DNA of 64,000 nt, from assembly GCA_017415025.1 (NCBI GenBank), contig JAFQJH010000004.1, forward strand, positions 1 through 64,000, read 5' to 3'. The position numbers were made by a program, and so were the translations under genes. The notes below the pieces were generated by a model. That model was given only the letters and a program-made list of their open reading frames with translations, made no database searches and was not told where the DNA came from. Below, in pieces: positions 1 through 64,000 of this stretch. The DNA comes from Clostridia bacterium (GTDB taxonomy: Bacteria; Bacillota; Clostridia; Oscillospirales; Acutalibacteraceae). Positions within the stretch are counted from its first letter, which is position 1. Each line of letters opens with the position of its first letter.

Positions 1-490
1 CATTTGTAAAAATCTCATCTGGCCACTCCTGACCTGCAAGATACTCGCTGACGGCAAACAGAATCTGATGGTTTTCTGACCAGTAGCACATACTATCGTC
101 ACCCGGCTCGTCCATAAAATATTTAAAGCCGAGAAAAGTGCTTTTAATAAGAGCCGAGCATCTGTCACTCAGCGGACAGTCCTTGTAAATTTTAAAAAGC
201 ATCTGTGCTCTGAAGTCTGCACAGTCAAAGCGTTTGTTCATATATTCCGTCTGTTTGTAAAGAAGCCGAAACACTTCGTCCTCGCTGAATGACGGATCTG
301 TCTGCTTGCCGACGAGAAACAAATACAAATCCTCAAAGCTTTTACCGTTAATATTGAGTGAATATTTGTCAGCGTTTGCTTTGTCGGGTAAGTCAGGTAC
401 AGATTTTATGCGAAGCAGACAAACAAGCTGGGCTGCCGTAATTATTACCACAAGCACAATCACGGTAAGTAACAAATAAAAAAATGTCAT
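1..490 (-). CDS. Membrane-anchored protein of unknown function (5' part, runs off left edge)
   Basis: An open frame runs from an ATG at 490-488 to the left edge without a stop, so about 163 N-terminal residues are visible. Residues 2-22 form one hydrophobic segment (TFFYLLLTVIVLVVIITAAQ), most likely an uncleaved membrane anchor or signal anchor. The rest is soluble, acidic and aromatic-rich; a conspicuous WSENHQILFAVSEYLAGQ stretch near residues 138-155 may belong to a helical toroid-type glycan-active protein, but I do not recognise the family. It starts only 4 bases after the stop of the 2-hydroxyacid dehydrogenase gene and is probably the third gene of that operon, so a role in the same sugar-acid pathway is an inference from position. 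Confidence 0.75.
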   Translation of the reverse strand, partial: MTFFYLLLTVIVLVVIITAAQLVCLLRIKSVPDLPDKANADKYSLNINGKSFEDLYLFLVGKQTDPSFSEDEVFRLLYKQTEYMNKRFDCADFRAQMLFKIYKDCPLSDRCSALIKSTFLGFKYFMDEPGDDSMCYWSENHQILFAVSEYLAGQEWPDEIFTN

Positions 491-494
491 AGGC

Positions 495-1490
495 TTATGC
501 CATCCTCTCAAGAGCCTCGAGTGTTACCTCGAAGCGTGTGGGACTTGACGAAAGGAAGCTCTTCATTTCTTCTATCATATAGTAAGCCATACGCTGAGGC
601 TCGTTGCCGATACTGCCTGCAATATGGGGTGTAAGTATTGCATTGGGTACCCAGAAAAGCGGATTTATGTACGGGAAAAATTCTTTTTTCAGCACATCAG
701 CCACAAAGGTCCGTGACGGATGAAGAAGAAGTGAGAGTGCAAGTGAATACTCCGCAACCTGTGCACCTCTACCCGTGTTAATGAAAGTGGAATGCTTTTT
801 CATTTTCTTGAAAAGCTTAGCATTGAAAACATTTTCAAGCTCAGGCTTGTTGGCAAGGTGGTTACTGATTATGTCGCACTCGCTGAAAATTGTCTCCATA
901 TCAACCAAAGTTACACCAAGCTCTTTCGCTGTTTCTGCAGGAATAAACGGGTCGCACGCATAAACCTCAACATCGAAATCCTTAAGGCGTTCCGCAACCA
1001 TTCTGCCGATTGCACCAAGGCCGATAAGTCCGACCTTACAACCGAAGCAACCCGTTGAAGACTGCGCAAATGCAAGAGAACGCAAGGGCAGGATGCGGTA
1101 ATACTTAGCCGCCTGGAAAAAGCCCTTTGCCGCAAGTGAAATCTGTGCAACGGTATACTCTGCAACAGGAACGGCATTAGCCGCAAAAGCAGAGTATACC
1201 TTTATTCCGCTTTCAAGAAACGGCCGTGCAAAATACTGCACCGTACCTGCAGAATAAAATACAGCCTTGAGGTCAGGCATATACTCGGCAATTTCCTCTT
1301 TTGTGAACTGCGGCATTCCCCAGGTGGAAAAGGCAATCTCACAACCCTTGAGAAAATCTCTGTACTCTTCAATATTATTTTTATTTATCCTTGGCGAAAG
1401 CTCACCGTACTCACTTAATTTTTCAAGCACCTCAGGTGTATAAACCTTGGAAAACTGGAGCTGATTGCTGCCTAAAAGTGCGATTTTCAT
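495..1490 (-). CDS. D-isomer-specific 2-hydroxyacid dehydrogenase family protein
   Basis: 331 residues, usual for NAD-dependent D-2-hydroxyacid dehydrogenases, which reduce 2-keto acids to D-2-hydroxyacids or the reverse in the cytoplasm. A Rossmann motif GLIGLGAIGR lies near residues 154-163, followed by an acidic residue in YACDPF; the family signature around FINTGRGAQV and the late HIAG histidine (about residue 290) are present. The middle is family-typical (NAVPVAEYTVAQ). The ATG overlaps the TGA of the upstream isomerase gene in an ATGA junction, so the two are translationally coupled. The pairing with a sugar isomerase/epimerase suggests oxidation of a sugar acid or polyol rather than glycerate or lactate metabolism; the exact substrate cannot be read from sequence. 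Confidence 0.85.
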   Translation of the reverse strand: MKIALLGSNQLQFSKVYTPEVLEKLSEYGELSPRINKNNIEEYRDFLKGCEIAFSTWGMPQFTKEEIAEYMPDLKAVFYSAGTVQYFARPFLESGIKVYSAFAANAVPVAEYTVAQISLAAKGFFQAAKYYRILPLRSLAFAQSSTGCFGCKVGLIGLGAIGRMVAERLKDFDVEVYACDPFIPAETAKELGVTLVDMETIFSECDIISNHLANKPELENVFNAKLFKKMKKHSTFINTGRGAQVAEYSLALSLLLHPSRTFVADVLKKEFFPYINPLFWVPNAILTPHIAGSIGNEPQRMAYYMIEEMKSFLSSSPTRFEVTLEALERMA

Positions 1491-2257
1491 TTTTTGCCAC
1501 CCACCTTATTTTTAAGCTTTTTCATATCATTTACCATTGAAAAGGGGAAACCGAATAGTCCGCAGGGATATGTGTATTCAAGAAGCATATTGCCGTCAAA
1601 TCCTGATTGCTTCAGCTTGTCGATTAAGGTATCTATATAGCCTGGCCTGAATAACGGAAACTGCTCACGGCTCTGCTCGGAATAGGAAATATGAACGGTT
1701 TCAATATACGGCAGCGTACGTTCAATGCGGTCAAGGTCGTATTCAAGCCGTTTATAACGTGACTGGAAATATGTTCTGAAATTGTCACAGCCGACATCCT
1801 TGTGTATTTTCAGAAAAGCATCAGTATTATCGTTAAATGTGTTATCGTGACATTCGGGGCAGACGATGAGTCCGTATTCTTTGGCTGTCGCACAGATGCT
1901 TTTTGTGTCTTCAACTATTATTTTATACGTTAGTTCGTCAGTCTTTTCGCTGTCAGCCCTACCGAGCCAAACACGGACACTACGTGCACCCATAGTGCTT
2001 GCAATTTCGCAAATTTCTTTCCACTCATCGGCATTTTTACTGCCCACACGGTAATAACTGCCGAATGAATTTATGCGTATGCCTGCTTTGTCACAAAGCT
2101 CCTTCGCTTTTCTTGCATCCGCAATGCTTCTAACGTGAACGTCTCCGCCCCACTCGATACAGTCTATTTCAGCCTTTACGGCTATATCAACTATTTTTTC
2201 AAGACTTTTTATCTGACGGAAGGACGTGGATGTAAAACCGAATTGCACAATAATCAC
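1487..2257 (-). CDS. Sugar phosphate isomerase/epimerase family protein (xylose isomerase-like TIM barrel)
   Basis: 256 residues with the AP-endonuclease-2/xylose-isomerase-like barrel layout. Visible family landmarks are the CIEWGGDVH strand near residue 34, VCPECHDN near 130 (a metal-binding Glu/His region), ETVHISY near 185 and the closing MLLEYT strand near 224. Such proteins interconvert ketoses or sugar acids using a divalent metal. The start is a GTG at 2257; a second GTG at 2248 is also possible because GGTGAT lies just before it. The stop overlaps the start of the dehydrogenase gene by 4 bases. With that neighbour it likely supplies one step in catabolism of an uncommon sugar; substrate unknown. 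Confidence 0.8.
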   Translation of the reverse strand: MIIVQFGFTSTSFRQIKSLEKIVDIAVKAEIDCIEWGGDVHVRSIADARKAKELCDKAGIRINSFGSYYRVGSKNADEWKEICEIASTMGARSVRVWLGRADSEKTDELTYKIIVEDTKSICATAKEYGLIVCPECHDNTFNDNTDAFLKIHKDVGCDNFRTYFQSRYKRLEYDLDRIERTLPYIETVHISYSEQSREQFPLFRPGYIDTLIDKLKQSGFDGNMLLEYTYPCGLFGFPFSMVNDMKKLKNKVGGKK

Positions 2258-2335
2258 CAGCCATACTCTTTATTATTTTTCAGTTTATCATATTAATTGT
2301 CGAAACTCAATAAAAAAAGCGACAGCATCGAACAA

Positions 2336-2363
2336 AAGCACGACTTTAAGGTAAGCCGTGCTT
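2336..2363 (-). terminator. Hairpin downstream of the GH63-like gene
   Basis: Perfect 7-bp arms AAGCACG and CGTGCTT flank a 14-base loop immediately after the stop at 2368. The run of T is short on the minus strand, so termination strength is uncertain; it still separates the GH63-like gene from the isomerase operon. Confidence 0.5.
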
Positions 2364-2367
2364 ATTT

Positions 2368-4050
2368 TTACTGCTCATTCATTAAATCAAACGCGAGAGT
2401 AACACTCCACCCGTAATCTCTGATTGCCTGATATTTCACTCTGAAATCATAAGGCTCGTAAACTTCACCTTTTCTGTTAAAGCAGAAAGGAGGAATCTTG
2501 TTTTCGCTGTCATAAAACTCATAAACGGTACCCGTACGGTTATACCACTCATTGATAACATCAAGCGTTTTATCCTTGATGTTCTGTGACAAACAGTGGT
2601 GTCCGTAATCTGCAAGTCCCTTTGAAATCATATAGTTATAATTAATCCAGACGGGACCGCGCCACATGTCCGTACCGAAGCTTTTGTCTTTTTTAGATAT
2701 GCTTGGAACGGGAAATTCCGTGTCGAATTCTTTGGGATTATTAAGATGTTCAACGAGTTTTGCACACTGTTCCTTATCACATACACCCGCAAAAATCGGC
2801 AAAAAGGAAGCAACAGAGCTTACCTTACTGAAGCGGTCAGCGGTTATATCGAAATCATAGTAGAAGCCGTTTTCTTCACACCACAGGATACTGTTAATAT
2901 CAGCGTTCGCTTTTTTGTTCCATTCAGTAAAAAAATCTGAATTTTCTTTATCACCGAGTTCGTCGGCAATTTTCTTCATATAACGGGTTTCGTTTGCTAT
3001 ATAACAGGAGAAGTCAACAGCATAAAGGTCACTTTTCGTATCAAATCTCGGTGAATTGTCCATTCCCGATTCATCGCAACGGTTATTGAGCTCAGGGTTG
3101 GTGTGCCAGGAATAAAGCTCCTTTTCGGTCTTTCTTCTGTTATTACGGCACCAGAGCAAGAACTTTTTATTATTTTCAAAAACAATTCGGAGGAATTCTG
3201 TATCTCCGCTTTTTTTATAAACAAGCCAAGCACCCCAACCTATAACGGGAGGCTGAGTTATATCGGAAATAAAATCAGGCTTTGACATATGAGGGATAAA
3301 CCCGTCTTCACGCTGAACATCAAACAGAGCAAGAATCAAATTCTGAGCAATCTTTGTGTCAAGATGTCTGTGTCCGATGGCATGAAAGACCGAATCCCAC
3401 AGCCACATGTTTCGATGAGGCAGACGGTCGGGAGTTGACCATATTCTTTTTATATTTCCCTCGGGTGAACAAAGCTGACTTCGCATCACACTAATGCATT
3501 TGGCGTATAGCGGAGCATATATGTTATCACCCGAAAGAATTTTTTCATAGGGCTTTAGTTTTTTTGTCTTAAGCTCATCAAGGTCAAGGTTAATGCCTTT
3601 TTCACAAAGGGTAACAACCTCAGCTTCACTTTTACCGTAAGCGAAAGCAAACCTGCCTTCTCTTCTGAGAAGAGCCGTATATTCGCCGTCATTACTGTCG
3701 TATATCACTGTGTCACCGTTTCTGATGATTTTACATTCACCGTCACATCTTACTAAAACATCTGCGATTTCTCCGTAAGTGCCGACAACAAGATGCCTCT
3801 CAGCAAACAGTATACTGAATGTACCTGTAAATGTTTTGAGCTCAATCATATCGGAGGTCACACACTGAATGTCAGGCTCAGCCAGGTTACTCAGATTGCT
3901 GAAAAAAAGTGTCCTTCGGCAAAGAGATTCGAATATTATACCGATTTTATCACCTGAAAGTGTGCCTGCAAAATCATCGGTAAATAAAGCATCACCGTCA
4001 AGGGCGGAGAAAGCAAAAAGCTGTCCCTGACCCCATTTTTTTGGTACCAT
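2368..4050 (-). CDS. GH63/MGH1-like (alpha/alpha)6-barrel glycosidase
   Basis: 560 residues. The C-terminal two thirds carry the trehalase/GH63-type toroid: PHRNMWLWDSVFHAIGHRHL near residues 209-228 with the likely catalytic Asp, REDGFIPHM near 248, and DMWRGPVWINYNYMISKGLA near 465 with the second catalytic region. This is the pattern of mannosylglycerate hydrolase-like and glucosidase members acting on short alpha-linked glycosides. The first ~180 residues form a beta-rich N-terminal domain. There is no signal peptide, so it acts in the cytoplasm, fitting the transporter gene 12 bases upstream. ATG at 4050 is preceded by GGAG at good spacing. Exact specificity (mannosyl versus glucosyl) is not decidable. 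Confidence 0.8.
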   Translation of the reverse strand: MVPKKWGQGQLFAFSALDGDALFTDDFAGTLSGDKIGIIFESLCRRTLFFSNLSNLAEPDIQCVTSDMIELKTFTGTFSILFAERHLVVGTYGEIADVLVRCDGECKIIRNGDTVIYDSNDGEYTALLRREGRFAFAYGKSEAEVVTLCEKGINLDLDELKTKKLKPYEKILSGDNIYAPLYAKCISVMRSQLCSPEGNIKRIWSTPDRLPHRNMWLWDSVFHAIGHRHLDTKIAQNLILALFDVQREDGFIPHMSKPDFISDITQPPVIGWGAWLVYKKSGDTEFLRIVFENNKKFLLWCRNNRRKTEKELYSWHTNPELNNRCDESGMDNSPRFDTKSDLYAVDFSCYIANETRYMKKIADELGDKENSDFFTEWNKKANADINSILWCEENGFYYDFDITADRFSKVSSVASFLPIFAGVCDKEQCAKLVEHLNNPKEFDTEFPVPSISKKDKSFGTDMWRGPVWINYNYMISKGLADYGHHCLSQNIKDKTLDVINEWYNRTGTVYEFYDSENKIPPFCFNRKGEVYEPYDFRVKYQAIRDYGWSVTLAFDLMNEQ

Positions 4051-4062
4051 TATTCTGACTCC

Positions 4063-5523
4063 TTACACTGTCTCGACTTCTTCAAGTCTTGCCTTCGACT
4101 CAGCTCGGATTACTTCGAGCTCTGCCATAATTTTTTCCTTGCGCTTGCCCGTGAAGTTATCAAACATCATAACGATTGCAGGAACAAGGTTGCCGATGAT
4201 TCCGGGAATTGCAACGAGCAGGAAAATGCCGTGCAATGTTTCGGGTGTCTGAACAGCTTCAACGAGCTGATCGCCGACCTTCTGGGCGCTCTGATAACCG
4301 ATAAGCGCAAGTCCGCCGTTTACAAGAAGCTCTTTCCAGAGAGCTGAAATTCTTGAAACCATTGTATTGAAAGCAAATACCATACCCTCGTTACGCTGTG
4401 CAAAACCGTATTTCTTGTAGCTTTTCCATTCCATGTAGTCTGTCGAGTCGGCAAGAAGGATTCGTCTTGCGGCACTCATACCTGCATTCGGAAGACCGCC
4501 GAGTGCTATGAGTATACCTACAATCCAAAGGTTCTTGTAACCGAAGAACAAAAGAAGAATATAGCAGATTGCAGTATGTAAATAACCGAGAACAACAATA
4601 TCTCTTGACGAAAGCTTTTTGCCGATAAACGGAACAGAGAAAAGACCGCCGTAAGAAAGTGCCGAGCTTCCGATTTCAACATAGGTTTTCATACCGTAAT
4701 TGCCGAGAGTCTGCTTATAGAAGAAGGGAAGTGAATTGTAGCAGACCTGTCTTATCGAGTCGATACACTGGCTGAGGCAAAGCAGAAGGAGCGGCCTGTT
4801 GAGTAAAATGAGTTTATAGTCGATTTTGACTTTTTTGTCGTTTCTCGGAGGAAGCACAAGGTTTCTTTCCTTGAGTGTCATACAGGGTACGAGCATTGTG
4901 AAAAGACCGAGTATGCCAAAAAGAGCTGCAACAGAGAAGAATGCCCATTTTTCTGAATTGTAATCTCCGTCCATCATATCAATGATAATGGGAACAAGAC
5001 CGCCCGGAAGCATAGAGCCGAGAGTCGATGCAACCTGCGCAACGGTGTAGAAATTCTTTCTTGATTTTGCATTGGCAGTCATTCTGACTGAAAGAGTTGA
5101 GAGTGCCACATCAAAAAAGGTGTCGGCAATATTGAATGCAAGGAAGAGTATGAAGCTCCATATAAAGTTGAATGTTACCGATGAAGACGGAACAACAAAA
5201 AGGAGAATAGAAGAAAGGGTAAAGGGGATTGCAGAGGCTCGCATAAACGTTCTTGCATTACCCTTGCCCGAACGGTTACCGTCAAGAAGAGCACCGACAA
5301 TAGGTGCAATAAGAATATTAACACCTGTCGTAGCCGATTTCATAGCAACGATCTGTGAGGACTTGAGTCCCATATAGTCATACATAAACTGGTCAGTATA
5401 TGTACCAACGCAGTCCTGACCCATACAGTTGCCGAAAACGCCCGAAACGTAACCTACCTGTTCTTTTAAAGCAACATCAGGATTATTTTTGAAAGATTCA
5501 AATTTTTCTTTTAATTTACCCAT
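4063..5523 (-). CDS. MFS/GPH-family sugar transporter
   Basis: 486 residues with about 12 hydrophobic segments spread evenly through the protein and a charged C-terminal tail, typical of glycoside-pentoside-hexuronide:cation symporters. Family-like features include the early MYDYMGLKSSQI region, the ARTFMRASAIPFTLSS loop and the SARRILLADSTDYMEWKSYKK segment near residue 350 which follows the pattern of GPH transporters. It would import an oligosaccharide or glycoside with a cation. It lies between a metallophosphoesterase gene (18 bases upstream) and the GH63-like gene (12 bases downstream), forming one operon in which uptake feeds the cytoplasmic glycosidase. AAGGAG precedes the ATG. Confidence 0.85.
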   Translation of the reverse strand: MGKLKEKFESFKNNPDVALKEQVGYVSGVFGNCMGQDCVGTYTDQFMYDYMGLKSSQIVAMKSATTGVNILIAPIVGALLDGNRSGKGNARTFMRASAIPFTLSSILLFVVPSSSVTFNFIWSFILFLAFNIADTFFDVALSTLSVRMTANAKSRKNFYTVAQVASTLGSMLPGGLVPIIIDMMDGDYNSEKWAFFSVAALFGILGLFTMLVPCMTLKERNLVLPPRNDKKVKIDYKLILLNRPLLLLCLSQCIDSIRQVCYNSLPFFYKQTLGNYGMKTYVEIGSSALSYGGLFSVPFIGKKLSSRDIVVLGYLHTAICYILLLFFGYKNLWIVGILIALGGLPNAGMSAARRILLADSTDYMEWKSYKKYGFAQRNEGMVFAFNTMVSRISALWKELLVNGGLALIGYQSAQKVGDQLVEAVQTPETLHGIFLLVAIPGIIGNLVPAIVMMFDNFTGKRKEKIMAELEVIRAESKARLEEVETV

Positions 5524-5541
5524 TTTGTTTTCTCCTTGTAC

Positions 5542-6630
5542 TTATTTGTGGTTGTATATTCTTTCGGCAGTGTAAGTACCGTCTGCTTTGATACTGAGAA
5601 GCGTTGCGCCCTGAATCCAATCGCTTTCGGGGGAATCAAACTTGGTTTCCATATTGTAAACACCGTATCCCGACGGCTGAATATACGAGAAAAGAATGCC
5701 GTCACACATAACACCGAAATCGTTGACGTGGTCGTGACCGAAGTAAACTGCCTGTGCACCGCCCTTTTCTTTCATAGCATCAAAAAGACCTGCATCAAAA
5801 CCTGATTCGCAGATACTTTCTCTTTTTTCACCGTAAAGAAAATCGTCTTCGCTGTATTCTCTTTCGGCTTGATACGGAGGAATGTGCACAACCGTTATTG
5901 ATTTAAATTTGCCGTATTCGGCAGTGAGAGTATCGTGTTTATCTCTATACCACTGTACCTGTGAGGTCTTCACACCGTCGTAAACTTCGCCGTCTTTGGT
6001 GACACCGTATTCTGACTTGCTCTCATCGGTCATATAGCTGCCGGAATCCATAAAGAAGAATACTTCTTTGAGCGTGTTATCTGGATTAAGAATGCTGATG
6101 GTGTAATTTCCGTTCCCGTCAACATCATCCTTACCGTTTTTCATCAGGCAGTGATCGTAAGATGAAAATATATTAACATTTTCCTCTCTTGAAACAGTAA
6201 GAATGCCTTCACCCTCGTGATTTCCCAAAACCGCCGCCCAATAAACGCCGAGACTTTCCATAAGCTCTGCAAATTCAGTTGTTCTTTTTTTATTAAAGCC
6301 CGAGGAAATATTGTCTCCGCCGAAAATAACAAAGTCGGGCTTTTGCTCATTTATGTTATTAACGATGTATGTAACCGTCATATTATCCTTTGCTTTTTTA
6401 CCGTTAAGGTGTGTATCGGTAAACATCAGCACTTTAAAATCGCCGTCACTCTTCTTTTTTATAGTAACACCGTCTTCAGTTTCAGAAACGATTTCAACAT
6501 CGTTCTGTACTTTTTCGACTGATGAAATATCATAGGAAATGCCCTGTGAATTTTTATAAATTACAAAGCCGCTCACACCGATTATCGCTGCCAAAACAAG
6601 AGCAAGGATAATTTTCACAGCTTTTTTCAC
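5542..6630 (-). CDS. Calcineurin-like metallophosphoesterase, N-terminally anchored
   Basis: About 362 residues from a GTG at 6630; this start has AAAGGAG (639-645 of that kb) 8 bases upstream, whereas the longer frame from GTG 6639 would overlap the Shine-Dalgarno. Residues 5-25 are a hydrophobic anchor, putting the catalytic domain outside the membrane. The dinuclear-metal motifs occur in order: FTDTHLNG (DxH), FGGDN (GD), LGNHEGEG (GNHE), VVHIPPYQ and YFGHDHVND (GHDH). The family hydrolyses phosphomonoesters or diesters. It is the first gene of an operon with the MFS transporter and GH63-like enzyme, so it may dephosphorylate a substrate before uptake; this is inference. Confidence 0.88.
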   Translation of the reverse strand: MKKAVKIILALVLAAIIGVSGFVIYKNSQGISYDISSVEKVQNDVEIVSETEDGVTIKKKSDGDFKVLMFTDTHLNGKKAKDNMTVTYIVNNINEQKPDFVIFGGDNISSGFNKKRTTEFAELMESLGVYWAAVLGNHEGEGILTVSREENVNIFSSYDHCLMKNGKDDVDGNGNYTISILNPDNTLKEVFFFMDSGSYMTDESKSEYGVTKDGEVYDGVKTSQVQWYRDKHDTLTAEYGKFKSITVVHIPPYQAEREYSEDDFLYGEKRESICESGFDAGLFDAMKEKGGAQAVYFGHDHVNDFGVMCDGILFSYIQPSGYGVYNMETKFDSPESDWIQGATLLSIKADGTYTAERIYNHK

Positions 6631-6722
6631 ACATACCACTCCTTTATATTTCCTTACGATAATATAATATATCTATTTTATTACGTTTTCCTTGAATATT
6701 TTGATGTATTTCAATCGATTTC

Positions 6723-6751
6723 TTGACTTTTTTGATGTCTGATGATATTAT
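6723..6751 (+). promoter_or_regulatory. Sigma-A-type promoter of the AraC-family gene
   Basis: TTGACT at 6723-6728, 17-base spacer, TATTAT at 6746-6751. A start of transcription near 6758 leaves a very short leader and supports the downstream ATG at 6776 rather than the in-frame ATG at 6761. Confidence 0.7.
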
Positions 6752-6775
6752 CAAAAAAGAATGAGGGTGCATAAT

Positions 6776-7579
6776 ATGTATCATTTCAAATTTGACCCGG
6801 CAGAAAGGTTTTACTACCACCACGGAATGAATAAAAGAGTTGTCGAAGAGGGGGCTTCATGGCCGCATTACCATTCTCTTTATGAAATATATTTTCTTGA
6901 GGAAGGTAACTGCACCTATTTCATTGACAACAAAGTCTATAACGTTCAGCCGGGTGATATTGTAATTATTCCTGACGGTATAATTCACCACACAAAATAC
7001 GATAACATAAAGCATTCAAGAATACTTATCAACTGCAACCGTGCATACATACCGGATTCTATGCAGTCAAATGTTTCTTCGGGTAAATACTTTTACCGAA
7101 ATCCTTTTATAGTTGATGAAGTAAGAAAAACTCTTGAAAAAATAGAAAATGAATATAATCTCAACGACTCTTTTTCAGATGAAGTAATCTCCTGCCACAC
7201 TCACTCGCTGTTTTATCTGCTTATGCGGAATGCAGAGACCTGCATTGACATTGATGACGGTAACAAAATAATTGAGCAGGCGGTGGCATATATAAAAGAA
7301 AACTTTTCGTCGGATATAACGCTTTCGGCTCTGGCTAAAAGGTTTTCCGTCAGTCCGGAGCATTTTTCAAGGTTATTCAAAAAGGAAACAGGATTGGGTT
7401 TTTCAAAGTATCTTAACTCGTTAAGACTGCAGTATGCCGAACAGCTTCTTAAAAGTTCGGAAGGGCAAAGTATAACTCGGATTGCCGAAATATGCGGCTT
7501 TGATGACAGCAATTATTTCTCTAAAAAATTCAAGGAAGTTTACGGCAATTCCCCTAAAAAGGTACAGAAGAAAGGTTAA
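6776..7579 (+). CDS. AraC-family transcriptional regulator with cupin sensor domain
   Basis: 267 residues from ATG 6776, which has GAGGG 8 bases upstream; an in-frame ATG at 6761 precedes that Shine-Dalgarno and is rejected. Residues 25-80 form a cupin (WPHYHSLYEIYFLEEGNC, then QPGDIVIIPDG IIHH) that normally binds a sugar. Residues about 165-262 carry two helix-turn-helix units: ITLSALAKRFSVSPEHFSRL and SITRIAEICGFDDSNYFSKK, with the family-typical FKEVYGNSPKK end. It is divergent from the metallophosphoesterase-MFS-GH63 operon and 36 bases upstream of the GH130 gene, so it is the likely regulator of both. Confidence 0.9.
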   Translation: MYHFKFDPAERFYYHHGMNKRVVEEGASWPHYHSLYEIYFLEEGNCTYFIDNKVYNVQPGDIVIIPDGIIHHTKYDNIKHSRILINCNRAYIPDSMQSNVSSGKYFYRNPFIVDEVRKTLEKIENEYNLNDSFSDEVISCHTHSLFYLLMRNAETCIDIDDGNKIIEQAVAYIKENFSSDITLSALAKRFSVSPEHFSRLFKKETGLGFSKYLNSLRLQYAEQLLKSSEGQSITRIAEICGFDDSNYFSKKFKEVYGNSPKKVQKKG

Positions 7580-7615
7580 GATATTGCAAAAAAATATTTG
7601 AAATGAGATGGGATT

Positions 7616-8632
7616 ATGAAAACATTAAAGCCGAAGCTTTGCAGTGCAGAGTGTATAACAAAAATTGAAAAACCTGTGCTTACAAAGGACGATATACCCT
7701 ACGAAGCATCGCTGATTTTTAATGCAGGTGTTGCTAAGTACAACGGCAGATATGTTATGGTGTTTCGCAACGATTACGGACCGACAGAGGAGACCTTTCC
7801 TGCTGTACGTTTTAAAACTTCACTCGGTCTTGCGACAAGTGATGACGGAATAAAATGGACTGTAAGTGAAAAACCAATTTTTGATAACAAGAATCTTTTG
7901 CCTGAAGATGAGATAAAAAGACTTTACGACCCAAGAATTACAGTTATAGATGGAAAACCTTACCTCTGTATGGCTATGGATACCCTTCACGGCGTGCGAG
8001 GTTGCATCGCTGAAATCGATGATGATTTTGAAAAAATCAACATTATCAGTGCCTCTGCTCCCGATAATCGCAACATGGTACTCTTTCCTGAAAAAATAAA
8101 CGGTAAGTATGTTCGTCTTGAGAGACCGTTCCCCGTTTATTCAAGAGGCAGTAAGGACAGATTTGATCTTTGGCTTTCAACTTCGCCGGATCTCGTTTTT
8201 TGGGGTGAAACCGAGCTTGTTCTTGCCGTTGAAGACGTTCCTTATGCAAATGATAAAATCGGTCCTGCAGCACCGCCGATTAAAACTGACAAGGGCTGGC
8301 TTACAACCTTTCATGCCGTTGATATAGACAGCAAAAGAAGAAAGCACGGCTGGGAAAGAGCGTGGAAGAAAAGATACTGCGCAGGAATTATGCTTCTTGA
8401 CCTTAATGACCCGACAAAAGTTGTCGGTATGAGTAAGCTTCCGCTTATTGCTCCCGAAACTTACTACGAAACACAGACAGGCTTCCGTCAACACGTCATT
8501 TTTCCCGGCGGAATGATTTTAGAGGATAACGGAGAGGTGAAAATTTACTACGGTGCTTCAGATACAGTAGAGTGTCTTGCTACAGCAAGAGTTGAAGATC
8601 TGATTGCACTTTGTACGGATAAACGAAAATAA
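7616..8632 (+). CDS. GH130-family glycoside phosphorylase/hydrolase
   Basis: 338 residues, usual for GH130, a five-bladed beta-propeller family whose characterised members phosphorolyse beta-mannosides (beta-1,4-mannosyl-glucose or mannobiose) or hydrolyse beta-1,2-mannosides. Seen here are the N-terminal NAGVAKYNGRYVMVFRNDYG region, DPRITVIDGKPYLCMAMDT near residue 103 with a likely catalytic Asp, the KIGPAAPPIKTDKGWL segment near 220 and the closing IYYGASDTVECLATARVEDL blade. No signal peptide, so it is intracellular. It follows the AraC-family gene and ends at a strong terminator. Whether it phosphorolyses or hydrolyses cannot be told without aligning the phosphate-binding residues. Confidence 0.85.
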   Translation: MKTLKPKLCSAECITKIEKPVLTKDDIPYEASLIFNAGVAKYNGRYVMVFRNDYGPTEETFPAVRFKTSLGLATSDDGIKWTVSEKPIFDNKNLLPEDEIKRLYDPRITVIDGKPYLCMAMDTLHGVRGCIAEIDDDFEKINIISASAPDNRNMVLFPEKINGKYVRLERPFPVYSRGSKDRFDLWLSTSPDLVFWGETELVLAVEDVPYANDKIGPAAPPIKTDKGWLTTFHAVDIDSKRRKHGWERAWKKRYCAGIMLLDLNDPTKVVGMSKLPLIAPETYYETQTGFRQHVIFPGGMILEDNGEVKIYYGASDTVECLATARVEDLIALCTDKRK

Positions 8633-8656
8633 AAGCAGAAACAATCTTTATTACAC

Positions 8657-8687
8657 GGCACTTACCGAATGGTGAGTGCCTGTTTTT
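8657..8687 (+). terminator. Rho-independent terminator after GH130 gene
   Basis: GGCACTTACC, GAAT loop, GGTGAGTGCC followed by TGTTTTT; one G-T pair in a 10-bp stem. Confidence 0.85.
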
Positions 8688-9430
8688 CGCTATATAACAA
8701 TTCTCACCGCTTGTTGTGCAAAAGCATCCGTGAAACGTTTTGTCGGTTCTGTTCTAACCTCCGACGAGTGAATGAATTTGACTGCAAAAGTAACGTCAAC
8801 TCTATGTATAGGTAACAAGCCGTTTTTGTCGAATGTGTGAAATAAAGTATCGCCCCGTTGGATTTGCAAAATCAGATGCAAGTCCAACGGAACTTTTTGT
8901 TTTATCGCCTTTCCGTTTGGAAGGGCATTTTTTAATGCCCGAAAAAATTTATGACGGCAATTCTGCCGTCAGCTTACAGGTAGCGCAGAACAAATCTTGA
9001 ATTTGTGACAGCACTTTTGCTGTCACAAAAATATTTTTTAAAAAACTTCTCAAAAATTATGCCGAATTGAGGGTTTTCCAGTGCAAACATAATGAGAGGA
9101 CTTTTTGAATTCTTTGTAAACAATTCAGAATTTGGGTGTGCAAATGACTTCTCCCAGTGGGAATAAGTGAAGGCTAATTTAAATTTTTTTGCAAAAACCC
9201 TACAAATTGCCCTCTCCCAGTGCAAACATAATGAAGGGTAATTTTAAATTTTATGAAAACAGACTATACAAAACACCCTCTGAAATTCCAAATAAGTGAG
9301 AGAAGTTTTTGCCCTTCATCAAAAAAATAAGGAGTTGATGCCTATGATTTAGTACCAGCCGAAAGGCAAAACAAAACCACGGCTTTGTCCGTGGCATAAA
9401 AGTCTGCGACCAATAAAAAACTTAATTTTC
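8688..9430. repeat. Non-coding hairpin and degenerate-repeat region
   Basis: No credible gene. Four hairpins stand in a row: 8855-8890 (14-bp stem with one G-T), 8907-8926, 8952-8971 (TGACGGCA arms) and 9005-9026 (GTGACAGCA arms). Beyond them, four degenerate units recur every 63-76 bases, marked by CCAGTGCAAACATAATGA at 9078 and 9217, CCAGTGGGAATAAGTGA at 9154 and CCAAATAAGTGA at 9288. The minus-strand ORF across it reads as repeat translation rather than a protein. A further CCACGG hairpin lies near 9376-9395. Confidence 0.6.
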
Positions 9431-9475
9431 AGCAAAAAAGAGAGTGCTAATAACTTGAATTCGTTATTAACACTC
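9431..9475 (-). terminator. Terminator of tRNA-Arg
   Basis: On the minus strand a 13-bp stem (GAGTGTTAATAAC pairing with GTTATTAGCACTC) is followed by TCTTTTTT directly after the tRNA 3' end. Confidence 0.85.
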
Positions 9476-9479
9476 ATAA

Positions 9480-9556
9480 TGGCCCGCCCGAAGGGATTCG
9501 AACCCCCGGTCTTCAGAATCGGAATCTGCTGCATTATCCAGCTATGCTACGGACGG
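9480..9556 (-). tRNA. tRNA-Arg (anticodon CCG)
   Basis: 77 bases including an encoded CCA. Acceptor arms CCGTCCG and CGGGCGG pair fully; the D-stem is GCAT/ATGC, the anticodon loop is TTCCGAT giving anticodon CCG (reads CGG), and the T-loop is TTCGAAT. Variable loop is 5 bases. Position 27-43 of the anticodon stem is not Watson-Crick. Confidence 0.95.
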
Positions 9557-9614
9557 ATGTTTTTGTGATTATAACACATATTTTGCCGTTCAGCAACCGC
9601 TTTAATCCTAAAAC

Positions 9615-9642
9615 TTGAAAATTTTAGCCGCTGTGATATAAT
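9615..9642 (+). promoter_or_regulatory. Sigma-A-type promoter of lipoprotein gene
   Basis: TTGAAA at 9615-9620, 16-base spacer and a perfect TATAAT at 9637-9642, about 30 bases before the ATG at 9673. Confidence 0.7.
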
Positions 9643-9672
9643 ATTTTCAAGATACCGAAAGGAGAAAATATT

Positions 9673-10095
9673 ATGAAAAAGCTTTTATGTGCAGTATTGA
9701 GTCTTTTCATCCTCTTGTCGTTCAGCTCGTGTAGCGTAAAACCGGGTAACGTTGAAAATGCCGAAATCAGTTACGGCATTTCGGCGAAGTACACGGTGGA
9801 GGATATCCATTCCGCCATGGAGGTTGTTTTTGACGAGTTCCGCACCTGGAGCGGATTTGAGCTTTACAGCATAAGCTATGCAGGCGATGAAGAATGCCTT
9901 AATAAAGATCAGCTCGAGTACTGCAACAGCTTACGCGAAAATGCTGAATTTGTTGATTGCATCATCTTCTATTCATCGTTCCGTACAGCACCTAACGACG
10001 AGGGCTTTGAAGACAACGAGGATTACAGCGGCTGGAGCTGGTACCTCGCGCGCGAAAAAGGCGGTGAATGGCAGTTACTCACCTGGGGATATTAA
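9673..10095 (+). CDS. Small secreted lipoprotein of unknown function
   Basis: 140 residues. The N-terminus is a lipoprotein signal peptide: positive MKK, a hydrophobic core, then the lipobox-like LSFSSC with the lipidated Cys at about residue 20. The mature part of ~120 residues is acidic, carries paired cysteines (DEEC and EYC, DC) and ends in the aromatic WSWYLAREKGGEWQLLTWGY, where this final stretch resembles a small domain of extracytoplasmic Clostridial lipoproteins. I do not know its function. AAAGGAG precedes the ATG; monocistronic, flanked by its own promoter and a bidirectional terminator. Confidence 0.85.
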   Translation: MKKLLCAVLSLFILLSFSSCSVKPGNVENAEISYGISAKYTVEDIHSAMEVVFDEFRTWSGFELYSISYAGDEECLNKDQLEYCNSLRENAEFVDCIIFYSSFRTAPNDEGFEDNEDYSGWSWYLAREKGGEWQLLTWGY

Positions 10096-10108
10096 CCTTA
10101 CATAAGAC

Positions 10109-10143
10109 GAGCCGATACGAAAACGTATCGGCTCATTTCTTTT
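10109..10143. terminator. Bidirectional terminator
   Basis: Perfect 11-bp stem GAGCCGATACG / CGTATCGGCTC with AAAA loop and T-rich tail, between the convergent lipoprotein and CDF genes. Confidence 0.85.
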
Positions 10144-11032
10144 AATGATGATGGTGGTGGTGATGCGGATGTGCGTGGATTTCGGTATGACAGTGCTCCT
10201 CGCGGCAATGCTCATCCTCGGTTTCAAGCTCAAGGGTAGCGTGGCAGATACCGTGCTCGTGCAGCTCCTCACGCACCTTTTCTTTAACTGTGTGAAAATC
10301 TCCGTTCGTAACAATATGCATCGTCGCATAGTTATTATAACCGTCAAAGCTGCGGATATGGACGTGATGCACACCGAGCACGCCGTCAAGCTTTAACAGA
10401 TGCTCAACAATTTCATTTACATCAATACCCTGCGGCGTTTTTTCAAGGAAGATTTCAAAAAGCACCTTCAGATTTCTGATTGCGTGCATAAGAATAAACA
10501 GGGCAACTCCGATTGACATCAAGGGGTCGAGAATCGCAAAATCCGTAAAACGCATCACTACCGCACCGACAAGCACCACTACCCAACCGAGCAAATCCTC
10601 GAGCATATGCAGATTGACTGCCTTCTGATTGAGCGAGCCGCCGTCGCGGGTAAAAAATGCCGAAAGGAAATTCACACATACACCGACAACTGCAAAAATA
10701 ATCATACCGTTATAATTGATTTCCCTCGGCTCAATCATTCTGCCGACCGAGCTGTATATAATCATCACCGAGCCGACAAGCAGAATCAGTGTGCTTATTG
10801 CACTGCCGATAACCGAAAACCTTGCATAACCGTAGGTGTATTTTTCATCGGGCTTGTGCTTTGATTTCTTCTCGAGGAAATATGACACTCCGATTACAGC
10901 GGCATCACCGAAATCGTGCACCGCGTCCGAAAGAATGGCGACACTGCCCGTAAATATACCGCCGATAAATTCAAAAACCGAAAAGAACAGATTAAGCAAA
11001 AACGCGATTAAAATGTTTTTCTCTGTTTTCAC
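10142..11032 (-). CDS. Cation diffusion facilitator (CDF) metal exporter
   Basis: About 296 residues from a GTG at 11032, which has AGGAGGG 6 bases upstream; the ATG at 11038 directly abuts that Shine-Dalgarno and the ATG at 11074 lies before it. Six membrane segments are visible. The metal-site residues of CDF proteins appear as SDAVHDFGDA in TM2 and HMLEDLLGW in TM5. A cytoplasmic ferredoxin-like C-terminal domain follows and ends in a histidine tail (HCREEHCHTEIHAHP then seven His). Such proteins export Zn2+, Co2+, Fe2+ or Mn2+ by proton antiport. It is divergent from a TetR-family gene that may control it. Confidence 0.92.
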   Translation of the reverse strand: MKTEKNILIAFLLNLFFSVFEFIGGIFTGSVAILSDAVHDFGDAAVIGVSYFLEKKSKHKPDEKYTYGYARFSVIGSAISTLILLVGSVMIIYSSVGRMIEPREINYNGMIIFAVVGVCVNFLSAFFTRDGGSLNQKAVNLHMLEDLLGWVVVLVGAVVMRFTDFAILDPLMSIGVALFILMHAIRNLKVLFEIFLEKTPQGIDVNEIVEHLLKLDGVLGVHHVHIRSFDGYNNYATMHIVTNGDFHTVKEKVREELHEHGICHATLELETEDEHCREEHCHTEIHAHPHHHHHHH

Positions 11033-11195
11033 ATTCATCCCTCCTGTTGACTGAAAAATATATTTCTGATACAATATGTTTATTACAGAACTCTTTGTTC
11101 AATAAAATTATACCAATATAGTATAGCAATACAATATATGATATTTTAAATTTATTCGTTACTGAACATTTTTCAGAATTTGTATGGAGGAAGCT

Positions 11196-11747
11196 ATGGA
11201 CAGACGGCAGAGAAAGACACGTGAGGCTATTTTTAAGGCTTTTACAGAATTGCTGTCCCAAAAGGATTTCAGTCAGATTACCGTCGGCGAAATTATCGAG
11301 CGCGCCGACATCGGCAGGGCGACGTTTTACGCGCATTTTGAGACAAAGGACTTTTTGCTCAAGGAGCTTTGCGAGGAATTGTTCTGCCATCTGTTTGACT
11401 CTATGCATAAGGAAAACAATCATCACAGGCATATTTTTGACTGCGATGCACCGAGCTCGGTTTTTCTTCATCTTTTTCAGCATCTTATGAAAAACGACAA
11501 TAACATTCTCGGACTGTTTTCCTGCCGTAACAACGAGCTTTTTCTCGGTTATTTTAAGGAAAGTCTCGTTCAGCTTGTGCAAAATCAGATTGACTTATTT
11601 GATTCCGAAAAAAACAAGAAGCTGCCCGAGAGCTTTCTTGTTAATCACATAGTAGCAACGCTCGTCGGGACAATTCGCTGGTGGGTCGATAACGGAATGA
11701 AGGAATCGCCCGAAACGATAACCGAATACTTTTTAGCTGTAATTTAA
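11196..11747 (+). CDS. TetR/AcrR-family transcriptional regulator
   Basis: 183 residues from ATG 11196, which has GGAGGA at 5-6 bases; the ATG at 11184 lies before the Shine-Dalgarno. Residues 5-50 hold the TetR helix-turn-helix (TREAIFKAFTELL, then ITVGEIIERADIGRATFYAH, then FETKDFLLKEL), and the helical C-terminal half is a ligand-binding/dimerisation domain with a late TLVGTIRWWVDNGM helix. It is divergent from the CDF exporter across 163 AT-rich bases, where it probably binds; the inducing ligand is unknown. Confidence 0.88.
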   Translation: MDRRQRKTREAIFKAFTELLSQKDFSQITVGEIIERADIGRATFYAHFETKDFLLKELCEELFCHLFDSMHKENNHHRHIFDCDAPSSVFLHLFQHLMKNDNNILGLFSCRNNELFLGYFKESLVQLVQNQIDLFDSEKNKKLPESFLVNHIVATLVGTIRWWVDNGMKESPETITEYFLAVI

Positions 11748-11754
11748 GAAAAAA

Positions 11755-11793
11755 ACCGATACGGATTTTCGTTTCCGTATCGGTTATAATTTT
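11755..11793. terminator. Bidirectional terminator
   Basis: ACCGATACGGA at 11755-11765 pairs perfectly with TCCGTATCGGT at 11774-11784, with A-run before and T-rich sequence after; it serves the TetR gene and the convergent zinc-ribbon gene. Confidence 0.8.
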
Positions 11794-11983
11794 ATACAAA
11801 CAGGACACATCCCTGTTTTCGGAACTGTTCGATTTTCTTTTCAAGAAGCGCGGTATCGCACTTGAATATTTCCGAAAGACAGTCCATACAATAGAACTCC
11901 GTCGAGCCTCGGTTGATGAGCTTTTTCGTAAGTCCTATTTCATTGGGTGTCAGCGTTTTTTTGCAGTTTTTACATTCGCTCAT
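11792..11983 (-). CDS. Small zinc-ribbon protein
   Basis: 63 residues with two CxxC pairs, ECKNCKK at residues 3-9 and FYCMDCLSE near 30-38, separated by a short basic linker: a single zinc ribbon, followed by a short helix (DTALLEKKIEQFRKQ). Function unknown; such small zinc ribbons in Clostridia may bind nucleic acid or a protein partner. The start ATG shares one base with the stop of the alpha-galactosidase gene (TAATG), implying translational coupling. Confidence 0.75.
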   Translation of the reverse strand: MSECKNCKKTLTPNEIGLTKKLINRGSTEFYCMDCLSEIFKCDTALLEKKIEQFRKQGCVLFV

Positions 11984-13158
11984 TATTTATCAATAACCCT
12001 TGCTCTGTAAACCTCACACTGATGCGGCTCAAGCTCAAAGAGAATAGTGCCGTTCTTAACAACACTCTTTTCACCGGTCCACACATTTGTCAGCTCGAGT
12101 GTTTTTCCTGTACATTCGCCAAGACCGATGCTGTCAAGCGTAGCAAAAAATCTGCGCTTTTCATCGTGGAAGCTGAATCCGCCGATAGCGATATCACCGT
12201 TCGCGAGGAATCTTACCAGAATCGGCTCATCAACGGGATAGTATTCATAAAGCGGCTCATCACCCTTACGGTTCTTATTCTCGTGTCTGTCACCGTTAAC
12301 CCAGAACGGCTGTCTGTAAGCCTCGTCCTGATTAATATCGATAAGCATTTTATTTTTAAGGATAGCCATAGCATCCTCGTCTGCCTTACGAAGGTCACAG
12401 CCGATAATCAGCGGTGAGCCCATCATTGCCCAGAAGGCAAAGTGAGTCTTGTATTCTTCAACAGTACAGCCCGTAATGCCGACGTTGCCCTCGCCCTTCA
12501 TACCTACAACAAGCATATCCATATCGTTAAAGCAACCGTTGCCGTTATATTCGGGCACCTGAAGCTGCTCCTGAGCAAGACGCTTGATAGACTCCCAGGA
12601 GTCAACGATATCACCCGTTGAGCGCCAAGTATGCGCACCCGTTTCCTTTATCCACGTTTTTGTGTTTTCAGCTCCCCACGAGCAGGCGGCAAAAACAATA
12701 TCACGTCCGCAGTTTGCAAGAGCAAGAGACATTCTCTTATAAAGGAAATGACCGAAGGTTGAATGAGGATGGAAGCAGAAATCGTATTTAAGATAGTCTA
12801 CACCCCAATCGGCAAAGCATTTTGCATCAACAAATTCGTGGTCATAGCTGCCGGGATATCTTGCACAGGTCAGAGTTCCTGCGCAGGAATACATACCGAA
12901 CTTGAGTCCCTTTGAATGAACGTAATCCGATACATATTTAATACCGTGAGGGAATTTTTCGGGATCGGGCACGATTTCGCCCTTTTCGTTTCTTTCGCGA
13001 AGACTCCAGCAGTCATCAATGATAACGTATTCGTAGCCGCAGTCCTTGAGTCCGCTTTCAACAATGAAATCAGCGGTTTCCAAAACAACCTTTTCATTTA
13101 TGTTTTCGGCAAAGGTATTCCACGAGTTCCAGCCCATAGGCGGTCTTGTAATAATCAT
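11983..13158 (-). CDS. GH27 alpha-galactosidase
   Basis: 391 residues, the usual bacterial GH27 length. It begins with the hallmark MGWNSWNTF, has the IIDDCW acid pair near residues 47-51, the nucleophile Asp126 in YLKYDFC, the acid/base Asp183 in WRSTGDIVDSWES, NDMDMLVVG and the family-typical MMGSPLIIGCDLR, followed by the C-terminal beta-sandwich. It removes terminal alpha-galactose (or N-acetylgalactosamine in related members) with retention. There is no signal peptide, so oligosaccharides must be imported first. Coupled to a small zinc-ribbon gene downstream. Confidence 0.95.
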   Translation of the reverse strand: MIITRPPMGWNSWNTFAENINEKVVLETADFIVESGLKDCGYEYVIIDDCWSLRERNEKGEIVPDPEKFPHGIKYVSDYVHSKGLKFGMYSCAGTLTCARYPGSYDHEFVDAKCFADWGVDYLKYDFCFHPHSTFGHFLYKRMSLALANCGRDIVFAACSWGAENTKTWIKETGAHTWRSTGDIVDSWESIKRLAQEQLQVPEYNGNGCFNDMDMLVVGMKGEGNVGITGCTVEEYKTHFAFWAMMGSPLIIGCDLRKADEDAMAILKNKMLIDINQDEAYRQPFWVNGDRHENKNRKGDEPLYEYYPVDEPILVRFLANGDIAIGGFSFHDEKRRFFATLDSIGLGECTGKTLELTNVWTGEKSVVKNGTILFELEPHQCEVYRARVIDK

Positions 13159-13270
13159 TAAATCATCTCCCTGTTTATTTGGCTTTAAAATAACACATGA
13201 CCCCTATGTTGTCAATGGGGTAAAAGTGCAGAAAAATCAAGCAAAAAGTTGGTAGAAATAACAAAACCTA

Positions 13271-13309
13271 TCTTTAAAAAAGTACAAGCCTGCTTTTCGG
13301 CAGGCTTGT
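13271..13309 (-). terminator. Terminator of uracil permease gene
   Basis: 10-bp perfect stem ACAAGCCTGC / GCAGGCTTGT; on the minus strand it is followed by ACTTTTTTAAAG. Confidence 0.85.
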
Positions 13310-13328
13310 CGGTTTATATGTTTTCTAC

Positions 13329-14771
13329 TTATTTATCGCCCTTTGATTTCTTTGCGTTGTCATAGGTTTCTGCCTTGAAAACGTAGTCGTTACCCGGAAG
13401 GATAGCGTTGAGGAGGATACCTGCGATAGCTGCAACAGCAAGTGCTGTGAGTGTGATACCAACCTCACCGATCTTGAAGCTTACGCTGCCGAGACCGAGA
13501 GCGCAAACAAGAATAACAGCGGCAACGATAAGGTTACGGCTCTTTGAGAAGTCAACCTTATTTTCAACAACGTTTCTTACACCGATACCTGAAATCATAC
13601 CGTAAAGGATGAATGAGATACCTCCGATGATAGCCGTCGGAATTGAGCTGATAACAGCAGAAACAATCGGGAAGAAGGAAATGCCCACTGCGAAGAAAGC
13701 CGCAATTCTGACAACCTTCGGGTCATAAACCTTTGAAAGAGCAAGAACACCTGTGTTCTCACCGTAGGTTGTGTTTGCAGGAGCACCGACGAGAGAAGCG
13801 AGTGTTGTTGCAACACCGTCACCGATGAGTGTCTTATGAAGACCCGGCTCTGCGATAAAGTTTCTGCCGCAGGTTGCACCGATAGCGGAGATATCACCGA
13901 TATGCTCCATCATTGTTGCAAGAGCAATAGGTGCGATAGCGATAATTGAGCTGACAACCTTTGAGGATTCGCTCCAATCAACACCGAGAACTGTTGATTC
14001 CTTAACGATAGGAAGATAGAAAAGTCCCTGCGGGCCGTAAATATTGCCTTCGGCGATATTATTGATGATAGCCTGAACATTTGTGAAATTAACCGCCATA
14101 GGCTCGTAGCCGAAGCCGTTGCCGACGATTACTGCAACGATATATGAGCCGACAACACCGAGGAGAATCGGGATAATCTTTGACATACCCTTGCCCCAGA
14201 TATTGAAGATAATAACGATTGCAAGAGCAATGAGTGCGAGAGGCCAGCATTCTTTACAGTTGTTAACTGCAGAGCCTGCAAGACTTAAGCCGATTGCTAT
14301 AATAATGGGTCCTGTAACAACGGGCGGGAAGAATTTCATAACCTTTGTTACGCCGACAACCTTGATAAGCAAAGCAAAAACAAGGTAAATAAGACCTGCT
14401 ACCGCAACGCCGAGACAAGCATACGGAAGCATTTCTGCATTGGCAACCTTGTCGCCTGCACCCTCTACCCATACATTACCGTTCTTGTCAAGATACGGTG
14501 CAACAGCGGCATAACCGCCGAGGAATGCAAATGATGAACCGAGGAAGGCGGGAACCTTACCCTTTGTTACGAGGTGGAAGAACAATGTTCCGAGACCTGC
14601 CATAAGAAGTGTTGTAGCAACGTCAAGTCCCGTAAGAAGAGGAACAAGAACAGTTGCGCCGAACATTGCGAAAGTGTGCTGAATGCCGAGCACCAGCATT
14701 CTCGGCTTACCGAGGACGGACGCATCGTGGATACCCTGATCGCCGATAACGACCTTTTGTTTTTTTGCCAT
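13329..14771 (-). CDS. uraA: Uracil/xanthine permease, NCS2 family
   Basis: 480 residues from ATG 14771 (GAAGGG 9 bases upstream); the longer frame reaches into the leader terminator and is rejected. About 14 hydrophobic segments. The NCS2 signature APANTTYGENTGVLALSKVY is at residues near 320, and the substrate-binding ATMMEHIGDISAIG segment near 285. It imports uracil (or xanthine) with protons. Monocistronic, with its own promoter, a leader terminator and a 3' terminator. The symbol is by family; xanthine specificity is not excluded. Confidence 0.88.
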   Translation of the reverse strand: MAKKQKVVIGDQGIHDASVLGKPRMLVLGIQHTFAMFGATVLVPLLTGLDVATTLLMAGLGTLFFHLVTKGKVPAFLGSSFAFLGGYAAVAPYLDKNGNVWVEGAGDKVANAEMLPYACLGVAVAGLIYLVFALLIKVVGVTKVMKFFPPVVTGPIIIAIGLSLAGSAVNNCKECWPLALIALAIVIIFNIWGKGMSKIIPILLGVVGSYIVAVIVGNGFGYEPMAVNFTNVQAIINNIAEGNIYGPQGLFYLPIVKESTVLGVDWSESSKVVSSIIAIAPIALATMMEHIGDISAIGATCGRNFIAEPGLHKTLIGDGVATTLASLVGAPANTTYGENTGVLALSKVYDPKVVRIAAFFAVGISFFPIVSAVISSIPTAIIGGISFILYGMISGIGVRNVVENKVDFSKSRNLIVAAVILVCALGLGSVSFKIGEVGITLTALAVAAIAGILLNAILPGNDYVFKAETYDNAKKSKGDK

Positions 14772-14802
14772 TAAGATCATCCCTTCAATTATTTGTTTCC
14801 GA

Positions 14803-14835
14803 AGAAAAAAAGCCCTGTCAACCGACGCTGACAAG
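14803..14835 (-). terminator. Leader terminator (attenuator) of the uracil permease gene
   Basis: In the leader, CTTGTCA and TGACAGG form a 7-bp stem around GCGTCGGT, followed by GCTTTTTTT, only about 30 bases before the start codon. The loop-side CGTCGG (complement at 14822-14827) can pair with CCGACG earlier in the transcript (14864-14869), giving a competing structure. This is the architecture of transcription attenuation; the sensing factor, perhaps PyrR, is not identified. Confidence 0.6.
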
Positions 14836-14904
14836 ACCATAACACCTGATTTAATTACAATCTCGTCGGCATATTTACACTGCTTTTAAGATCCTTCTTG
14901 TATG

Positions 14905-14933
14905 ATTTTATACCACCGACCGACACTTGTCAA
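14905..14933 (-). promoter_or_regulatory. Promoter of the uracil permease gene
   Basis: On the minus strand TTGACA (14933-14928) and TAAAAT (14910-14905) with 17-base spacer, about 130 bases upstream of the start, leaving room for the leader structures. Confidence 0.65.
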
Positions 14934-14971
14934 CAAGATATAGTATAAAAAGTGTATTTTCTATCTTTTAG

Positions 14972-15006
14972 ACAAAAAAGCAGCCTTGGATTTTATATCC
15001 AAGGCT
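14972..15006 (-). terminator. Terminator of the exonuclease gene
   Basis: Stem GCCTTGGAT / ATCCAAGGC followed on the minus strand by TGCTTTTTTG. Confidence 0.8.
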
Positions 15007-15026
15007 TAAGGCTTTTCGCCCACTGC

Positions 15027-15893
15027 TTAATCAGCACCCTTTTTTACTTTTTCGTTGCTGATGATGGAAACATTCTTTTTCGTTTCCAATCGGTCAAAGT
15101 ACTTTTTGAATCTCACCGCTACACGCACGTCGTAATCACAAACGGGACAGTGGAAATTTGCACGGAAGAACTGATTGCCGTACCGCCAATCGGTGAGCTG
15201 TTCGCCCTTTGTGCCGCATTTGTCACAGGTGAAGGACAGCAAGGATTTATCAACCAGCGGATGATTGATGTTTCCGATTGCGTGCGGCTTGTACTGAAGC
15301 TTCTGATAAAAAGCATCGTCACACACAACAATGTGGTCAAAGAAATCATTTTTATCAAAAACTCTGCGCATACATTCGGCTGTCATAATGCTGTCATCGA
15401 GCGCTCTGTGATGTGCAAAATCTTCAGCATCAACTCCGACCAATTCCGCCGCCGCAAAGAGACCGATCTGCTTTGATTTCGGAATCTCCTTTTTAATCTG
15501 GAAATAACGCTGAATGTCCATATAGTTTGTGAGAAACGGTAAAATCTGCAAGCCGTTAAGATAACGGTAGTTTTCGATAAGCACTCTGATGTCCCCGTCA
15601 CCCCAGGTAAGAACAACGTTTTCCTCGTCGCCGATCCACGCCTTGAACTCGCTCATAACCTTTGTGAACGGTTCGCCGTGACGGACTTCATCGTTTGTGA
15701 TATGGGTAAGACGCTTGACGTTACCGCGAAGCTTCTTGCCGATCTGCGAACGGACAATACGCGAAAATTCATCGACATATTCGAGATTTTCATCGAGCAT
15801 TACCGCACCGACCTCTATCACTTCATTAATAAAGCCCTTGATTCGTCTGGCATAGGTGTTATTCCATTCGAGGTCCATTATAATGTAGTGCAT
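15027..15893 (-). CDS. DEDDh 3'-5' exonuclease with C-terminal zinc ribbon
   Basis: 288 residues from ATG 15893 (AAGGAG upstream). The N-terminal exonuclease domain shows ExoI-type DLEWN (acidic residues D and E near 7-9), the second acidic site in WGDGDIRVLIEN, and the ExoIII HHRALDDSI block with catalytic His and Asp near residue 170; it resembles the KapD/ERI-1 branch that trims RNA or DNA ends. The C-terminal part has a four-Cys zinc ribbon, CDKC near 215 and HCPVC near 243, uncommon for this family and probably nucleic-acid binding. Cytoplasmic. Monocistronic. Confidence 0.85.
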   Translation of the reverse strand: MHYIIMDLEWNNTYARRIKGFINEVIEVGAVMLDENLEYVDEFSRIVRSQIGKKLRGNVKRLTHITNDEVRHGEPFTKVMSEFKAWIGDEENVVLTWGDGDIRVLIENYRYLNGLQILPFLTNYMDIQRYFQIKKEIPKSKQIGLFAAAELVGVDAEDFAHHRALDDSIMTAECMRRVFDKNDFFDHIVVCDDAFYQKLQYKPHAIGNINHPLVDKSLLSFTCDKCGTKGEQLTDWRYGNQFFRANFHCPVCDYDVRVAVRFKKYFDRLETKKNVSIISNEKVKKGAD

Positions 15894-15968
15894 CGTTTCT
15901 CCTTTCCTCAATAAAGGATAAGAAAAGTATATCTTATTAATTAAGGAAATTCAACTGTTTTTTCGATT

Positions 15969-16679
15969 TCAAGAAACTTTTTCTATCTCTTTTCGCAGGC
16001 GTTCGATTATTCTTTTTTCGAGTCTGGAAATATAGCTCTGTGAGATGCCGAGAATGTCTGCGACCTCCTTTTGCGTATGCTCTCTTCCGCCGTCGAGCCC
16101 GAAGCGCATTGACATTATCGTGCGCTCACGCTCTCCCATTGAATTGATTGTTTTTATCAGCAGATTTTTTTCATCCTCAAGCTCAATGTCGCGGTTAACG
16201 GTATCCGGCTCACTGCCGAGAATATCGGAAAGCAGCAGCTCGTTGCCGTCCCAATCGACGTTGAGCGGCTCGTCAAGCGAAACCTCGTTGCGAAGCTGAC
16301 CGGATTTTCGCAGATACATCAGAATTTCGTTTTCAATGCAACGTGATGCATAGGTTGCGAGCTTGATGTTTTTATCCGGCCGGAAGGTATTTACCGCTTT
16401 GATAAGACCTATTGTGCCGATTGATGTCAGGTCCTCGATACCCACACCCGAGCTTTCAAATTTTTTGGCTATGTAAACTACAAGACGCAGATTGTGCACT
16501 ATCAGCTTTTCGCGCACACTGTCGTCTCCTGCGCCGAGCTTTTCCATAAGCTCGTTTTCCTCTTCCTTGCTCAAAGGCGGCGGCAGGGTTTCCGTACCGT
16601 TGACGTAATATACCGTATCGGCTCGATTGAGTTTTAATTTAAGAAAAAATTGTTTAATTTTACTTAACAGCTTGAGCAT
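15969..16679 (-). CDS. sigE: Sporulation sigma factor sigma-E (pro-form)
   Basis: 236 residues, the right length for pro-sigma-E, the first mother-cell sigma factor of sporulation. The basic, hydrophobic N-terminus ([18 protein letters not shown]) is the pro-sequence removed by SpoIIGA. Region 2 shows [37 protein letters not shown]; region 4 shows [20 protein letters not shown], the -35 recognition helix. The start lies inside the 3' end of spoIIGA (20-base overlap) with GGAG before ATG. The third gene of the usual cluster, sigG, does not follow; an exonuclease does. Confidence 0.95.
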
Positions 16680-17535
16680 AAGTTTTCTCTCCGTTTAATA
16701 TTTCGGGATTAAGTAATAAAGTATATTCTCCCCGCGAAAGATTGTTTTTGGTGACAGCTATATAAGTTTTATCCGTCCTCACGGTGCGCGTTGCGGTTTT
16801 AACCTCTATGTAATCGGGACGGAACACAGGCAGAACACCCGTACCCGAGACGGTTTTGTGCGTCACAACGCGGAAATCGGGCGAAGGCGTTATTTCTTTG
16901 CCGTCAAGATATTCGCGCACGGCAGACGGCAGAATCTTTTCTAACGTACCGTATTCCCCGAGTGCAACGGGAAAGCCGCTGAACGCTTCGCAAAGAGAGT
17001 TGCCCGTATCAATCAGCGCGGTTGCGTTCACTGTTTTATCGCCCGATGCAATGCTGACAAGTGCCACACTCTCCTTTGGTGCGGTACGTGCCGTGAAGTG
17101 CGAAATCGCACTGACAATTGCAAAGCTGACAACAGTTGAAACAGCAAGCACAACAAGGTCGATGTCAAAATACACCGCGCCGTTGTTATAAACCATTCCT
17201 ATCGGTGCAACCGTCACCCAGAGGACAAGCATTATCCCGCCGAAGCCGAGACTGACGGCAAAAAACGTAAAAAAGCTTCGCAGGAAATACCGCAGATTTT
17301 TATACCCGAAGGCGGCAAAAACAATCAGTGCCGTTGCGCCAAGTCGGATAACAAGCTCCGCAACCTTCGGCAATGCAGGCAGAAAAATCACAAGCCCGTA
17401 AAGTGCGCCGATTGATGCGCCGAGAAGGAGTCTCGACGGCGGTGATTTTCTTTTCATAATCATCGATGAACACATCAGCAAAGCGTAATTTACAAAAAGA
17501 TTTATCACAAGCAACACGTCTGCGTATACCGTCAT
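16660..17535 (-). CDS. spoIIGA: Sigma-E processing peptidase SpoIIGA
   Basis: 291 residues from ATG 17535 (GAGGTGG upstream); the frame extends much further upstream but that part overlaps the divergent lipoprotein gene and reads poly-Val, so it is rejected. Five membrane segments occupy the first ~150 residues, then a cytosolic aspartic-protease-like domain with DTGNSL near residue 188 (catalytic Asp). It cleaves the pro-sequence of sigma-E at the septum in response to a forespore signal. It overlaps sigE by 20 bases, so the protease and its substrate are co-translated. Confidence 0.93.
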
Positions 17536-17665
17536 CCCGACCACCTCGGCTATATTATACGAAGCGGTACAGGAAAATTTTGTCAAAAAAGGCGATATAA
17601 ATTTATATTGCAAAACAAAATATTGCTGATATAATATAATCAGTAAAGACAAGGAGCTGTTACTT

Positions 17666-18193
17666 ATGAAAAAGACAAGAATAATTGCTTTCATCAGCGT
17701 ATTTATTTTAATAATCTCAACTCTGTGTGCGTGCGAAATAACCTTTGGTGAAAAGCCGACCACTACAACAACGACAACCACGACCACCACAGCCGAATCT
17801 CCGACAGAAGCGTCAACCACGACAACGACGGAGAAAAAGATCGAGACAGACAGCCTTGACACTCTCCTCAATCTTATCAAGGACTATCCCCTCGGCACAG
17901 CAGGCTCAGCGGTAAAGGCTGATACGATTGCTTACCGTATTCTCAACTTTACCGAGCACAGCAATTATGACATCAGCGATGTAAAAAATGATTATGACAA
18001 TTTCCTTTCTGACCTGAGTGATACGCAGAAGCTCGTTTATGAAGAGAATTTTGCAGAAATTGATTATGTGGTAAGAAAGATAATAAAGGACAAGGACTAT
18101 GTTTCACTGTCAAGCTATGTTGCAATACCGAAGGACGGCGGCGAGTTCTCTCTTCTCAATTATGAAACTCTTTATGATGTAATTTCAAAATAA
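17666..18193 (+). CDS. Lipoprotein with threonine-rich linker, unknown function
   Basis: 175 residues. Lipoprotein signal peptide with an STLCAC lipobox (Cys near residue 23), then a linker of eleven consecutive Thr plus a second Thr/Glu/Ser stretch up to about residue 58, which would hold the C-terminal domain away from the membrane and could be glycosylated. The C-terminal ~115 residues are alpha-helical and acidic and match no family I know. TATAAT-like sequence near 17630 and AAGGAG before the ATG support the start. It is divergent from spoIIGA, and ends at a strong terminator. Confidence 0.82.
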   Translation: MKKTRIIAFISVFILIISTLCACEITFGEKPTTTTTTTTTTTAESPTEASTTTTTEKKIETDSLDTLLNLIKDYPLGTAGSAVKADTIAYRILNFTEHSNYDISDVKNDYDNFLSDLSDTQKLVYEENFAEIDYVVRKIIKDKDYVSLSSYVAIPKDGGEFSLLNYETLYDVISK

Positions 18194-18200
18194 TGGTCTG

Positions 18201-18228
18201 ACAGGCGGCTTCGGCTGCCTGTTTTTTC
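18201..18228 (+). terminator. Rho-independent terminator
   Basis: ACAGGCGGC, TTCG loop, GCTGCCTGT followed by TTTTTC. Confidence 0.9.
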
Positions 18229-18292
18229 TTGACTGAAATAATTTAATATGATATATTTTATATAATATTTTTCATAAATTCGGAGGGATTTT

Positions 18293-19549
18293 ATGACAAC
18301 CGCAAAAACAGGTGCAAAATTCATTTTTGATTTTTGTAAAACAATCATTGACAAGCACGGCCCGCGTCTTCCCGGCAGTGACGAAGAAAAAGCCGCACAG
18401 GCTGACATCGCAAAAATAATGGAAAATGCGACGGGTGTTAAGCCGACCGTTGAAAAGTTCAAGCTCGCACCCCGTGCCAGCATCGGTGCTATCCCCTACC
18501 TCGGATATGCAGGCTTTGCCGCACTCGCTCTTTATTACATTCATCCGGTTCCTGCCTTTATTGTTTCTTTGTGCACCTTGCTTTTTGCAGTTGTTCAGGT
18601 TTTTACATACAAGGGCTGGTTTGACAGATTCTTCAAGCAGGAGGAAAGCTGTAACGTTTACTCCGTAATGGAAGGTAAGGGCGAAATCGACCACACAATC
18701 GTTTTCAGCGGTCACGCAGACAGCAGCTGGCTGTGGCAGATGGCGGCAAAAAATCCGAAAACAATGATTCTCCGCACGGTGCTCGGTGTTGTCGGCGTTG
18801 TTTCAATTATCATCGGTTCACTTCTTCGTTTCATTTTTGATATGTGGAGCGTTGTCAAGCCCGAAGAGATGGCTACTCCGCTCTATCTTTTCCTTCTTAT
18901 CACTCCGCTTCTTTTTGTATACGGACTTTATTCACTTTGCATCTACCTTTCACACGATAAGAAAAAGGCATCTCCCGGTGCTATGGATAACCTTACGGGT
19001 GTCGGTGCATCAATCCTTATGGGTAAGTACTTCAAGGAAAATCCCGATAAGCTCCCCGACAACTGCCGTGTAATCATCGCTTCTCTCGGCAGTGAGGAGG
19101 CAGGACTTAAGGGCTCGGAAGCATTTATGAAGGCACATGCAGGCGATAAAAACCTTCTTATCAATCCGTATTTCTTCAACATCGACAGCCTTCGCGATTA
19201 TGAGCACTTCAACGCAGTCAAGGGTGACTCGTGGCTGATGTCCAAATTTGACGACGATATGAAGAATATGCTCGTCAAGGCATTCGAAAACGCAGGCGTT
19301 AAGCCGAATATCATCGTTAATCCCGTTGGCGGCTGTGACAGTACACCGATCTGCCGTGCAGGCTATAAGACAATCACCTTTGCCGCACAGAAGCCCGATG
19401 TTACGGACTATTACCACACCTACCGCGATACCTGTGACGGACTTGATATGAACACTCTCGAAAAGAGCGTTGACATCATCATCGACGTTACAGAACAGAT
19501 CCACGAGCATCATAAGAAGAACGGCTATAAGCTGACGAAGTGTAAATAA
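18293..19549 (+). CDS. Membrane-inserted M28-family zinc aminopeptidase
   Basis: 418 residues. The complete M28 two-zinc set can be placed: His141 in FSGHADSS, Asp232 in AMDNLTG, Glu268/Glu269 in LGSEEAG, Asp298 in NIDSL, His375 in YYHTYRDTC. Three hydrophobic stretches (about 65-105, 157-182, 193-219) interrupt the sequence before the main catalytic block, so the peptidase domain is fused with membrane helices. No cleavable signal peptide. The family removes N-terminal amino acids from peptides. Start ATG has CGGAGGG upstream. Monocistronic. Confidence 0.88.
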   Translation: MTTAKTGAKFIFDFCKTIIDKHGPRLPGSDEEKAAQADIAKIMENATGVKPTVEKFKLAPRASIGAIPYLGYAGFAALALYYIHPVPAFIVSLCTLLFAVVQVFTYKGWFDRFFKQEESCNVYSVMEGKGEIDHTIVFSGHADSSWLWQMAAKNPKTMILRTVLGVVGVVSIIIGSLLRFIFDMWSVVKPEEMATPLYLFLLITPLLFVYGLYSLCIYLSHDKKKASPGAMDNLTGVGASILMGKYFKENPDKLPDNCRVIIASLGSEEAGLKGSEAFMKAHAGDKNLLINPYFFNIDSLRDYEHFNAVKGDSWLMSKFDDDMKNMLVKAFENAGVKPNIIVNPVGGCDSTPICRAGYKTITFAAQKPDVTDYYHTYRDTCDGLDMNTLEKSVDIIIDVTEQIHEHHKKNGYKLTKCK

Positions 19550-19555
19550 AAGCTT

Positions 19556-19706
19556 AACCCTGCGGAGCAATCCGCAGGGTTTGTTGTTGCAAATTTTAAT
19601 TTGTCGGGGAGAAATAAAAAGTCAGTAGAACAATGGCGCCCCTGAAAGGGGAGCTGGCACGACGAAGTCGTGACTGAGGGGTTTCGTTGCGAAGCAACGA
19701 GGGAAA
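19556..19706. repeat. Direct repeat copy 1 (terminator plus palindromic element)
   Basis: 151 bases that recur at 21968-22117 with three differences (two substitutions and one T deleted). It begins with a terminator hairpin AACCCTGCGGA / TCCGCAGGGTT that serves the M28 gene, then a shared stretch with CCCCTGAAAGGGGAG and GACGAAGTCG. It flanks the XRE-LRR cassette on its left. Confidence 0.9.
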
Positions 19707-19779
19707 TTTGATATTACAAGGAAAATTGCCCTTCGGGCAACCCCTCTGTCTGCTCCGCAGACATCTCCCCTTTCAGGGG
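19639..19779. mobile_element. MITE-like element with 15-bp terminal inverted repeats
   Basis: CCCCTGAAAGGGGAG at 19639-19653 is exactly reverse-complemented at 19765-19779 (CTCCCCTTTCAGGGG), 141 bases end to end, with further inner pairing (GAGGGGTT with AACCCCTC). No ORF inside. The size and inverted ends suit a non-autonomous transposable element; transposition is inferred. Confidence 0.6.
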
Positions 19780-19895
19780 TGATTATGATTGTGCATCAAT
19801 TTAATTATACCAAATATCCCTACAAACTTCCAATTTATCGTTTAAAACTTACATAAAAACAAAAAGCAAGGAGGGATGAACGATTCCTTCCTTGT

Positions 19896-20108
19896 TTATT
19901 TATATCTCTGTTTAATTTCGGTTTGCTTTAAGATGTAGTCGATGCTGGTATCGTACAGTCTGGATAATTTTATCAGAATTTCATCTGTCAGAGGCTGAAC
20001 ACCCGTTTCTATATAGCTGTATTTACGTTGAGTAATGCCTATTTTATCAGCGACCATCTGTTGTGTCAGGTCGTTATCCTCACGCAAATCCTTGATTCTG
20101 TTGTTCAT
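19896..20108 (-). CDS. XRE-family HTH transcriptional regulator
   Basis: 70 residues from ATG 20108 (GGTGAT 6 bases upstream); longer starts lie before it. Nearly the whole protein is one Cro/C1-type helix-turn-helix: IKDLREDNDLTQQMVADKIG, then ITQRKYSYIETG and a typical LIKLSRLYDTSIDYILKQT end. No sensor domain. It is divergent from the LRR gene, and three 17-bp palindromes with core TAGATA...TATCTA fill the gap between them, one inside the promoter of the LRR gene. It is therefore the likely repressor of that gene and of itself. Confidence 0.88.
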   Translation of the reverse strand: MNNRIKDLREDNDLTQQMVADKIGITQRKYSYIETGVQPLTDEILIKLSRLYDTSIDYILKQTEIKQRYK

Positions 20109-20133
20109 ATTTATCACCATCAATATTTTATGC

Positions 20134-20205
20134 TAGATATTATTTATCTATTGACATTTAGATAAATATCATCTAAAATTAATTTAATTAGATAAATTTT
20201 ATCTA
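20134..20205. promoter_or_regulatory. Three operator-like palindromes around the LRR-gene promoter
   Basis: 17-bp imperfect palindromes: TAGATATTATTTATCTA (20134-20150), TAGATAAATATCATCTA (20159-20175) and TAGATAAATTTTATCTA (20189-20205), centres 25 and 30 bases apart. The promoter TTGACA (20151-20156), 17-base spacer, TAAAAT (20174-20179) has the second palindrome filling its spacer and the third just after the start point. This layout predicts repression by the adjacent XRE protein. Confidence 0.75.
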
Positions 20206-20225
20206 AAAATTTTAGGAGTGATAGT

Positions 20226-21959
20226 ATGAAAAACACTATTAAAAAGATTTCAGCGTTTTTGTTATCGTTGGTTCTGCTTCTCGGAATTGTTCCGCTTGCA
20301 GACCTCGATATAACAGCAAGCGCGGTTACATATACCTACAGCGGTACCTGCGGTGACAATCTGACATGGTATCTTGATACGGCTGTCTGCAATCTTATTA
20401 TCAGCGGTAAAGGAAAGATGTATGATTGGACAAGTGACGATGATGTTCCGTGGAGTAAATGTGATTCTTACATCAGCACCGTTACAATGGATAACGGAGT
20501 TGAAAACATAGGAGATTATGCTTTTGCCTTTAATTCAGGAGGACTGAATAATATTAAACTTCCTGACAGCATCACAAGTATAGGTGACTATGCGTTCTAT
20601 TATTCCGGACTGAAAAGCATAGATTTACCGGATAGTGTTATAAGTATAGGCGATTGTGCGTTCGGTCATAGCTTTATTACCGAGATCGAAATTCCGAAAA
20701 ATGTTACAAGTATCGGCGAGGACACATTTGCGGGTTGCTTTAACCTTGAAAGTGTTATAATACCGAATGGTGTCACAAGCATCGGTGATTATGCATTCTC
20801 TGGGTGCAGAAACTTAAAAAACACCGAAATTCCCGATAGTGTTACAAGTATCGGTATGTATGCATTCGGGCATTGTGATAGTTTGGAAAACCTGGTCATT
20901 CCTGATAGTGTCACGAGTATCGGTGAACGTGCATTCGCTAGTTGCGAAAACCTTAAAAATGTAACGATCGGCAAAGGTCTTAGCGTTATCAGTTGTGGTA
21001 CATTTGATTGGTGTCTAAGTCTGACAAATGTAACATTCTGTAACAGTGTTACAAGTATTGAAGATAATGCATTCGGATATGATGAAAACCTGACCGATAT
21101 TTACTATAAAGGTACTCAAGAACAGTGGAACAAAATAATGATTTATATTGGAAACGACCCTCTCTTCAACGCAAATATTCATTTTGTTGAACACGAACAT
21201 GTATACACCGCAGTAGTAACTCCGCCGACCTGTCAGTCACAGGGCTACACTACTTATACCTGTGCCGAGTGCGGCGACAGCTACGTTGACGATTACACGG
21301 ATACCGTTGACCACTACTACCTTGACGGCAAATGCATCTGGTGCGGAGATACAAACGTTACTCCCTCAAGCATCATTGATATAACTTACACTCCGTCAGA
21401 CAGCGCACGCAAGCTGTTCACCGTTACCTGTGCCGACAGAGCACAGATGATTCAGTTCATCGAGCCCGACGGCGGTACAAGAACATATTACAGAAACAAC
21501 GCTAACGTTAAAATCACAAGCTACAACGCAGACGGTGAGGTTGTCGGTGAATTGAGCCGTGACCTTGCTTACGAGGTTTGGGAGATTTATTCAAATATGA
21601 GCATCGGCACAACAATCAAAGTTCGCGCAAAGTTCCAGAGCAGATGGGAGCTCGATAAGCGCTCACTCTTTATTTATGAATACAACCCCGTAATCTCAAT
21701 GGAGCTTTCGAGAACATCCGGCAAGAAGGGCCCCGTCCCTGCAACTGTTGTTGCTGACGAAAAGACAGAGAACGTAAAGTTCAAAATGCCGAACGGAACG
21801 TCTGTAACTGTAACGCAGTTCACGACTGACAAAAACGGAAACCGCGTATTCAAGGGTAATGCCTGGGCAAACGAGGACGGACTTAATGTTATCACCGTAA
21901 CTATCCGCCGCAAAAACGTTACAAAAACCGTTGGTACACTCGAGTATACAGTTGAATAA
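20226..21959 (+). CDS. Secreted BspA-type leucine-rich repeat protein
   Basis: 577 residues. A signal peptide (MKNTIKKISAFLLSLVLLLG core, cleavage near ASA-VTY) is followed by about nine LRR_5 repeats from residue ~95 to ~300, each with the IPDSVTSIGxxAFxxCxxL pattern typical of BspA/Treponema surface LRRs. Next comes a Cys-rich linker (CQSQGYTTYTCAECGDSY, CIWCGD) and a C-terminal region of ~190 residues with beta-rich repeats of unknown role. No LPxTG or dockerin seen. Likely an extracellular adhesin or binding protein. GGAGTG precedes the ATG; expression is probably under the divergent XRE regulator. Confidence 0.88.
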   Translation: MKNTIKKISAFLLSLVLLLGIVPLADLDITASAVTYTYSGTCGDNLTWYLDTAVCNLIISGKGKMYDWTSDDDVPWSKCDSYISTVTMDNGVENIGDYAFAFNSGGLNNIKLPDSITSIGDYAFYYSGLKSIDLPDSVISIGDCAFGHSFITEIEIPKNVTSIGEDTFAGCFNLESVIIPNGVTSIGDYAFSGCRNLKNTEIPDSVTSIGMYAFGHCDSLENLVIPDSVTSIGERAFASCENLKNVTIGKGLSVISCGTFDWCLSLTNVTFCNSVTSIEDNAFGYDENLTDIYYKGTQEQWNKIMIYIGNDPLFNANIHFVEHEHVYTAVVTPPTCQSQGYTTYTCAECGDSYVDDYTDTVDHYYLDGKCIWCGDTNVTPSSIIDITYTPSDSARKLFTVTCADRAQMIQFIEPDGGTRTYYRNNANVKITSYNADGEVVGELSRDLAYEVWEIYSNMSIGTTIKVRAKFQSRWELDKRSLFIYEYNPVISMELSRTSGKKGPVPATVVADEKTENVKFKMPNGTSVTVTQFTTDKNGNRVFKGNAWANEDGLNVITVTIRRKNVTKTVGTLEYTVE

Positions 21960-21967
21960 GTATTACA

Positions 21968-22117
21968 AACCCTGCGGAGCAATCCGCAGGGTTTGTTGTT
22001 GCAAGTTTTAATTTGTCGGGGAGAAATAAAAAGTCAGTAGAACAATGGCGCCCCTGAAAGGGGAGCTGGCACGACGAAGTCGTGACTGAGGGGTTCGTTG
22101 CAAAGCAACGAGGGAAA
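21968..22117. repeat. Direct repeat copy 2 (terminator plus palindromic element)
   Basis: Near-identical to 19556-19706. Its first ~30 bases form the terminator of the LRR gene. Unlike copy 1 its right-hand inverted end has diverged (CCTTCCCTTTCAGAGAAGG near 22180-22198). The rest of the gap to 22330 contains more palindromes, including GGCTCCCTTGTGTAAAGGGAGCC near 22293-22315, and no gene. Confidence 0.88.
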
Positions 22118-22336
22118 CAAGATAAATCAAAGAGATTTTTTGGTCGCTGACGCTCCACCCATCCGCCCTGTCGGGCACCTTCCCTTTCAGAGAAGGCTGC
22201 TTGTCTTTAGCTTGTTTCAAAATTGAAAAAACATCGACAAACTCCAATTTGTCGGTATGTCTTAAAGCCAGATTTAGCTCGAATAGAGCCGGCTCCCTTG
22301 TGTAAAGGGAGCCGAAAGGTTTGTCATCAGTCTGAA

Positions 22337-22360
22337 CCGCCCGAGAATCTCGGGCGGTAA
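22337..22360 (-). terminator. Hairpin after glnA
   Basis: ACCGCCCGAGA / TCTCGGGCGGT stem just past the glnA stop, GC-rich but with a weak T tail on the minus strand. Confidence 0.55.
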
Positions 22361-22370
22361 TTTTTGTCTC

Positions 22371-23708
22371 TTAATATTTAGCAAGGTAGTTATCAATTTC
22401 CCACTGTGAAATTGAGGTGCGGTAGCCTTCCCATTCCTTGCGCTTTGCTTCGATAAACTTTGTGTAAACGTGCTCGCCGAGTGATTCCTTGATGAACTCA
22501 CTGCTTTCAAACTCGTTGACAGCCTCTTCAAGCGAGCCGGGAAGAGACGTGATGCCGTCTGCCTCTCTCTCTTCGGGTGTCATATCAAAGATATTCTTAA
22601 CAGTTGACTTCGGCGGCATATATCCCTTTTCGATACCGTCAAGACCTGCAAGCAGGCAGAGTGCCATTTCAAGATACGGGTTACAAGCGGGGTCTGCACT
22701 TCTGAGCTCAACTCTCGTTCCCTTACCTCTTGCCTTCGGAACACGGACAAGTGCCGAGCGGTTGGATGCCGACCAAGCGATATATACGGGTGCTTCATAG
22801 CCCGGAACAAGACGCTTATAGGAGTTTACAAGCGGATTGTTGATTGCCGTTGTTGCCTTGATATGCTTCATAATACCTGCGATGAAATGAAGTGCAATCT
22901 TTGAAAGACCGAACTCTCCGTCAGGATCGTAGAAAACATTGTTGCCCTCTTTATCAAAGAGTGACATATTGGTATGCATACCCGAGCCTGCGATGCCGTA
23001 AATCGGCTTCGGGAGGAAGGTAGCATAAAGTCCGTGCATCTGTGCATACTTCTTGACAACATATTTGAAGGTCATAACCTTATCGGCAACGTCGAGAACA
23101 TCGCTGTATTTGAAGTCGATTTCGTGCTGACCCTCTGCACACTCGTGGTGAGAAGCCTCAATCTCAAAGCCCATTTCCTCAAGTGCGATACACATATCTC
23201 TGCGGCAGTTTCCGCCGAGGTCAACGTTATCAAGGTCGAAGTAGCCGCCCTTGTCATGTGTCTTTGTTGTGGGTCTGCCCTCGTCGTCTGTATGGAAGAG
23301 GAAGAACTCAAGCTCGGGACCGACGTTGAACTTAAAGCCCATCTTATCAGCCTTTTCGATTGCACGCTTGAGCACGTTTCTCGGGTCGCCGATGAACGGA
23401 GTTCTGTCTGCGTTGTAAACGTCACAGATAAGTCTTGCCGTTGTGCCGTATCTCTCGTGATCCCAGGGAAGCACAACAAAGGAATCGTAATCGGGATAAA
23501 GGTACATATCCGACTCTTCAACACGAACGAAGCCCTCGATTGATGAACCGTCTGCCATACACTCGTTGTCAAGTGCCTTTTCAAGCTGGTTGATAGTAAT
23601 GGCAACATTCTTCATACAACCGAGAATATCCGTAAACTGAAGTCTTATAAAACGGACGTTCTGTTCTTTTGCAAGTCGGAGAATATCTTCCTTTGTGTAC
23701 TTACTCAT
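22371..23708 (-). CDS. glnA: Glutamine synthetase, type I (GSI-alpha)
   Basis: 445 residues from ATG 23708 (GAGGT 6 bases upstream), the length of Gram-positive GSI-alpha. It makes glutamine from glutamate, ammonia and ATP. The Asp-Glu N-terminal domain is followed by the metal/nucleotide signatures GPELEFFLF near residue 130, [11 protein letters not shown] near 245, [19 protein letters not shown] near 300 and the [15 protein letters not shown] block near 340. No adenylylation-site insert of the beta class is apparent. Monocistronic with its own promoter. Confidence 0.97.
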
Positions 23709-23741
23709 TTCATTACCTCGCATTTACTGAATTATAAATAG

Positions 23742-23769
23742 ATTATATAGCATTTTGACCAAAAGTCAA
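23742..23769 (-). promoter_or_regulatory. glnA promoter with palindrome over the -35 box
   Basis: On the minus strand TTGACT (23769-23764), 16-base spacer, perfect TATAAT (23747-23742). The -35 box is half of a palindrome TTGAC-TTTTG-GTCAA (23755-23769), a candidate operator; it does not match the GlnR/TnrA consensus. Confidence 0.6.
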
Positions 23770-23799
23770 CCATATTTTTTAGTCAGAATTAAAGTCAAA

Positions 23800-24390
23800 T
23801 CAGTTCATTTCATCAAGAGTCAGGTTGTAGCTGGCAAGGAAATCATCCATAAAAGCCCTGACCTCCGGCATATCGATTTCTTCAAGATTTTTAAGGTTGA
23901 TTTTTGCCGCCTTATCAAAGTCGCGGTTACCCGCCTTTGCTTCCTCGATGCACTTGGTGTAAGCGCAGATTTTATCCGCCGCCTTGACGAATTTCCAGAG
24001 CTGACGGTCAGCATCCTGCTTAATGAAATACGGCGCATATTCCGTGCGCAAATCCTCTGGAAGCATATCAAGAAGCGCATTGCAGGCATCGTCCTCAACC
24101 TGGTCGTAGGCTTCTTTAATCTGTCGGCTGTAATACTTGACAGGTGTCGGCATATCGCCCGTTATAATTTCGGGGGCATCGTGAAAAACGCCGAGTACAG
24201 CCGCTCTGTCCGCATTGACGTTACCGCCGAAGCGCGTATTATGAATAACCGCAAGTGCGTGAGCAACCGTTGCAACCTCAAGCGAATGCTCGCTGATATT
24301 TTCGGTATGCGTATTGCGCATCAGCGCCCAGCGGTTGATATATTTCATTCTTGAAAGCATCGCAAAAAAATGATTCTTCTTTTTTGCCAT
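23800..24390 (-). CDS. YfbR-like HD-domain 5'-deoxynucleotidase
   Basis: 196 residues from ATG 24390 (GGAGAT upstream). HD-superfamily signature: ENISEHSLEVATVAHALAVI with the first His, GVFHDAPEIITGDMPTPVKY with HD and the YfbR-specific tail of that motif, and a later DxxLW-like KQDADRQLWKFVKAADKI block. YfbR-type enzymes dephosphorylate deoxynucleoside 5'-monophosphates in a metal-dependent way. Cytoplasmic. It is divergent from the yhaM-like gene, which also carries an HD domain but is not its paralogue in layout. Confidence 0.88.
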   Translation of the reverse strand: MAKKKNHFFAMLSRMKYINRWALMRNTHTENISEHSLEVATVAHALAVIHNTRFGGNVNADRAAVLGVFHDAPEIITGDMPTPVKYYSRQIKEAYDQVEDDACNALLDMLPEDLRTEYAPYFIKQDADRQLWKFVKAADKICAYTKCIEEAKAGNRDFDKAAKINLKNLEEIDMPEVRAFMDDFLASYNLTLDEMN

Positions 24391-24523
24391 AGTAAAACAT
24401 CTCCAATATAAACTCTGTAAAAATTTTATCATACGGCAATTACTTTTGCAAGAAAAATCTCTTTTATTTATATTGTATGTATGATATAATATAGTACATT
24501 CTCATAGATTGTGAGGGATTTTT

Positions 24524-25495
24524 TTGAATTTTACTGAAATTAACAAAAACGGAGGCGTTGAGGGCTTCTGCCTTGTCAAAAGTCTTGAGGTTAAAAAGAC
24601 CGCAAAGGGTGTCCCCTTCCTCGACCTTGTTCTGACGGACAGCTCGGGTGAAATCGGCGCAAAGCTCTGGGACTACAGGGAGGAGCTTCACGGTTCTGTT
24701 AAAATAAATTCTCTTATCAAAATCCGCGGTACCGTTTCGATTTTTAACGACGCCTTACAGCTCCGCATTGAGCGTGTCCGCCTTGCAACAGAGGCTGACG
24801 GAGTGCGTATGGAGGACTATGTTCCGAGTGCAGATTACAGCGGCGAGGATATGTATAATTATCTTTTTGATACAGTCAGCCGTTTTGAAAACGCACAGCT
24901 CAAAAAGCTCACTCTTACCATTCTTGAACAGAATAAAGAAAAGCTCCTCTACTGGCCTGCGGCTTTCAAGCTTCACCACGCTATCCGCGGCGGTCTTCTC
25001 TACCACACGCTTTCGATTCTCAAGCTTGCACAGGCCGTCTGCGAGGTTTATCCGAGTCTTGAAAAGGAACTGCTTTTCACAGGTGTTATCCTGCACGACG
25101 TCGCAAAGATTCAGGAATTTGACGTCAGCGAAACGGGCGTTGTTTCCGCTTACACGGTCGAGGGTACGCTCATCGGTCACCTTGTTAAGGGTGCGATGAA
25201 CATTGAAAAGGTCGGCGAAGAGCTCGGCATTGACAAGGAGCTTCTGATGCTTGTTGAGCACATGGTGCTTTCTCATCACGGTGAGCCCGAATTCGGCGCG
25301 GCGGTAAGACCGATGTTCCTCGAGGCTGAAATACTTTCACAGCTCGACCTTCTGGATGCACGGATTTTCGAAATTTCTCAAGCGGTATCCGAAACACAGC
25401 CGGGCGAATTCACACCCCGTCAGTGGGCACTTGATAACAGAAAACTTTATAATCACGGCTTGAAGGATGTTTTGCCGAAAGCCGATTTACTATAA
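24524..25495 (+). CDS. YhaM-like 3'-5' exoribonuclease (OB-fold plus HD domain)
   Basis: 323 residues starting at a TTG (GAGGG 6 bases upstream). Residues 1-90 form an OB-type nucleic-acid-binding fold (FLDLVLTDSSGEIGAKLWDY), residues 130-290 an HD domain with HHAIRGGLLYHTLSIL, ILHDVAKIQEFDV (HD pair) and EHMVLSHHGEPEFGA. This is the architecture of Bacillus YhaM, which trims RNA and single-stranded DNA. 14 bases before prmA, with which it is probably co-transcribed. Confidence 0.9.
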   Translation: MNFTEINKNGGVEGFCLVKSLEVKKTAKGVPFLDLVLTDSSGEIGAKLWDYREELHGSVKINSLIKIRGTVSIFNDALQLRIERVRLATEADGVRMEDYVPSADYSGEDMYNYLFDTVSRFENAQLKKLTLTILEQNKEKLLYWPAAFKLHHAIRGGLLYHTLSILKLAQAVCEVYPSLEKELLFTGVILHDVAKIQEFDVSETGVVSAYTVEGTLIGHLVKGAMNIEKVGEELGIDKELLMLVEHMVLSHHGEPEFGAAVRPMFLEAEILSQLDLLDARIFEISQAVSETQPGEFTPRQWALDNRKLYNHGLKDVLPKADLL

Positions 25496-25509
25496 TTAAG
25501 AGGTATACT

Positions 25510-26436
25510 ATGGATTGGACAGAAGTTAAAATTAACGTAAGCGCGAAGGATGTTGACAAGGCGGGCGATATCGCACAGATGGTTGTCCCCTACGGCATCT
25601 ACATTGAGGATTACAGCGACCTTGAAGAGGCGGCTTGGGAGATTGCACACATCGACCTTATCGACGAGGATTTGCTCCAAAAGGACAGAGACAAGGCAGT
25701 TGTTCATATCTACATTTCTCCCGAAGAAAACCCCGCGGAGGCTGTCGCTTTCCTTTCCGAGCGCTACAACGCTGAAAAGATTGAACACGAAATCGACCTT
25801 TCCGTTTGCAGAAATCAGGATTGGGAAAACAACTGGAAGGAATATTTCAAGCCGATGCCCGTTGGCGAAAAGCTTCTTATCCGTCCCGTATGGGAGGACG
25901 AATATGATGCTGACGGCAGAACCGTTCTGAGCATTGAGCCCGGTCTTGCCTTCGGAAGCGGCGGTCACGATACAACAAGACTCTGCCTTGAAACACTTGA
26001 AAAGCATATTAGCACCGACGTTGAGCTTCTCGACATCGGCTGCGGAAGCGGTATCCTCGGCATTGCGGGACTTCTCCTTGGTGCAAAGAGTGCAACGGGT
26101 GTTGACATTGATGCTCTTGCCGTTAAGACTGCAAGAGAAAACGGCGACATCAACGGCTTTGCCGAACCGACCTTCACCGTGTTCGAGGGTAATCTTACCG
26201 ATAAGGTTACAGGCAAATATGACGTTGTCGTTGCAAATATCGTTGCTGACATCATTGTGATGTTCACAGAAAACGTCGGAAAGTTCCTTAAAGAGGACGG
26301 AATTTACATTACATCAGGTATCATTGATACAAGAGAGCAGGATGTGCTTGACGCATTCGAAAAGTACGGCTTTGAGGTCGTCGGCAGGCATGAGAGCTGC
26401 GGATGGTTGTGCTTTGAAACCAAATTGAAGAAATAA
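25510..26436 (+). CDS. prmA: Ribosomal protein L11 methyltransferase
   Basis: 308 residues, usual for PrmA, which trimethylates ribosomal protein L11 with S-adenosylmethionine. The N-terminal L11-recognition domain begins MDWTEVKINV; the linker has the family-typical DWENNWKEYFKPMPVG, then IEPGLAFGSGGHDTTRLCLE, motif I LLDIGCGSGILGI near residue 178, GVDIDALAV, and the VVANIVADIIV motif IV. Downstream of yhaM and ending at a bidirectional terminator. Confidence 0.96.
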   Translation: MDWTEVKINVSAKDVDKAGDIAQMVVPYGIYIEDYSDLEEAAWEIAHIDLIDEDLLQKDRDKAVVHIYISPEENPAEAVAFLSERYNAEKIEHEIDLSVCRNQDWENNWKEYFKPMPVGEKLLIRPVWEDEYDADGRTVLSIEPGLAFGSGGHDTTRLCLETLEKHISTDVELLDIGCGSGILGIAGLLLGAKSATGVDIDALAVKTARENGDINGFAEPTFTVFEGNLTDKVTGKYDVVVANIVADIIVMFTENVGKFLKEDGIYITSGIIDTREQDVLDAFEKYGFEVVGRHESCGWLCFETKLKK

Positions 26437-26442
26437 AAATTA

Positions 26443-26478
26443 CGGGGTCGCTTTTAAAAAGCAACCCCGATTTTTATT
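26443..26478. terminator. Bidirectional terminator
   Basis: CGGGGTCGCTT / AAGCAACCCCG with T-run ATTTTTATTT on the plus side and A-run on the other; serves prmA and the convergent thiamine pyrophosphokinase gene. Confidence 0.85.
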
Positions 26479-27085
26479 TGTTATAGACTATCAACAGACA
26501 ACCATTTTCTACTTTGATTTTCACACTTGTTTCCTTGAACTTATTGCTCACCCCAAGCGGGAAGAACGGTGAAAGCTCTGCATTTTCGACATCATAGTGT
26601 GAGCCTTCGATTGAAACTCCCTCTGCATTGCCGCCGAAAGCGAAAACAGAGAAGGTTTTGCCTTCTTGAGAGGATATAACAATTTCGCTGTCACTTATGA
26701 GCGTGAAAACCTCGCCGTCGCCGATGAGCGTTCCCCTGCCGCCGTGCTGAGCAATATATGCAAGAGTTTGCAGGTTTGCAATACTGTGGTCGGTGCGTTC
26801 ACCGCCGAGTCCGCCGTAAATAACAAACTCCTTATAGCCCTTTTCCAGACCGATTTTTACCGCAAGCATTGTATCGGTATCGTCTTTCCTGACAGGATAA
26901 ACAAGCGCCTGCTTACCCTCGGGTAATGCCATTGAATCAAAGTCACCGAGCAGAATATCCGGTTCAATGCCGAGCGCTTCAAGGTGCAGATAGCCTGCGT
27001 CTGCCGCTATTACAATATCATCCTTTTCGGTTTTCGGGAAAGGCTGTGCCATATCCCCTGCCGAAGCTATGTAGCAAATACCCAT
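26474..27085 (-). CDS. Thiamine pyrophosphokinase
   Basis: 203 residues. It transfers pyrophosphate from ATP to thiamine giving thiamine diphosphate. Family motifs: AADAGYLHLEALGIEPDILL then GDFDSM near residues 29-53, DDTDTMLAVKIGLEKGYKEF, and YGGLGGERTDHSIANLQTL, with the small C-terminal thiamine-binding beta domain at the end. Soluble and cytoplasmic. The Shine-Dalgarno (AAAGGCAG) is weak. Confidence 0.93.
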   Translation of the reverse strand: MGICYIASAGDMAQPFPKTEKDDIVIAADAGYLHLEALGIEPDILLGDFDSMALPEGKQALVYPVRKDDTDTMLAVKIGLEKGYKEFVIYGGLGGERTDHSIANLQTLAYIAQHGGRGTLIGDGEVFTLISDSEIVISSQEGKTFSVFAFGGNAEGVSIEGSHYDVENAELSPFFPLGVSNKFKETSVKIKVENGCLLIVYNK

Positions 27086-27105
27086 TATTTTTCTGCCTTT
27101 CTGTT

Positions 27106-27132
27106 AAAGCCACTTCATAACGAAGTGGCTTT
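27106..27132 (-). terminator. Terminator of the giant surface protein gene
   Basis: Perfect 11-bp stem AAAGCCACTTC / GAAGTGGCTTT immediately after the stop; T-run is part of the stem. Confidence 0.7.
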
Positions 27133-27136
27133 ACTT

Positions 27137-30100
27137 TTATGCTTTAATCTGACCTACTGTCTGCAGGAATAATCCGCTCATATCCGTATGCTGTGCATCA
27201 ACATCCGTTACCGTGCCGTCAAAGTTGACATCCGCAGCCTCAAGAACCGCCGCAGAAGTATTATCTGAATTAAGCAAGCCTTCAGCAACTGCGCTGATAA
27301 GCACGGAGTCCTGACCGTCGATAATATAATCGGAATTAAGGTCACCGTAAATTACAATCGTCACCGTGTCGATAACCTTATTCGAAGCATCGCGAAGCTG
27401 AATGTAGCATCCCGTCGTAACCACTGCAGAATTGGTCATCGTTCTTCCCGCCGTGGAATAAAAACGGATTTTGGACATATCGTTTTCGAACTCCTGAATG
27501 TAATTTCCGACCGTGGCATTCTCAAGATCAAAGCCTGATATGAGAGCTTTGTCCCTGTTTACGGTAAGTCCGGAGGAAGCCTTCGGGATAAGCTTGTTAA
27601 TTCCCAGAACACCGCTGCTCTGAATGTAATATCCGTACCTTGCAAGCTCAAAAGCAGTATAATACGTTGACACCTTTGTGCCCGAAAGAACAACCGAGCC
27701 GAGAGTATAAGCCGTAAGATCAAGAGTCATCGGACTCATCGCAAAATCATCCGTCTGAGGAACGTCGCTCGTGCTTGTTACAAGGATATCCGACTCGCTC
27801 TCCTGCGTAAAAATACGGTTGTTTGCAAGATAGGAAACATCCCCTTGCTTTATGAAGATATCCGTTTTGATTGTTGAGTAGTAGATAGGATCCTTTGTTT
27901 CAACATAGTTGCCTTCGCTGTCATAAACGTGCTCCATAAAGTAGTAGTTATATGAATGTATATCACGGACAAGTCTGCCCTCGGAATAAATAGCCGGTGC
28001 GCCCTTCTCTGAGGTATTATCATAAATTGCACCGCCCGAAAGGTATGCAACACCCGAGCTGTTGACGAGAATTGCTCCGCCGTAGCAGGAAATGTTGTTG
28101 CAGATTGTTCCGCCGTACATATACATTGTTCCCGAAACGGTAATCGCACTTGTTGTCGTGTTTTTAAAGTTCTGAATTATGGAATCATCATTAAGATACA
28201 GCTCGCCGCCCGACTGAACGTTAATTGCCGCCGCGCCGACAACACCCGTATGACCGTATCCGCCGTCGAGGATAATCTGACCCGCGGTTCTTGTTCCCGA
28301 TGCATAATCGTTCTGAGCCTGCTGATCAACGTTTTCAACAATGTCACCGATTCTCAGCTTACCGCCCGATGCAACATCAAACATTATTCCGAAGAATGCA
28401 CCGCCGCGCATTGCAACATAGCTGATATCATCACAGGTCAGGGTAACGTCACCGTAAACCGTAATCGGCTTTGTAACGGTACTGTCAGCAATAACGGTTA
28501 TGTTTGCAACCTCGCCCGCCTTAACGGATTCAAAGGCGTCGTAAAGGGTTGTGAACTCAACCGAATATGCGTTTTCCTTACTGACAATCGCAACCGTTGT
28601 TGTTGCAAGGCTTGTCATCTTACCGTTGGCAAGAATGTACCAATTTGTATTTGAAAGACCGAATTTTGAATAGCCTGTTCCGAGTGCTTCACCGTTGACC
28701 ACCTGAAGACCTTCGGAATAGTTTTCGGGAGTAATTATCGCTGCATAGCCCGAGCAGTTAAGTCTGTCGTTGACCGTAATGCAGGCACCCGTTGCAAGAT
28801 AAACGTCATTTGTTGTTGCAAGCTGTGCGTCAGTCACCATAATAAATGTACCTGCGTTATAAACAGCTCCGCCCTTTGAGTGATTGGAAACGTTATTCGT
28901 AAACGAACCGCCCGACATTGTAACAGTCGTTGCCGAATCAATATAAACCGCACCGCCTGCATCATAAGCCACGTTAGCCTCAAAGCTGCCGCCGCTGATT
29001 TCGAGCTTTGCATAGTAGCTTGTACTCATCGCACCGCCGTTTGTTGCCTGGTTACCTTCGAAATAAGCCGTATTTGAAACAACAGTTTTAGCATAAAGTC
29101 CGTATGTTGCACAAGCGCCGCCGCTGTTGCTTGCGATATTAGACAGGAAGGTTCCGCCCGTAATTGTCAGCGTACCGTCGTTGTTGTAGATTGCCGCACC
29201 CTGCGTTGCCTCGCAGTCTCTGAAGGTTCCGCCCGTTACAGTCACCGTGCCGTCCTCACTGTAAACAGCACCGCCCGTTGTCTTTGAGACATTGGCTTTC
29301 AGAATACCGCCGCCCACGTTGAGCGTACCGCCGAGCACCTTGATTGCCGCACCTCGTACTGTTGCCGTTGTAAGCGGGACAGTTCTGAAATTGCGGATTT
29401 CCGCACCGCTTTCGATGTTAAGTGTACCGTTTTGCTGAACAACGATACCCGACTGCGTTCCTGCGACACCGTTACCGTCAATAAAGAACATAGGCGCATC
29501 GTCAAATCCGTAAACCACCGAGCCGATTGTAAGGTTGCCCGTTACGTTGAACATCGCATCCGTGAAGCCCTCTGCCCTGCTGAGCACCGCACCGTTTTCG
29601 CCGAAAAGACCGACCGTTGCAGAGATATTCATAGTTTCCGCCAGCTCGTGATCACGAACGATATAAACTGTCGGAAGCACGGTTGACTGCGTTGCGGATG
29701 CATAGTCAAAGGCTTCGCCTACTGTTTCGTAATATGTATCAATTCTTCCGTCAATTTCAACTCTTGCAACATATTTCGGCTGAACTCTTCTTACACTTTC
29801 AAGTGAAGTGCTTCTGATTGTTCTTGAAGCGGAAAAAGCCATTGTAATAAGCTGAGGATAGTAATAGAAGTAATCGTCATCGTTGAGGAATCGCCAATCC
29901 GTCGTTCCCAGATTAAGGCTGGAAATCGCACGCGTTGCCGTCATTTCCTGTGTTGTTTTTGCCGCCGCGCCCGCAATCGTATTCGATATGGTAACGTAGC
30001 TTGAGTCGTAGATACAGTCGCTGACACCCGTACCCGAATTCTGCCCGAAAGCAATACCCGAGCCCGATGATGCAGTTACCTTACCGGCGGTATAACAGGT

Positions 30101-32041
30101 CGTAACCGTACCGTTGTTGTTATAGCCTACGATACCTCCGGCAATATTACTGCCCGTAACAGTTGACGTGCTGTAGCTGTTTGTGAGCGTACCGCCCGCA
30201 TTGTTACCGATAAGACCGCCGACGTATCTTGCATCCGCGGCATTTATATTTGAGTAAGAAAAGCTCTTGTTGATTGTCGAACGGTTATTGTAACCGACAA
30301 CACCGCCGAAATTCTGAACATAAGACTTGTCGCCCGTTGTATTTGTGCCGTTGATTGAGCCGATCATACCACAGGATGAAACCACGGTTGAGCCTGCAAT
30401 ATTTCCAACAACACCGCCGACCGCTCTGTCACCCCTGACCTCACTTGAGCAAACGGAGTTTGTAATCTGTGCACCGATTGCATAGCCTGCAATACCGCCG
30501 ACATTTTCGACACCGCAGATAAGACCGTCCATAACAAGCGTGTAGTCAATTTTCGCATCCTGACCGACGTAGCCGAAAAGTCCGATATATTTGCCGTCCT
30601 CTGTTGATGAGGTTGTAGTATAAAGTCCTGCAATATTCTTTTCGCCGCCGTGGAATGAGCCTGTGTAAGGACGTGAAGGTGTTCCGATAGGTGTCCATTC
30701 GCGGATACCCATTGAATCGTCATATACATTAATGTTGAAAAGCAGGTCGCTCATAACTCTTGCGTCGGCATCGGGATTTGCATCAACACCCGCAATCGTA
30801 CCGTTGACAAGTCCCGCAAACCACGCAAGCTCGGACGGCTTATAGATAAGATAAATTCCCGATTCGTTCTGTGTGGGAATTTCAAGCTCACCCGTCCAGA
30901 CATCCGTCTGGAGCATCCAGGTAAGCACGGGATATCCGCTGTTTATTTCCGTATAGTCAAAGCAGAAATAAGGCATTGCTTTGTTAAGCTCTTTTACAAA
31001 ATCAGCGGTATACATTTCCTCCTGAGTGCGGGCAACACCGACAGGACCATCGCAGAGTGATTGTTCGTAGCAATAGAAAATACTTGCATATTCTCCGCCG
31101 AACAGATGACCGACAGCACCGCCTATATTAGCACCCTCTGAATTGATTTCCACGTAGGAATAAGCACCGCGCACAACGCTGACGGTTGAATAACCGATAA
31201 TTCCGCCGACTCTGTTAGTACCTGCAACAGATCCGAAAACGAAGCATCCGACAAGGTTGGCACCGCCGATTGTTCCGACAATACCGCCGACGTTCGATGT
31301 ACCTGTAACATCAACGGTTGCGTAGCACTTTGATATAACAGAGTTACTGCTTGCATAACCGACAACACCGCCCGTACGCTGTTTGCCGACAACCGTAGAC
31401 TGCGCATGGCACTGATTGATAACGGTTTCCGCATCCGCATAGCCGACAACACCGCCTACACTGTTGAAGCCGCCGTTGACAGTACCCTCAAAATAACAGT
31501 CCTTGATACCTGCGCCGATTGAATGACCGATAATTCCGCCGACATTCTGATAACCGTTGACGGTTGTATCTGTCACACGGAGATTTTTGATAAGAAGAGT
31601 CTTTTTCTGCACAATAAACTCGGGTGTAACACTGGCAGTTTCACCCTCATCATTGATGTTTTTTACAACACCGAAAAGGCCGACTCCCGTTGCTTCGGGC
31701 TGATTGACGTAAACGCCGCTGATTGTATGGCCTGCACCGTCAAAAGTGCCCGTGAAGGGATTTTCCGCAGTACCGATGGGCGTCCATTCCTTCTCCTTTG
31801 AGCCCAAGGTGTTCAGCTCAATATCAGCCGTAAGTACCGCCTTGATTGAAGACGTACCCGAATTGACCGCCTCGGCAAACCAGGCAAGGTTTTCCGCCGT
31901 TGCAATCTGATAAACGTCACCCGAAAGGGTCGGAATTACGCTTGTACCGTCCCAGACAGCACCCGCAACCGTCAGTGCAGGATAAATCGCACCGATAATC
32001 ATAAGTAAAGAAATCACAACGGATAATACTCTTCGTTTCAT
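27137..32041 (-). CDS. Giant secreted GLUG/beta-helix protein with dockerin-like C-terminus
   Basis: 1,634 residues. Signal peptide at residues 1-28 (LSVVISLLMIIGAIYPALTV). Two blocks of GLUG-type repeats (about 165-320 and 500-690) with the recurring VGGIVGxxxG pattern, each preceded by a WTPIGT-type segment. Residues ~850-1470 form a long pectin-lyase-like right-handed beta-helix, with repeated GGAVYxxxGTxTxTGGTF units as in polymorphic outer-surface proteins. The last ~73 residues are dockerin-like: YGDLNSDYIIDGQDSVLISA and ADVNFDGTVTDVDAQ resemble two Ca2+-binding segments. Probably an adhesin or substrate-binding scaffold held on a cohesin; no cohesin gene is in view. Codes alone, with Gly/Ser/Thr-rich composition. 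Confidence 0.85.
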   Translation of the reverse strand: MKRRVLSVVISLLMIIGAIYPALTVAGAVWDGTSVIPTLSGDVYQIATAENLAWFAEAVNSGTSSIKAVLTADIELNTLGSKEKEWTPIGTAENPFTGTFDGAGHTISGVYVNQPEATGVGLFGVVKNINDEGETASVTPEFIVQKKTLLIKNLRVTDTTVNGYQNVGGIIGHSIGAGIKDCYFEGTVNGGFNSVGGVVGYADAETVINQCHAQSTVVGKQRTGGVVGYASSNSVISKCYATVDVTGTSNVGGIVGTIGGANLVGCFVFGSVAGTNRVGGIIGYSTVSVVRGAYSYVEINSEGANIGGAVGHLFGGEYASIFYCYEQSLCDGPVGVARTQEEMYTADFVKELNKAMPYFCFDYTEINSGYPVLTWMLQTDVWTGELEIPTQNESGIYLIYKPSELAWFAGLVNGTIAGVDANPDADARVMSDLLFNINVYDDSMGIREWTPIGTPSRPYTGSFHGGEKNIAGLYTTTSSTEDGKYIGLFGYVGQDAKIDYTLVMDGLICGVENVGGIAGYAIGAQITNSVCSSEVRGDRAVGGVVGNIAGSTVVSSCGMIGSINGTNTTGDKSYVQNFGGVVGYNNRSTINKSFSYSNINAADARYVGGLIGNNAGGTLTNSYSTSTVTGSNIAGGIVGYNNNGTVTTCYTAGKVTASSGSGIAFGQNSGTGVSDCIYDSSYVTISNTIAGAAAKTTQEMTATRAISSLNLGTTDWRFLNDDDYFYYYPQLITMAFSASRTIRSTSLESVRRVQPKYVARVEIDGRIDTYYETVGEAFDYASATQSTVLPTVYIVRDHELAETMNISATVGLFGENGAVLSRAEGFTDAMFNVTGNLTIGSVVYGFDDAPMFFIDGNGVAGTQSGIVVQQNGTLNIESGAEIRNFRTVPLTTATVRGAAIKVLGGTLNVGGGILKANVSKTTGGAVYSEDGTVTVTGGTFRDCEATQGAAIYNNDGTLTITGGTFLSNIASNSGGACATYGLYAKTVVSNTAYFEGNQATNGGAMSTSYYAKLEISGGSFEANVAYDAGGAVYIDSATTVTMSGGSFTNNVSNHSKGGAVYNAGTFIMVTDAQLATTNDVYLATGACITVNDRLNCSGYAAIITPENYSEGLQVVNGEALGTGYSKFGLSNTNWYILANGKMTSLATTTVAIVSKENAYSVEFTTLYDAFESVKAGEVANITVIADSTVTKPITVYGDVTLTCDDISYVAMRGGAFFGIMFDVASGGKLRIGDIVENVDQQAQNDYASGTRTAGQIILDGGYGHTGVVGAAAINVQSGGELYLNDDSIIQNFKNTTTSAITVSGTMYMYGGTICNNISCYGGAILVNSSGVAYLSGGAIYDNTSEKGAPAIYSEGRLVRDIHSYNYYFMEHVYDSEGNYVETKDPIYYSTIKTDIFIKQGDVSYLANNRIFTQESESDILVTSTSDVPQTDDFAMSPMTLDLTAYTLGSVVLSGTKVSTYYTAFELARYGYYIQSSGVLGINKLIPKASSGLTVNRDKALISGFDLENATVGNYIQEFENDMSKIRFYSTAGRTMTNSAVVTTGCYIQLRDASNKVIDTVTIVIYGDLNSDYIIDGQDSVLISAVAEGLLNSDNTSAAVLEAADVNFDGTVTDVDAQHTDMSGLFLQTVGQIKA

Positions 32042-32256
32042 AATCGTGTCTCCTTATCAAATATCTATAAAAATAAACAATTTTCCACAATATATTACTA
32101 CGATTATATTATAATGTATTTCAATAAAAAGTGCAAGCAAAACCCGTTGAATCAATTAAACAAGATTGAAACGAAAATTTTGTAAAGATTGATAAACTTT
32201 TTTAAAAAAAGACTTGATTTTATCGAAGATATAGTATATAATTATCCAGCAATCAA

Positions 32257-32332
32257 CGGGGTGTAGCGCAGATGGTAGCGTGCTTGGTTCGGGACCAAGA
32301 GGCCGTGGGTTCAAATCCCGCCACTCCGACCA
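32257..32332 (+). tRNA. tRNA-Pro (anticodon CGG)
   Basis: 76 bases with encoded CCA. Acceptor arms CGGGGTG / CACTCCG, anticodon stem CTTGG/CCAAG around TTCGGGA (anticodon CGG, reads CCG), T-arm GTGGG TTCAAAT CCCGC. Confidence 0.95.
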
Positions 32333-32393
32333 CTGAAACGGACAGGACTTTAAGTCTTGTCCGTTTTTGTTTTTGATATGTGCGGGATTTGAA
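32318..32393 (+). repeat. 76-bp direct repeat copy 1 (tRNA-Pro 3' end plus terminator)
   Basis: Covers the last 15 bases of tRNA-Pro, its terminator and flank; recurs at 32567-32642 with two mismatches. Resembles an attachment-site duplication at a tRNA 3' end. Confidence 0.85.
32336..32365 (+). terminator. Terminator of tRNA-Pro
   Basis: AACGGACAGGACTT / AGTCTTGTCCGTT stem followed by TTTGTTTTT; duplicated downstream in the 76-bp repeat. Confidence 0.85.
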
Positions 32394-32423
32394 TCCACGG
32401 TTTCTTTTTGAGCGAACCAAGGG
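32380..32423 (-). pseudogene. Degenerate inverted copy of the tRNA-Pro 3' half
   Basis: Read on the minus strand, CCTTGGTTCG then CCGTGGATTCAAATCCCGC match the anticodon-stem start and T-arm of tRNA-Pro (CTTGGTTCG, CCGTGGGTTCAAATCCCGC) with a scrambled middle. With the true tRNA it forms a long inverted repeat centred on the terminator. Confidence 0.6.
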
Positions 32424-32566
32424 TGAGGGACCAGGTGACGGAGCCGAGCGCTGCCGGTGGCAGATACAGCGAGGCGGAGGAAGAGAAAAACAAGGAGAAT
32501 CACGAAGCGCTCCAAGCAAGTGAGGCGACTATGTTTTTCTCGGTAGACGTGGGTAAATGCGAAGCA

Positions 32567-32642
32567 CCGCCACTCCGACCACTGAAACGGACAGGACTTT
32601 TAGTCTTGTCTGTTTTTGTTTTTGATATGTGCGGGATTTGAA
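32567..32642 (+). repeat. 76-bp direct repeat copy 2
   Basis: Two mismatches to 32318-32393. The tRNA body is absent here, so this is a 3'-end footprint. From 32643 to 32845 the sequence is AT-rich and shows no gene. Confidence 0.85.
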
Positions 32643-32845
32643 CCCTAATAAGAATACCATAAAACAGGTAACATATATACACGCGCGTACGAAAAGAATA
32701 AGAGCTGTGGAAACACACAAACCGAAAACTATGTTCTCCGGTCAATCTGAATTGCTATGAATTTTAGTGTGAGAATAATAGAAGGTGGATTGTTGGGTAT
32801 TCAAGCGGATAATATATTAAAGTAAAAAGAAATAACTATAAAAAC

Positions 32846-32874
32846 TTGACATATTAACAGTCTTTTGGTAATAT
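32846..32874 (+). promoter_or_regulatory. Promoter/operator of hipBA
   Basis: TTGACA (32846-32851), 17-base spacer, TAATAT (32869-32874). ATATTA at 32851-32856 and TAATAT at 32869-32874 are inverted, a possible HipB operator. Confidence 0.65.
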
Positions 32875-32913
32875 TATATTGCAAATATGAATAGTTATTT
32901 TTCAGGAGGAGTT

Positions 32914-33270
32914 ATGAAAATTACGCAATTTGAAAGTGAAAAAGCAATTTTACAAGAAATTGGAATTCGTATAAAACAATACAGAGTCTCCTTAAATATT
33001 ACACAAAACCAACTTGCTCAAAGGTGTGGCATTTCTGTTATTACACTTATGCGTATAGAAAATGGTGAAGATACAAAATGGTCAAATATAATAAAAATTC
33101 TATCTGAAATCAATTTATTAGACAATCTTGATATTTTGATTCCGGAGCCTCAACCCGATTACAAAGCAATGTTCGAAGAAAAAACTGTAAGAAAACGTGC
33201 AAGACCTGACAAACAAAAGAAAGATAATAATTGGGTTTGGGGCGAAGATAAGGAGGATGATGAAGCTTGA
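32914..33270 (+). CDS. hipB: HipB-like XRE antitoxin/regulator
   Basis: 118 residues from ATG 32914 (AGGAGGAG upstream); the ATG at 32887 precedes that Shine-Dalgarno. Residues 9-65 are a Cro/C1 helix-turn-helix (IKQYRVSLNITQNQLAQRCG, ISVITLMRIENGE). The C-terminal ~45 residues are charged and Lys/Asp-rich, the usual flexible tail of HipB proteins. It overlaps the hipA start by 4 bases, the classical toxin-antitoxin organisation, and should repress its own promoter and neutralise HipA. Local AT-richness and the neighbouring tRNA duplication suggest acquisition by transfer. Confidence 0.85.
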   Translation: MKITQFESEKAILQEIGIRIKQYRVSLNITQNQLAQRCGISVITLMRIENGEDTKWSNIIKILSEINLLDNLDILIPEPQPDYKAMFEEKTVRKRARPDKQKKDNNWVWGEDKEDDEA

Positions 33271-34556
33271 GTAACGTGAATACAGTTCGTGTAAAAATGT
33301 GGGGTACTACTGTTGGTTATCTTCATCAAGAAGATAATGGCATTGTAGGTTTTCAGTATGATGACGATTTTTTGAAAAGTGATATTGAAATCTCACCGAT
33401 AAAAATGCCTCTATCAACAATAACTTATACATTCCCCGCATTACCTGAAATCACTTACCATGGACTTCCCGGTATGGTTGCAGACTCTCTCCCCGACAGA
33501 TTCGGTAATATTGTTATAAACAGATATTTAGAAAGTCAGGGAAGAACCGCAGACAGTTTATCTGTAATCGAGAAGCTTTGTTACACAGGCAAAAGAGGTA
33601 TGGGTGCATTGGAGTATGAGCCATCGCAGGAAATAACAGCCATAGATGAAAAAGTTGACCTTGATGCATTAACAAAATTAGCATCTGAAATCCTTTCTGA
33701 AAAAGAGCAAATTCATATTGAGAAAAACGATAATCTTATGGCGCAGTTAATGGAGTGCGGTTCTTCTGTCGGCGGCGCAAGGGCTAAAACCTTGATTGCG
33801 TGGAATCCCGAAACAAACGATGTGCGTTCCGGTCAGGTTGATGCAGGCAATGGTTATGAATATTGGCTTTTGAAATTTGATAATATCAAAAATAACAAAG
33901 ATAAAGATGCTCAGCCTGATGACGGTGAATATACAAAAGTTGAATATGCTTACTACCTAATGGCTCTTGATGCGGGTATTAAAATGAGTGAATGTAAACT
34001 TTACAAAGAAAACGGAAGTGCTCATTTTATGACAAAGCGTTTTGACAGAAAAGGCAAAAAAGGTGAAAAAGTGCATATGCAATCTCTTTGTGCTTTGGCT
34101 CATATGGATTTCAATTCGCCACGCATTTATTCCTACGAGGAAGCATTTGTGATAATGAAAAAGCTTAAACTTCCTTACAGTGATTTTCTTCAGCTTTTCA
34201 GACGAATGGTTTTTAATGAATATGCAAAGAATTATGATGACCATACCAAAAACATTTCCTTTCTTATGGATAAAAAAGGAGTTTGGTCATTGTCGCCGGC
34301 ATACGATGTAACGTTTTCCTACAGAAAGGACAGCCAATGGGTTAATGCTCATCAAATGCTGATTAACGGAAAAGCCGACAACATAACTGAAGAGGATTTG
34401 TTAAAGGTCGCTGAAAAAGCAGGTATAAAAAAATCCGATGCGGCAAAATGCATAGAACAAGTAAGAACAGCCGTTTCAAAATGGGAAATATTTGCAAATA
34501 AAGCAGATATGTCCCTTAGAAATATTGAAAAAATCAAAGCAAAACTATCTATATAA
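33267..34556 (+). CDS. hipA: HipA-family serine/threonine kinase toxin
   Basis: 429 residues, close to E. coli HipA. Starts at a TTG overlapping the hipB stop (TTGA), with AAGGAGG about 10 bases upstream. N-terminal couple-HipA domain (VKMWGTTVGYL, GLPGMVADSLPDRFGN), a Gly-rich activation/ATP segment SSVGGARAKTLIAW near residue 170, and the kinase core YDDHTKNISFL near 322 with catalytic Asp, then SPAYDVTFSY with the metal-binding Asp. HipA proteins phosphorylate a translation component such as glutamyl-tRNA synthetase and cause growth arrest or persistence. Active-site residues are intact, so it should be functional. Confidence 0.92.
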   Translation: MSNVNTVRVKMWGTTVGYLHQEDNGIVGFQYDDDFLKSDIEISPIKMPLSTITYTFPALPEITYHGLPGMVADSLPDRFGNIVINRYLESQGRTADSLSVIEKLCYTGKRGMGALEYEPSQEITAIDEKVDLDALTKLASEILSEKEQIHIEKNDNLMAQLMECGSSVGGARAKTLIAWNPETNDVRSGQVDAGNGYEYWLLKFDNIKNNKDKDAQPDDGEYTKVEYAYYLMALDAGIKMSECKLYKENGSAHFMTKRFDRKGKKGEKVHMQSLCALAHMDFNSPRIYSYEEAFVIMKKLKLPYSDFLQLFRRMVFNEYAKNYDDHTKNISFLMDKKGVWSLSPAYDVTFSYRKDSQWVNAHQMLINGKADNITEEDLLKVAEKAGIKKSDAAKCIEQVRTAVSKWEIFANKADMSLRNIEKIKAKLSI

Positions 34557-34660
34557 ATTTAATAGCCTGTTTAACTGCACCTGTCATTCATCGCAGGGTC
34601 TTGTGTTAATTTTTGCAAGAATTACAACCTGCTCCTGTTTTTGCTTATCCTGCAATGAAC

Positions 34661-34690
34661 AAAGCCGATCATCATTGATGACCGGCTTTT
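34661..34690. terminator. Bidirectional terminator
   Basis: AAAGCCG-TCATCA / TGATGA-CGGCTTT stem between the convergent hipA and membrane-protein genes. Confidence 0.8.
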
Positions 34691-34695
34691 GATAT

Positions 34696-36132
34696 TTAAC
34701 GGAAATTATAGTAACCGAAAACGAGCAGACCTACCATTAAAATATGGAAGAAAGGAAGAACGGTTGCATCTCCTCCAAAGGCAATAAGGAACTCCTTGAA
34801 AGAATTTGACTTTTTGCGGTTTTCGATTACTCTCCGGGGGCGGTAGAAATATACAAGATCGAAGAGAATATAGCCTACACAGTAGAAAATCCAGGTTTCC
34901 CAAAGAGTATAGCCTCTTAAAATCTGACCTACAAGTATAGCCGCGCCGAGTAAAATCAGGAAAATACGAATAAGCTTGATGTTTTTATAATCCCAATAGC
35001 GTTCGAGTCCGTCGTGCTGAGCAATTACATAATACATTGTAAAGCAACAGATTATCGAAGCCATTGTTGTTGAGCCGAGCATAACAAGAGCAAGAGGTCC
35101 TACCATATAGCAGGGGCGCTCAAGCACCTCAACGATATTCATATCAACCTCGCCGAAGGCACGTGTGATTTTGTTGCCGTTTCTGCGGTAAGGAATGATG
35201 AAAAGGAAAATCGTAAGGATAATCAATGCGCAGAACACCCAAGAAAGAATGGTGTCAACCTTTTCGGGGAGCATATACCACAGCTTGCCTGCAGCTTCAG
35301 CCTGCTCGAGATTCTTTGCAGCGAGAGGCCAACCGAGAACAAAAGCACCTGCGATACCGAGACCGTTGAAGCAGCCCTGTGTGAACTCCATAATTTTCCA
35401 GCCGTCAACAATCTTAAGCTTTTCCCACTTGCCGAAAAGCATTTTGCCGTTCTTGAGCGGATGAAGCTCCTTATCGTAGAAGGTAATAGCAACAATCCAG
35501 CCGATTGAGCCTGCAAGTGCGCCGCCGAGCCACATAATAATACCGAAAATATCGCGGCGGACTGCCATCATTATAAGCAAGCCTGCTACTACAACAAGAT
35601 TGCGTCCCCACTCCTCACGGCTGTCCTTGGAAAAGCCGACCTTCGGCATTTTGCCGTGTTCGGGGTCATAGGGAGTGTTGAAAATACGGTAGCCGATTTC
35701 CTGTACCAACGGAACGAGCGCAAAGAAGATAACAAAATCATACCACTTGTAAACAACACCGCTCATTGCAGAGAAGCTTACACCGAGGAAGCCTGCGCCG
35801 AGACCGCTCCAGATTGAGCCCTTGAAGGCAAGGGCAAGATAGCCCAGCGACGGATTGTATCGGGGGCTGTTGTGGTCAAGCACTAGTCCCATTGTTGAGC
35901 CGTATGGCTCCATACCGCCGTAAAAGTAACCGAGTGCACAGGCTGCAGCGAACAGATACACGTTTTCCATCAACAGCTCGGAGCCCGTATACCAGACACA
36001 AAGGATACCCATAAAGGCTCCGGGCAGCATAGCGCCTTTTTCGCCGCCGATTGCCGAGCCTCTCATACCCCAGCCAAAGCACATCGTAATCATACTGATT
36101 GCCAGAAAAGCAAATATGTTCTGAGTTTCCAT
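34696..36132 (-). CDS. Polytopic membrane protein of unknown function in a sialidase-like operon
   Basis: 478 residues from ATG 36132 (AAAGGG upstream). About 12-13 hydrophobic segments fill the protein. Conserved-looking loops are CFGWGMRGSAIGGEKGAMLP near residue 20-40, GYFYGGMEPYGSTMGLVLDH near 70-90, and FDLVYFYRPRRVIENR near 435. I recognise no transporter family. Its position as last gene after two sialidase-like genes, with 21 bases between, suggests it carries the sugar they release or recognise; this is inference only. Confidence 0.75.
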   Translation of the reverse strand: METQNIFAFLAISMITMCFGWGMRGSAIGGEKGAMLPGAFMGILCVWYTGSELLMENVYLFAAACALGYFYGGMEPYGSTMGLVLDHNSPRYNPSLGYLALAFKGSIWSGLGAGFLGVSFSAMSGVVYKWYDFVIFFALVPLVQEIGYRIFNTPYDPEHGKMPKVGFSKDSREEWGRNLVVVAGLLIMMAVRRDIFGIIMWLGGALAGSIGWIVAITFYDKELHPLKNGKMLFGKWEKLKIVDGWKIMEFTQGCFNGLGIAGAFVLGWPLAAKNLEQAEAAGKLWYMLPEKVDTILSWVFCALIILTIFLFIIPYRRNGNKITRAFGEVDMNIVEVLERPCYMVGPLALVMLGSTTMASIICCFTMYYVIAQHDGLERYWDYKNIKLIRIFLILLGAAILVGQILRGYTLWETWIFYCVGYILFDLVYFYRPRRVIENRKKSNSFKEFLIAFGGDATVLPFFHILMVGLLVFGYYNFR

Positions 36133-36153
36133 AAGCAATACCCTTTCTAATTC

Positions 36154-37173
36154 TTAATTCTTCTCTACACGAACAACCGCATATCCGATCTTCTTACGTC
36201 CGCAGGTATAAACCATATGAAGCAGGTTGCCCTCAGCAACAATTGACGGATAGGAGAATTCAACCTCGGGTTGAGTTTCCAGATCAATACGGACAGGATA
36301 TGTCGCACCGTTATCGTCGGAAAGGAAAAGACAAAGAGGTGTACGGTCGCCCCAATTTTCACTTACGGGATTGCAAATCAAGCCCAGAACGCCGCAATCT
36401 GTCATTGCCGCGCCGATGCCGCTGTTGTTATTCGGCATATCAGTGGGACGTGCCACCGACCAGGTGCGTCCGAAGTCCGTTGACTCACTGCGGTAAATCC
36501 AATTAAGATTTGTTCTTGCGAGCATATAGACTCTGCCGTCGTGAGACTGATCCTCCCATATCGCAGGCTGAATCAAGCCTTCGCCATCCTTGGGAAGCTC
36601 CTCTTTTCTGTTGCATATTGTGCCGTCGGGCAATTCAAATGCAACGGGAGCGGAAAGCTTCCAGGTTTCGCCGTTATCCGTACTGCAGTCTGTCCATGCT
36701 TCCCAACGGTCACACAAATCCTCTGTTGAACCGGGAGCGAGAAGTGCTCCGTTTGAAAGTCTTATCATCTGATTTTTAACAGGGCCTCTGCCGCCGATAT
36801 CCCCCGGAACAAGCTCCTTGGGCTCTGACCAGGTCTTACCGCCGTCAGAAGAAACGGACTTCATTGAATACCAATGACCCTCATCAATTCCGCTTTTGTA
36901 AATCAATGTAAGAACACCGTTCTCTGCAAAAAGAGTCGGATTCCAGTCAGCCTCACCGTCATCGGGAGTAATCGGAACAGAAGTGCTCCATTCTCCGTCG
37001 CGGCGAGCAAACCATATACGCACGTTGGGATTTTTCTCTTTTGTTCCGCCGAACCAGGCGGCTGTGGGTGTGCCGTCGCAGACAGCAACCGTTGCTGCGT
37101 GGCATTCGCCTGTTTCTTCGTTTATACCCTCGGTTGCAAGGTATTCCTGATATAAAAGTTCAGCTTTAATCAT
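36154..37173 (-). CDS. Sialidase-like BNR-repeat protein (second of pair)
   Basis: 339 residues from ATG 37173, overlapping the upstream stop as ATGA. Sialidase superfamily beta-propeller: Asp-box motifs SSDGGKTWSEPK near residue 100, STDNGETWKLS near 155, STDFGRTWSVA near 225 and SDDNGATYPVR near 290, with MIRLSNGALLAPGS and TWAR-like pockets of the BNR_2 type. No signal peptide, so cytoplasmic. Typical Arg-triad residues cannot be placed confidently, so it may hydrolyse a sialic-like or other sugar acid. Translationally coupled to the upstream sialidase-like gene. Confidence 0.75.
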   Translation of the reverse strand: MIKAELLYQEYLATEGINEETGECHAATVAVCDGTPTAAWFGGTKEKNPNVRIWFARRDGEWSTSVPITPDDGEADWNPTLFAENGVLTLIYKSGIDEGHWYSMKSVSSDGGKTWSEPKELVPGDIGGRGPVKNQMIRLSNGALLAPGSTEDLCDRWEAWTDCSTDNGETWKLSAPVAFELPDGTICNRKEELPKDGEGLIQPAIWEDQSHDGRVYMLARTNLNWIYRSESTDFGRTWSVARPTDMPNNNSGIGAAMTDCGVLGLICNPVSENWGDRTPLCLFLSDDNGATYPVRIDLETQPEVEFSYPSIVAEGNLLHMVYTCGRKKIGYAVVRVEKN

Positions 37174-38213
37174 TTTATCAACGTCTCCCATTCTGAAATT
37201 ACTGTATCAGCCACAAAACGATTATCTTCCTCGCCGAGATTATAATAATAGAGAATATGTATCTCATTATTAAAAAATGCAATACGGGGATATCCGATAT
37301 CTGTGTTGACCGCGTCGGTTCGCAATGCCTTTGGCTCACTCCAGCTTTTACCGTCGCGTGTAGTTGTGATAAACAAGCCGCAGGGTGCCTGCCTGCGGAA
37401 ATAAGCAAGAGCAACTGTTCCGTCAGGTAAGGAGCAAAGCGCAGGCGGGCTGCCGCCGCTCATATCCTCATCTATATAGTTTAGCTTTGTTTCATAAACC
37501 CACGTTTTTCCTTCGTCATTGCTCAGATAAACATCAAGCTGTGTAAAGCCGGGCTCGTTTTCACTTGCATAACGGGCTATTCCGAGCAATGAGCCGTCCG
37601 TAAGCCGCGCAATTGCAGGCATAATGCTGAAGTCGCCGTGAGGCGGGTCTTCACCCATCATTCCGAGCTTTTCCCACTTACCGTCAAAGGTAAGCTTTGC
37701 GGCAAAGGTATTTCCCTCAAGTCCGTCAGCCTTAACGCCTGTCATTGCAAGAAGATAATATCCGTCACAGACAATACAATCCGTTCTGGCACTTACACCG
37801 ACAAGACCGAAGTCGGGAATATAAAACGGTCCCTCCCAGCTTTTTCCTGCATCGTTGGTAACCATAAGCTGTGTAAACACGTTTCCGTCCCAGCCCGAAG
37901 GCATCAGATACAAGCCGCTTTCGGGGGTAAGCAAATCCGAGGGCAAATCCGGAAGGCGTGTTTTGTTTTCGTAATCAATTGCAGGAATTTCAGGATATTC
38001 GTGAACCCATCCCGTTTCGGGACGGAATCTTGCAAACATTCTTATTGTAGGCTTTGTTCTGTCGAGTGCGTGAACACCGGGGCCGTTATAATGGTGAATA
38101 CCCTTTTCAAAGCCGACAAGCAATTCATCATTAAATTTCCATATACCGTGGTTTGCGGGCCAGCCGAAAAAGTCAGTCTTGCCGATAGCCACGACATTAT
38201 GTGTCACTGTCAT
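37170..38213 (-). CDS. Sialidase-like BNR-repeat protein (first of pair)
   Basis: 347 residues from ATG 38213 (AAGGG upstream; a GTG at 38222 is an alternative). Beta-propeller with Asp-box-like repeats: VTNDAGKSWEGPF near residue 122, LSNDEGKTWVYE near 232, TTRDGKSWSEPK near 295, and MPAIARLTDGSLLGIARY near 200. No signal peptide. Only distantly similar to its partner (36154-37173), so not a recent duplicate. It may be a cytoplasmic exo-sialidase or a related hydrolase of sugar acids. First gene of a three-gene operon with the partner and an unknown membrane protein. Confidence 0.72.
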   Translation of the reverse strand: MTVTHNVVAIGKTDFFGWPANHGIWKFNDELLVGFEKGIHHYNGPGVHALDRTKPTIRMFARFRPETGWVHEYPEIPAIDYENKTRLPDLPSDLLTPESGLYLMPSGWDGNVFTQLMVTNDAGKSWEGPFYIPDFGLVGVSARTDCIVCDGYYLLAMTGVKADGLEGNTFAAKLTFDGKWEKLGMMGEDPPHGDFSIMPAIARLTDGSLLGIARYASENEPGFTQLDVYLSNDEGKTWVYETKLNYIDEDMSGGSPPALCSLPDGTVALAYFRRQAPCGLFITTTRDGKSWSEPKALRTDAVNTDIGYPRIAFFNNEIHILYYYNLGEEDNRFVADTVISEWETLIK

Positions 38214-38247
38214 TTTCTTCACCCTTTTGAATAATAATTATCAAAAG

Positions 38248-38283
38248 CCCCCAAATGAAACTTTTTCGTATTTCATTTGGGGG
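38248..38283 (-). terminator. Terminator of the kdsB operon
   Basis: 13-bp stem CCCCCAAATGAAA / TTTCATTTGGGGG, followed on the minus strand by GCTTTTGA; separates kdsB from the sialidase-like operon. Confidence 0.8.
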
Positions 38284-38297
38284 TAAAAGCCGCATAA

Positions 38298-39047
38298 TCA
38301 GCAGCCGTGCAATTCTTTATAAATACGGATGACCTCCTGCAGGTCTTCCTCTGTGTCCACGCTGACAGCCTTATAATGTGCAGGAGCAGGAACGATTTTT
38401 ATTTTGTAGCCGTGCTCGAGAACCTTGAGCTGTTCAAGTGACTCAGCCTCTGAAAGCGGCGTGGGTGCAAGCTTTGTATACTGATTGAGGAATTCATGCG
38501 TATAAGCATAAATGCCGATATGTTCAAAATATCTTGCGTGCTCTGCATGACGGGGATACGGAATGGGAGAACGTGAGAAGTAAATCGCATTGCCGTTCAC
38601 ATCGCTGACTACTTTAACAACGGTGTTGTTCTGCACATAGTCTTCGTCGCCCGTGATTTCCAGACTGCCTGTTGCCATAACACAATCGGGGCTGTTAATC
38701 AAGGCAGAGCCGATATCATCAATAATTTCGGGAGGAACGAGAGGCTCGTCACCCTGAATGTTTATAACGTAATCACAATCGAAATTGCTTGCCGCCTCTG
38801 CAACACGGTCAGAACCTGTGGGATGGTTGACGCTTGTCATAACAGCTTCACCGCCGAAGGCAACAACAGCATCATATACACGCTGATCGTCCGTTGCAAC
38901 AACAACCTTACTCAGAACCTTTGACTTGCTTGCATTTTCATAAACATGCTGAATCATAGGCTTGCCGCAGATATCCTTGAGGGGCTTGCCGGGCAAACGT
39001 GATGAACCGTAACGTGCGGGAATAACACCTAAAACTTTAGCACTCAT
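38298..39047 (-). CDS. kdsB: 3-deoxy-manno-octulosonate cytidylyltransferase-like protein
   Basis: 249 residues, usual for KdsB, which activates KDO as CMP-KDO. N-terminal IPARYGSSRLPGKPL nucleotide loop, VVVATDDQRV, HPTGSDRVAEA, INIQGDEPLVPP (metal/CTP site), YFSRSPIPY and a late VDTEEDLQEV are all present. KDO is a Gram-negative lipopolysaccharide sugar, so in a presumed Gram-positive the enzyme may activate KDO for a surface polysaccharide or act on a related 3-deoxy sugar acid. No KDO synthesis genes are in view. AGGAG precedes the ATG; last gene after an unknown gene and a GNAT gene. Confidence 0.9.
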   Translation of the reverse strand: MSAKVLGVIPARYGSSRLPGKPLKDICGKPMIQHVYENASKSKVLSKVVVATDDQRVYDAVVAFGGEAVMTSVNHPTGSDRVAEAASNFDCDYVINIQGDEPLVPPEIIDDIGSALINSPDCVMATGSLEITGDEDYVQNNTVVKVVSDVNGNAIYFSRSPIPYPRHAEHARYFEHIGIYAYTHEFLNQYTKLAPTPLSEAESLEQLKVLEHGYKIKIVPAPAHYKAVSVDTEEDLQEVIRIYKELHGC

Positions 39048-39065
39048 TATATTAATCTCCTTTAA

Positions 39066-40277
39066 TTAAAAGCTGTATTTTTCACGGATAGCGGTTCTCA
39101 TCTTGTTGAGTGAGAACGGCTTGATTTCATCGCAGATGCGCTCACGCATTGCCTTGCCTTCCTCTGTATTCTGAGGAGCAGAAGTGAAGTCGAGAGTTAC
39201 ACCGAGCTCATTGCAGATGCGGTCAACAAAAATCGGCCAGAGCTCGCCGATATCGCCGATAACGGGGATGCTGTTTTCGAGACGTGTGAATGCTGACATT
39301 TCCATACGGAACGGAATTTTTGTAAGCTTCGTCTTGGGAAGACCCTCGTTGATAGCCTTCTGGATAAGCTCGCTCTGCTTGTTGAGATCCCACGAACGCT
39401 TGAGGTTTTCGTCAAGGTCAAAGCGGATAAGAGTCTTGTCCTTGAGGCTGTATGTAGGAAGACCGTTCATTGCAGCCCAGATACCGTGACCTGTGTACGT
39501 TTCAAACGGACCGTCGTGAATTTCCTGTGTAAGAGCAACAGCAGATTCGATGATAACATCAGCTTCTGAAAGCATCTTTGCAATACGCTTACAACGCTGA
39601 CTTACGGGAATACTGTCAGAAATGCACAGGCCGACCTGACCGCCGCCGATGAGCTGGGGAACGCTTACAAGAACAGGTACGCCCTTGATTGCACCCGCAC
39701 CGATCATTGTGTTCGGGTCAGCACCGAGGCCTGCAACGTACTCGAAGCTTTCGCCGAGTGTCTGTGCCGCAACCATAATCTCAGTTGAAACCGTTTCGTT
39801 GAAATAGCCTACAGGATAAGCCATATTACCTGCAGCTTTAATAATAACCTTGCCCTCTGCCTGCTCACAGACAGAAACAAGCTCTTCGTCAAGAGGAAGC
39901 TCCGAGCGGATACGTGCCCACTCCTCGTCGCTGAGCTGTGTAAGCTCGTAAATGTTGCCGCGGCAACGGATATTTTCGGGGCATTTGTCACCGAGAATAT
40001 CAGCGTCAAAGCGCTTTACTCTGTCAAGAGTACCGCCCATTTCGTGGGAAATTACTGCAGAGCTTGTTGTTACGCCGTCAATAAGACCTGCGTGAATGAG
40101 AGCAGCAATAAGAGTTGTAACACCCTCGTGAAGGTTCGGACCGCTTCCGATAACAGCCGCCACCTTACCACCGCGCTTTTTTACTTCTATAACCTTTTCG
40201 ATTGCCGTATTTAAAAATTCTTTTGTTTCATCAGGGAGTGCCTGATAAAGCTGTTCAACCAAAGCAGGTGATGCCAT
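39066..40277 (-). CDS. Conserved protein of unknown function, kdsB partner
   Basis: 403 residues, soluble, no signal peptide. Striking conserved-looking segments are VAAVIGSGPNLHEGVTTLIA near residue 40, IDGVTTSSAVISHEMGG near 68 (both glycine/serine-rich, suggestive of a nucleotide- or sugar-phosphate-binding Rossmann fold) and PVLVSVPQLIGGGQVGLCIS near 200. The first two recall the deoxyhypusine synthase fold only faintly. I do not recognise the family. It lies 18 bases before kdsB and 30 bases after a GNAT gene, so a role in a sugar-acid pathway is an inference. Confidence 0.75.
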   Translation of the reverse strand: MASPALVEQLYQALPDETKEFLNTAIEKVIEVKKRGGKVAAVIGSGPNLHEGVTTLIAALIHAGLIDGVTTSSAVISHEMGGTLDRVKRFDADILGDKCPENIRCRGNIYELTQLSDEEWARIRSELPLDEELVSVCEQAEGKVIIKAAGNMAYPVGYFNETVSTEIMVAAQTLGESFEYVAGLGADPNTMIGAGAIKGVPVLVSVPQLIGGGQVGLCISDSIPVSQRCKRIAKMLSEADVIIESAVALTQEIHDGPFETYTGHGIWAAMNGLPTYSLKDKTLIRFDLDENLKRSWDLNKQSELIQKAINEGLPKTKLTKIPFRMEMSAFTRLENSIPVIGDIGELWPIFVDRICNELGVTLDFTSAPQNTEEGKAMRERICDEIKPFSLNKMRTAIREKYSF

Positions 40278-40307
40278 AGTATATTCTCCTGTTCATAAAT
40301 ATTTAGC

Positions 40308-40865
40308 TTAAAGTTTTTTGCCGAAGCAAGCGTCATCGTAATCGATTGACAAGAGCTCAAAACTGTATTTTTTGTAGAAGCTCATTGCTCTTTCGTTTCT
40401 CGGCCCGCAGGTAAGACAGACGCCGCAGACACCTTTTTTTGCCAAATGGTCACACAGAGTATCAATAAGCTTACCGCCCAGACCCATTCTCTGATATTCG
40501 GGAAGAATATTTATATGGAAATGGGCAGGATATTCGTCCTTGAACCTTTCGGGAACATTATACGCGGTCGATGCCCACTCGTATCTGTCCTCGCCGTAGC
40601 TGTCCGAACGCGGAAGATATTCGCTGTCGAAAATCTCCTTGAAGCGGTCAAAATTCTCTGCACAGATTATGTAGCCTATCGCCTTGCCGTCATCGTCAAT
40701 AACAAAGCAGTTTTCGGGCTCGTGCTCGATATAATAATTGCAGAACGTGTTGTGATAAAACAGTCCCGTCAAATAATCAGGCACTTCCTCGGGACCCTCG
40801 CTGTTATCGCATATAAAATGCATATCAGCACGGTCCTTGTCCTCATATTTTCTGATATATACCAT
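40308..40865 (-). CDS. GNAT-family N-acetyltransferase, OGA-HAT-like (copy 1)
   Basis: 185 residues. GNAT fold with the acetyl-CoA loop near residue 128 (PEYQRMGLGGKLI) and a C-terminal RNERAMSFYKKYSFEL strand; the opening IRKYEDKDRADM and AHFHINILPEYQ match a paralogue at 53529-54086 of the same length. The sequence resembles the histone-acetyltransferase-like domain of O-GlcNAcase. Substrate unknown. It heads an operon with the unknown gene and kdsB, and is divergent from the first ceramidase-like gene across 130 bases. Confidence 0.85.
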   Translation of the reverse strand: MVYIRKYEDKDRADMHFICDNSEGPEEVPDYLTGLFYHNTFCNYYIEHEPENCFVIDDDGKAIGYIICAENFDRFKEIFDSEYLPRSDSYGEDRYEWASTAYNVPERFKDEYPAHFHINILPEYQRMGLGGKLIDTLCDHLAKKGVCGVCLTCGPRNERAMSFYKKYSFELLSIDYDDACFGKKL

Positions 40866-40937
40866 TATAACTCACCACCCTCAATCCGGTTTACAGAAAT
40901 AGATTATCATAAAGGATAAAAAAAAGCAACAAATTAC

Positions 40938-40966
40938 TTGAAATTTTTTCGAAATAAGTGTATAGT
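40938..40966 (+). promoter_or_regulatory. Promoter of the first ceramidase-like pair
   Basis: TTGAAA (40938-40943), 17-base spacer, TATAGT (40961-40966). TGTATA at 40959 and TATACA at 40972 are inverted around the -10 box, a possible operator. Confidence 0.65.
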
Positions 40967-40995
40967 GAATATATACAGTTTTAGGAGAAAATGTT

Positions 40996-42471
40996 ATGAA
41001 TTTTAAGGATAGTTTAACAAAGAAATCGGTAAACACGCTGATAAATCTTATCATTTCAACCATGCCGAAAAGGTACTTCACCACACAGGAAAGCTCTGAC
41101 AGATTTATGCTCACGGGCGACAAAAAATTCTGTTCCGATCCCGGTGAAAAATGGACCGTCGGCTTTGGTAAAAAAGCATACACTCCCGAGGATTACAAGG
41201 AAAAAACATATTATATCGCAGGCTATGATTCGAACAACCCCGTAAAAGGAATACTCGATGACCTTTATGCAAGAGCAGTTTATCTTGACGATAACAGAGG
41301 CGACGGAGGTGTAATTTTCTGCGCACTTGACTGTGTAGGTATAAGCAGAAAGGACATAAACGACATCAGAAAGCTTGCTCTCGAGAGCGGCAGACTCGGA
41401 AAGGTCAAGTCAATCAATATTTCTTCAACTCACACGCACGCAGGAATCGACACCCAAGGTCTCTGGGGCGAAAAGATTTATAAATGCGGTAAAGATAAGG
41501 CTTTTATGGAAAATCTTAAAAAATCTGCGGCTCAGGCTGTCATTACTGCCTTTGAGAACAGAAAGGACGGAAAGCTGTTTTGGGGTTATACGCCTGTTGA
41601 AGATATGCAGGCTGATGTCAGAACACCCGTAACCTACGACAAGAACCTGACACGATTCCGCTTTTCTCCCGACGATAAATCAGGCGATATTTACATAGTT
41701 AATTTTGCATCTCACGCAGAGCTGCTCGGAACGACGTCGCTTGTCAGCGCCGACTTCCCCGCATATCTTATCAAGGAAATTGAAGAAAATGAGCCGGGCT
41801 CGGACGCTGTTTTCTTCAACGGTGCCGTAGGCGGTATGATTTCCGCAAAAGAAATAAAGAAGGTTTACAGAGATTCAATTGACTGCGAAGCATATATGAA
41901 GGACTTCGGCAAGCAGTTAGGCAAAATTGCTCTTTCAATCAAAGATGAAGCTGAGCTCAAGCCGATTCTTAACATAAAATCCAAGGGCGTTATAATTCCG
42001 GGCGAAAACACGGTGCTGATTCTTGCAAGATATCTCAAGGTTCTCAACAACGATATCGGACGAACAGAAAAGCGGAACAAGGCGTGCATTTATTCGGAAG
42101 TGGGATATATGGAATTGGGCGATAAGGATGTTGCCGTTTTTCTTATCCCCGGCGAGCTTTTCCCCGAGCTTTATAACGGAGAATTCCTGACGGAAAAGGA
42201 CAGCGCAAATCACACAAGGGCAAGCTACAAAAAGGTTCTTGCCGATATGACAGAATGTAAGCACAAGTTTGTTGTCGGACTTTGCAACGATGAGCTGGGC
42301 TACATTCTTGCGGAAAACGACTTCCTTCTTAACAAAACTCTGCCATATATCAACAAGGCTACCGATGATATGGACAGAGACCACTACGAGGAAACCAACT
42401 CAACAGGACCCGAAACAGGCAAAATTATTCTTGAAGAAACAGAAAAGCTGATTAAATCGGCCTATAATTGA
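40996..42471 (+). CDS. Neutral ceramidase-like metallohydrolase (paralogue 1)
   Basis: 491 residues. All four positions of the neutral ceramidase zinc site can be placed: THTH at 145-148 (in STHTHAGIDTQGLWG), His240 in VNFASHAELLG, Glu387 in IPGELFPE and Tyr436 in NDELGYILAENDF. The ceramidase serine loop (NxGDxSP) is replaced by FFNGAVGGMIS near 273-283. A weak N-terminal hydrophobic stretch may be an export signal. The superfamily cleaves amides such as ceramide; the real substrate here is unknown. Closest to paralogue 4 (55692-57173). Followed 19 bases later by paralogue 2. Confidence 0.85.
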   Translation: MNFKDSLTKKSVNTLINLIISTMPKRYFTTQESSDRFMLTGDKKFCSDPGEKWTVGFGKKAYTPEDYKEKTYYIAGYDSNNPVKGILDDLYARAVYLDDNRGDGGVIFCALDCVGISRKDINDIRKLALESGRLGKVKSINISSTHTHAGIDTQGLWGEKIYKCGKDKAFMENLKKSAAQAVITAFENRKDGKLFWGYTPVEDMQADVRTPVTYDKNLTRFRFSPDDKSGDIYIVNFASHAELLGTTSLVSADFPAYLIKEIEENEPGSDAVFFNGAVGGMISAKEIKKVYRDSIDCEAYMKDFGKQLGKIALSIKDEAELKPILNIKSKGVIIPGENTVLILARYLKVLNNDIGRTEKRNKACIYSEVGYMELGDKDVAVFLIPGELFPELYNGEFLTEKDSANHTRASYKKVLADMTECKHKFVVGLCNDELGYILAENDFLLNKTLPYINKATDDMDRDHYEETNSTGPETGKIILEETEKLIKSAYN

Positions 42472-42490
42472 TAATGAGGAGATGTCAATA

Positions 42491-44233
42491 ATGAAAAAAC
42501 TTTCCCGTTCTTTTATCGCAATTCTTCTTGTATTTACTATGCTTTTTTCTGCAAACTCAACAACATCATTCGCAATCGGCGAACAGGGCAACAACCCTAT
42601 CTACTTTGTCACGAACGTGCTCGGCGGCTTTATTGACGGCTTAATCAAGCTGTTGGGAGTGTTGGCTCCTACACCCGACTACCCAACGGTTGAGGAATAC
42701 TTTGCGGCAGACAGTGAAAATTTCTACGAAGGAACAGAAAGTTTTATCGACGATGCCGCTGACGGAGCAAAATGGTCTCTCGGCTTCGGCAAGGAAAGCG
42801 TCGTCCCCGACAATCTTCGTGACGGAAGTAAGAAATACTATACCGGCGGATACTTTACGCAAAAGGTCAATGGTGTTTTTGACGACCAGAAGGCTGTTGC
42901 GATCGCTCTTAACGATGGCTCGGGCCGCGGAACAACTATCTTCGCTTCAATTGACGGTATCGGCGTTGCAAATGCGGACGTCCGTGCCATAAGAAGTGCA
43001 GTTGAGCAAAAGCTCAGGGAAAAAGGTATTGACAGCGACATCAACGCCATCAATATCAACGCAACGCACTGCCATACTGTTATTGACACCCAGGGTATCG
43101 GACTTGACCTTCTGCCCAAAATTTTATTCAGCTTCTTCGGCGGAGCAAAAAGGTCGGTGAATACCGAGTTTCTTGAAGTTATGATCGACCGCAGTGCCGA
43201 TGCAATCGTTGAGGCATATACAAACACGGAAACGGGCAAGCTCTATTACTTTGAAGCCGCAGATATGGGCAAGGACGAGGAACACGGCTTATACCTCGAA
43301 GACGAATATCCGTATCTTGTAAACAAGAGATACTATAACGAAAACTATCAGAATTTTTTTGCCTGCTTTAAGTTTGTACCCGACAACAAGGCTTCTGCGG
43401 CAACTATCTTTACAAACATAGGTGCTCACCCCACACTTATTGATGAGGATACAAAGCTTCTTTCCGCAGACTTTCCCGCATTTATGGAAAAGAAAATCAA
43501 CGATGCAGGTATGAATTTTATGTTTATTCAGGGTGCACAGGCTCCTGTTTCAGTCAACAAATGGGCTGATTTACCTGAAAACACTATCAATGAGGTTGAT
43601 GCGGAAATCGCAGTAAACCCCACCGCAGAGGATTATAAAACAGCAATACTCTTCGGTTACGAGTTTGCAAAGCTTGTGCTTGAGGCACAGGATAACGTAA
43701 AAGAAATTGAGCCCATACTCAACGTAAGAATGACGGAATATACTGTTCAGCTTGAAACCGGACTTTTCGGTTACGGTGCGACAGAAGGCTTTATCGGCAC
43801 AACAACGGTCGAGGATCCCGAAAGTGAGACAGGCTATTCGATTATTACCGAAGCAGGCTACATAGAAATAGGTAAGGATATCGTCCTGCTGACCGCACCG
43901 GGAGAAATTGTTCCGCAGCTCATTTACGGCAACGTCGTTACGGCAGAAGACTCCTATCGCGGAACCGAATGGACCTATGAAGCAACCGCAGATCTTATCC
44001 CCGAAGGAAAAACCGTTCTTGTTATGGGTCTTTGCAACGATGCCATAGGCTATATTCTTCCCGACAATGACTTTGCACACTTTATTGCGGACCTCATCTG
44101 GGATGCAGACGGTGCAGAAAAGCTTTTCGGACCGTATCACAGACATTATGAGGAAATGCTTTCAGCAGGAAGCTCTGCAGGCTCAACAACCGTTACTGTT
44201 CTGAATGGGCTTGCCAAGAGTATAAACCCGTAA
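42491..44233 (+). CDS. Neutral ceramidase-like metallohydrolase, secreted (paralogue 2)
   Basis: 580 residues from ATG 42491 (GAGGAG 9 bases upstream; ATG 42482 abuts the Shine-Dalgarno). Clear signal peptide (FIAILLVFTMLFSANS core, cleavage near SFA-IG) and then a hydrophobic helix at 43-58. Zinc-site positions: THCH 192-195, His313 in NIGAHPTL, Glu472 in APGEIVPQ and Tyr521 in NDAIGYILPDNDF. The serine-loop position reads FIQGAQAPVS. It is longer than paralogues 1, 3 and 4, with an insert around 205-230 and another around 425-450, and most like paralogue 5 in layout. Ends at a strong terminator. Confidence 0.85.
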   Translation: MKKLSRSFIAILLVFTMLFSANSTTSFAIGEQGNNPIYFVTNVLGGFIDGLIKLLGVLAPTPDYPTVEEYFAADSENFYEGTESFIDDAADGAKWSLGFGKESVVPDNLRDGSKKYYTGGYFTQKVNGVFDDQKAVAIALNDGSGRGTTIFASIDGIGVANADVRAIRSAVEQKLREKGIDSDINAININATHCHTVIDTQGIGLDLLPKILFSFFGGAKRSVNTEFLEVMIDRSADAIVEAYTNTETGKLYYFEAADMGKDEEHGLYLEDEYPYLVNKRYYNENYQNFFACFKFVPDNKASAATIFTNIGAHPTLIDEDTKLLSADFPAFMEKKINDAGMNFMFIQGAQAPVSVNKWADLPENTINEVDAEIAVNPTAEDYKTAILFGYEFAKLVLEAQDNVKEIEPILNVRMTEYTVQLETGLFGYGATEGFIGTTTVEDPESETGYSIITEAGYIEIGKDIVLLTAPGEIVPQLIYGNVVTAEDSYRGTEWTYEATADLIPEGKTVLVMGLCNDAIGYILPDNDFAHFIADLIWDADGAEKLFGPYHRHYEEMLSAGSSAGSTTVTVLNGLAKSINP

Positions 44234-44255
44234 ATACTGTTACTGAATATATCAA

Positions 44256-44301
44256 CGGAGGCAGTACGGATAAGCTCCGTATTGCCTCCGCTTTTCTTTT
44301 T
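44256..44301 (+). terminator. Strong terminator after ceramidase-like pair
   Basis: 15-bp stem CGGAGGCAGTACGGA / TCCGTATTGCCTCCG (one G-T), TAAGC loop, then CTTTTCTTTTT. Confidence 0.92.
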
Positions 44302-44357
44302 ATATACGGCAAAAATACAGGTGTTCTTTTTGACACTCTGCCGAACGGAGGTACTTT

Positions 44358-46469
44358 ATGACAAAGGAAACTGCCAGACAAAAAGCAAGAGAGCTTGTTG
44401 CAAAAATGACAGCCGAAGAAAAGCTTTCACAGCTTTTATACAATGCGCCCGCAATTGAAAGGCTCGGTATAGAAGAATATAATTGGTGGAACGAGAGCTC
44501 TCACGGTATTCACGGCGCAGGTACAGCCACCGTTTTTCCGCACGCTATTGCAATGGCTTCGACCTTTGATGCGGAGCTTGTCGGAACAGTTGCCGATGCA
44601 GTTTCAACGGAAGGCAGAGCAAAGTACAACGAGCATATAAAATACGGCGACCACGATATTTTTAAAGGAATCACCTTCTGGGCACCAAATATCAACATTT
44701 TCAGAGACCCCCGTTGGGGAAGAGGTCAGGAAACCTTCGGAGAAGATCCGTTTCTTACCTCGATGCTTGCCGTTTCTTACATCAACGGAATTCAGGGCAA
44801 CGGAGAATTTCTGAAAGCAACGGCTTGCTCAAAGCATTTCGCCGTCCATTCGGGCCCCGAAAAAACCAGACACGGCTTTAATTCAGTTGTCGATAAGCAC
44901 GACCTTTTCGAAACCTATCTGCCCGCATTTGAGAAAACAGTCAAAGGCGGTGTTTCGGGAGTTATGGGCGCATACAACCGTCTTAACGGCGAGCCCTGCT
45001 GTGCCCATTCATATCTTATCTCACAGATACTCCGTAAGGAATGGAAATTTGACGGCTATGTCGTTTCTGACTGCGGTGCACTCAAGGACATTTATAAATT
45101 TCACAAATTTGTTGAAACAAGGGCAGAAGCCGCAGCTGTTGCTCTCAAGAGCACCTGCGACCTTAACTGCGGGGACACATACGAGGCACTTGTTGACGCA
45201 TACGAGCAGGATTTAATAACCGATGAGGACATCACTGCCGCCGCAGAAAATCTCTTCACCATCCGTTACCGTCTGGGTGAATTTGAAAATCCGAGACCGT
45301 ATTCCGATATCGGATATGATAAGCTTGACTGCGACGAGCATAAGGCACTTAATCTGAAAACAGCAGAGCAGTGTATGGTACTGCTTGAAAATAAAGATAA
45401 TTTCCTTCCTCTTGACAAAAACATAAACAAGAAAATTGCGGTTATCGGTCCCAACTCTCTTTCCGTTACCGCCCTTGAAGGCAATTACAACGGCTATGCA
45501 TCCGAATACGTGACCGTCGCGGACGGTATCAGAAGAGTTTTCAAGGATGCCGAAATCAAGGTTGAAAAGGGCTGTAATTATTGTGACGAGTATCTTAATC
45601 ATTGGAGCGGATTCCGGAATATGATAAGCGACGGCGTTGCAGCAGCCGCCGAATCGAATATCACAATTCTTGCGCTCGGTCTTGACCGAACGGTTGAGGG
45701 CGAGGACACGGGCTTTGACGATGATTACACAGCCAGCGGTGACAAGCGTTCGCTCTTCCTCCCCGCAACTCAGCAAAAGCTTGCAGAGGCAGTCTGTGAC
45801 GTGTGCGATAACGTTATTGTCGTTCTTCTTTGCGGAAGCTCGATTGACATCGGCGAAAAGGTAAGAAGCCACGCAAAGGCTGTTATTCAGGCTTGGTATC
45901 CCGGCTCACTCGGCGGTCTTGCACTTGCAAATATTCTTTCAGGCGAAGTAAATCCCTCGGCAAAGCTTCCCGTTACAATCTATAAGGGCGACCACAATAT
46001 ACCCGATTTTGAGGATTACAATATGAAAGGCAGAACCTACCGATATATTGACGGCGATGCGCTCTACCCCTTCGGCTTCGGTCTTTCATACACAAAATAT
46101 GCTTATAAAAATGCAAAGCTTATTTCCGCGGACAGCGAAAAGATAACTGTCAGCGCAGAGGTCGAAAATATCGGCAGAATTAAGGGTAAGGAAATCATTC
46201 AGGTTTATGCATCTTATACCGACAGCCGTGTTGCCACTCCTCATTGGCAGCTTTGCTCGGTAAAGCCTGTTACCCTTGAAGCAGGTGAAAAAGCAGACGT
46301 AGCTTTCGACATCGACCGCTACTGGATAAAGGCTGTCACCACGGACGGTGAAAGGGTTGACCCGGACGGAAAGATTACTCTTTATATCGGAGGACATCAG
46401 CCCGATAACGTAAGCAACCGTCTGCTCGGGTATCAATGTCTTGAGCTTGGCATTATGAGTAAAATATGA
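44358..46469 (+). CDS. GH3-family beta-glycosidase
   Basis: 703 residues. GH3 N-terminal TIM barrel with the nucleophile Asp238 in VVSDCGAL, RDPRWGRGQETFGEDP near 116-131, and KHFAVHSGPEKTRHG near 159-172; then the alpha/beta sandwich with VIGPNSLSVTALEGNYNGYA near 363, and the C-terminal fibronectin-III-like domain from about residue 590. Family members remove beta-linked glucose or xylose from the non-reducing end. No signal peptide, so cytoplasmic, despite an island rich in secreted proteins. CGGAGG precedes the ATG. Followed 54 bases later by a GH78-like gene. Confidence 0.93.
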   Translation: MTKETARQKARELVAKMTAEEKLSQLLYNAPAIERLGIEEYNWWNESSHGIHGAGTATVFPHAIAMASTFDAELVGTVADAVSTEGRAKYNEHIKYGDHDIFKGITFWAPNINIFRDPRWGRGQETFGEDPFLTSMLAVSYINGIQGNGEFLKATACSKHFAVHSGPEKTRHGFNSVVDKHDLFETYLPAFEKTVKGGVSGVMGAYNRLNGEPCCAHSYLISQILRKEWKFDGYVVSDCGALKDIYKFHKFVETRAEAAAVALKSTCDLNCGDTYEALVDAYEQDLITDEDITAAAENLFTIRYRLGEFENPRPYSDIGYDKLDCDEHKALNLKTAEQCMVLLENKDNFLPLDKNINKKIAVIGPNSLSVTALEGNYNGYASEYVTVADGIRRVFKDAEIKVEKGCNYCDEYLNHWSGFRNMISDGVAAAAESNITILALGLDRTVEGEDTGFDDDYTASGDKRSLFLPATQQKLAEAVCDVCDNVIVVLLCGSSIDIGEKVRSHAKAVIQAWYPGSLGGLALANILSGEVNPSAKLPVTIYKGDHNIPDFEDYNMKGRTYRYIDGDALYPFGFGLSYTKYAYKNAKLISADSEKITVSAEVENIGRIKGKEIIQVYASYTDSRVATPHWQLCSVKPVTLEAGEKADVAFDIDRYWIKAVTTDGERVDPDGKITLYIGGHQPDNVSNRLLGYQCLELGIMSKI

Positions 46470-46523
46470 TAAAATACGTTTTGCAAAATTCTGATACAGT
46501 GCTTTACTGCTCGGGAGGTTACT

Positions 46524-48851
46524 ATGAGAGCTATACAGACAATTATTTCTTATCTTGCAATAGCGGCGGCTTTTCTTTCTTCAATCTTTTCGTTCGGTGA
46601 TTCCGAAATGATACCCTATACAAATAATTACGAGATTCCCGACAGTATTCCCGGCTATCAGGTGATTTCTGACGAAGAGAAAACCGATTGGACCGCAAAA
46701 TGGATCTGGGACAAGGAAAATCTGACGGAAGAAAACGTATGGATGTGCTTCAGCAAGAAGATAAGCCTTGATACAATTCCCGACGAGCTTATTGCCGACA
46801 TCTCTGCCGACTCGAAATATTGGCTTTACATAAACGGAAAAACCGTTGTTTTTGAGGGTAGCGTAAAACGCGGCCCCGATAAAAACAGCGGCTATTACGA
46901 CAGTATTGATATTGCGCCTTACCTCAAAGAGGGCGAAAACTCAATTTGTGCTTTGGTGTGGTTCTGGGATAACGAAACAAGCTATTCTTACAGCGGCAGC
47001 GGTCAGGGAGGTTTTATTTTCGAAGCTAAAAATTCGGATATCAGCATAATTTCCGACAAAAGCTGGAAGGTAAAAAGAAACAGTGCCTACATTGACAGCC
47101 CGTTTTATCCGCCTAATTATAGGTTGCCTGAATACAGCATCTACTTTGATGCAAGAAAAGATAACGATTGGTTAAACGGAGCTTATGATTTTTCATCCTG
47201 GGAAAACGCAACCGAATATGCCGTCGGCGGTGAGGGTGCTTACGGCAAGCTTTACCCGAGAGGAATTCCGTTTTTAAAGGATTACGGTCTTAAAGACTAT
47301 GAAAATTCAGAAAGCTATGAAAACTATACCGTAAAAAAGCTTTTCGGTGAAAAAATCACCGTGGATATCCCCTACAATGCACAGGTTACTCCCTATCTTA
47401 AAATCATAGCACCTGCAGGCAAAAAGATTCGCATAACAACGGAAAACACTTTAATCGGTGCAGTTTCAACCACCTATAAGACCAAAGAGGGAGAGCAGGA
47501 ATTTGAGGCATTGGGCTGGGTAAACGGAGAGCATATCACTTATAAAATACCGAAGGGCGTCACCGTCGTTGCCCTCAAGTACCGTGAAACGGGATATGAC
47601 AGCTCATTCTGCGGTGACTTCAAGTGCGACGATGAATTCCTTAATTCTCTGTGGCAGAAATCTCTGCGCACGCTCTACGTTACTATGCGCGACAGCTTTA
47701 TGGATTGTCCCGACAGAGAACGGGCACAGTGGTGGGGCGACGTTACAAGTGAAATGATAATGACAATGTACTCTATGGACAGCAATTCCTACCTGCTGTA
47801 TCAGAAGGGTGTTGAAGCAATGCTTTCCCACGTTGATGATACAAAGGTACTCCAGACCGTTGTTCCCATAAGCGGAGACTATTTTGAGCTTCCCGTTCAG
47901 CAGCTTGCAGGAATCGTCGGCTTTCTCACTTACTATGAATATACCGGCGACAAAGCTTTTATAGAAAAGGTTTATGATGCATCTCTTGACTACCTGAAGC
48001 TTTGGGAAATCGGAGAAAACAATCTTGTTGTTCACCGCGAGGGCTCGTGGGATTGGCCCGATTGGGGCAAAAAGGCAGATATGACAGCTATCGAAAATGC
48101 CTGGGTTTACTACGCTCTTTCTGCCACAGAGGAAATGGCGAAAATTTTAGACAAAAACGAAGATATCTCATTTATTACCGAAAGAAAGGACACTATCGCC
48201 AAGGGATATAAAGCTCTTTGGACAGAAAACGGCTTTAAAAGCAAGGACGTCCGAAAACCCGATGACAGAGCAAATGCCCTTGCAGTTTTGTCGGGACTTG
48301 CAGAAAAAGAGCAGTATGACACTGTTGCAAATGTGCTCACAACCACTCAGAATTCCAGCCCCTATATGGAATACTACGTGCTTGAAGCTCTTTGCAAAAT
48401 GGGAGAATATGAAGCCGCAAGAGACAGAATCAAGATAAGATACGAGGATATGATGAGCGAGGATTACTCCACACTTTGGGAATTCTGGGACTCGTGGCGA
48501 GGCACTAAAAATCACGCGTGGAGCGGCGGTCCTCTCGTTATAATGAGCAAGCATTTTGCGGGAATCACTCCCCTCGATGCAGGCTATGAAAAGGTTAAAA
48601 TCGAGCCTCAATACACTCTGTCCGACAGCCTGAGCTGTACCGTTCCGAGCGTTAAAGGATTAATCACTCTTGATTACAAAAAAATTGACGGGAACTGTAC
48701 TGTCAACCTCACTCTTCCCGAGGGAACGGAGACCGTTTTGTACGTACCCGCCAATGCAGTTGTGAATATCAATTCCGAGACCTTTTACCGAAACGGTGAA
48801 TACGTAAACGATAAAATCGGTGAAATTGAAATTATAGAATGTGCAGTATGA
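46524..48851 (+). CDS. GH78-like alpha-L-rhamnosidase, secreted
   Basis: 775 residues. N-terminal hydrophobic segment (IISYLAIAAAFLSSIFSFG) is a signal peptide or anchor. Then a beta-sandwich sugar-binding region (WTAKWIWDKENLTEENVWM, typical of rhamnosidase N domains), and from about residue 370 the (alpha/alpha)6 catalytic barrel with FMDCPDRERAQWWGDV (general acid Glu in DRER region), WDWPDWGKK near 510 and TLWEFWDSWRGTKNHAWSGG near 650. The motif set fits GH78 and related families that release alpha-L-rhamnose. Acts outside the cell. GGGAGG precedes the ATG; downstream it converges with a radical SAM gene. Confidence 0.85.
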   Translation: MRAIQTIISYLAIAAAFLSSIFSFGDSEMIPYTNNYEIPDSIPGYQVISDEEKTDWTAKWIWDKENLTEENVWMCFSKKISLDTIPDELIADISADSKYWLYINGKTVVFEGSVKRGPDKNSGYYDSIDIAPYLKEGENSICALVWFWDNETSYSYSGSGQGGFIFEAKNSDISIISDKSWKVKRNSAYIDSPFYPPNYRLPEYSIYFDARKDNDWLNGAYDFSSWENATEYAVGGEGAYGKLYPRGIPFLKDYGLKDYENSESYENYTVKKLFGEKITVDIPYNAQVTPYLKIIAPAGKKIRITTENTLIGAVSTTYKTKEGEQEFEALGWVNGEHITYKIPKGVTVVALKYRETGYDSSFCGDFKCDDEFLNSLWQKSLRTLYVTMRDSFMDCPDRERAQWWGDVTSEMIMTMYSMDSNSYLLYQKGVEAMLSHVDDTKVLQTVVPISGDYFELPVQQLAGIVGFLTYYEYTGDKAFIEKVYDASLDYLKLWEIGENNLVVHREGSWDWPDWGKKADMTAIENAWVYYALSATEEMAKILDKNEDISFITERKDTIAKGYKALWTENGFKSKDVRKPDDRANALAVLSGLAEKEQYDTVANVLTTTQNSSPYMEYYVLEALCKMGEYEAARDRIKIRYEDMMSEDYSTLWEFWDSWRGTKNHAWSGGPLVIMSKHFAGITPLDAGYEKVKIEPQYTLSDSLSCTVPSVKGLITLDYKKIDGNCTVNLTLPEGTETVLYVPANAVVNINSETFYRNGEYVNDKIGEIEIIECAV

Positions 48852-48856
48852 TAAAA

Positions 48857-50512
48857 TCATCGAATTAAAATTTCATCAATATCACAGAAAAAGCCTTCAT
48901 ACCTGTTATGGAGGTTTTTTTCTTTGCTCTGATTGACTGCAAACACCTGATTGCTTGAATATAGAATTGCAATTTTTATATTTTTATCAACGTTTTCAGT
49001 AAAATGCTTTTTAACTTTTTTGTAAAGCGGATCTTTAACCTTCAAAACATCGGGAATCTGTACCGAGGATGAACAGCACAGCAAATCGCAAAGGATTTTT
49101 TCTCTTAACACTTCCCTGTCGCATTTATCACAAAAGAAATTGTATAGCTTTCCCGCATAATCGCTCAGGCGCATTTTATTGCCGTTGACAGAATTGCCGA
49201 AATCGTTGAAAACATCAAACGGCGAAATTCCGACTTCATCCGTCAGATAGTCGAGTGTGAACAAAAAACGTCCGCTGTTATAAAGTCTGTCAAGCGCATC
49301 CTCACAGCTTTTGAGCATTTTAATTTCTTCGGCTGAAAGCCACGGCGTTGACGTAACCTCGTAAGGCGGCTCGGGTGAAAACGTGCAGGGATATTTTTCC
49401 TTATTTTCACGCATATCCGCACCGTGAAGAAGCTTTAAAAATCCCATCTGAAGCATCTGCGCCTTGAGCGAATAGCCGATATTAAAGCTGTTTTTGAAGC
49501 TCTCAAGGTCTTCGCCCGTCAATCCTGCAATAAGGTCAATATGGATATGCATATTTTTAAAGGATATCAGCCTTATGATGTTTTCGGTAAGCTTTTTTGT
49601 ATCGGTCTTTCGGTTAATCAGCCTTAACGTTTCTTCGTTAAAGGACTGCATTCCGATTTCAAGCTGAACCGCGCCGTATGGCATTGACGACAGAATTTCA
49701 AGCGTGCTCTCCTTTAAAATATCTCCCGCAATTTCAAAATGAAAGCACACGCCCTGCGGTATTTCCTTGCCGTAATTTTCCTTAATAAAAAGCAGAATTT
49801 CATCAGCCCTTTTCGCGTTCGCATTGAAGGTGCGGTCAATAAATTTTACCGTCTGCGTACCGCTTTGTGACAGCCTGATTATGTCTTTTTTCACTCTGTC
49901 AATATCGAAGAAGCGAAGCGGCGAGCATCTTCCCGAAAGGCAGAAGGCGCAACGGTAGGGACAGCCTCTTGCAGTTTCGATATAAGATATTCTGCCGCCC
50001 AGATTTTCGAAAAATTCCTCAACGAACGGTGACGGCGGAGTTTCAGAGTATTCCTTTTCGGGGATTGTGATAATTTCACCGTCTTTTCTGAACGTAAGCC
50101 CTGCAACGAGAGACAAATCACCGTTCAGGTTGTCGAGAAAATCGGGAAAAGTCCATTCCCCCTCACCCGAAAGCACAAAATTGATAAATTCATATTTTTC
50201 AAGGATATCCTTCGGGCGGTATGCCGCTTCGGGACCGCCGAGAACAATTCTGCAATCGCTTTTTCTTTTTATAATACTGCAGATTTCAAGAGTTTTCGTA
50301 ACATTCCAGATATAGCACGAAAATGCCGCAACATCGGGCTTTTCTTTCAGTATTTTTTCGGCAAAGGCTTCAATATCGCCATTGATAGTGCCTTCCGTAA
50401 CAACGGTTTCATACTCATTCTTTGCAAACTCGCGAACTCCTGCAAGCAAGCACCAAGGAGAAAGCGAAGCGTGGACATATTTTGAATTCAGACAAGCAAT
50501 AACAACCTTCAT
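48857..50512 (-). CDS. B12-binding-domain radical SAM protein (DUF4080-like)
   Basis: 551 residues. The N-terminal ~130 residues are a B12-binding Rossmann-like domain (ACLNSKYVHASLSPWCLL, then FSCYIWNVTKTLE and IVLGGPEAAY); the radical SAM core follows with the 4Fe-4S motif CPYRCAFC near residue 183 and later GVCFHFEIAGDIL, AVQLEIGMQSFNEETL, and HIDLIAGLTGED. A DUF4080-type C-terminal domain ends it. The family is often found in Clostridia but its reaction is unknown. GGAG precedes the ATG. It is convergent with the GH78 gene 5 bases away, with no terminator between. Confidence 0.9.
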   Translation of the reverse strand: MKVVIACLNSKYVHASLSPWCLLAGVREFAKNEYETVVTEGTINGDIEAFAEKILKEKPDVAAFSCYIWNVTKTLEICSIIKRKSDCRIVLGGPEAAYRPKDILEKYEFINFVLSGEGEWTFPDFLDNLNGDLSLVAGLTFRKDGEIITIPEKEYSETPPSPFVEEFFENLGGRISYIETARGCPYRCAFCLSGRCSPLRFFDIDRVKKDIIRLSQSGTQTVKFIDRTFNANAKRADEILLFIKENYGKEIPQGVCFHFEIAGDILKESTLEILSSMPYGAVQLEIGMQSFNEETLRLINRKTDTKKLTENIIRLISFKNMHIHIDLIAGLTGEDLESFKNSFNIGYSLKAQMLQMGFLKLLHGADMRENKEKYPCTFSPEPPYEVTSTPWLSAEEIKMLKSCEDALDRLYNSGRFLFTLDYLTDEVGISPFDVFNDFGNSVNGNKMRLSDYAGKLYNFFCDKCDREVLREKILCDLLCCSSSVQIPDVLKVKDPLYKKVKKHFTENVDKNIKIAILYSSNQVFAVNQSKEKNLHNRYEGFFCDIDEILIR

Positions 50513-50601
50513 AATTTCTCCTTCTTTTTAAGTCTTTTCAGAGAATACCACATATTCGAAAATAAATCAAATACCGATACTTATTCAACACTATTTTCTG
50601 A

Positions 50602-50630
50602 TTGACCGCAACATAATAATTTGATATTAT
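50602..50630 (+). promoter_or_regulatory. Promoter of the GlcNAc kinase-murQ operon
   Basis: TTGACC (50602-50607), 17-base spacer, TATTAT (50625-50630). Confidence 0.7.
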
Positions 50631-50649
50631 ACAAAGTGAGGTGAATCTG

Positions 50650-51531
50650 ATGTCAATAAAATATCTCCTCGGAATTGACGGCGGAGGAACGAAAACGGAG
50701 TTTCTTCTGACCGACATTGATAAAAATGAAATAAGACGGGCAATTCTCGGCACGTCGAATCCCGTTAATATAGGAATTAAAAACGCTAAAAACATTCTCC
50801 GTCAGGGCATTTCGGAAATATGTGAGGGCTTTGATTGTGCCGAAATCTCCGTTTTCGCAGGACTTGCGGGCGGCGGTGCAGATGATATAAAAGCAGAAAT
50901 CAGCCGTTTTCTCGGCGAACTCGGCTTCGGCGCACATTCAAACGGAACGGATGCCGACAGCGCGATTGCGGTTGCGCTGAAAGATGAAAACGGAACGGCC
51001 GTGATTATGGGTACGGGCATCATCGCCTTCAGCCGTTCGGACGGCGGGCTTCTCAGAGTCGGCGGTCGGGGCTATATGATTGATAAGGGCGGCAGCGGAT
51101 TCTGCCTCGGCTCGGATGCACTCAATTCAGCTTTCGAATTTCTTGACGGCAGAGGAGGAAGCAAGCTGATACTGGGTCTTATTGAAAAAAAGCTCGGCAA
51201 AAGTCTTGAATCTTCGGTCGCGGAAATCTATGCAGGCGGAGCTATGTACGTTGCCTCTTTTGCGCCCGTGATTTTCGAGGCATACACGCAAGGTGATGCA
51301 GAGGCGGAAAGAATTATAGACCGCAACGCACGTGAAGCGGCAAAGCTGATTGCCGCCGCCGATAAGCTTCTGAAAAACGGTGAAAAAACCGTTATCTGTG
51401 GCGGTCTCTGCAAGCAGAAGGATATATTAAAGCCGTTTCTGCTCAAATATCTTAAAAAAGATTTTCCTCTAGAATTCTCTGATGAGCCGATAATTAACGG
51501 AGCGGTACTCCTTGCAAAATCAAACATATAG
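50650..51531 (+). CDS. N-acetylglucosamine/N-acetylmuramic acid kinase-like (BadF/BadG ASKHA family)
   Basis: 293 residues from ATG 50650 (GAGGTGA upstream). ASKHA kinase fold with phosphate-1 motif LLGIDGGGTKTEFLL at the start, the ADSAIAVALKDENGTAVIMGTGIIA phosphate-2 region near 100-125, GGRGYMIDKGGSGFCLG, and adenosine motif VICGGLCKQKDIL near 258. This is the BadF/BadG/BcrA family of GlcNAc kinases. Next to murQ (12 bases), it probably phosphorylates GlcNAc and MurNAc released from peptidoglycan. Cytoplasmic. Confidence 0.88.
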   Translation: MSIKYLLGIDGGGTKTEFLLTDIDKNEIRRAILGTSNPVNIGIKNAKNILRQGISEICEGFDCAEISVFAGLAGGGADDIKAEISRFLGELGFGAHSNGTDADSAIAVALKDENGTAVIMGTGIIAFSRSDGGLLRVGGRGYMIDKGGSGFCLGSDALNSAFEFLDGRGGSKLILGLIEKKLGKSLESSVAEIYAGGAMYVASFAPVIFEAYTQGDAEAERIIDRNAREAAKLIAAADKLLKNGEKTVICGGLCKQKDILKPFLLKYLKKDFPLEFSDEPIINGAVLLAKSNI

Positions 51532-51543
51532 GGCGGCGAAAAT

Positions 51544-52344
51544 ATGCTGAAAACCGAAACAAGAAATAATAACACTTATAATATCGACAAAATGTCAACG
51601 GTTGAAATGCTGAAGGTTATAAACGACGAAAATGCAGTCGTTACAAAGGCTGTTGACGATGCTTTACCGCAGATTGCGCAGGTCTGCGATACGGTTGCCG
51701 ATGCAATTAAATCGGGCGGAAGGATATTCTACATAGGAAGCGGAACCTCGGGCAGACTCGGTGTCTGCGATGCCGCCGAATGTCCGCCGACCTTCGGTGT
51801 TTCCTATGATTTATTTAACGGAATTATTGCAGGCGGAGAAAAATGTATGTTCAAGGCGGCAGAAAACGCGGAGGACAATCCCGAGGCAGGCGTTGAGGAC
51901 CTTAAAAGCCGAAGCTTCTGTAACAAGGATGTCCTTATCGGAATTTCAGCTTCGGGCTCGGCGGCCTACGTTATCTCTGCCGTGAACTACGCTAAAAGCA
52001 TAGGAGCAAAAACTGCTTCAATCACGAACAATCCCGACACCGAGCTCGGCAGAGCGGCGGATGTTGACATCTGTGCAGATACGGGTCCCGAGGTCATCAC
52101 GGGCTCAACGCGGATGAAGGCGGGCACTGCGCAGAAAATTATCCTTAATATGATTTCAACCGCATCTATGGTTAAGTGCGGCTGTGTATACGAAAATATG
52201 ATGATAAATCTTCGACCGACAAACAAGAAGCTGCGCAGGAGAATGATAGGTATTGTGACCGAAATTCTCGGTTGTTCAGCCGAAAAAGCGGAAGCCCTCC
52301 TCGAGGAAAACGAGTGGAGCATCCGCCGTGCAGTTGGGGAATAA
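51544..52344 (+). CDS. murQ: N-acetylmuramic acid 6-phosphate etherase
   Basis: 266 residues, a little shorter than the usual ~300. It cleaves the lactyl ether of MurNAc-6-phosphate to GlcNAc-6-phosphate and D-lactate. SIS-domain motifs: RIFYIGSGTSGRLGVCDAAE near residues 60-80, PPTFGV, VLIGISASGSAAYVISAV near 128, and the family-typical EVITGSTRMKAGTAQKIILN near 180-200. The C-terminal UBA-like helices are present but short (CSAEKAEALLEE). In an operon with the kinase and facing namZ, so it completes MurNAc salvage. Confidence 0.95.
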   Translation: MLKTETRNNNTYNIDKMSTVEMLKVINDENAVVTKAVDDALPQIAQVCDTVADAIKSGGRIFYIGSGTSGRLGVCDAAECPPTFGVSYDLFNGIIAGGEKCMFKAAENAEDNPEAGVEDLKSRSFCNKDVLIGISASGSAAYVISAVNYAKSIGAKTASITNNPDTELGRAADVDICADTGPEVITGSTRMKAGTAQKIILNMISTASMVKCGCVYENMMINLRPTNKKLRRRMIGIVTEILGCSAEKAEALLEENEWSIRRAVGE

Positions 52345-52347
52345 TTT

Positions 52348-52383
52348 AAACACCGTCAGGGACAGCCTTGACGGTGTTTTTGT
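52348..52383. terminator. Bidirectional terminator
   Basis: AAACACCGTCAGG / CCTTGACGGTGTTT stem followed by TTGT on the plus side; serves murQ and the convergent namZ-like gene. Confidence 0.85.
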
Positions 52384-52384
52384 A

Positions 52385-53506
52385 TCAATATAAGTACCAC
52401 TTCTTTGAAAGCTCCTGCCAATCGGCAACTCTTTGCTTTTCTCTGACGATAAAGACTTCAGGCTCAAAGTCATCTTTTAAAACATCATCCGTACCGATAA
52501 GCTTTACAATATCAGGATTGATTTCAAGCTCCTTATGAGTTTTTCTGATTGCATCAAGAAGTCTTATCCCAACGACAAAGGGAGAAAAGGCATCCCTGTC
52601 GGTGATGTGGAGCTGAATACCGTGACAGAATATACCTTCATAATCCGAAAATGTCGGAGTGAATGAGCATTCGCGCAGGATAACGCCGTCCTGATAGCCC
52701 ACCTTTTTTATAACGGCTTCGCTGTCGAGCCACGGAGCACCTATCATTTCAAAGGGCTTGGTCGTGCCTCTGCCTTCGGAAAGGTTTGTGTCCTCAAAAA
52801 TACAGGTGCCGATATAAGCAAAAGCAGTATCAACCGTAGGAATATTTGGTGACGGCTGAACGAAAACAAGGTCTGTATCGTCAAAATACATCTCCCTTTT
52901 CCAGCCCTCAAGAGGTACTACGGTAATGTCACAGCCGATACCCTGCGTTTCATTCATCATAAGGGCAAATTCGCCGATAGTAAGTGCACAGCGTGTAGGG
53001 GTCGGAAATCTGCCGACGAAGGAAGAAAAACGGCTGTCGAGCACCGTTCCCTCTGCTTTGATTCCGCCGAGAGGGTTCGGTCGGTCGAGGACAACAAATT
53101 TCACTCCGTTTTCGGCGCAAAGCTTCATCGCATCCGTCATTGTGTAAGCGTAGGTGTAAAACCTTGCACCGACATCCTGAATATCAAAAATCACGGCATC
53201 AAGTGAGGCAAGCATTTTTTCACTTTCCGACGTATCGTCACCGAACAGACTGTATACGGGAAGGCCCGTTTTTTTGTCAGTGTAGGAGGTTATGCTCTCA
53301 TTCGCCTGCACGTCTCCCCTCACCCCGTGCTCGGGTGCAAAAAGTGCCGTCAGGTTGCATTTTTCTTTGAGCATATCCGCAGTTGAAGAAAGGTCGCGCA
53401 GAACGCCCGTGTGGTTAGTGATAAGTCCGCATCTGCCGTGCAAATCAAGTCCGTCACGTTCCGCAACGTCAGCACCGCACAGAACCTTTTGTTTTGCCTT
53501 TTGCAT
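52385..53506 (-). CDS. namZ: NamZ-like exo-beta-N-acetylmuramidase (DUF1343)
   Basis: 373 residues, usual for the DUF1343/NamZ family (GH171), which releases terminal MurNAc from peptidoglycan fragments. Markers: LITNHTGVLRD near residue 33, ALFAPEHGVRGDVQANE near 55-71, VYSLFG, DIQDVGARFYTYAYTM near 108, and VVLDRPNPLGG near 140. GGGAGGG precedes the ATG. Characterised NamZ is secreted, but no signal peptide is visible here, so this copy may act on imported disaccharides. It follows a GNAT gene by 22 bases and faces murQ, so the three form a MurNAc salvage set. Confidence 0.9.
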   Translation of the reverse strand: MQKAKQKVLCGADVAERDGLDLHGRCGLITNHTGVLRDLSSTADMLKEKCNLTALFAPEHGVRGDVQANESITSYTDKKTGLPVYSLFGDDTSESEKMLASLDAVIFDIQDVGARFYTYAYTMTDAMKLCAENGVKFVVLDRPNPLGGIKAEGTVLDSRFSSFVGRFPTPTRCALTIGEFALMMNETQGIGCDITVVPLEGWKREMYFDDTDLVFVQPSPNIPTVDTAFAYIGTCIFEDTNLSEGRGTTKPFEMIGAPWLDSEAVIKKVGYQDGVILRECSFTPTFSDYEGIFCHGIQLHITDRDAFSPFVVGIRLLDAIRKTHKELEINPDIVKLIGTDDVLKDDFEPEVFIVREKQRVADWQELSKKWYLY

Positions 53507-53528
53507 ACTTACCCTCCCTGTGCGAAAT

Positions 53529-54086
53529 TTATTTGAGCTTCAAGCCGTAAACAAGCGTGGTTTCCTTTGTTTCAATGAGCTTAAAGCCAAATTTTTCATA
53601 AAATTTTATTGCGTTATAATTCTTGTGCCAGACGGTGAACATAACACCCTTGACACCCTTTTGCCGAAGATTATCGCACAGCGCATCCATAAGCCTTCTG
53701 CCGAGCCCCTGATGCTGATATCCCGGGAGAATGTCGATATGCAGATGTGCGGGATATTCCTCTTTGTATTTTTCCTGCGAGGCAATAGCACGCAATGCAG
53801 ATTTTCTGCGGCGGTATTCCCATTTTGCAATACGCGTGTAATAGTCGCTGATGTAAATATCTTTAAACCTGTCAAAGTTTTCTGCCGATATAACGTAGCC
53901 GATTGCTCTGTCGTTTTCGTCAGCGGCAACAAAGCAGTTTTCGGGCTCGTTTTCGGTATAATAATCGCAATAAACCGCAAGCGCAAAATTAATTCCTCTT
54001 TTTGAGCTTTTGCAGGGACCCTCGCTGTTCAGACAGACGAAACGGACGTTTTCCTTGTCCTTTTCCTCGTAAGGTCTTATTATCAT
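53529..54086 (-). CDS. GNAT-family N-acetyltransferase, OGA-HAT-like (copy 2)
   Basis: 185 residues from ATG 54086 (GGAAG 8 bases upstream; an ATG 6 bases earlier is possible). Paralogue of 40308-40865: same length, same opening (IRPYEEKDKENV versus IRKYEDKDRADM), the same ENFDRFKDIY segment and the acetyl-CoA loop PGYQHQGLGRRLMDALCDNL. Substrate unknown. Like copy 1 it stands head to head with a pair of ceramidase-like genes. It shares an operon with namZ downstream. The shared neighbourhood suggests a duplicated module. Confidence 0.85.
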   Translation of the reverse strand: MIIRPYEEKDKENVRFVCLNSEGPCKSSKRGINFALAVYCDYYTENEPENCFVAADENDRAIGYVISAENFDRFKDIYISDYYTRIAKWEYRRRKSALRAIASQEKYKEEYPAHLHIDILPGYQHQGLGRRLMDALCDNLRQKGVKGVMFTVWHKNYNAIKFYEKFGFKLIETKETTLVYGLKLK

Positions 54087-54158
54087 TTTCATCACTTCCG
54101 TTACGAGTTTATCATTAAAACGCACAAAAATCAAGGCGCAATATGTACGGATTAATAA

Positions 54159-54187
54159 TTGTAAAAAACGAAAAAATATTGTATTAT
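54159..54187 (+). promoter_or_regulatory. Promoter of the second ceramidase-like pair
   Basis: TTGTAA (54159-54164), 17-base spacer, TATTAT (54182-54187). A palindrome ATTGTAT (54178-54184) ... ATACAAT (54194-54200) lies over and after the -10 box, similar in form to that before paralogue 1. Confidence 0.6.
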
Positions 54188-54218
54188 TGTTTTATACAAT
54201 CATAAAGGAGATGTTACA

Positions 54219-55685
54219 ATGGCAGTAGTTATCAGATGGCTTTCAGCGATTATGGCAGTTCTTTTAGGCTTACCCACACTTATCGGTGCGGTTTTTCAGA
54301 GTCTTACCAAAATAGGCTTTGACGAAAGACCGACCACGGCGATTGCAGAAAATTTTCTTGAGGGCAACGCAACTTTTATCGACGAAGCCGAGTCAGATTA
54401 CTGGTCAGCAGGCTATGCCCGAAGAGTTCTTACTCCCGAGGATATTGAAGACACGCGTTATTTCCTCGGCGGCTTCCTTAAATTCCCTGCACAGGAGGCA
54501 ACGGGTGTTGTTGACGATTTGTGCGTAAGAGCAGTTGTGCTTGACGATAACTCAGGCAGAGGCGCGGCGGCTTTTGCCTGGATTGATGCTGTCGGCTTTA
54601 TGAATGCCGATATTAAGGAAATCCGCGAAAAGCTCAGTGACATCACGGGCGAAGGCAAGCTTATAAGCATCGACGTCGGCTCAACCCACAACCACAGCGC
54701 GGTTGACACACAGGGCTTGTGGGGTAATATCCCCAAGAGCGGCAGAAACCCCGACTACATCAATGCAGTAATCGAAAAGACAGCCGATGCAATCAGAGAG
54801 GCTTACGAAAACCGCACACAGGGTAATCTTTATTATTCGTCAAAATCCTGCCCCGAATTGTTCCACGACGGCAGAGCCCCGTATTCGATTGACGAAAGCA
54901 TCCACCTTTTCCGTTTTGTTCCCAATGATAAGAGCAAAAAAGAGATTTACATAACCAACTTTGGCGGACATCCGATTAATCTTGCTTGGGAAAACTCCGA
55001 GCTTTCGGGCGACTACCCGTATTATATCGAACAGGCTGTAACCGCGGCAAAGAACGTTGATTTCATCTTTATTCAGGGTGCAATCGGCGGTGCTGTCCAC
55101 TGCAATATGGGCACTCATAACGGCATCCCCGAGGAGCTTTCCTCCTTTGAAAAAATGAAAGAATACAGCCTTATTGTGGCCGACATTCTTTATGAGCTTG
55201 CGGCAAAGGGCGAGGCTGTTGAGCCTATCCTCAACGTAAGACACGCACAGCTTGATTTCGAGGTCAATAATTTTGTTTTCCTTCTGGCGGCTAGTGCTGA
55301 CCTTTGCAACGTAAAGGCATTCAAGGAAAACGGAAAAATATACCTTACAAGTGAAATCGGCTACGTTGAAATCGGCAAAGACATAAAAATCCTTGAGACT
55401 CCCGGTGAGGCTCTTCCCGAGCTTATTTACGGCGGCTTCTATTCCGCAGAGGAAGCCTTCAACGGTACCGAATATCCGTACGAAGGCATAGCAACGCGCT
55501 TTGACGAGGATGACGAGGTGCTCGTTTTCGGTCTTTGTAACGATGCTGTCGGCTACATTGTTCCTGATAACGATTACAGCTCATCAGGCAAGGAAGGTCA
55601 CTACGAAGAAACTGTTTCAACAGGCTCAAAAAGCGGAACAGCATTCTCCGAGGCATTCTTCAAGCTTCTTGACGTGTGGGGGTAA
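54219..55685 (+). CDS. Neutral ceramidase-like metallohydrolase (paralogue 3)
   Basis: 488 residues. An N-terminal hydrophobic segment (residues 4-26) looks like a signal anchor. Zinc-site positions: THNH 156-159 (in STHNHSAVDTQGLWG), His251 in NFGGHPINLAW, Glu397 in TPGEALPE, Tyr446 in NDAVGYIVPDND. The serine-loop segment is FIQGAIGGAVH. Superfamily members hydrolyse the amide of ceramide or other N-acyl compounds; here the substrate is unknown. Starts after AAAGGAGATG; 6 bases before paralogue 4, with which it is certainly co-transcribed. Confidence 0.85.
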   Translation: MAVVIRWLSAIMAVLLGLPTLIGAVFQSLTKIGFDERPTTAIAENFLEGNATFIDEAESDYWSAGYARRVLTPEDIEDTRYFLGGFLKFPAQEATGVVDDLCVRAVVLDDNSGRGAAAFAWIDAVGFMNADIKEIREKLSDITGEGKLISIDVGSTHNHSAVDTQGLWGNIPKSGRNPDYINAVIEKTADAIREAYENRTQGNLYYSSKSCPELFHDGRAPYSIDESIHLFRFVPNDKSKKEIYITNFGGHPINLAWENSELSGDYPYYIEQAVTAAKNVDFIFIQGAIGGAVHCNMGTHNGIPEELSSFEKMKEYSLIVADILYELAAKGEAVEPILNVRHAQLDFEVNNFVFLLAASADLCNVKAFKENGKIYLTSEIGYVEIGKDIKILETPGEALPELIYGGFYSAEEAFNGTEYPYEGIATRFDEDDEVLVFGLCNDAVGYIVPDNDYSSSGKEGHYEETVSTGSKSGTAFSEAFFKLLDVWG

Positions 55686-55691
55686 TACAAA

Positions 55692-57173
55692 ATGGAATTT
55701 CTGCGTTTTATCCGCCTTCCCAATCTTGTCAGAGGAATAATATCAGCCTTGCTTTCGCTGATACTTTTCTTTGTTCCGAAATCGACGTACACAACCGTAG
55801 AAAAAGCTTCGGAATATATGCTCAAGGGTGACGAGACCTTTTCTTACAGCGGTGAAAAATGGACTGTCGGCTTTTCAAAGGCTGTGCTCACACCCGACGA
55901 CATCACGGAAGAAAAATATTATATAGCAGGCTACAACACTAATAATCCCGCAAAATCCGTTCTTGACGATATGCACGCCAAGGCAGTTTATCTTGATGAT
56001 AATTCGGGCAGAGGCGGTGTTGTTATCTGTGCAATCGACTGTGTCGGAATCAGCCGTGCCGATATCAACGATATCCGCAAAATCGTTATTGAAAGCGGAA
56101 AAATCCCGAATCTCAAGTCAATCAACATCTGTGCAACCCATACCCACTCCGCTATTGACACTCAGGGTCTTTGGGGCAAGAACTTCCTTTCGGACGGCAA
56201 AAACGAGGGCTTTATGAATGAGCTCAAGCGCCGCACGGCAGATGCGATTATCGCGGCTTACGAAGCACGTGAGGACGGCAAGCTCTACCTCGGCACAGCA
56301 GAATCGGAGGGACTTCTTTACGACACAAGAACACCCGTTGACTATGACGCAACAATAAGCAGAATCCGATTTGAGCCGGCGGACGGCAGCGAAGATACTT
56401 ACATCGTAAATTTCGCCTGCCACGCCGAATGTCTCGGTGCAAGAACAACCGTTGTCAGTGCGGATTTCCCCGCATATATGGAAAAGGAAATAGTTGAACA
56501 GACGGGCGGCGCAAACGTTGTTTTCATCAACGGTGCAATCGGAGGACTTATCACCTGCGAAAAGCTTGATGACATTCTGCGCAACTTCGAGCTTGGTCTT
56601 GAATATGTCAAGGAGTTCGGCAAGGATGTGGGTGAAGCTGTTATGAGCATAAGCAACGAAGAGCCTATCTCCCCTGCCGTCAACGTTAAGACCGAGGCAA
56701 TAGAAATCAAGTGCGATAACACGGCATTGCTGCTCGTTCGCATCCTCGGTGTTCTCAATAACGACATTTCAAGGGATGAGGACAAAAACATTTCGATTAT
56801 TTCAGAGGTTTCGTATATGGAGCTCGGCGATAAGCAGGTCGGTGTCTATATGATTCCGGGCGAGCTTTCTCCCGAGCTTGAAAGCGGAAACTTTCTTTCT
56901 GCAGAGGAGGCGGCAAACTCAACTGAGGCTGATTACAAATCACTTTCCGAAATGGCTCGTTGTAAGCACAATTTTGTTCTCGGACTCTGCAACGATGAAA
57001 TCGGCTACATCATTCCCGAAAATGATTTTCTTCTTCACGAATGGCTGCCTTACTTTAACAATACCGATGACGAAAACGGCAGAAGGCACTATGAAGAAAC
57101 CAACTCCCTCGGCCCTCAGACAGCAGGCGCAATCCTTGAGGCTATGGACAGGGTTATTTCATCGGTAAATTAA
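55692..57173 (+). CDS. Neutral ceramidase-like metallohydrolase (paralogue 4)
   Basis: 493 residues. N-terminal hydrophobic anchor at about 12-28. Zinc-site positions: THTH 149-152, His244 in VNFACHAECLG, Glu391 in IPGELSPE and Tyr439 in NDEIGYIIPENDF. The serine-loop segment reads FINGAIGGLIT. It is by far most similar to paralogue 1 (GEKWTVGF, YYIAGY, THTHxxIDTQGLWG, HYEETNS are shared), so the two are duplicates that took part in the module duplication. Second gene after paralogue 3. Ends at a terminator at 57190. Confidence 0.87.
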   Translation: MEFLRFIRLPNLVRGIISALLSLILFFVPKSTYTTVEKASEYMLKGDETFSYSGEKWTVGFSKAVLTPDDITEEKYYIAGYNTNNPAKSVLDDMHAKAVYLDDNSGRGGVVICAIDCVGISRADINDIRKIVIESGKIPNLKSINICATHTHSAIDTQGLWGKNFLSDGKNEGFMNELKRRTADAIIAAYEAREDGKLYLGTAESEGLLYDTRTPVDYDATISRIRFEPADGSEDTYIVNFACHAECLGARTTVVSADFPAYMEKEIVEQTGGANVVFINGAIGGLITCEKLDDILRNFELGLEYVKEFGKDVGEAVMSISNEEPISPAVNVKTEAIEIKCDNTALLLVRILGVLNNDISRDEDKNISIISEVSYMELGDKQVGVYMIPGELSPELESGNFLSAEEAANSTEADYKSLSEMARCKHNFVLGLCNDEIGYIIPENDFLLHEWLPYFNNTDDENGRRHYEETNSLGPQTAGAILEAMDRVISSVN

Positions 57174-57189
57174 TACTGTAAAACAATTA

Positions 57190-57218
57190 AAACCATCGGC
57201 ATAACCGATGGTTTTTTG
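57190..57218 (+). terminator. Terminator after second ceramidase-like pair
   Basis: AAACCATCGG / CCGATGGTTT stem followed by TTT. Confidence 0.85.
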
Positions 57219-57249
57219 TTGAATAAATTGGGGTTATCGGGATATTTGT

Positions 57250-57530
57250 AATGAGCCGCGTAGGGACGGGCGTCCTCGACCGTCCTTTAAATCCAGATAT
57301 ATTTTGCGGCGGCAGCAAGCCACCGCCCTACCGCACAAGTTTCATTTGAGGCGGTAGGGGCAGATATCATCTGCCCGCAGATTTTGATGTAATTTTCGGG
57401 AGCATACTATGCTCCCCTACTGACACAATCGTATCAAGGTATGTAGGGCGTAGCTCTTGAGACACGCCGTCATCTTTTGCTGAATCTTCGGCACGTCGCA
57501 AGCGCCGTGCCCTACAAAATAAATTTTAGT
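57250..57530. repeat. Tandem family of different palindromes with TAGGG/CCCTA ends
   Basis: No gene. At least five unlike hairpins share flanking GTAGGG or CCCTAC: GGACG...CCGTCC near 57265, GGCGG...CCGCC near 57308, GGGCAGAT / ATCTGCCC near 57358, GGGAGCATA / TATGCTCCC near 57399, and CGGCAC...GTGCC near 57488. A sixth member stands at 58257-58283 upstream of the LRR-like gene. The gap 57531-57556 and the 58226-58307 gap hold nothing else. Confidence 0.65.
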
Positions 57531-57556
57531 TTGCTCGACAAATAAAATTTGTAAAG

Positions 57557-58225
57557 TTATTCAACAGTCAACATAACATTTTTATAAACCAAATTCAGGT
57601 GGTTGAGCTGTGGCATTTGCTCGAAAACGGACATATCTTCAATCAAGCAATCTTTTCTGTTTCCGGAGTTATCCGCACTATCAAAGGTTACATATTTAAC
57701 ATTCGAGTTTTTCAAGCTACTTACATCGCGAAGCTTGCTGATTGACACAAAGGATAATACTTCCAGCTCTCTGTTATTTTCCATATTCCACAGCTTTTCT
57801 ATGGAATCATTCCAATATACTGAAAGACATTTTAACCGTCTAAACTCCGATAAGGCTGAAAGGTCTTTTATTTTTGGACATTTAAAAAGATACAAAACCT
57901 CGGTTGTTTCCTTTATATACGGCACGATATAATCAAAATGCTCTTGTCTGAATCCGTTCAGAAACACCCTTTTTGCTTTTTCCTTCAGAGCAGAATCCTT
58001 CAGAACAGTTATGTCATCACTGCCGATTTTTTCATATATTCCGTTATAAATCGGGCTGTTCTTTTCCGCTTCGGTTGGCTTTCGGGTCACCAAAAGCTTT
58101 AAATCATATACTGCTTCATAGTAGTCGGGATAGAATTCGTTCAATTTGTTGTCTAAAGCTAAAACTGTTTGAGATGAGTTTTGAGACAAGGCATCTTTGA
58201 TGACGTATAAATAATTGTTTTTCAT
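57557..58225 (-). CDS. Leucine-rich-repeat-like protein of unknown function
   Basis: 222 residues, soluble, no signal peptide. The second half has LRR-like spacing (LSALSEFRRLKCLSVYWN, NNRELEVLSFVSISKLRDVS, MPQLNHLNLVY); the first half is helical and charged. I do not recognise a family. It lies alone among palindromic repeats between the ceramidase-like pair and the GH38 gene. AAAGGAG precedes the ATG, so it is likely expressed. Confidence 0.65.
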   Translation of the reverse strand: MKNNYLYVIKDALSQNSSQTVLALDNKLNEFYPDYYEAVYDLKLLVTRKPTEAEKNSPIYNGIYEKIGSDDITVLKDSALKEKAKRVFLNGFRQEHFDYIVPYIKETTEVLYLFKCPKIKDLSALSEFRRLKCLSVYWNDSIEKLWNMENNRELEVLSFVSISKLRDVSSLKNSNVKYVTFDSADNSGNRKDCLIEDMSVFEQMPQLNHLNLVYKNVMLTVE

Positions 58226-58307
58226 TTTTAACTCCTTTGTGAGGATTTCAGTAGTCTACGGCGGGAGCAAGCCCCCGCCCTACCTGCGGTTTGGTAGTTC
58301 ACATAAA

Positions 58308-60719
58308 TCACACCAACAGCTCATAAAGCTCTGTAAGTTTTCCGTCTTCATATTCAACCGTTTTGGCTTCGTATTTGCAGAAATTGAGAGTAAGCTCTGC
58401 ACCGTTAAGTGTAAGGGCTGTCGCTTTATTTTCGGGTGAATTGTTGAGAAGTCGGAGAATGAAGCTGTCCTTACCGTAACGCTTTTTCATTGTGATAAGG
58501 ACAATGTTTTTATCTTCTATGTAAAGCTCGAAGCCGGACATCTTTTCATCCCTTTCAATCGGGAAAACGTTGCAGGCATAAGGCTTCTGGCAGAATTCCG
58601 TTGCAAGGCGTTCGAGCTCATCCTCATTTGCCACCGTGAGGCGGAATCGGAAATTACTCTCACCCATATCAATTTTTTTAACAAAGCGGTCGGTCGGGAT
58701 AAGCTGTCTGTCCTCAATCGGGTGAGCGCAGTAGGATGCCGTTCGGATGAGTGAAACAGAAATTTCGTTATTCTTAAATGACGAGCCGTAGGCGGTGTCG
58801 TTTATGAGCGCGAGGCATTTTTTGCCGTTATTAACCGCCACAAAACGCTGTGAAACACATTCTCTGCCATCCATATAAAGCGGCTCTGTGCCGAAGCACG
58901 TCTGACCGATATACTGACCGTCGATATTGACGGGGAGCGAAAGCTTGATAAGCTTATTAACATCACCCGCAAAAACGTCAACCTTAACGTCAACATACGG
59001 ATTTGTTTTATAAATATCGTACTCTACGCGGATGCGTGTATTATCCTTTCTGAAGAAGCACTCAACACCGAGGTAGATGTCGCCGTCCTCGATAACCTGA
59101 ATCGGCTTCATCCCCTCAAACACACCGTCGGGATTTTCCGCAAGGGTAAACGGTTCGGGATTTCTGCCCATTGCCTCAAGCTGGAAGTCACCCATTCCCC
59201 ACGGGTCGGCATTATCCTCATACATAAACAGACAGAACGCACCGCCCCTGATGTATTCGGTGTTATTGATTTTATAGGAACGAAGCAAGCCTGTTTTGCC
59301 GTCAATTTCGACGTGCTTGCCGTTGATATCAAAGATAATATCGCTGTTTGCAGGAAGCTCGGGCTTTGGTGTGACGGGTTTGAAATCAGCATAAAGTGAA
59401 AATCTTGAAACCGCAAGCGGCTTTAATTTACTTCTTATTACAAAACGCTTGCGCCAATCGAGATTGAGGTTGCTTTCTTCCTTGATAAACTGCACGGGCA
59501 CAGCGTTGCCGTCCTCGTCATAAACCCTGAACGAGGATTCGATTTCTCTCGACCAGTTCTGGTCGGCAAGTGTCAGCTCACATTCAAATTCCGTTTCCCA
59601 TTCGTAGGGATGCGGATTGAAAACAAGTATCGGATATTCACCCTCTGCCGCCTTTTTCTGTGCGGAGGTAAGCGCAAAATATGCCCTCGCGCGGAGTCGG
59701 TTGAGTGTAAGCATTCCGTGCTCGAGAAGGCGCACTCCGTTTTCCTCACCTGCCTTGATTGATGAGCCCGGAAGAACGTCGTGGAACTGGCTGTTGAGCA
59801 AGTCCTCAACAGCATCGTCAAGCTCCTTTTCGGGGTAAGCGATAAGTCCCCTCGCCGCCGCAACGGAACACATTTTTTCCGTAATTGCAAGCATCGACTC
59901 AAAAAGTGCGTGTCTTGACTTAACGCTTGACATTGTTGTATAACAGCCGGGCATACTGATACGAAGTGATTTATCGTGGCGGTCTGTCGGATTTATTTTT
60001 GCAAAGAAATCATCGGGAGTTGAATGCATAACAGGTACATCGGATTTTTCAATCAAATCCTTGATATCTCTCAAATCTTTTCTTGAAGGGCCGCCTCCGT
60101 GATTGCCGACACCCCAGAGTATCATCACGACGTCGTCCTCGGCATTATCCATTTGACGGTTGATTTTCTCCACCGCCTTGCCGAGTGCCGAGTTATAGCC
60201 CGCCGCGTGTGCCGTTTTTATCTCACTACCGTCAAGACCGACCCACATAAACTGACCGAAGGGTAATTTGTCACTGCCCTCGCGGCAGTAGATATAGTTT
60301 TCCTGTCCGCATTTTTTGATAATCTGCACAAGACCGACAGAATGGCCGAAGGCATCAAGTCCGATTGCGGTTTTCGGGAAAACTCCGAACTTTTCTTCAA
60401 AATATCTTTTGCCGTGCTGAATCTGACGGACAATGCTCTCGCCGCTCGGCATATTGACATCGGGCTGAAGATACCATCCGCCCATAATGTGCCACTTGCC
60501 CTGTCTGATAAGCTCTTTGATTCGTTCAAAAAGAGTGGGCGCGTATTCTTCGATATATTTATACAACGTTACCTCATTATGGCAGAATATATAGTCAAAC
60601 TCGTCGGCAAGGTCTGCCGCCGCTCTGAAGGTAGAAAGTGCGGATGCCGCACCCTCCTCCCATTCCCATTGCCAGATAGGGTCAAGGTGTGCGTTACAGA
60701 TAAGATGTACTTCTTTCAT
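58308..60719 (-). CDS. GH38-family alpha-mannosidase
   Basis: 803 residues from ATG 60719 (AAAGGA upstream). GH38 zinc enzyme: HLDPIWQWEWEE at residues 11-22 (metal ligands His11, Asp13), the nucleophile/metal Asp122 in GLDAFGHS, WGVGNHGGGPS near 211, and the FHDVLPGSSI block near 345, followed by the middle and C-terminal beta domains. It removes alpha-linked mannose, as in N-glycans. No signal peptide. It is divergent from paralogue 5 across 140 bases and may belong to its regulon. Confidence 0.92.
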   Translation of the reverse strand: MKEVHLICNAHLDPIWQWEWEEGAASALSTFRAAADLADEFDYIFCHNEVTLYKYIEEYAPTLFERIKELIRQGKWHIMGGWYLQPDVNMPSGESIVRQIQHGKRYFEEKFGVFPKTAIGLDAFGHSVGLVQIIKKCGQENYIYCREGSDKLPFGQFMWVGLDGSEIKTAHAAGYNSALGKAVEKINRQMDNAEDDVVMILWGVGNHGGGPSRKDLRDIKDLIEKSDVPVMHSTPDDFFAKINPTDRHDKSLRISMPGCYTTMSSVKSRHALFESMLAITEKMCSVAAARGLIAYPEKELDDAVEDLLNSQFHDVLPGSSIKAGEENGVRLLEHGMLTLNRLRARAYFALTSAQKKAAEGEYPILVFNPHPYEWETEFECELTLADQNWSREIESSFRVYDEDGNAVPVQFIKEESNLNLDWRKRFVIRSKLKPLAVSRFSLYADFKPVTPKPELPANSDIIFDINGKHVEIDGKTGLLRSYKINNTEYIRGGAFCLFMYEDNADPWGMGDFQLEAMGRNPEPFTLAENPDGVFEGMKPIQVIEDGDIYLGVECFFRKDNTRIRVEYDIYKTNPYVDVKVDVFAGDVNKLIKLSLPVNIDGQYIGQTCFGTEPLYMDGRECVSQRFVAVNNGKKCLALINDTAYGSSFKNNEISVSLIRTASYCAHPIEDRQLIPTDRFVKKIDMGESNFRFRLTVANEDELERLATEFCQKPYACNVFPIERDEKMSGFELYIEDKNIVLITMKKRYGKDSFILRLLNNSPENKATALTLNGAELTLNFCKYEAKTVEYEDGKLTELYELLV

Positions 60720-60798
60720 AATCAATTTCCTTTCGGGTTTTGCTTTTAACAATAGTAACACAAAACTTATTTTATTTCATCAGTTTTTAAAATAAATA

Positions 60799-60827
60799 TT
60801 GTATAACAATTTAAAATCAGTTATAAT
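60799..60827 (+). promoter_or_regulatory. Promoter of paralogue 5
   Basis: TTGTAT (60799-60804), 17-base spacer, perfect TATAAT (60822-60827). Confidence 0.7.
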
Positions 60828-60859
60828 CAAACCGTAAAACTTACATAGGAGGTTTTGAT

Positions 60860-62605
60860 ATGAAAAAGAAATTGATGAAAATTATTTCCGTAATTCTCAG
60901 CCTTACGCTTGTTTTCTCCGTTGCGGGTACGAGCGCTTATGCAGGCGTTGAGGATTATCTTCCCGAAAAGGAGGCTGTCGGCGAGCAGATTACCGATACG
61001 GCAATCGGTGCAGTGCAGACTGTCGGCGGACTTTTTGCGGGTATGGAAGAGCTTACTTCCTTTGACGCTTTCCTCAACAACCTTTTAAAGGTGCTTTACA
61101 ATCTTCTTAACGTTGTTGTCGAGGTTCTTGTTAAAGCAATCTGCTTTATTTATCCCGACCCTGCAACCTGGCTCGACCTTGAAGAGCACACAACGGAAAC
61201 CTTCCTTGAGGGTCGTGAGGAATACAAGACAGGCGCAGATGCAGGCAACTGCTGGTCACTCGGTTATGCAAGCAGAAGCCTTATCCCCGACGATTTTGAA
61301 GCTGATAAATACTACCTCGGCAGAGACCTTATGAACAAGAAGGCTGAAGGTGTTTATGACGATATGCGCATCCGCGTTGCAGTCCTTGATGACAACAGCG
61401 GTGAAGGTGCGGTTGTTATCGGCGCAATTGATGCTCTCGGCGTTACGTCAACAGACGTCCGTGCAATCCGTGCAGGTGTTCTTGAATACTGCAAGGAAAA
61501 GGGCATCAAGGTTTCAAGTATCAACATAACGTCAACTCACGCTCACTCTGCACTCGATACACAGGGTGTAAGCACAGAGTTTTTCTACAAGCTTTTTGTA
61601 AGCTCCTTTAAAAACCTTCTCGGCTTCAAGGGTGAATTGCCCTTTATGGAGGCTCCGACATATTTCAAGCAGTATTTCATCGAGCAGTCAATCATCGCAG
61701 TCACTGCGGCTTTTGAGGATATGGAAAAGGGCTCACTTTACTACGACAGCATTGACGCGAGCGAATACATAAAGGACAAGAGAGAGCTTGTTTCAAAGGA
61801 AGACATCCCCGAAATCGCAAGCCTTTACTTTGTTCCCGACAGCGGCAGTGAGGACACCTATATTGCAGACATCACCTGCCACCCGACCTCCTTCAGCGCA
61901 AGCAACGGTCTTGTCGGTTCTGACTATATTTACTATATCGACCAATACATCCGTCAGCAGGAAGGCGCAAACTTTGTTATGATTCAGGGTGCCGTCGGTC
62001 AGCTTACACGTGACAACGTTGACGTTGATACAACGGGTATGGACGAATGGACCGAAAAGGGCGCAGAGACAAAGCTCCTCGGTGAGACCTTCGGCGAATG
62101 CATCATCTCCGCTGAATATGAAACAGAGCTTGAGCCTGTTATCAACGCTCATCACACAGAGCTTGTTATCACACCCGAAAACAGTATTCTTGCCCTTGCC
62201 TGTGAGGTAAACCTCGTCAACAATCAGGTTTATTACACAGAGGACGGTGTCGGCATTATCTCTGAAATCGGCTACATTGAATTCGGCAACAAGGTCGGCT
62301 TTGCACTCTTCCCGGGCGAGCTTTATCCCGAGGTTTTCTGGGGTCACGAGATTATCGGCGACACAACGTGGGACGGCACCGAATGGGCATATCCCGCACT
62401 TAACAATTCGGTTGACGGCGTTGACGTTTTCGCAGTAAGCCTTGCAAACGATGCACTCGGCTACGTGCTCACTGATGACAACTTCGCATTTATGGGTCAC
62501 ATCATCGGAGACGGAATTGCAGACGAGGTTCTTTCCGTCGGCAAGCACACCGGCTCATATTTCGTAGGCACATACCTTGATTTGATTGAAGGCTATGTGA
62601 AATAA
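60860..62605 (+). CDS. Neutral ceramidase-like metallohydrolase, secreted (paralogue 5)
   Basis: 581 residues. Signal peptide (IISVILSLTLVFSVAG core, cleavage near AYA-GV) followed by an extra hydrophobic helix at about 70-98. Zinc-site positions: THAH 226-229 (in STHAHSALDTQG), His341 in ITCHPTSF, Glu487 in FPGELYPE, Tyr535 in NDALGYVLTDDNF. The serine-loop segment reads MIQGAVGQLTR. Longer than paralogues 1, 3 and 4 and closest in layout to paralogue 2. It stands alone, with AGGAGG before the ATG and its own terminator, beside a sialate O-acetylesterase-like gene. Confidence 0.87.
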   Translation: MKKKLMKIISVILSLTLVFSVAGTSAYAGVEDYLPEKEAVGEQITDTAIGAVQTVGGLFAGMEELTSFDAFLNNLLKVLYNLLNVVVEVLVKAICFIYPDPATWLDLEEHTTETFLEGREEYKTGADAGNCWSLGYASRSLIPDDFEADKYYLGRDLMNKKAEGVYDDMRIRVAVLDDNSGEGAVVIGAIDALGVTSTDVRAIRAGVLEYCKEKGIKVSSINITSTHAHSALDTQGVSTEFFYKLFVSSFKNLLGFKGELPFMEAPTYFKQYFIEQSIIAVTAAFEDMEKGSLYYDSIDASEYIKDKRELVSKEDIPEIASLYFVPDSGSEDTYIADITCHPTSFSASNGLVGSDYIYYIDQYIRQQEGANFVMIQGAVGQLTRDNVDVDTTGMDEWTEKGAETKLLGETFGECIISAEYETELEPVINAHHTELVITPENSILALACEVNLVNNQVYYTEDGVGIISEIGYIEFGNKVGFALFPGELYPEVFWGHEIIGDTTWDGTEWAYPALNNSVDGVDVFAVSLANDALGYVLTDDNFAFMGHIIGDGIADEVLSVGKHTGSYFVGTYLDLIEGYVK

Positions 62606-62616
62606 AATCAAAAAAG

Positions 62617-62656
62617 TTTACGGCTTGCAGAAAAAATCTGCAAGCCGTAATTTTTA
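62617..62656. terminator. Bidirectional terminator
   Basis: Perfect 14-bp stem TTACGGCTTGCAGA / TCTGCAAGCCGTAA with T-run on the plus side and A-run before; between paralogue 5 and the convergent esterase gene. Confidence 0.9.
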
Positions 62657-62663
62657 TACCGTC

Positions 62664-64000
62664 TTATCTAAACAGCTTTGCGAACAAGCCGAGGAAGTTT
62701 GTGACGATAGCGCAGAAAATTTCAAAAATATTATCTGCTGTGTCAAAGGATGCATCGTAGCTGTTTTTTGCATCACCGTCGTTCGGAGTGAAGGTAAAAT
62801 CATCAATGCTCAAATCTGCATCTTCACCCTTGAAGCAAAGCTCGATATCCCTGATTTTCTCAAGCTTCTTGCTTGTAAAACCGATACCGCCCTCGTTGCC
62901 GTGGAGATAGAGGCAATTGAGGTTGAGCGTTACAAGATGCCATTCGCCGTCGGCAGGAATAACAAAGGACGTATCACCCGTGCCATTGACCTCGGGCGTG
63001 TGCCACATTGTGTTATTCTTTAAAAGCTTAACCTTGTCAAGCATTACGGGATTTTCGCCGTTATTACGAACGTAAAAGGACATTGTGCCGTAATCGCTGT
63101 AATCGGTATCTGCGTCAAAGAAGCTTTCCGTCTTTATACCGTCCTTGAAGGTAAGGAGAGGCTTTACGTTGAATTTCTTTTTTTCTGCGGTAACGTTAAG
63201 TCCGTTTTCACCCTCGTGTGCATCTGTCGGATTAAAGGAAATCACAGCATTTTCTGCTGACCACGAATCGAAAAATCCGCTCGTTGAATCGCCAAGCGTA
63301 TGCCAGATTTCTTTACTTTCGCAATCCGTCCAGTGCTTATCCGACCAATAATGCGCATTCTCTGCTCTTTCTGTTATAAAAATGCTGACAGGTAAAGGAT
63401 TCTCACCCTCGTAAAGGCAGGCAAGATTTGCTCTGCCGTTGCCCATTCCGTAGGCATAAGATGCGGAAACGGGATTTTCTATATTTTCATTCCATACCTT
63501 TATTGTGTTTGCGGATACGATTTCAGCTTCCGCCTCAACGTAAACTCCGTCCGCACCGCAGACAGCAAAGCCGTAAGCCTTTTTGCCGTTGAGCACAAGT
63601 CCGCCGCCGACATTTTTAAGAGTAACGAACACCGCGCCGTCTCTGATTTCGGTTGACTGCACCGTTGCGCCCGTGAAGGAGTCATACTTCCCGTAAACCA
63701 TTCCCTTTGCACAAAGAGCCATTCTTTCGCCGATTTCTTTTTTATGCTCGGGATGAATGACACCTGTGGCAGGAAGATAAGTTATCGGTATATCGTAGAT
63801 ACCGAAGGTTGCTCTTGATTCAGGGCGTGATGCCTGAATTTTGCCGAAGGCTATATTTCTGTCGGGCAGAACAAGTCCGTCATCGGTATAAAAATACTCC
63901 GCAAGGTTTGTGAAGATAATCGGCAAATCACCGTTATCGTGTGCGAAAATATCCGTATACAGGTCCTGCATAGCATCAAATGCTTTTGCGTAGTATTCAT
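62664..64000 (-). CDS. Sialate O-acetylesterase-like protein, C-terminal part (runs off right edge)
   Basis: About 445 residues visible; the frame stays open from the stop at 62664 to the right edge (EYYAKAFDAMQDLY continues upstream of the first internal ATG), so the 5' end is missing. The SASA-type markers are in place: IIFTNLAEYF, YDIPITYLPATGVIHPEHKKE near the catalytic Asp/His region, RMALCAKGMVYGKYDS, and SYAYGMGNGRANLACLYEGE. A carbohydrate-binding-like beta domain follows (about 230-405) and a hydrophobic C-terminal helix (IFEIFCAIVTNFLGLFAKLF). The family removes O-acetyl groups from sialic acids or plant glycans. It fits the sialidase-like genes in the island. Confidence 0.8.
   Translation of the reverse strand, partial: EYYAKAFDAMQDLYTDIFAHDNGDLPIIFTNLAEYFYTDDGLVLPDRNIAFGKIQASRPESRATFGIYDIPITYLPATGVIHPEHKKEIGERMALCAKGMVYGKYDSFTGATVQSTEIRDGAVFVTLKNVGGGLVLNGKKAYGFAVCGADGVYVEAEAEIVSANTIKVWNENIENPVSASYAYGMGNGRANLACLYEGENPLPVSIFITERAENAHYWSDKHWTDCESKEIWHTLGDSTSGFFDSWSAENAVISFNPTDAHEGENGLNVTAEKKKFNVKPLLTFKDGIKTESFFDADTDYSDYGTMSFYVRNNGENPVMLDKVKLLKNNTMWHTPEVNGTGDTSFVIPADGEWHLVTLNLNCLYLHGNEGGIGFTSKKLEKIRDIELCFKGEDADLSIDDFTFTPNDGDAKNSYDASFDTADNIFEIFCAIVTNFLGLFAKLFR

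Follow-up and report, generated by a model that had tools for sequence, protein, structure and literature searches.

The analysed stretch of 64,000 nucleotides (the window), from a Clostridia bacterium, carries five genes for proteins resembling neutral ceramidase that lie among genes of sugar metabolism, raising the question of whether they form a single system and of which bond their products cut. The source genome is 2.09 Mb in size on 28 contigs and is 83.6% complete, for which reason gene absences within it are soft. The closest homologues of the window proteins were found, among the matches listed from named genomes, in Clostridia/Oscillospiraceae-type MAGs. A scan of named genomes for ceramidase-like relatives gave at least 78 loci, with a ruminant source named for 50 of these. 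The five genes are given below, M1 and M2 being two conserved gene modules.

40996..42471, + strand: ceramidase-fold protein A, type I, first gene of the M2 pair; PF04734 35.6 bits, above the cut-off
42482..44233, + strand: ceramidase-fold protein B, second gene of the M2 pair; signal-like N-terminus; PF04734 17.1 bits, below the cut-off; zinc ligands present
54219..55685, + strand: ceramidase-fold protein C, first gene of the M1 pair; hydrophobic N-terminal segment; PF04734 35.9 bits; M1 orthologues
55692..57173, + strand: ceramidase-fold protein D, type I, second gene of the M1 pair; hydrophobic N-terminal helix
60860..62605, + strand: ceramidase-fold protein E, solitary; signal-like N-terminus

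The five genes named in a preliminary description were confirmed as genuine open reading frames on the + strand, and they are homologous along their length. The members of each pair are closely spaced (A and B 10 bp apart, C and D 6 bp apart), and a GNAT gene on the opposite strand diverges from the start of each pair. The gathering score of PF04734 (32.1 bits) was exceeded by two of the five proteins and missed by two, with one unmatched, and at a Pfam threshold of 0.01 the five matched PF04734 alone or nothing, none being identified as Amidase_2 or Amidase_3. The neutral-ceramidase catalytic-domain fold was recognised by model for two proteins and by alignment for three, bearing out the fold assigned to them earlier. 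The family alignment comprised 83 sequences, namely five paralogues from the source genome and 78 sequences left after reduction of 152 frames of 430-700 aa to below 75% identity (the window five always being retained). The zinc ligands, assigned using those that we take to be the ligands of the ceramidase PaCD (His, His, Glu and Tyr), were invariant at the sequence level in 83/83, so that the conserved ligand set of the preliminary description also held. N-termini, which were judged by hydropathy and not by a signal-peptide predictor, were signal-like or strongly hydrophobic in four of the five proteins, that of A being weakly so; this agrees with the signal peptides or anchors previously claimed for several of them. 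In the model of D, a confident helix spans residues 9-26, outside the ceramidase-matching part.

Due to the invariance of the ligand set, metal binding and hydrolase activity can be inferred, and the products of the five genes are predicted to be zinc amidohydrolases consisting of a single domain with the neutral-ceramidase fold. It is highly improbable that they are degraded or non-catalytic paralogues in which the fold was retained for binding or structure, given these ligands and dN/dS values of 0.06-0.10 in four pairs, even though the column of the ceramidase serine (described below) is variable and the Arg column of B reads Tyr (this being alignment-dependent, as Arg lies one residue away in another alignment).

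The window family departs from neutral ceramidase (PaCD, 2zws/2zxc; human nCDase, 4wgk; PF04734), with which it shares 14-16% identity, in several respects. Of two features of ceramidases proper (EC 3.5.1.23), the motif Ser is not conserved in the family and the C-terminal domain is lacking. The last residues of the two models align to residues 487 and 488 of the 630-residue chain of 2zws, and the ceramidase C-terminal part is therefore missing. A different genome of the phylum yielded a longer relative that matches the whole Pfam model and aligns with PaCD and the human enzyme across the motif G-[ND]-x-S-P, the Ser of which is presumably the catalytic/headgroup Ser of ceramidase. Two alignments placed this Ser at family column 287, which holds Ser in 10/83 sequences and Ser or Thr in 24/83 (an alignment shifted by one residue would give Ser in 34/83); within the window the column reads Ile in A and D, Val in C, Thr in E and Ser in B. 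Further differences are the N-terminal hydrophobic helix and the amino-sugar gene setting.

These departures bear on the reading that the proteins are true ceramidases or N-acyl-lipid amidases, acting on sphingolipids of host, dietary or Bacteroides origin or on other N-acyl lipids from which glycosidases strip the sugar heads. The sole solved relatives are ceramidases, and N-terminal hydrophobic segments would fit a lipid substrate; set against this, the serine column holds Ser in just one of the five window proteins and the C-terminal part is lacking. The gene surroundings, to which this unlikely reading must also answer, were examined using gene maps and a quick tree covering 127 proteins, in which 41/124 inner branches had support below 80 and long branches were flagged, so close clades alone were used. 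Gene content was counted over 77 loci (L078 excluded, L069 entered in two groups), and as these loci were picked via their ceramidase-like gene and are of unequal lengths, the adjacency counts are biased. The orthologues of four window genes were found to keep fixed partners. In the window, M2 (34696-46469) is followed by M1 (50641-57173, without GH84) and then by solitary gene E beside a GH38 gene. Besides genes C and D, M1 consists of the following:

50641..51531, + strand: amino-sugar kinase, BadF/NagK-type, MurK-like; best PDB match 8zo3, a MurNAc/GlcNAc kinase, E 1.1e-24; NagK equivalog model below its cut-off
51544..52344, + strand: MurQ, N-acetylmuramic acid 6-phosphate etherase; TIGR00274 333.6 bits, cut-off 302
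52385..53506, - strand: NamZ exo-beta-N-acetylmuramidase; NamZ_N 276 bits, NamZ_C 133 bits; no hydrophobic N-terminus
53529..54134, - strand: GNAT acetyltransferase, divergent from gene C; Pfam match; 46% identical to the 40308 GNAT

A MurNAc salvage set of MurQ, amino-sugar kinase and NamZ is thus present at 50641-53506 and is conserved in relatives. Among the matches listed, the 20 loci with orthologues of C and D held GNAT in 19, the kinase in 17, MurQ in 17, GH84 in 16 and NamZ, the position of which varies between loci, in 11. The linked beta-N-acetylglucosaminidase of these 16 loci, GH84, has no counterpart in the window, the sole GH84 found in the source genome being on contig C17. The 38 loci of other clades among the matches listed, some of them on short contigs, held the kinase in three, GNAT in two, GH84 in one, SIS in three, and neither MurQ nor NamZ; for three of these 38 no ceramidase-like frame was kept, an overlapping antisense frame apparently having been chosen instead. 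The neighbours in M1 form a MurNAc/GlcNAc salvage route, of which NamZ, the kinase and MurQ look cytosolic from their N-termini. Module M2, the stretch just after it and the surroundings of gene E contain the following genes:

34696..36138, - strand: probable multi-pass membrane protein; no Pfam match; eight hydrophobic 19-residue windows; in 8/8 M2 loci
36154..37191, - strand: BNR_2 sialidase-like protein; PF13088 214 bits; no PDB match at 0.001
37170..38222, - strand: second BNR_2 sialidase-like protein; PF13088 38 bits
38298..39047, - strand: KdsB-like CMP-sugar synthetase; NF003952 304 bits, cut-off 193
39066..40277, - strand: 403-aa protein; weak sub-cut-off NCBIfam matches of ornithine-cyclodeaminase type; in 8/8 M2 loci
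40308..40865, - strand: GNAT acetyltransferase, divergent from gene A; Pfam match; best PDB matches 4bmh and 3zj0; relative of the O-GlcNAcase C-terminal domain
44358..46469, + strand: GH3 glycosidase, xylosidase/glucosidase type; NCBIfam matches below cut-offs; in 5/8 M2 loci
46524..48851, + strand: GH78-type alpha-rhamnosidase-like protein; profile match
58308..60761, - strand: GH38 alpha-mannosidase beside gene E; profile match

Eight loci with orthologues of A and B were found among the matches listed, and all eight share the GNAT, KdsB-like, BNR, 403-aa and membrane proteins, with GH3 in five and the second BNR protein in four. Protein A is 88% identical to its orthologue in the same module at locus L085. 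The 403-aa protein had no Pfam match at 0.01 and no PDB match. A third type-I clade, M3, is absent from the window, its 12 listed loci holding GNAT (11), kinase (8), SIS protein (8) and GH84 (7).

The glycoconjugate setting attributed to the five genes was upheld by these comparisons. The proposal that they constitute one system of five enzymes was not, since the orthologues of the two pairs lie in two distinct conserved modules of other genomes, one with MurNAc catabolism genes and the other with KdsB-like and sialidase-like genes, gene E being in neither. As four of the five proteins are encoded in conserved clusters with genes for recycling of cell-wall or other sugars, the amide bond that they cut is probably not that of ceramide. 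Regarding lipid amidases, the amino-sugar catabolism genes beside the M1 pair, the lack of hydrophobic N-termini (by hydropathy) in the GH3 and both BNR proteins of M2, and the failure to recognise any sphingolipid gene in the scanned neighbours argue against such a role. In its favour, M2 relatives also occur near GH42, GH3 and sialidase-like genes, and alpha/beta-hydrolase-like proteins with signal-like N-termini share loci with some relatives (L063, L093, L105, L108, L113, L118, L121 and the source genome's L020/L022), three that were aligned having an S-x-G-G motif in common. The glycolipid substrate proposed earlier was not directly supported for the window genes; an amino-sugar or cell-wall substrate has more support, for the M1 pair, both being predictions.

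The family extends beyond these modules. Ten paralogous frames were identified in the source genome, five in the window and the others on contigs C4 (two), C10 (two) and C25, near genes for GH78, GH95, a sugar-transporter-type MFS protein and alpha/beta-hydrolase-like proteins. Across the phylum, PF04734 was found in 29/398 genomes at 1e-5 and in 0/14 control genomes, copy numbers being lower bounds because scoring stopped at three candidates per genome. Three of these phylum loci were inspected by eye, with sugar-type neighbours at L135 and L136 and none obvious at L134. Kinase, SIS, GNAT and GH84 genes without a ceramidase-like gene were identified in the stretches read at L146 and L149, and M2 without one in that read at L148, which marks the ceramidase-fold protein as an addition to these modules rather than their indispensable core.

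Taken together, the reading to which we lean, with somewhat less than even confidence, is that the window five are zinc amidohydrolases of a gut-Clostridia paralogue family recruited to several amino-sugar/glycan salvage modules, with C and D cutting a muropeptide amide. For comparison with Bacillus subtilis, we take the ybbC of its MurNAc cluster to be namZ. According to the available portion of its description, this cluster unites murQ-murR-murP-amiE-nagZ-ybbC (PMC5061867), and as it carries AmiE beside MurQ, NagZ and YbbC, the component still to be accounted for in M1 should be an amidase, and the simplest assignment of that step is to the zinc amidohydrolase encoded next to these functions. 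M1 would thus have MurQ and NamZ in common with the B. subtilis cluster as described there, with the amidase step expected at the same place, whereas its amidase would differ in fold, a kinase stands in place of the MurP PTS, GH84 replaces NagZ in relatives (none being in the window), GNAT is added and NamZ lacks a hydrophobic N-terminus. In the source genome one Amidase_3 was found and no Amidase_2 (the genome being 83.6% complete), nor was Amidase_2 found in any of the four genomes holding both MurQ and a ceramidase-like relative. It occurs in 6/27 genomes with the ceramidase-like family and in 53/123 without (p 0.052), a weak depletion that is not significant.

A signal-like or hydrophobic N-terminus makes it probable that the four proteins carrying one work on the outer side of the membrane. 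There, C and D may hydrolyse a muropeptide amide, the first choice being the bond between the lactyl group of MurNAc and L-alanine, as for AmiE in B. subtilis, and the second an N-acyl group on an amino sugar. The freed saccharides would then be imported, an importer being required given a cytosolic NamZ beside membrane-anchored C and D, and trimmed by NamZ and, where present, GH84. GNAT would N-acetylate saccharides carrying free glucosamine, after which the kinase would phosphorylate and MurQ open the sugar. A reaction of this kind may be carried out by the M2 pair on a different glycoconjugate and by E on yet another, these substrates being putative.

Muropeptide salvage in Clostridium acetobutylicum, in the citing passages available, uses MurK and a glucosaminide N-acetyltransferase (Reith and co-workers 2011, cited in PMC5790795, PMC4680927 and PMC4974736). 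Like M1, it thus has a BadF-type MurNAc/GlcNAc kinase and a GNAT, the likeness of the latter being by description; unlike for M1, those passages mention no ceramidase-fold protein. A PDB search with the GNAT returned O-GlcNAcase entries at 4.3e-5 and weaker, ranked below many other GNATs, while the GH84 gene of M1 and M3 relatives matches O-GlcNAcases. One of eight GH84 frames checked (L056) starts hydrophobic, which may reflect an over-long start. A GNAT of the O-GlcNAcase C-terminal type beside GH84, as found in M1 and M3 relatives and on contig C17, is also seen in the Oceanicola granulosus OgOGA-OgpAT pair (PMC3814719), whose function is called presently unknown in the portions available, with the substrate in Streptomyces left open (PMC3919268, PMC3814719); in contrast to that pair as described, the genes here are joined by an amino-sugar kinase, MurQ or SIS protein, NamZ and ceramidase-fold genes. 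In the available part of one account, a fungal (Rhizomucor) glucosaminidase-GNAT fusion acetylates glucosamine before cleavage and a Clostridium enzyme does the same for peptidoglycan sugars (PMC4680927). By analogy, the gene setting suggests that the GNAT here acetylates glucosamine ahead of a glucosaminidase.

Co-occurrence was also assessed independently of locus choice in 150 genomes of the same taxonomic family, the source genome included, with relatives called at E <= 1e-20 and at most nine ceramidase-like candidates scored per genome, so that copy numbers are lower bounds. The ceramidase-like family was present in 27 genomes, MurQ in 8, GNAT in 27 and GH84 in 18. With shared ancestry ignored throughout, overlaps with the ceramidase-like family were found for GNAT in 20 genomes (Fisher 1.5e-13), for GH84 in 13 (Fisher 5.7e-8) and for MurQ in 4 (p 0.035), with GH84 and GNAT overlapping in 12 (p 9.8e-7). 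All four MurQ genes in the overlap genomes lie within 4 kb of a ceramidase-like pair, and since MurQ occurs in only 4/27 family-bearing genomes, MurNAc salvage explains at most the M1 pair. Within 6 kb of a GH84 gene were 6/43 GNAT genes, with 0.2 expected under uniform placement.

The association with GNAT raises the alternative that the proteins are amino-sugar N-deacylases that strip non-acetyl N-acyl groups (e.g. N-glycolyl or fatty acyl), with GNAT re-acetylating for N-acetyl-dependent enzymes. It would account for the genome-wide co-occurrence, for a ceramidase-like gene being at most three genes 5' of GNAT in 42/42 cases (matches listed, the loci having been chosen by that gene) and for the pre-cleavage restoration of glucosamine by GNAT as excerpted for Rhizomucor and Clostridium (PMC4680927). 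This alternative is nonetheless quite unlikely, as GNAT accompanies kinase and GH84 with no ceramidase-like gene nearby at L146 and L149, and outside deacylation followed by inside acetylation would be wasteful if the acyl group were acetyl. Moreover, across the 150 genomes only 10/43 GNAT genes have a listed ceramidase-like gene within 6 kb (approximately 1.4 pairs being expected under uniform placement), the other 33/43 not being beside one.

Bacterial PF04734 proteins tend to carry a ceramidase label. For the branch described here, which retains the fold and zinc ligands but in its conserved modules is found beside MurNAc, GlcNAc and other sugar genes, this label is probably misleading. A literature search at title/abstract level on neutral, bacterial, gut and muropeptide-linked ceramidases found, among the matches listed, no bacterial member that is not a ceramidase. 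A bolder proposal, which we regard as rather doubtful, is that in gut Clostridia the fold has been repurposed as a new class of MurNAc-peptide or amino-sugar amidase, which diversified into the ten paralogues of the source genome, several of them having their own salvage module, and that the GNAT represents, as a separate protein, the ancestral type of the animal O-GlcNAcase C-terminal domain, a glucosaminide N-acetyltransferase preparing the substrate of GH84. The GNAT-GH84 linkage suggests a specific function, open to testing, for the domain of animal O-GlcNAcase that resembles an acetyltransferase. The ceramidase-like proteins represent a known fold family in an unexpected gene setting, with predicted substrates; if they are cell-wall amidases, the peptidoglycan enzymes of animal-gut bacteria would gain a new structural class, one that may influence which muropeptides reach the host.

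The following features of the window are considered here, together with loci (L-numbers) in other genomes and, for L020 and L022, elsewhere in the genome to which the window belongs.

34696-40277: core of module M2 (KdsB-like enzyme, two sialidase-like BNR proteins, a 403-aa unknown protein and a probable membrane protein)
40308-40865 (-): GNAT related to the C-terminal domain of animal O-GlcNAcase
48857-50512: B12-binding radical SAM protein with DUF4080, between modules M2 and M1
53529-54134 (-): GNAT of the same type

The M2 core was found to be kept together with ceramidase-fold genes in all eight loci (the second BNR protein in four), with one case, L148, of the core occurring without them in the stretch that was read. 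Neither M2 sialidase-like protein possesses a signal-like N-terminus, and no KdsA was identified above the cut-off in the window's own genome (83.6% complete).

Ceramidase-fold paralogues situated outside the window recurrently have nearby alpha/beta-hydrolase-like proteins with signal-like N-termini, three of which were aligned and share an S-x-G-G motif.

L105:3029-4948, L108, L118, L113:14839-16677, L020:12491-14446, L022:14561-16060: alpha/beta-hydrolase-like proteins
L113:12382-13119, L146:5668-6405: SIS-domain sugar isomerase, PRK02947 type
L135:2284-5017 (genome G473): two single-domain PF04734 proteins in tandem

The SIS-domain isomerase adjoins the amino-sugar kinase of M3, the module of a third type-I clade of the ceramidase-fold proteins, where it occupies the position of MurQ, hinting at a different amino-sugar substrate. 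The L135 tandem, from a different family of the phylum, has as neighbours a gene resembling those for solute-binding proteins and one for a DegT-like aminotransferase, both named by eye from sequence.

Among relatives' MurNAc/GlcNAc salvage modules, a GH84 gene adjoins a GNAT of the O-GlcNAcase C-terminal type (L061:6238-8505, L146:7323-9541). The two also lie side by side on contig C17 of the window's own genome, with no such pairing in the window itself. These adjacent, separate genes mirror the domain fusion of animal O-GlcNAcase, and their adjacency in salvage modules suggests an ancestral role for this GNAT type as a glucosamine N-acetyltransferase.
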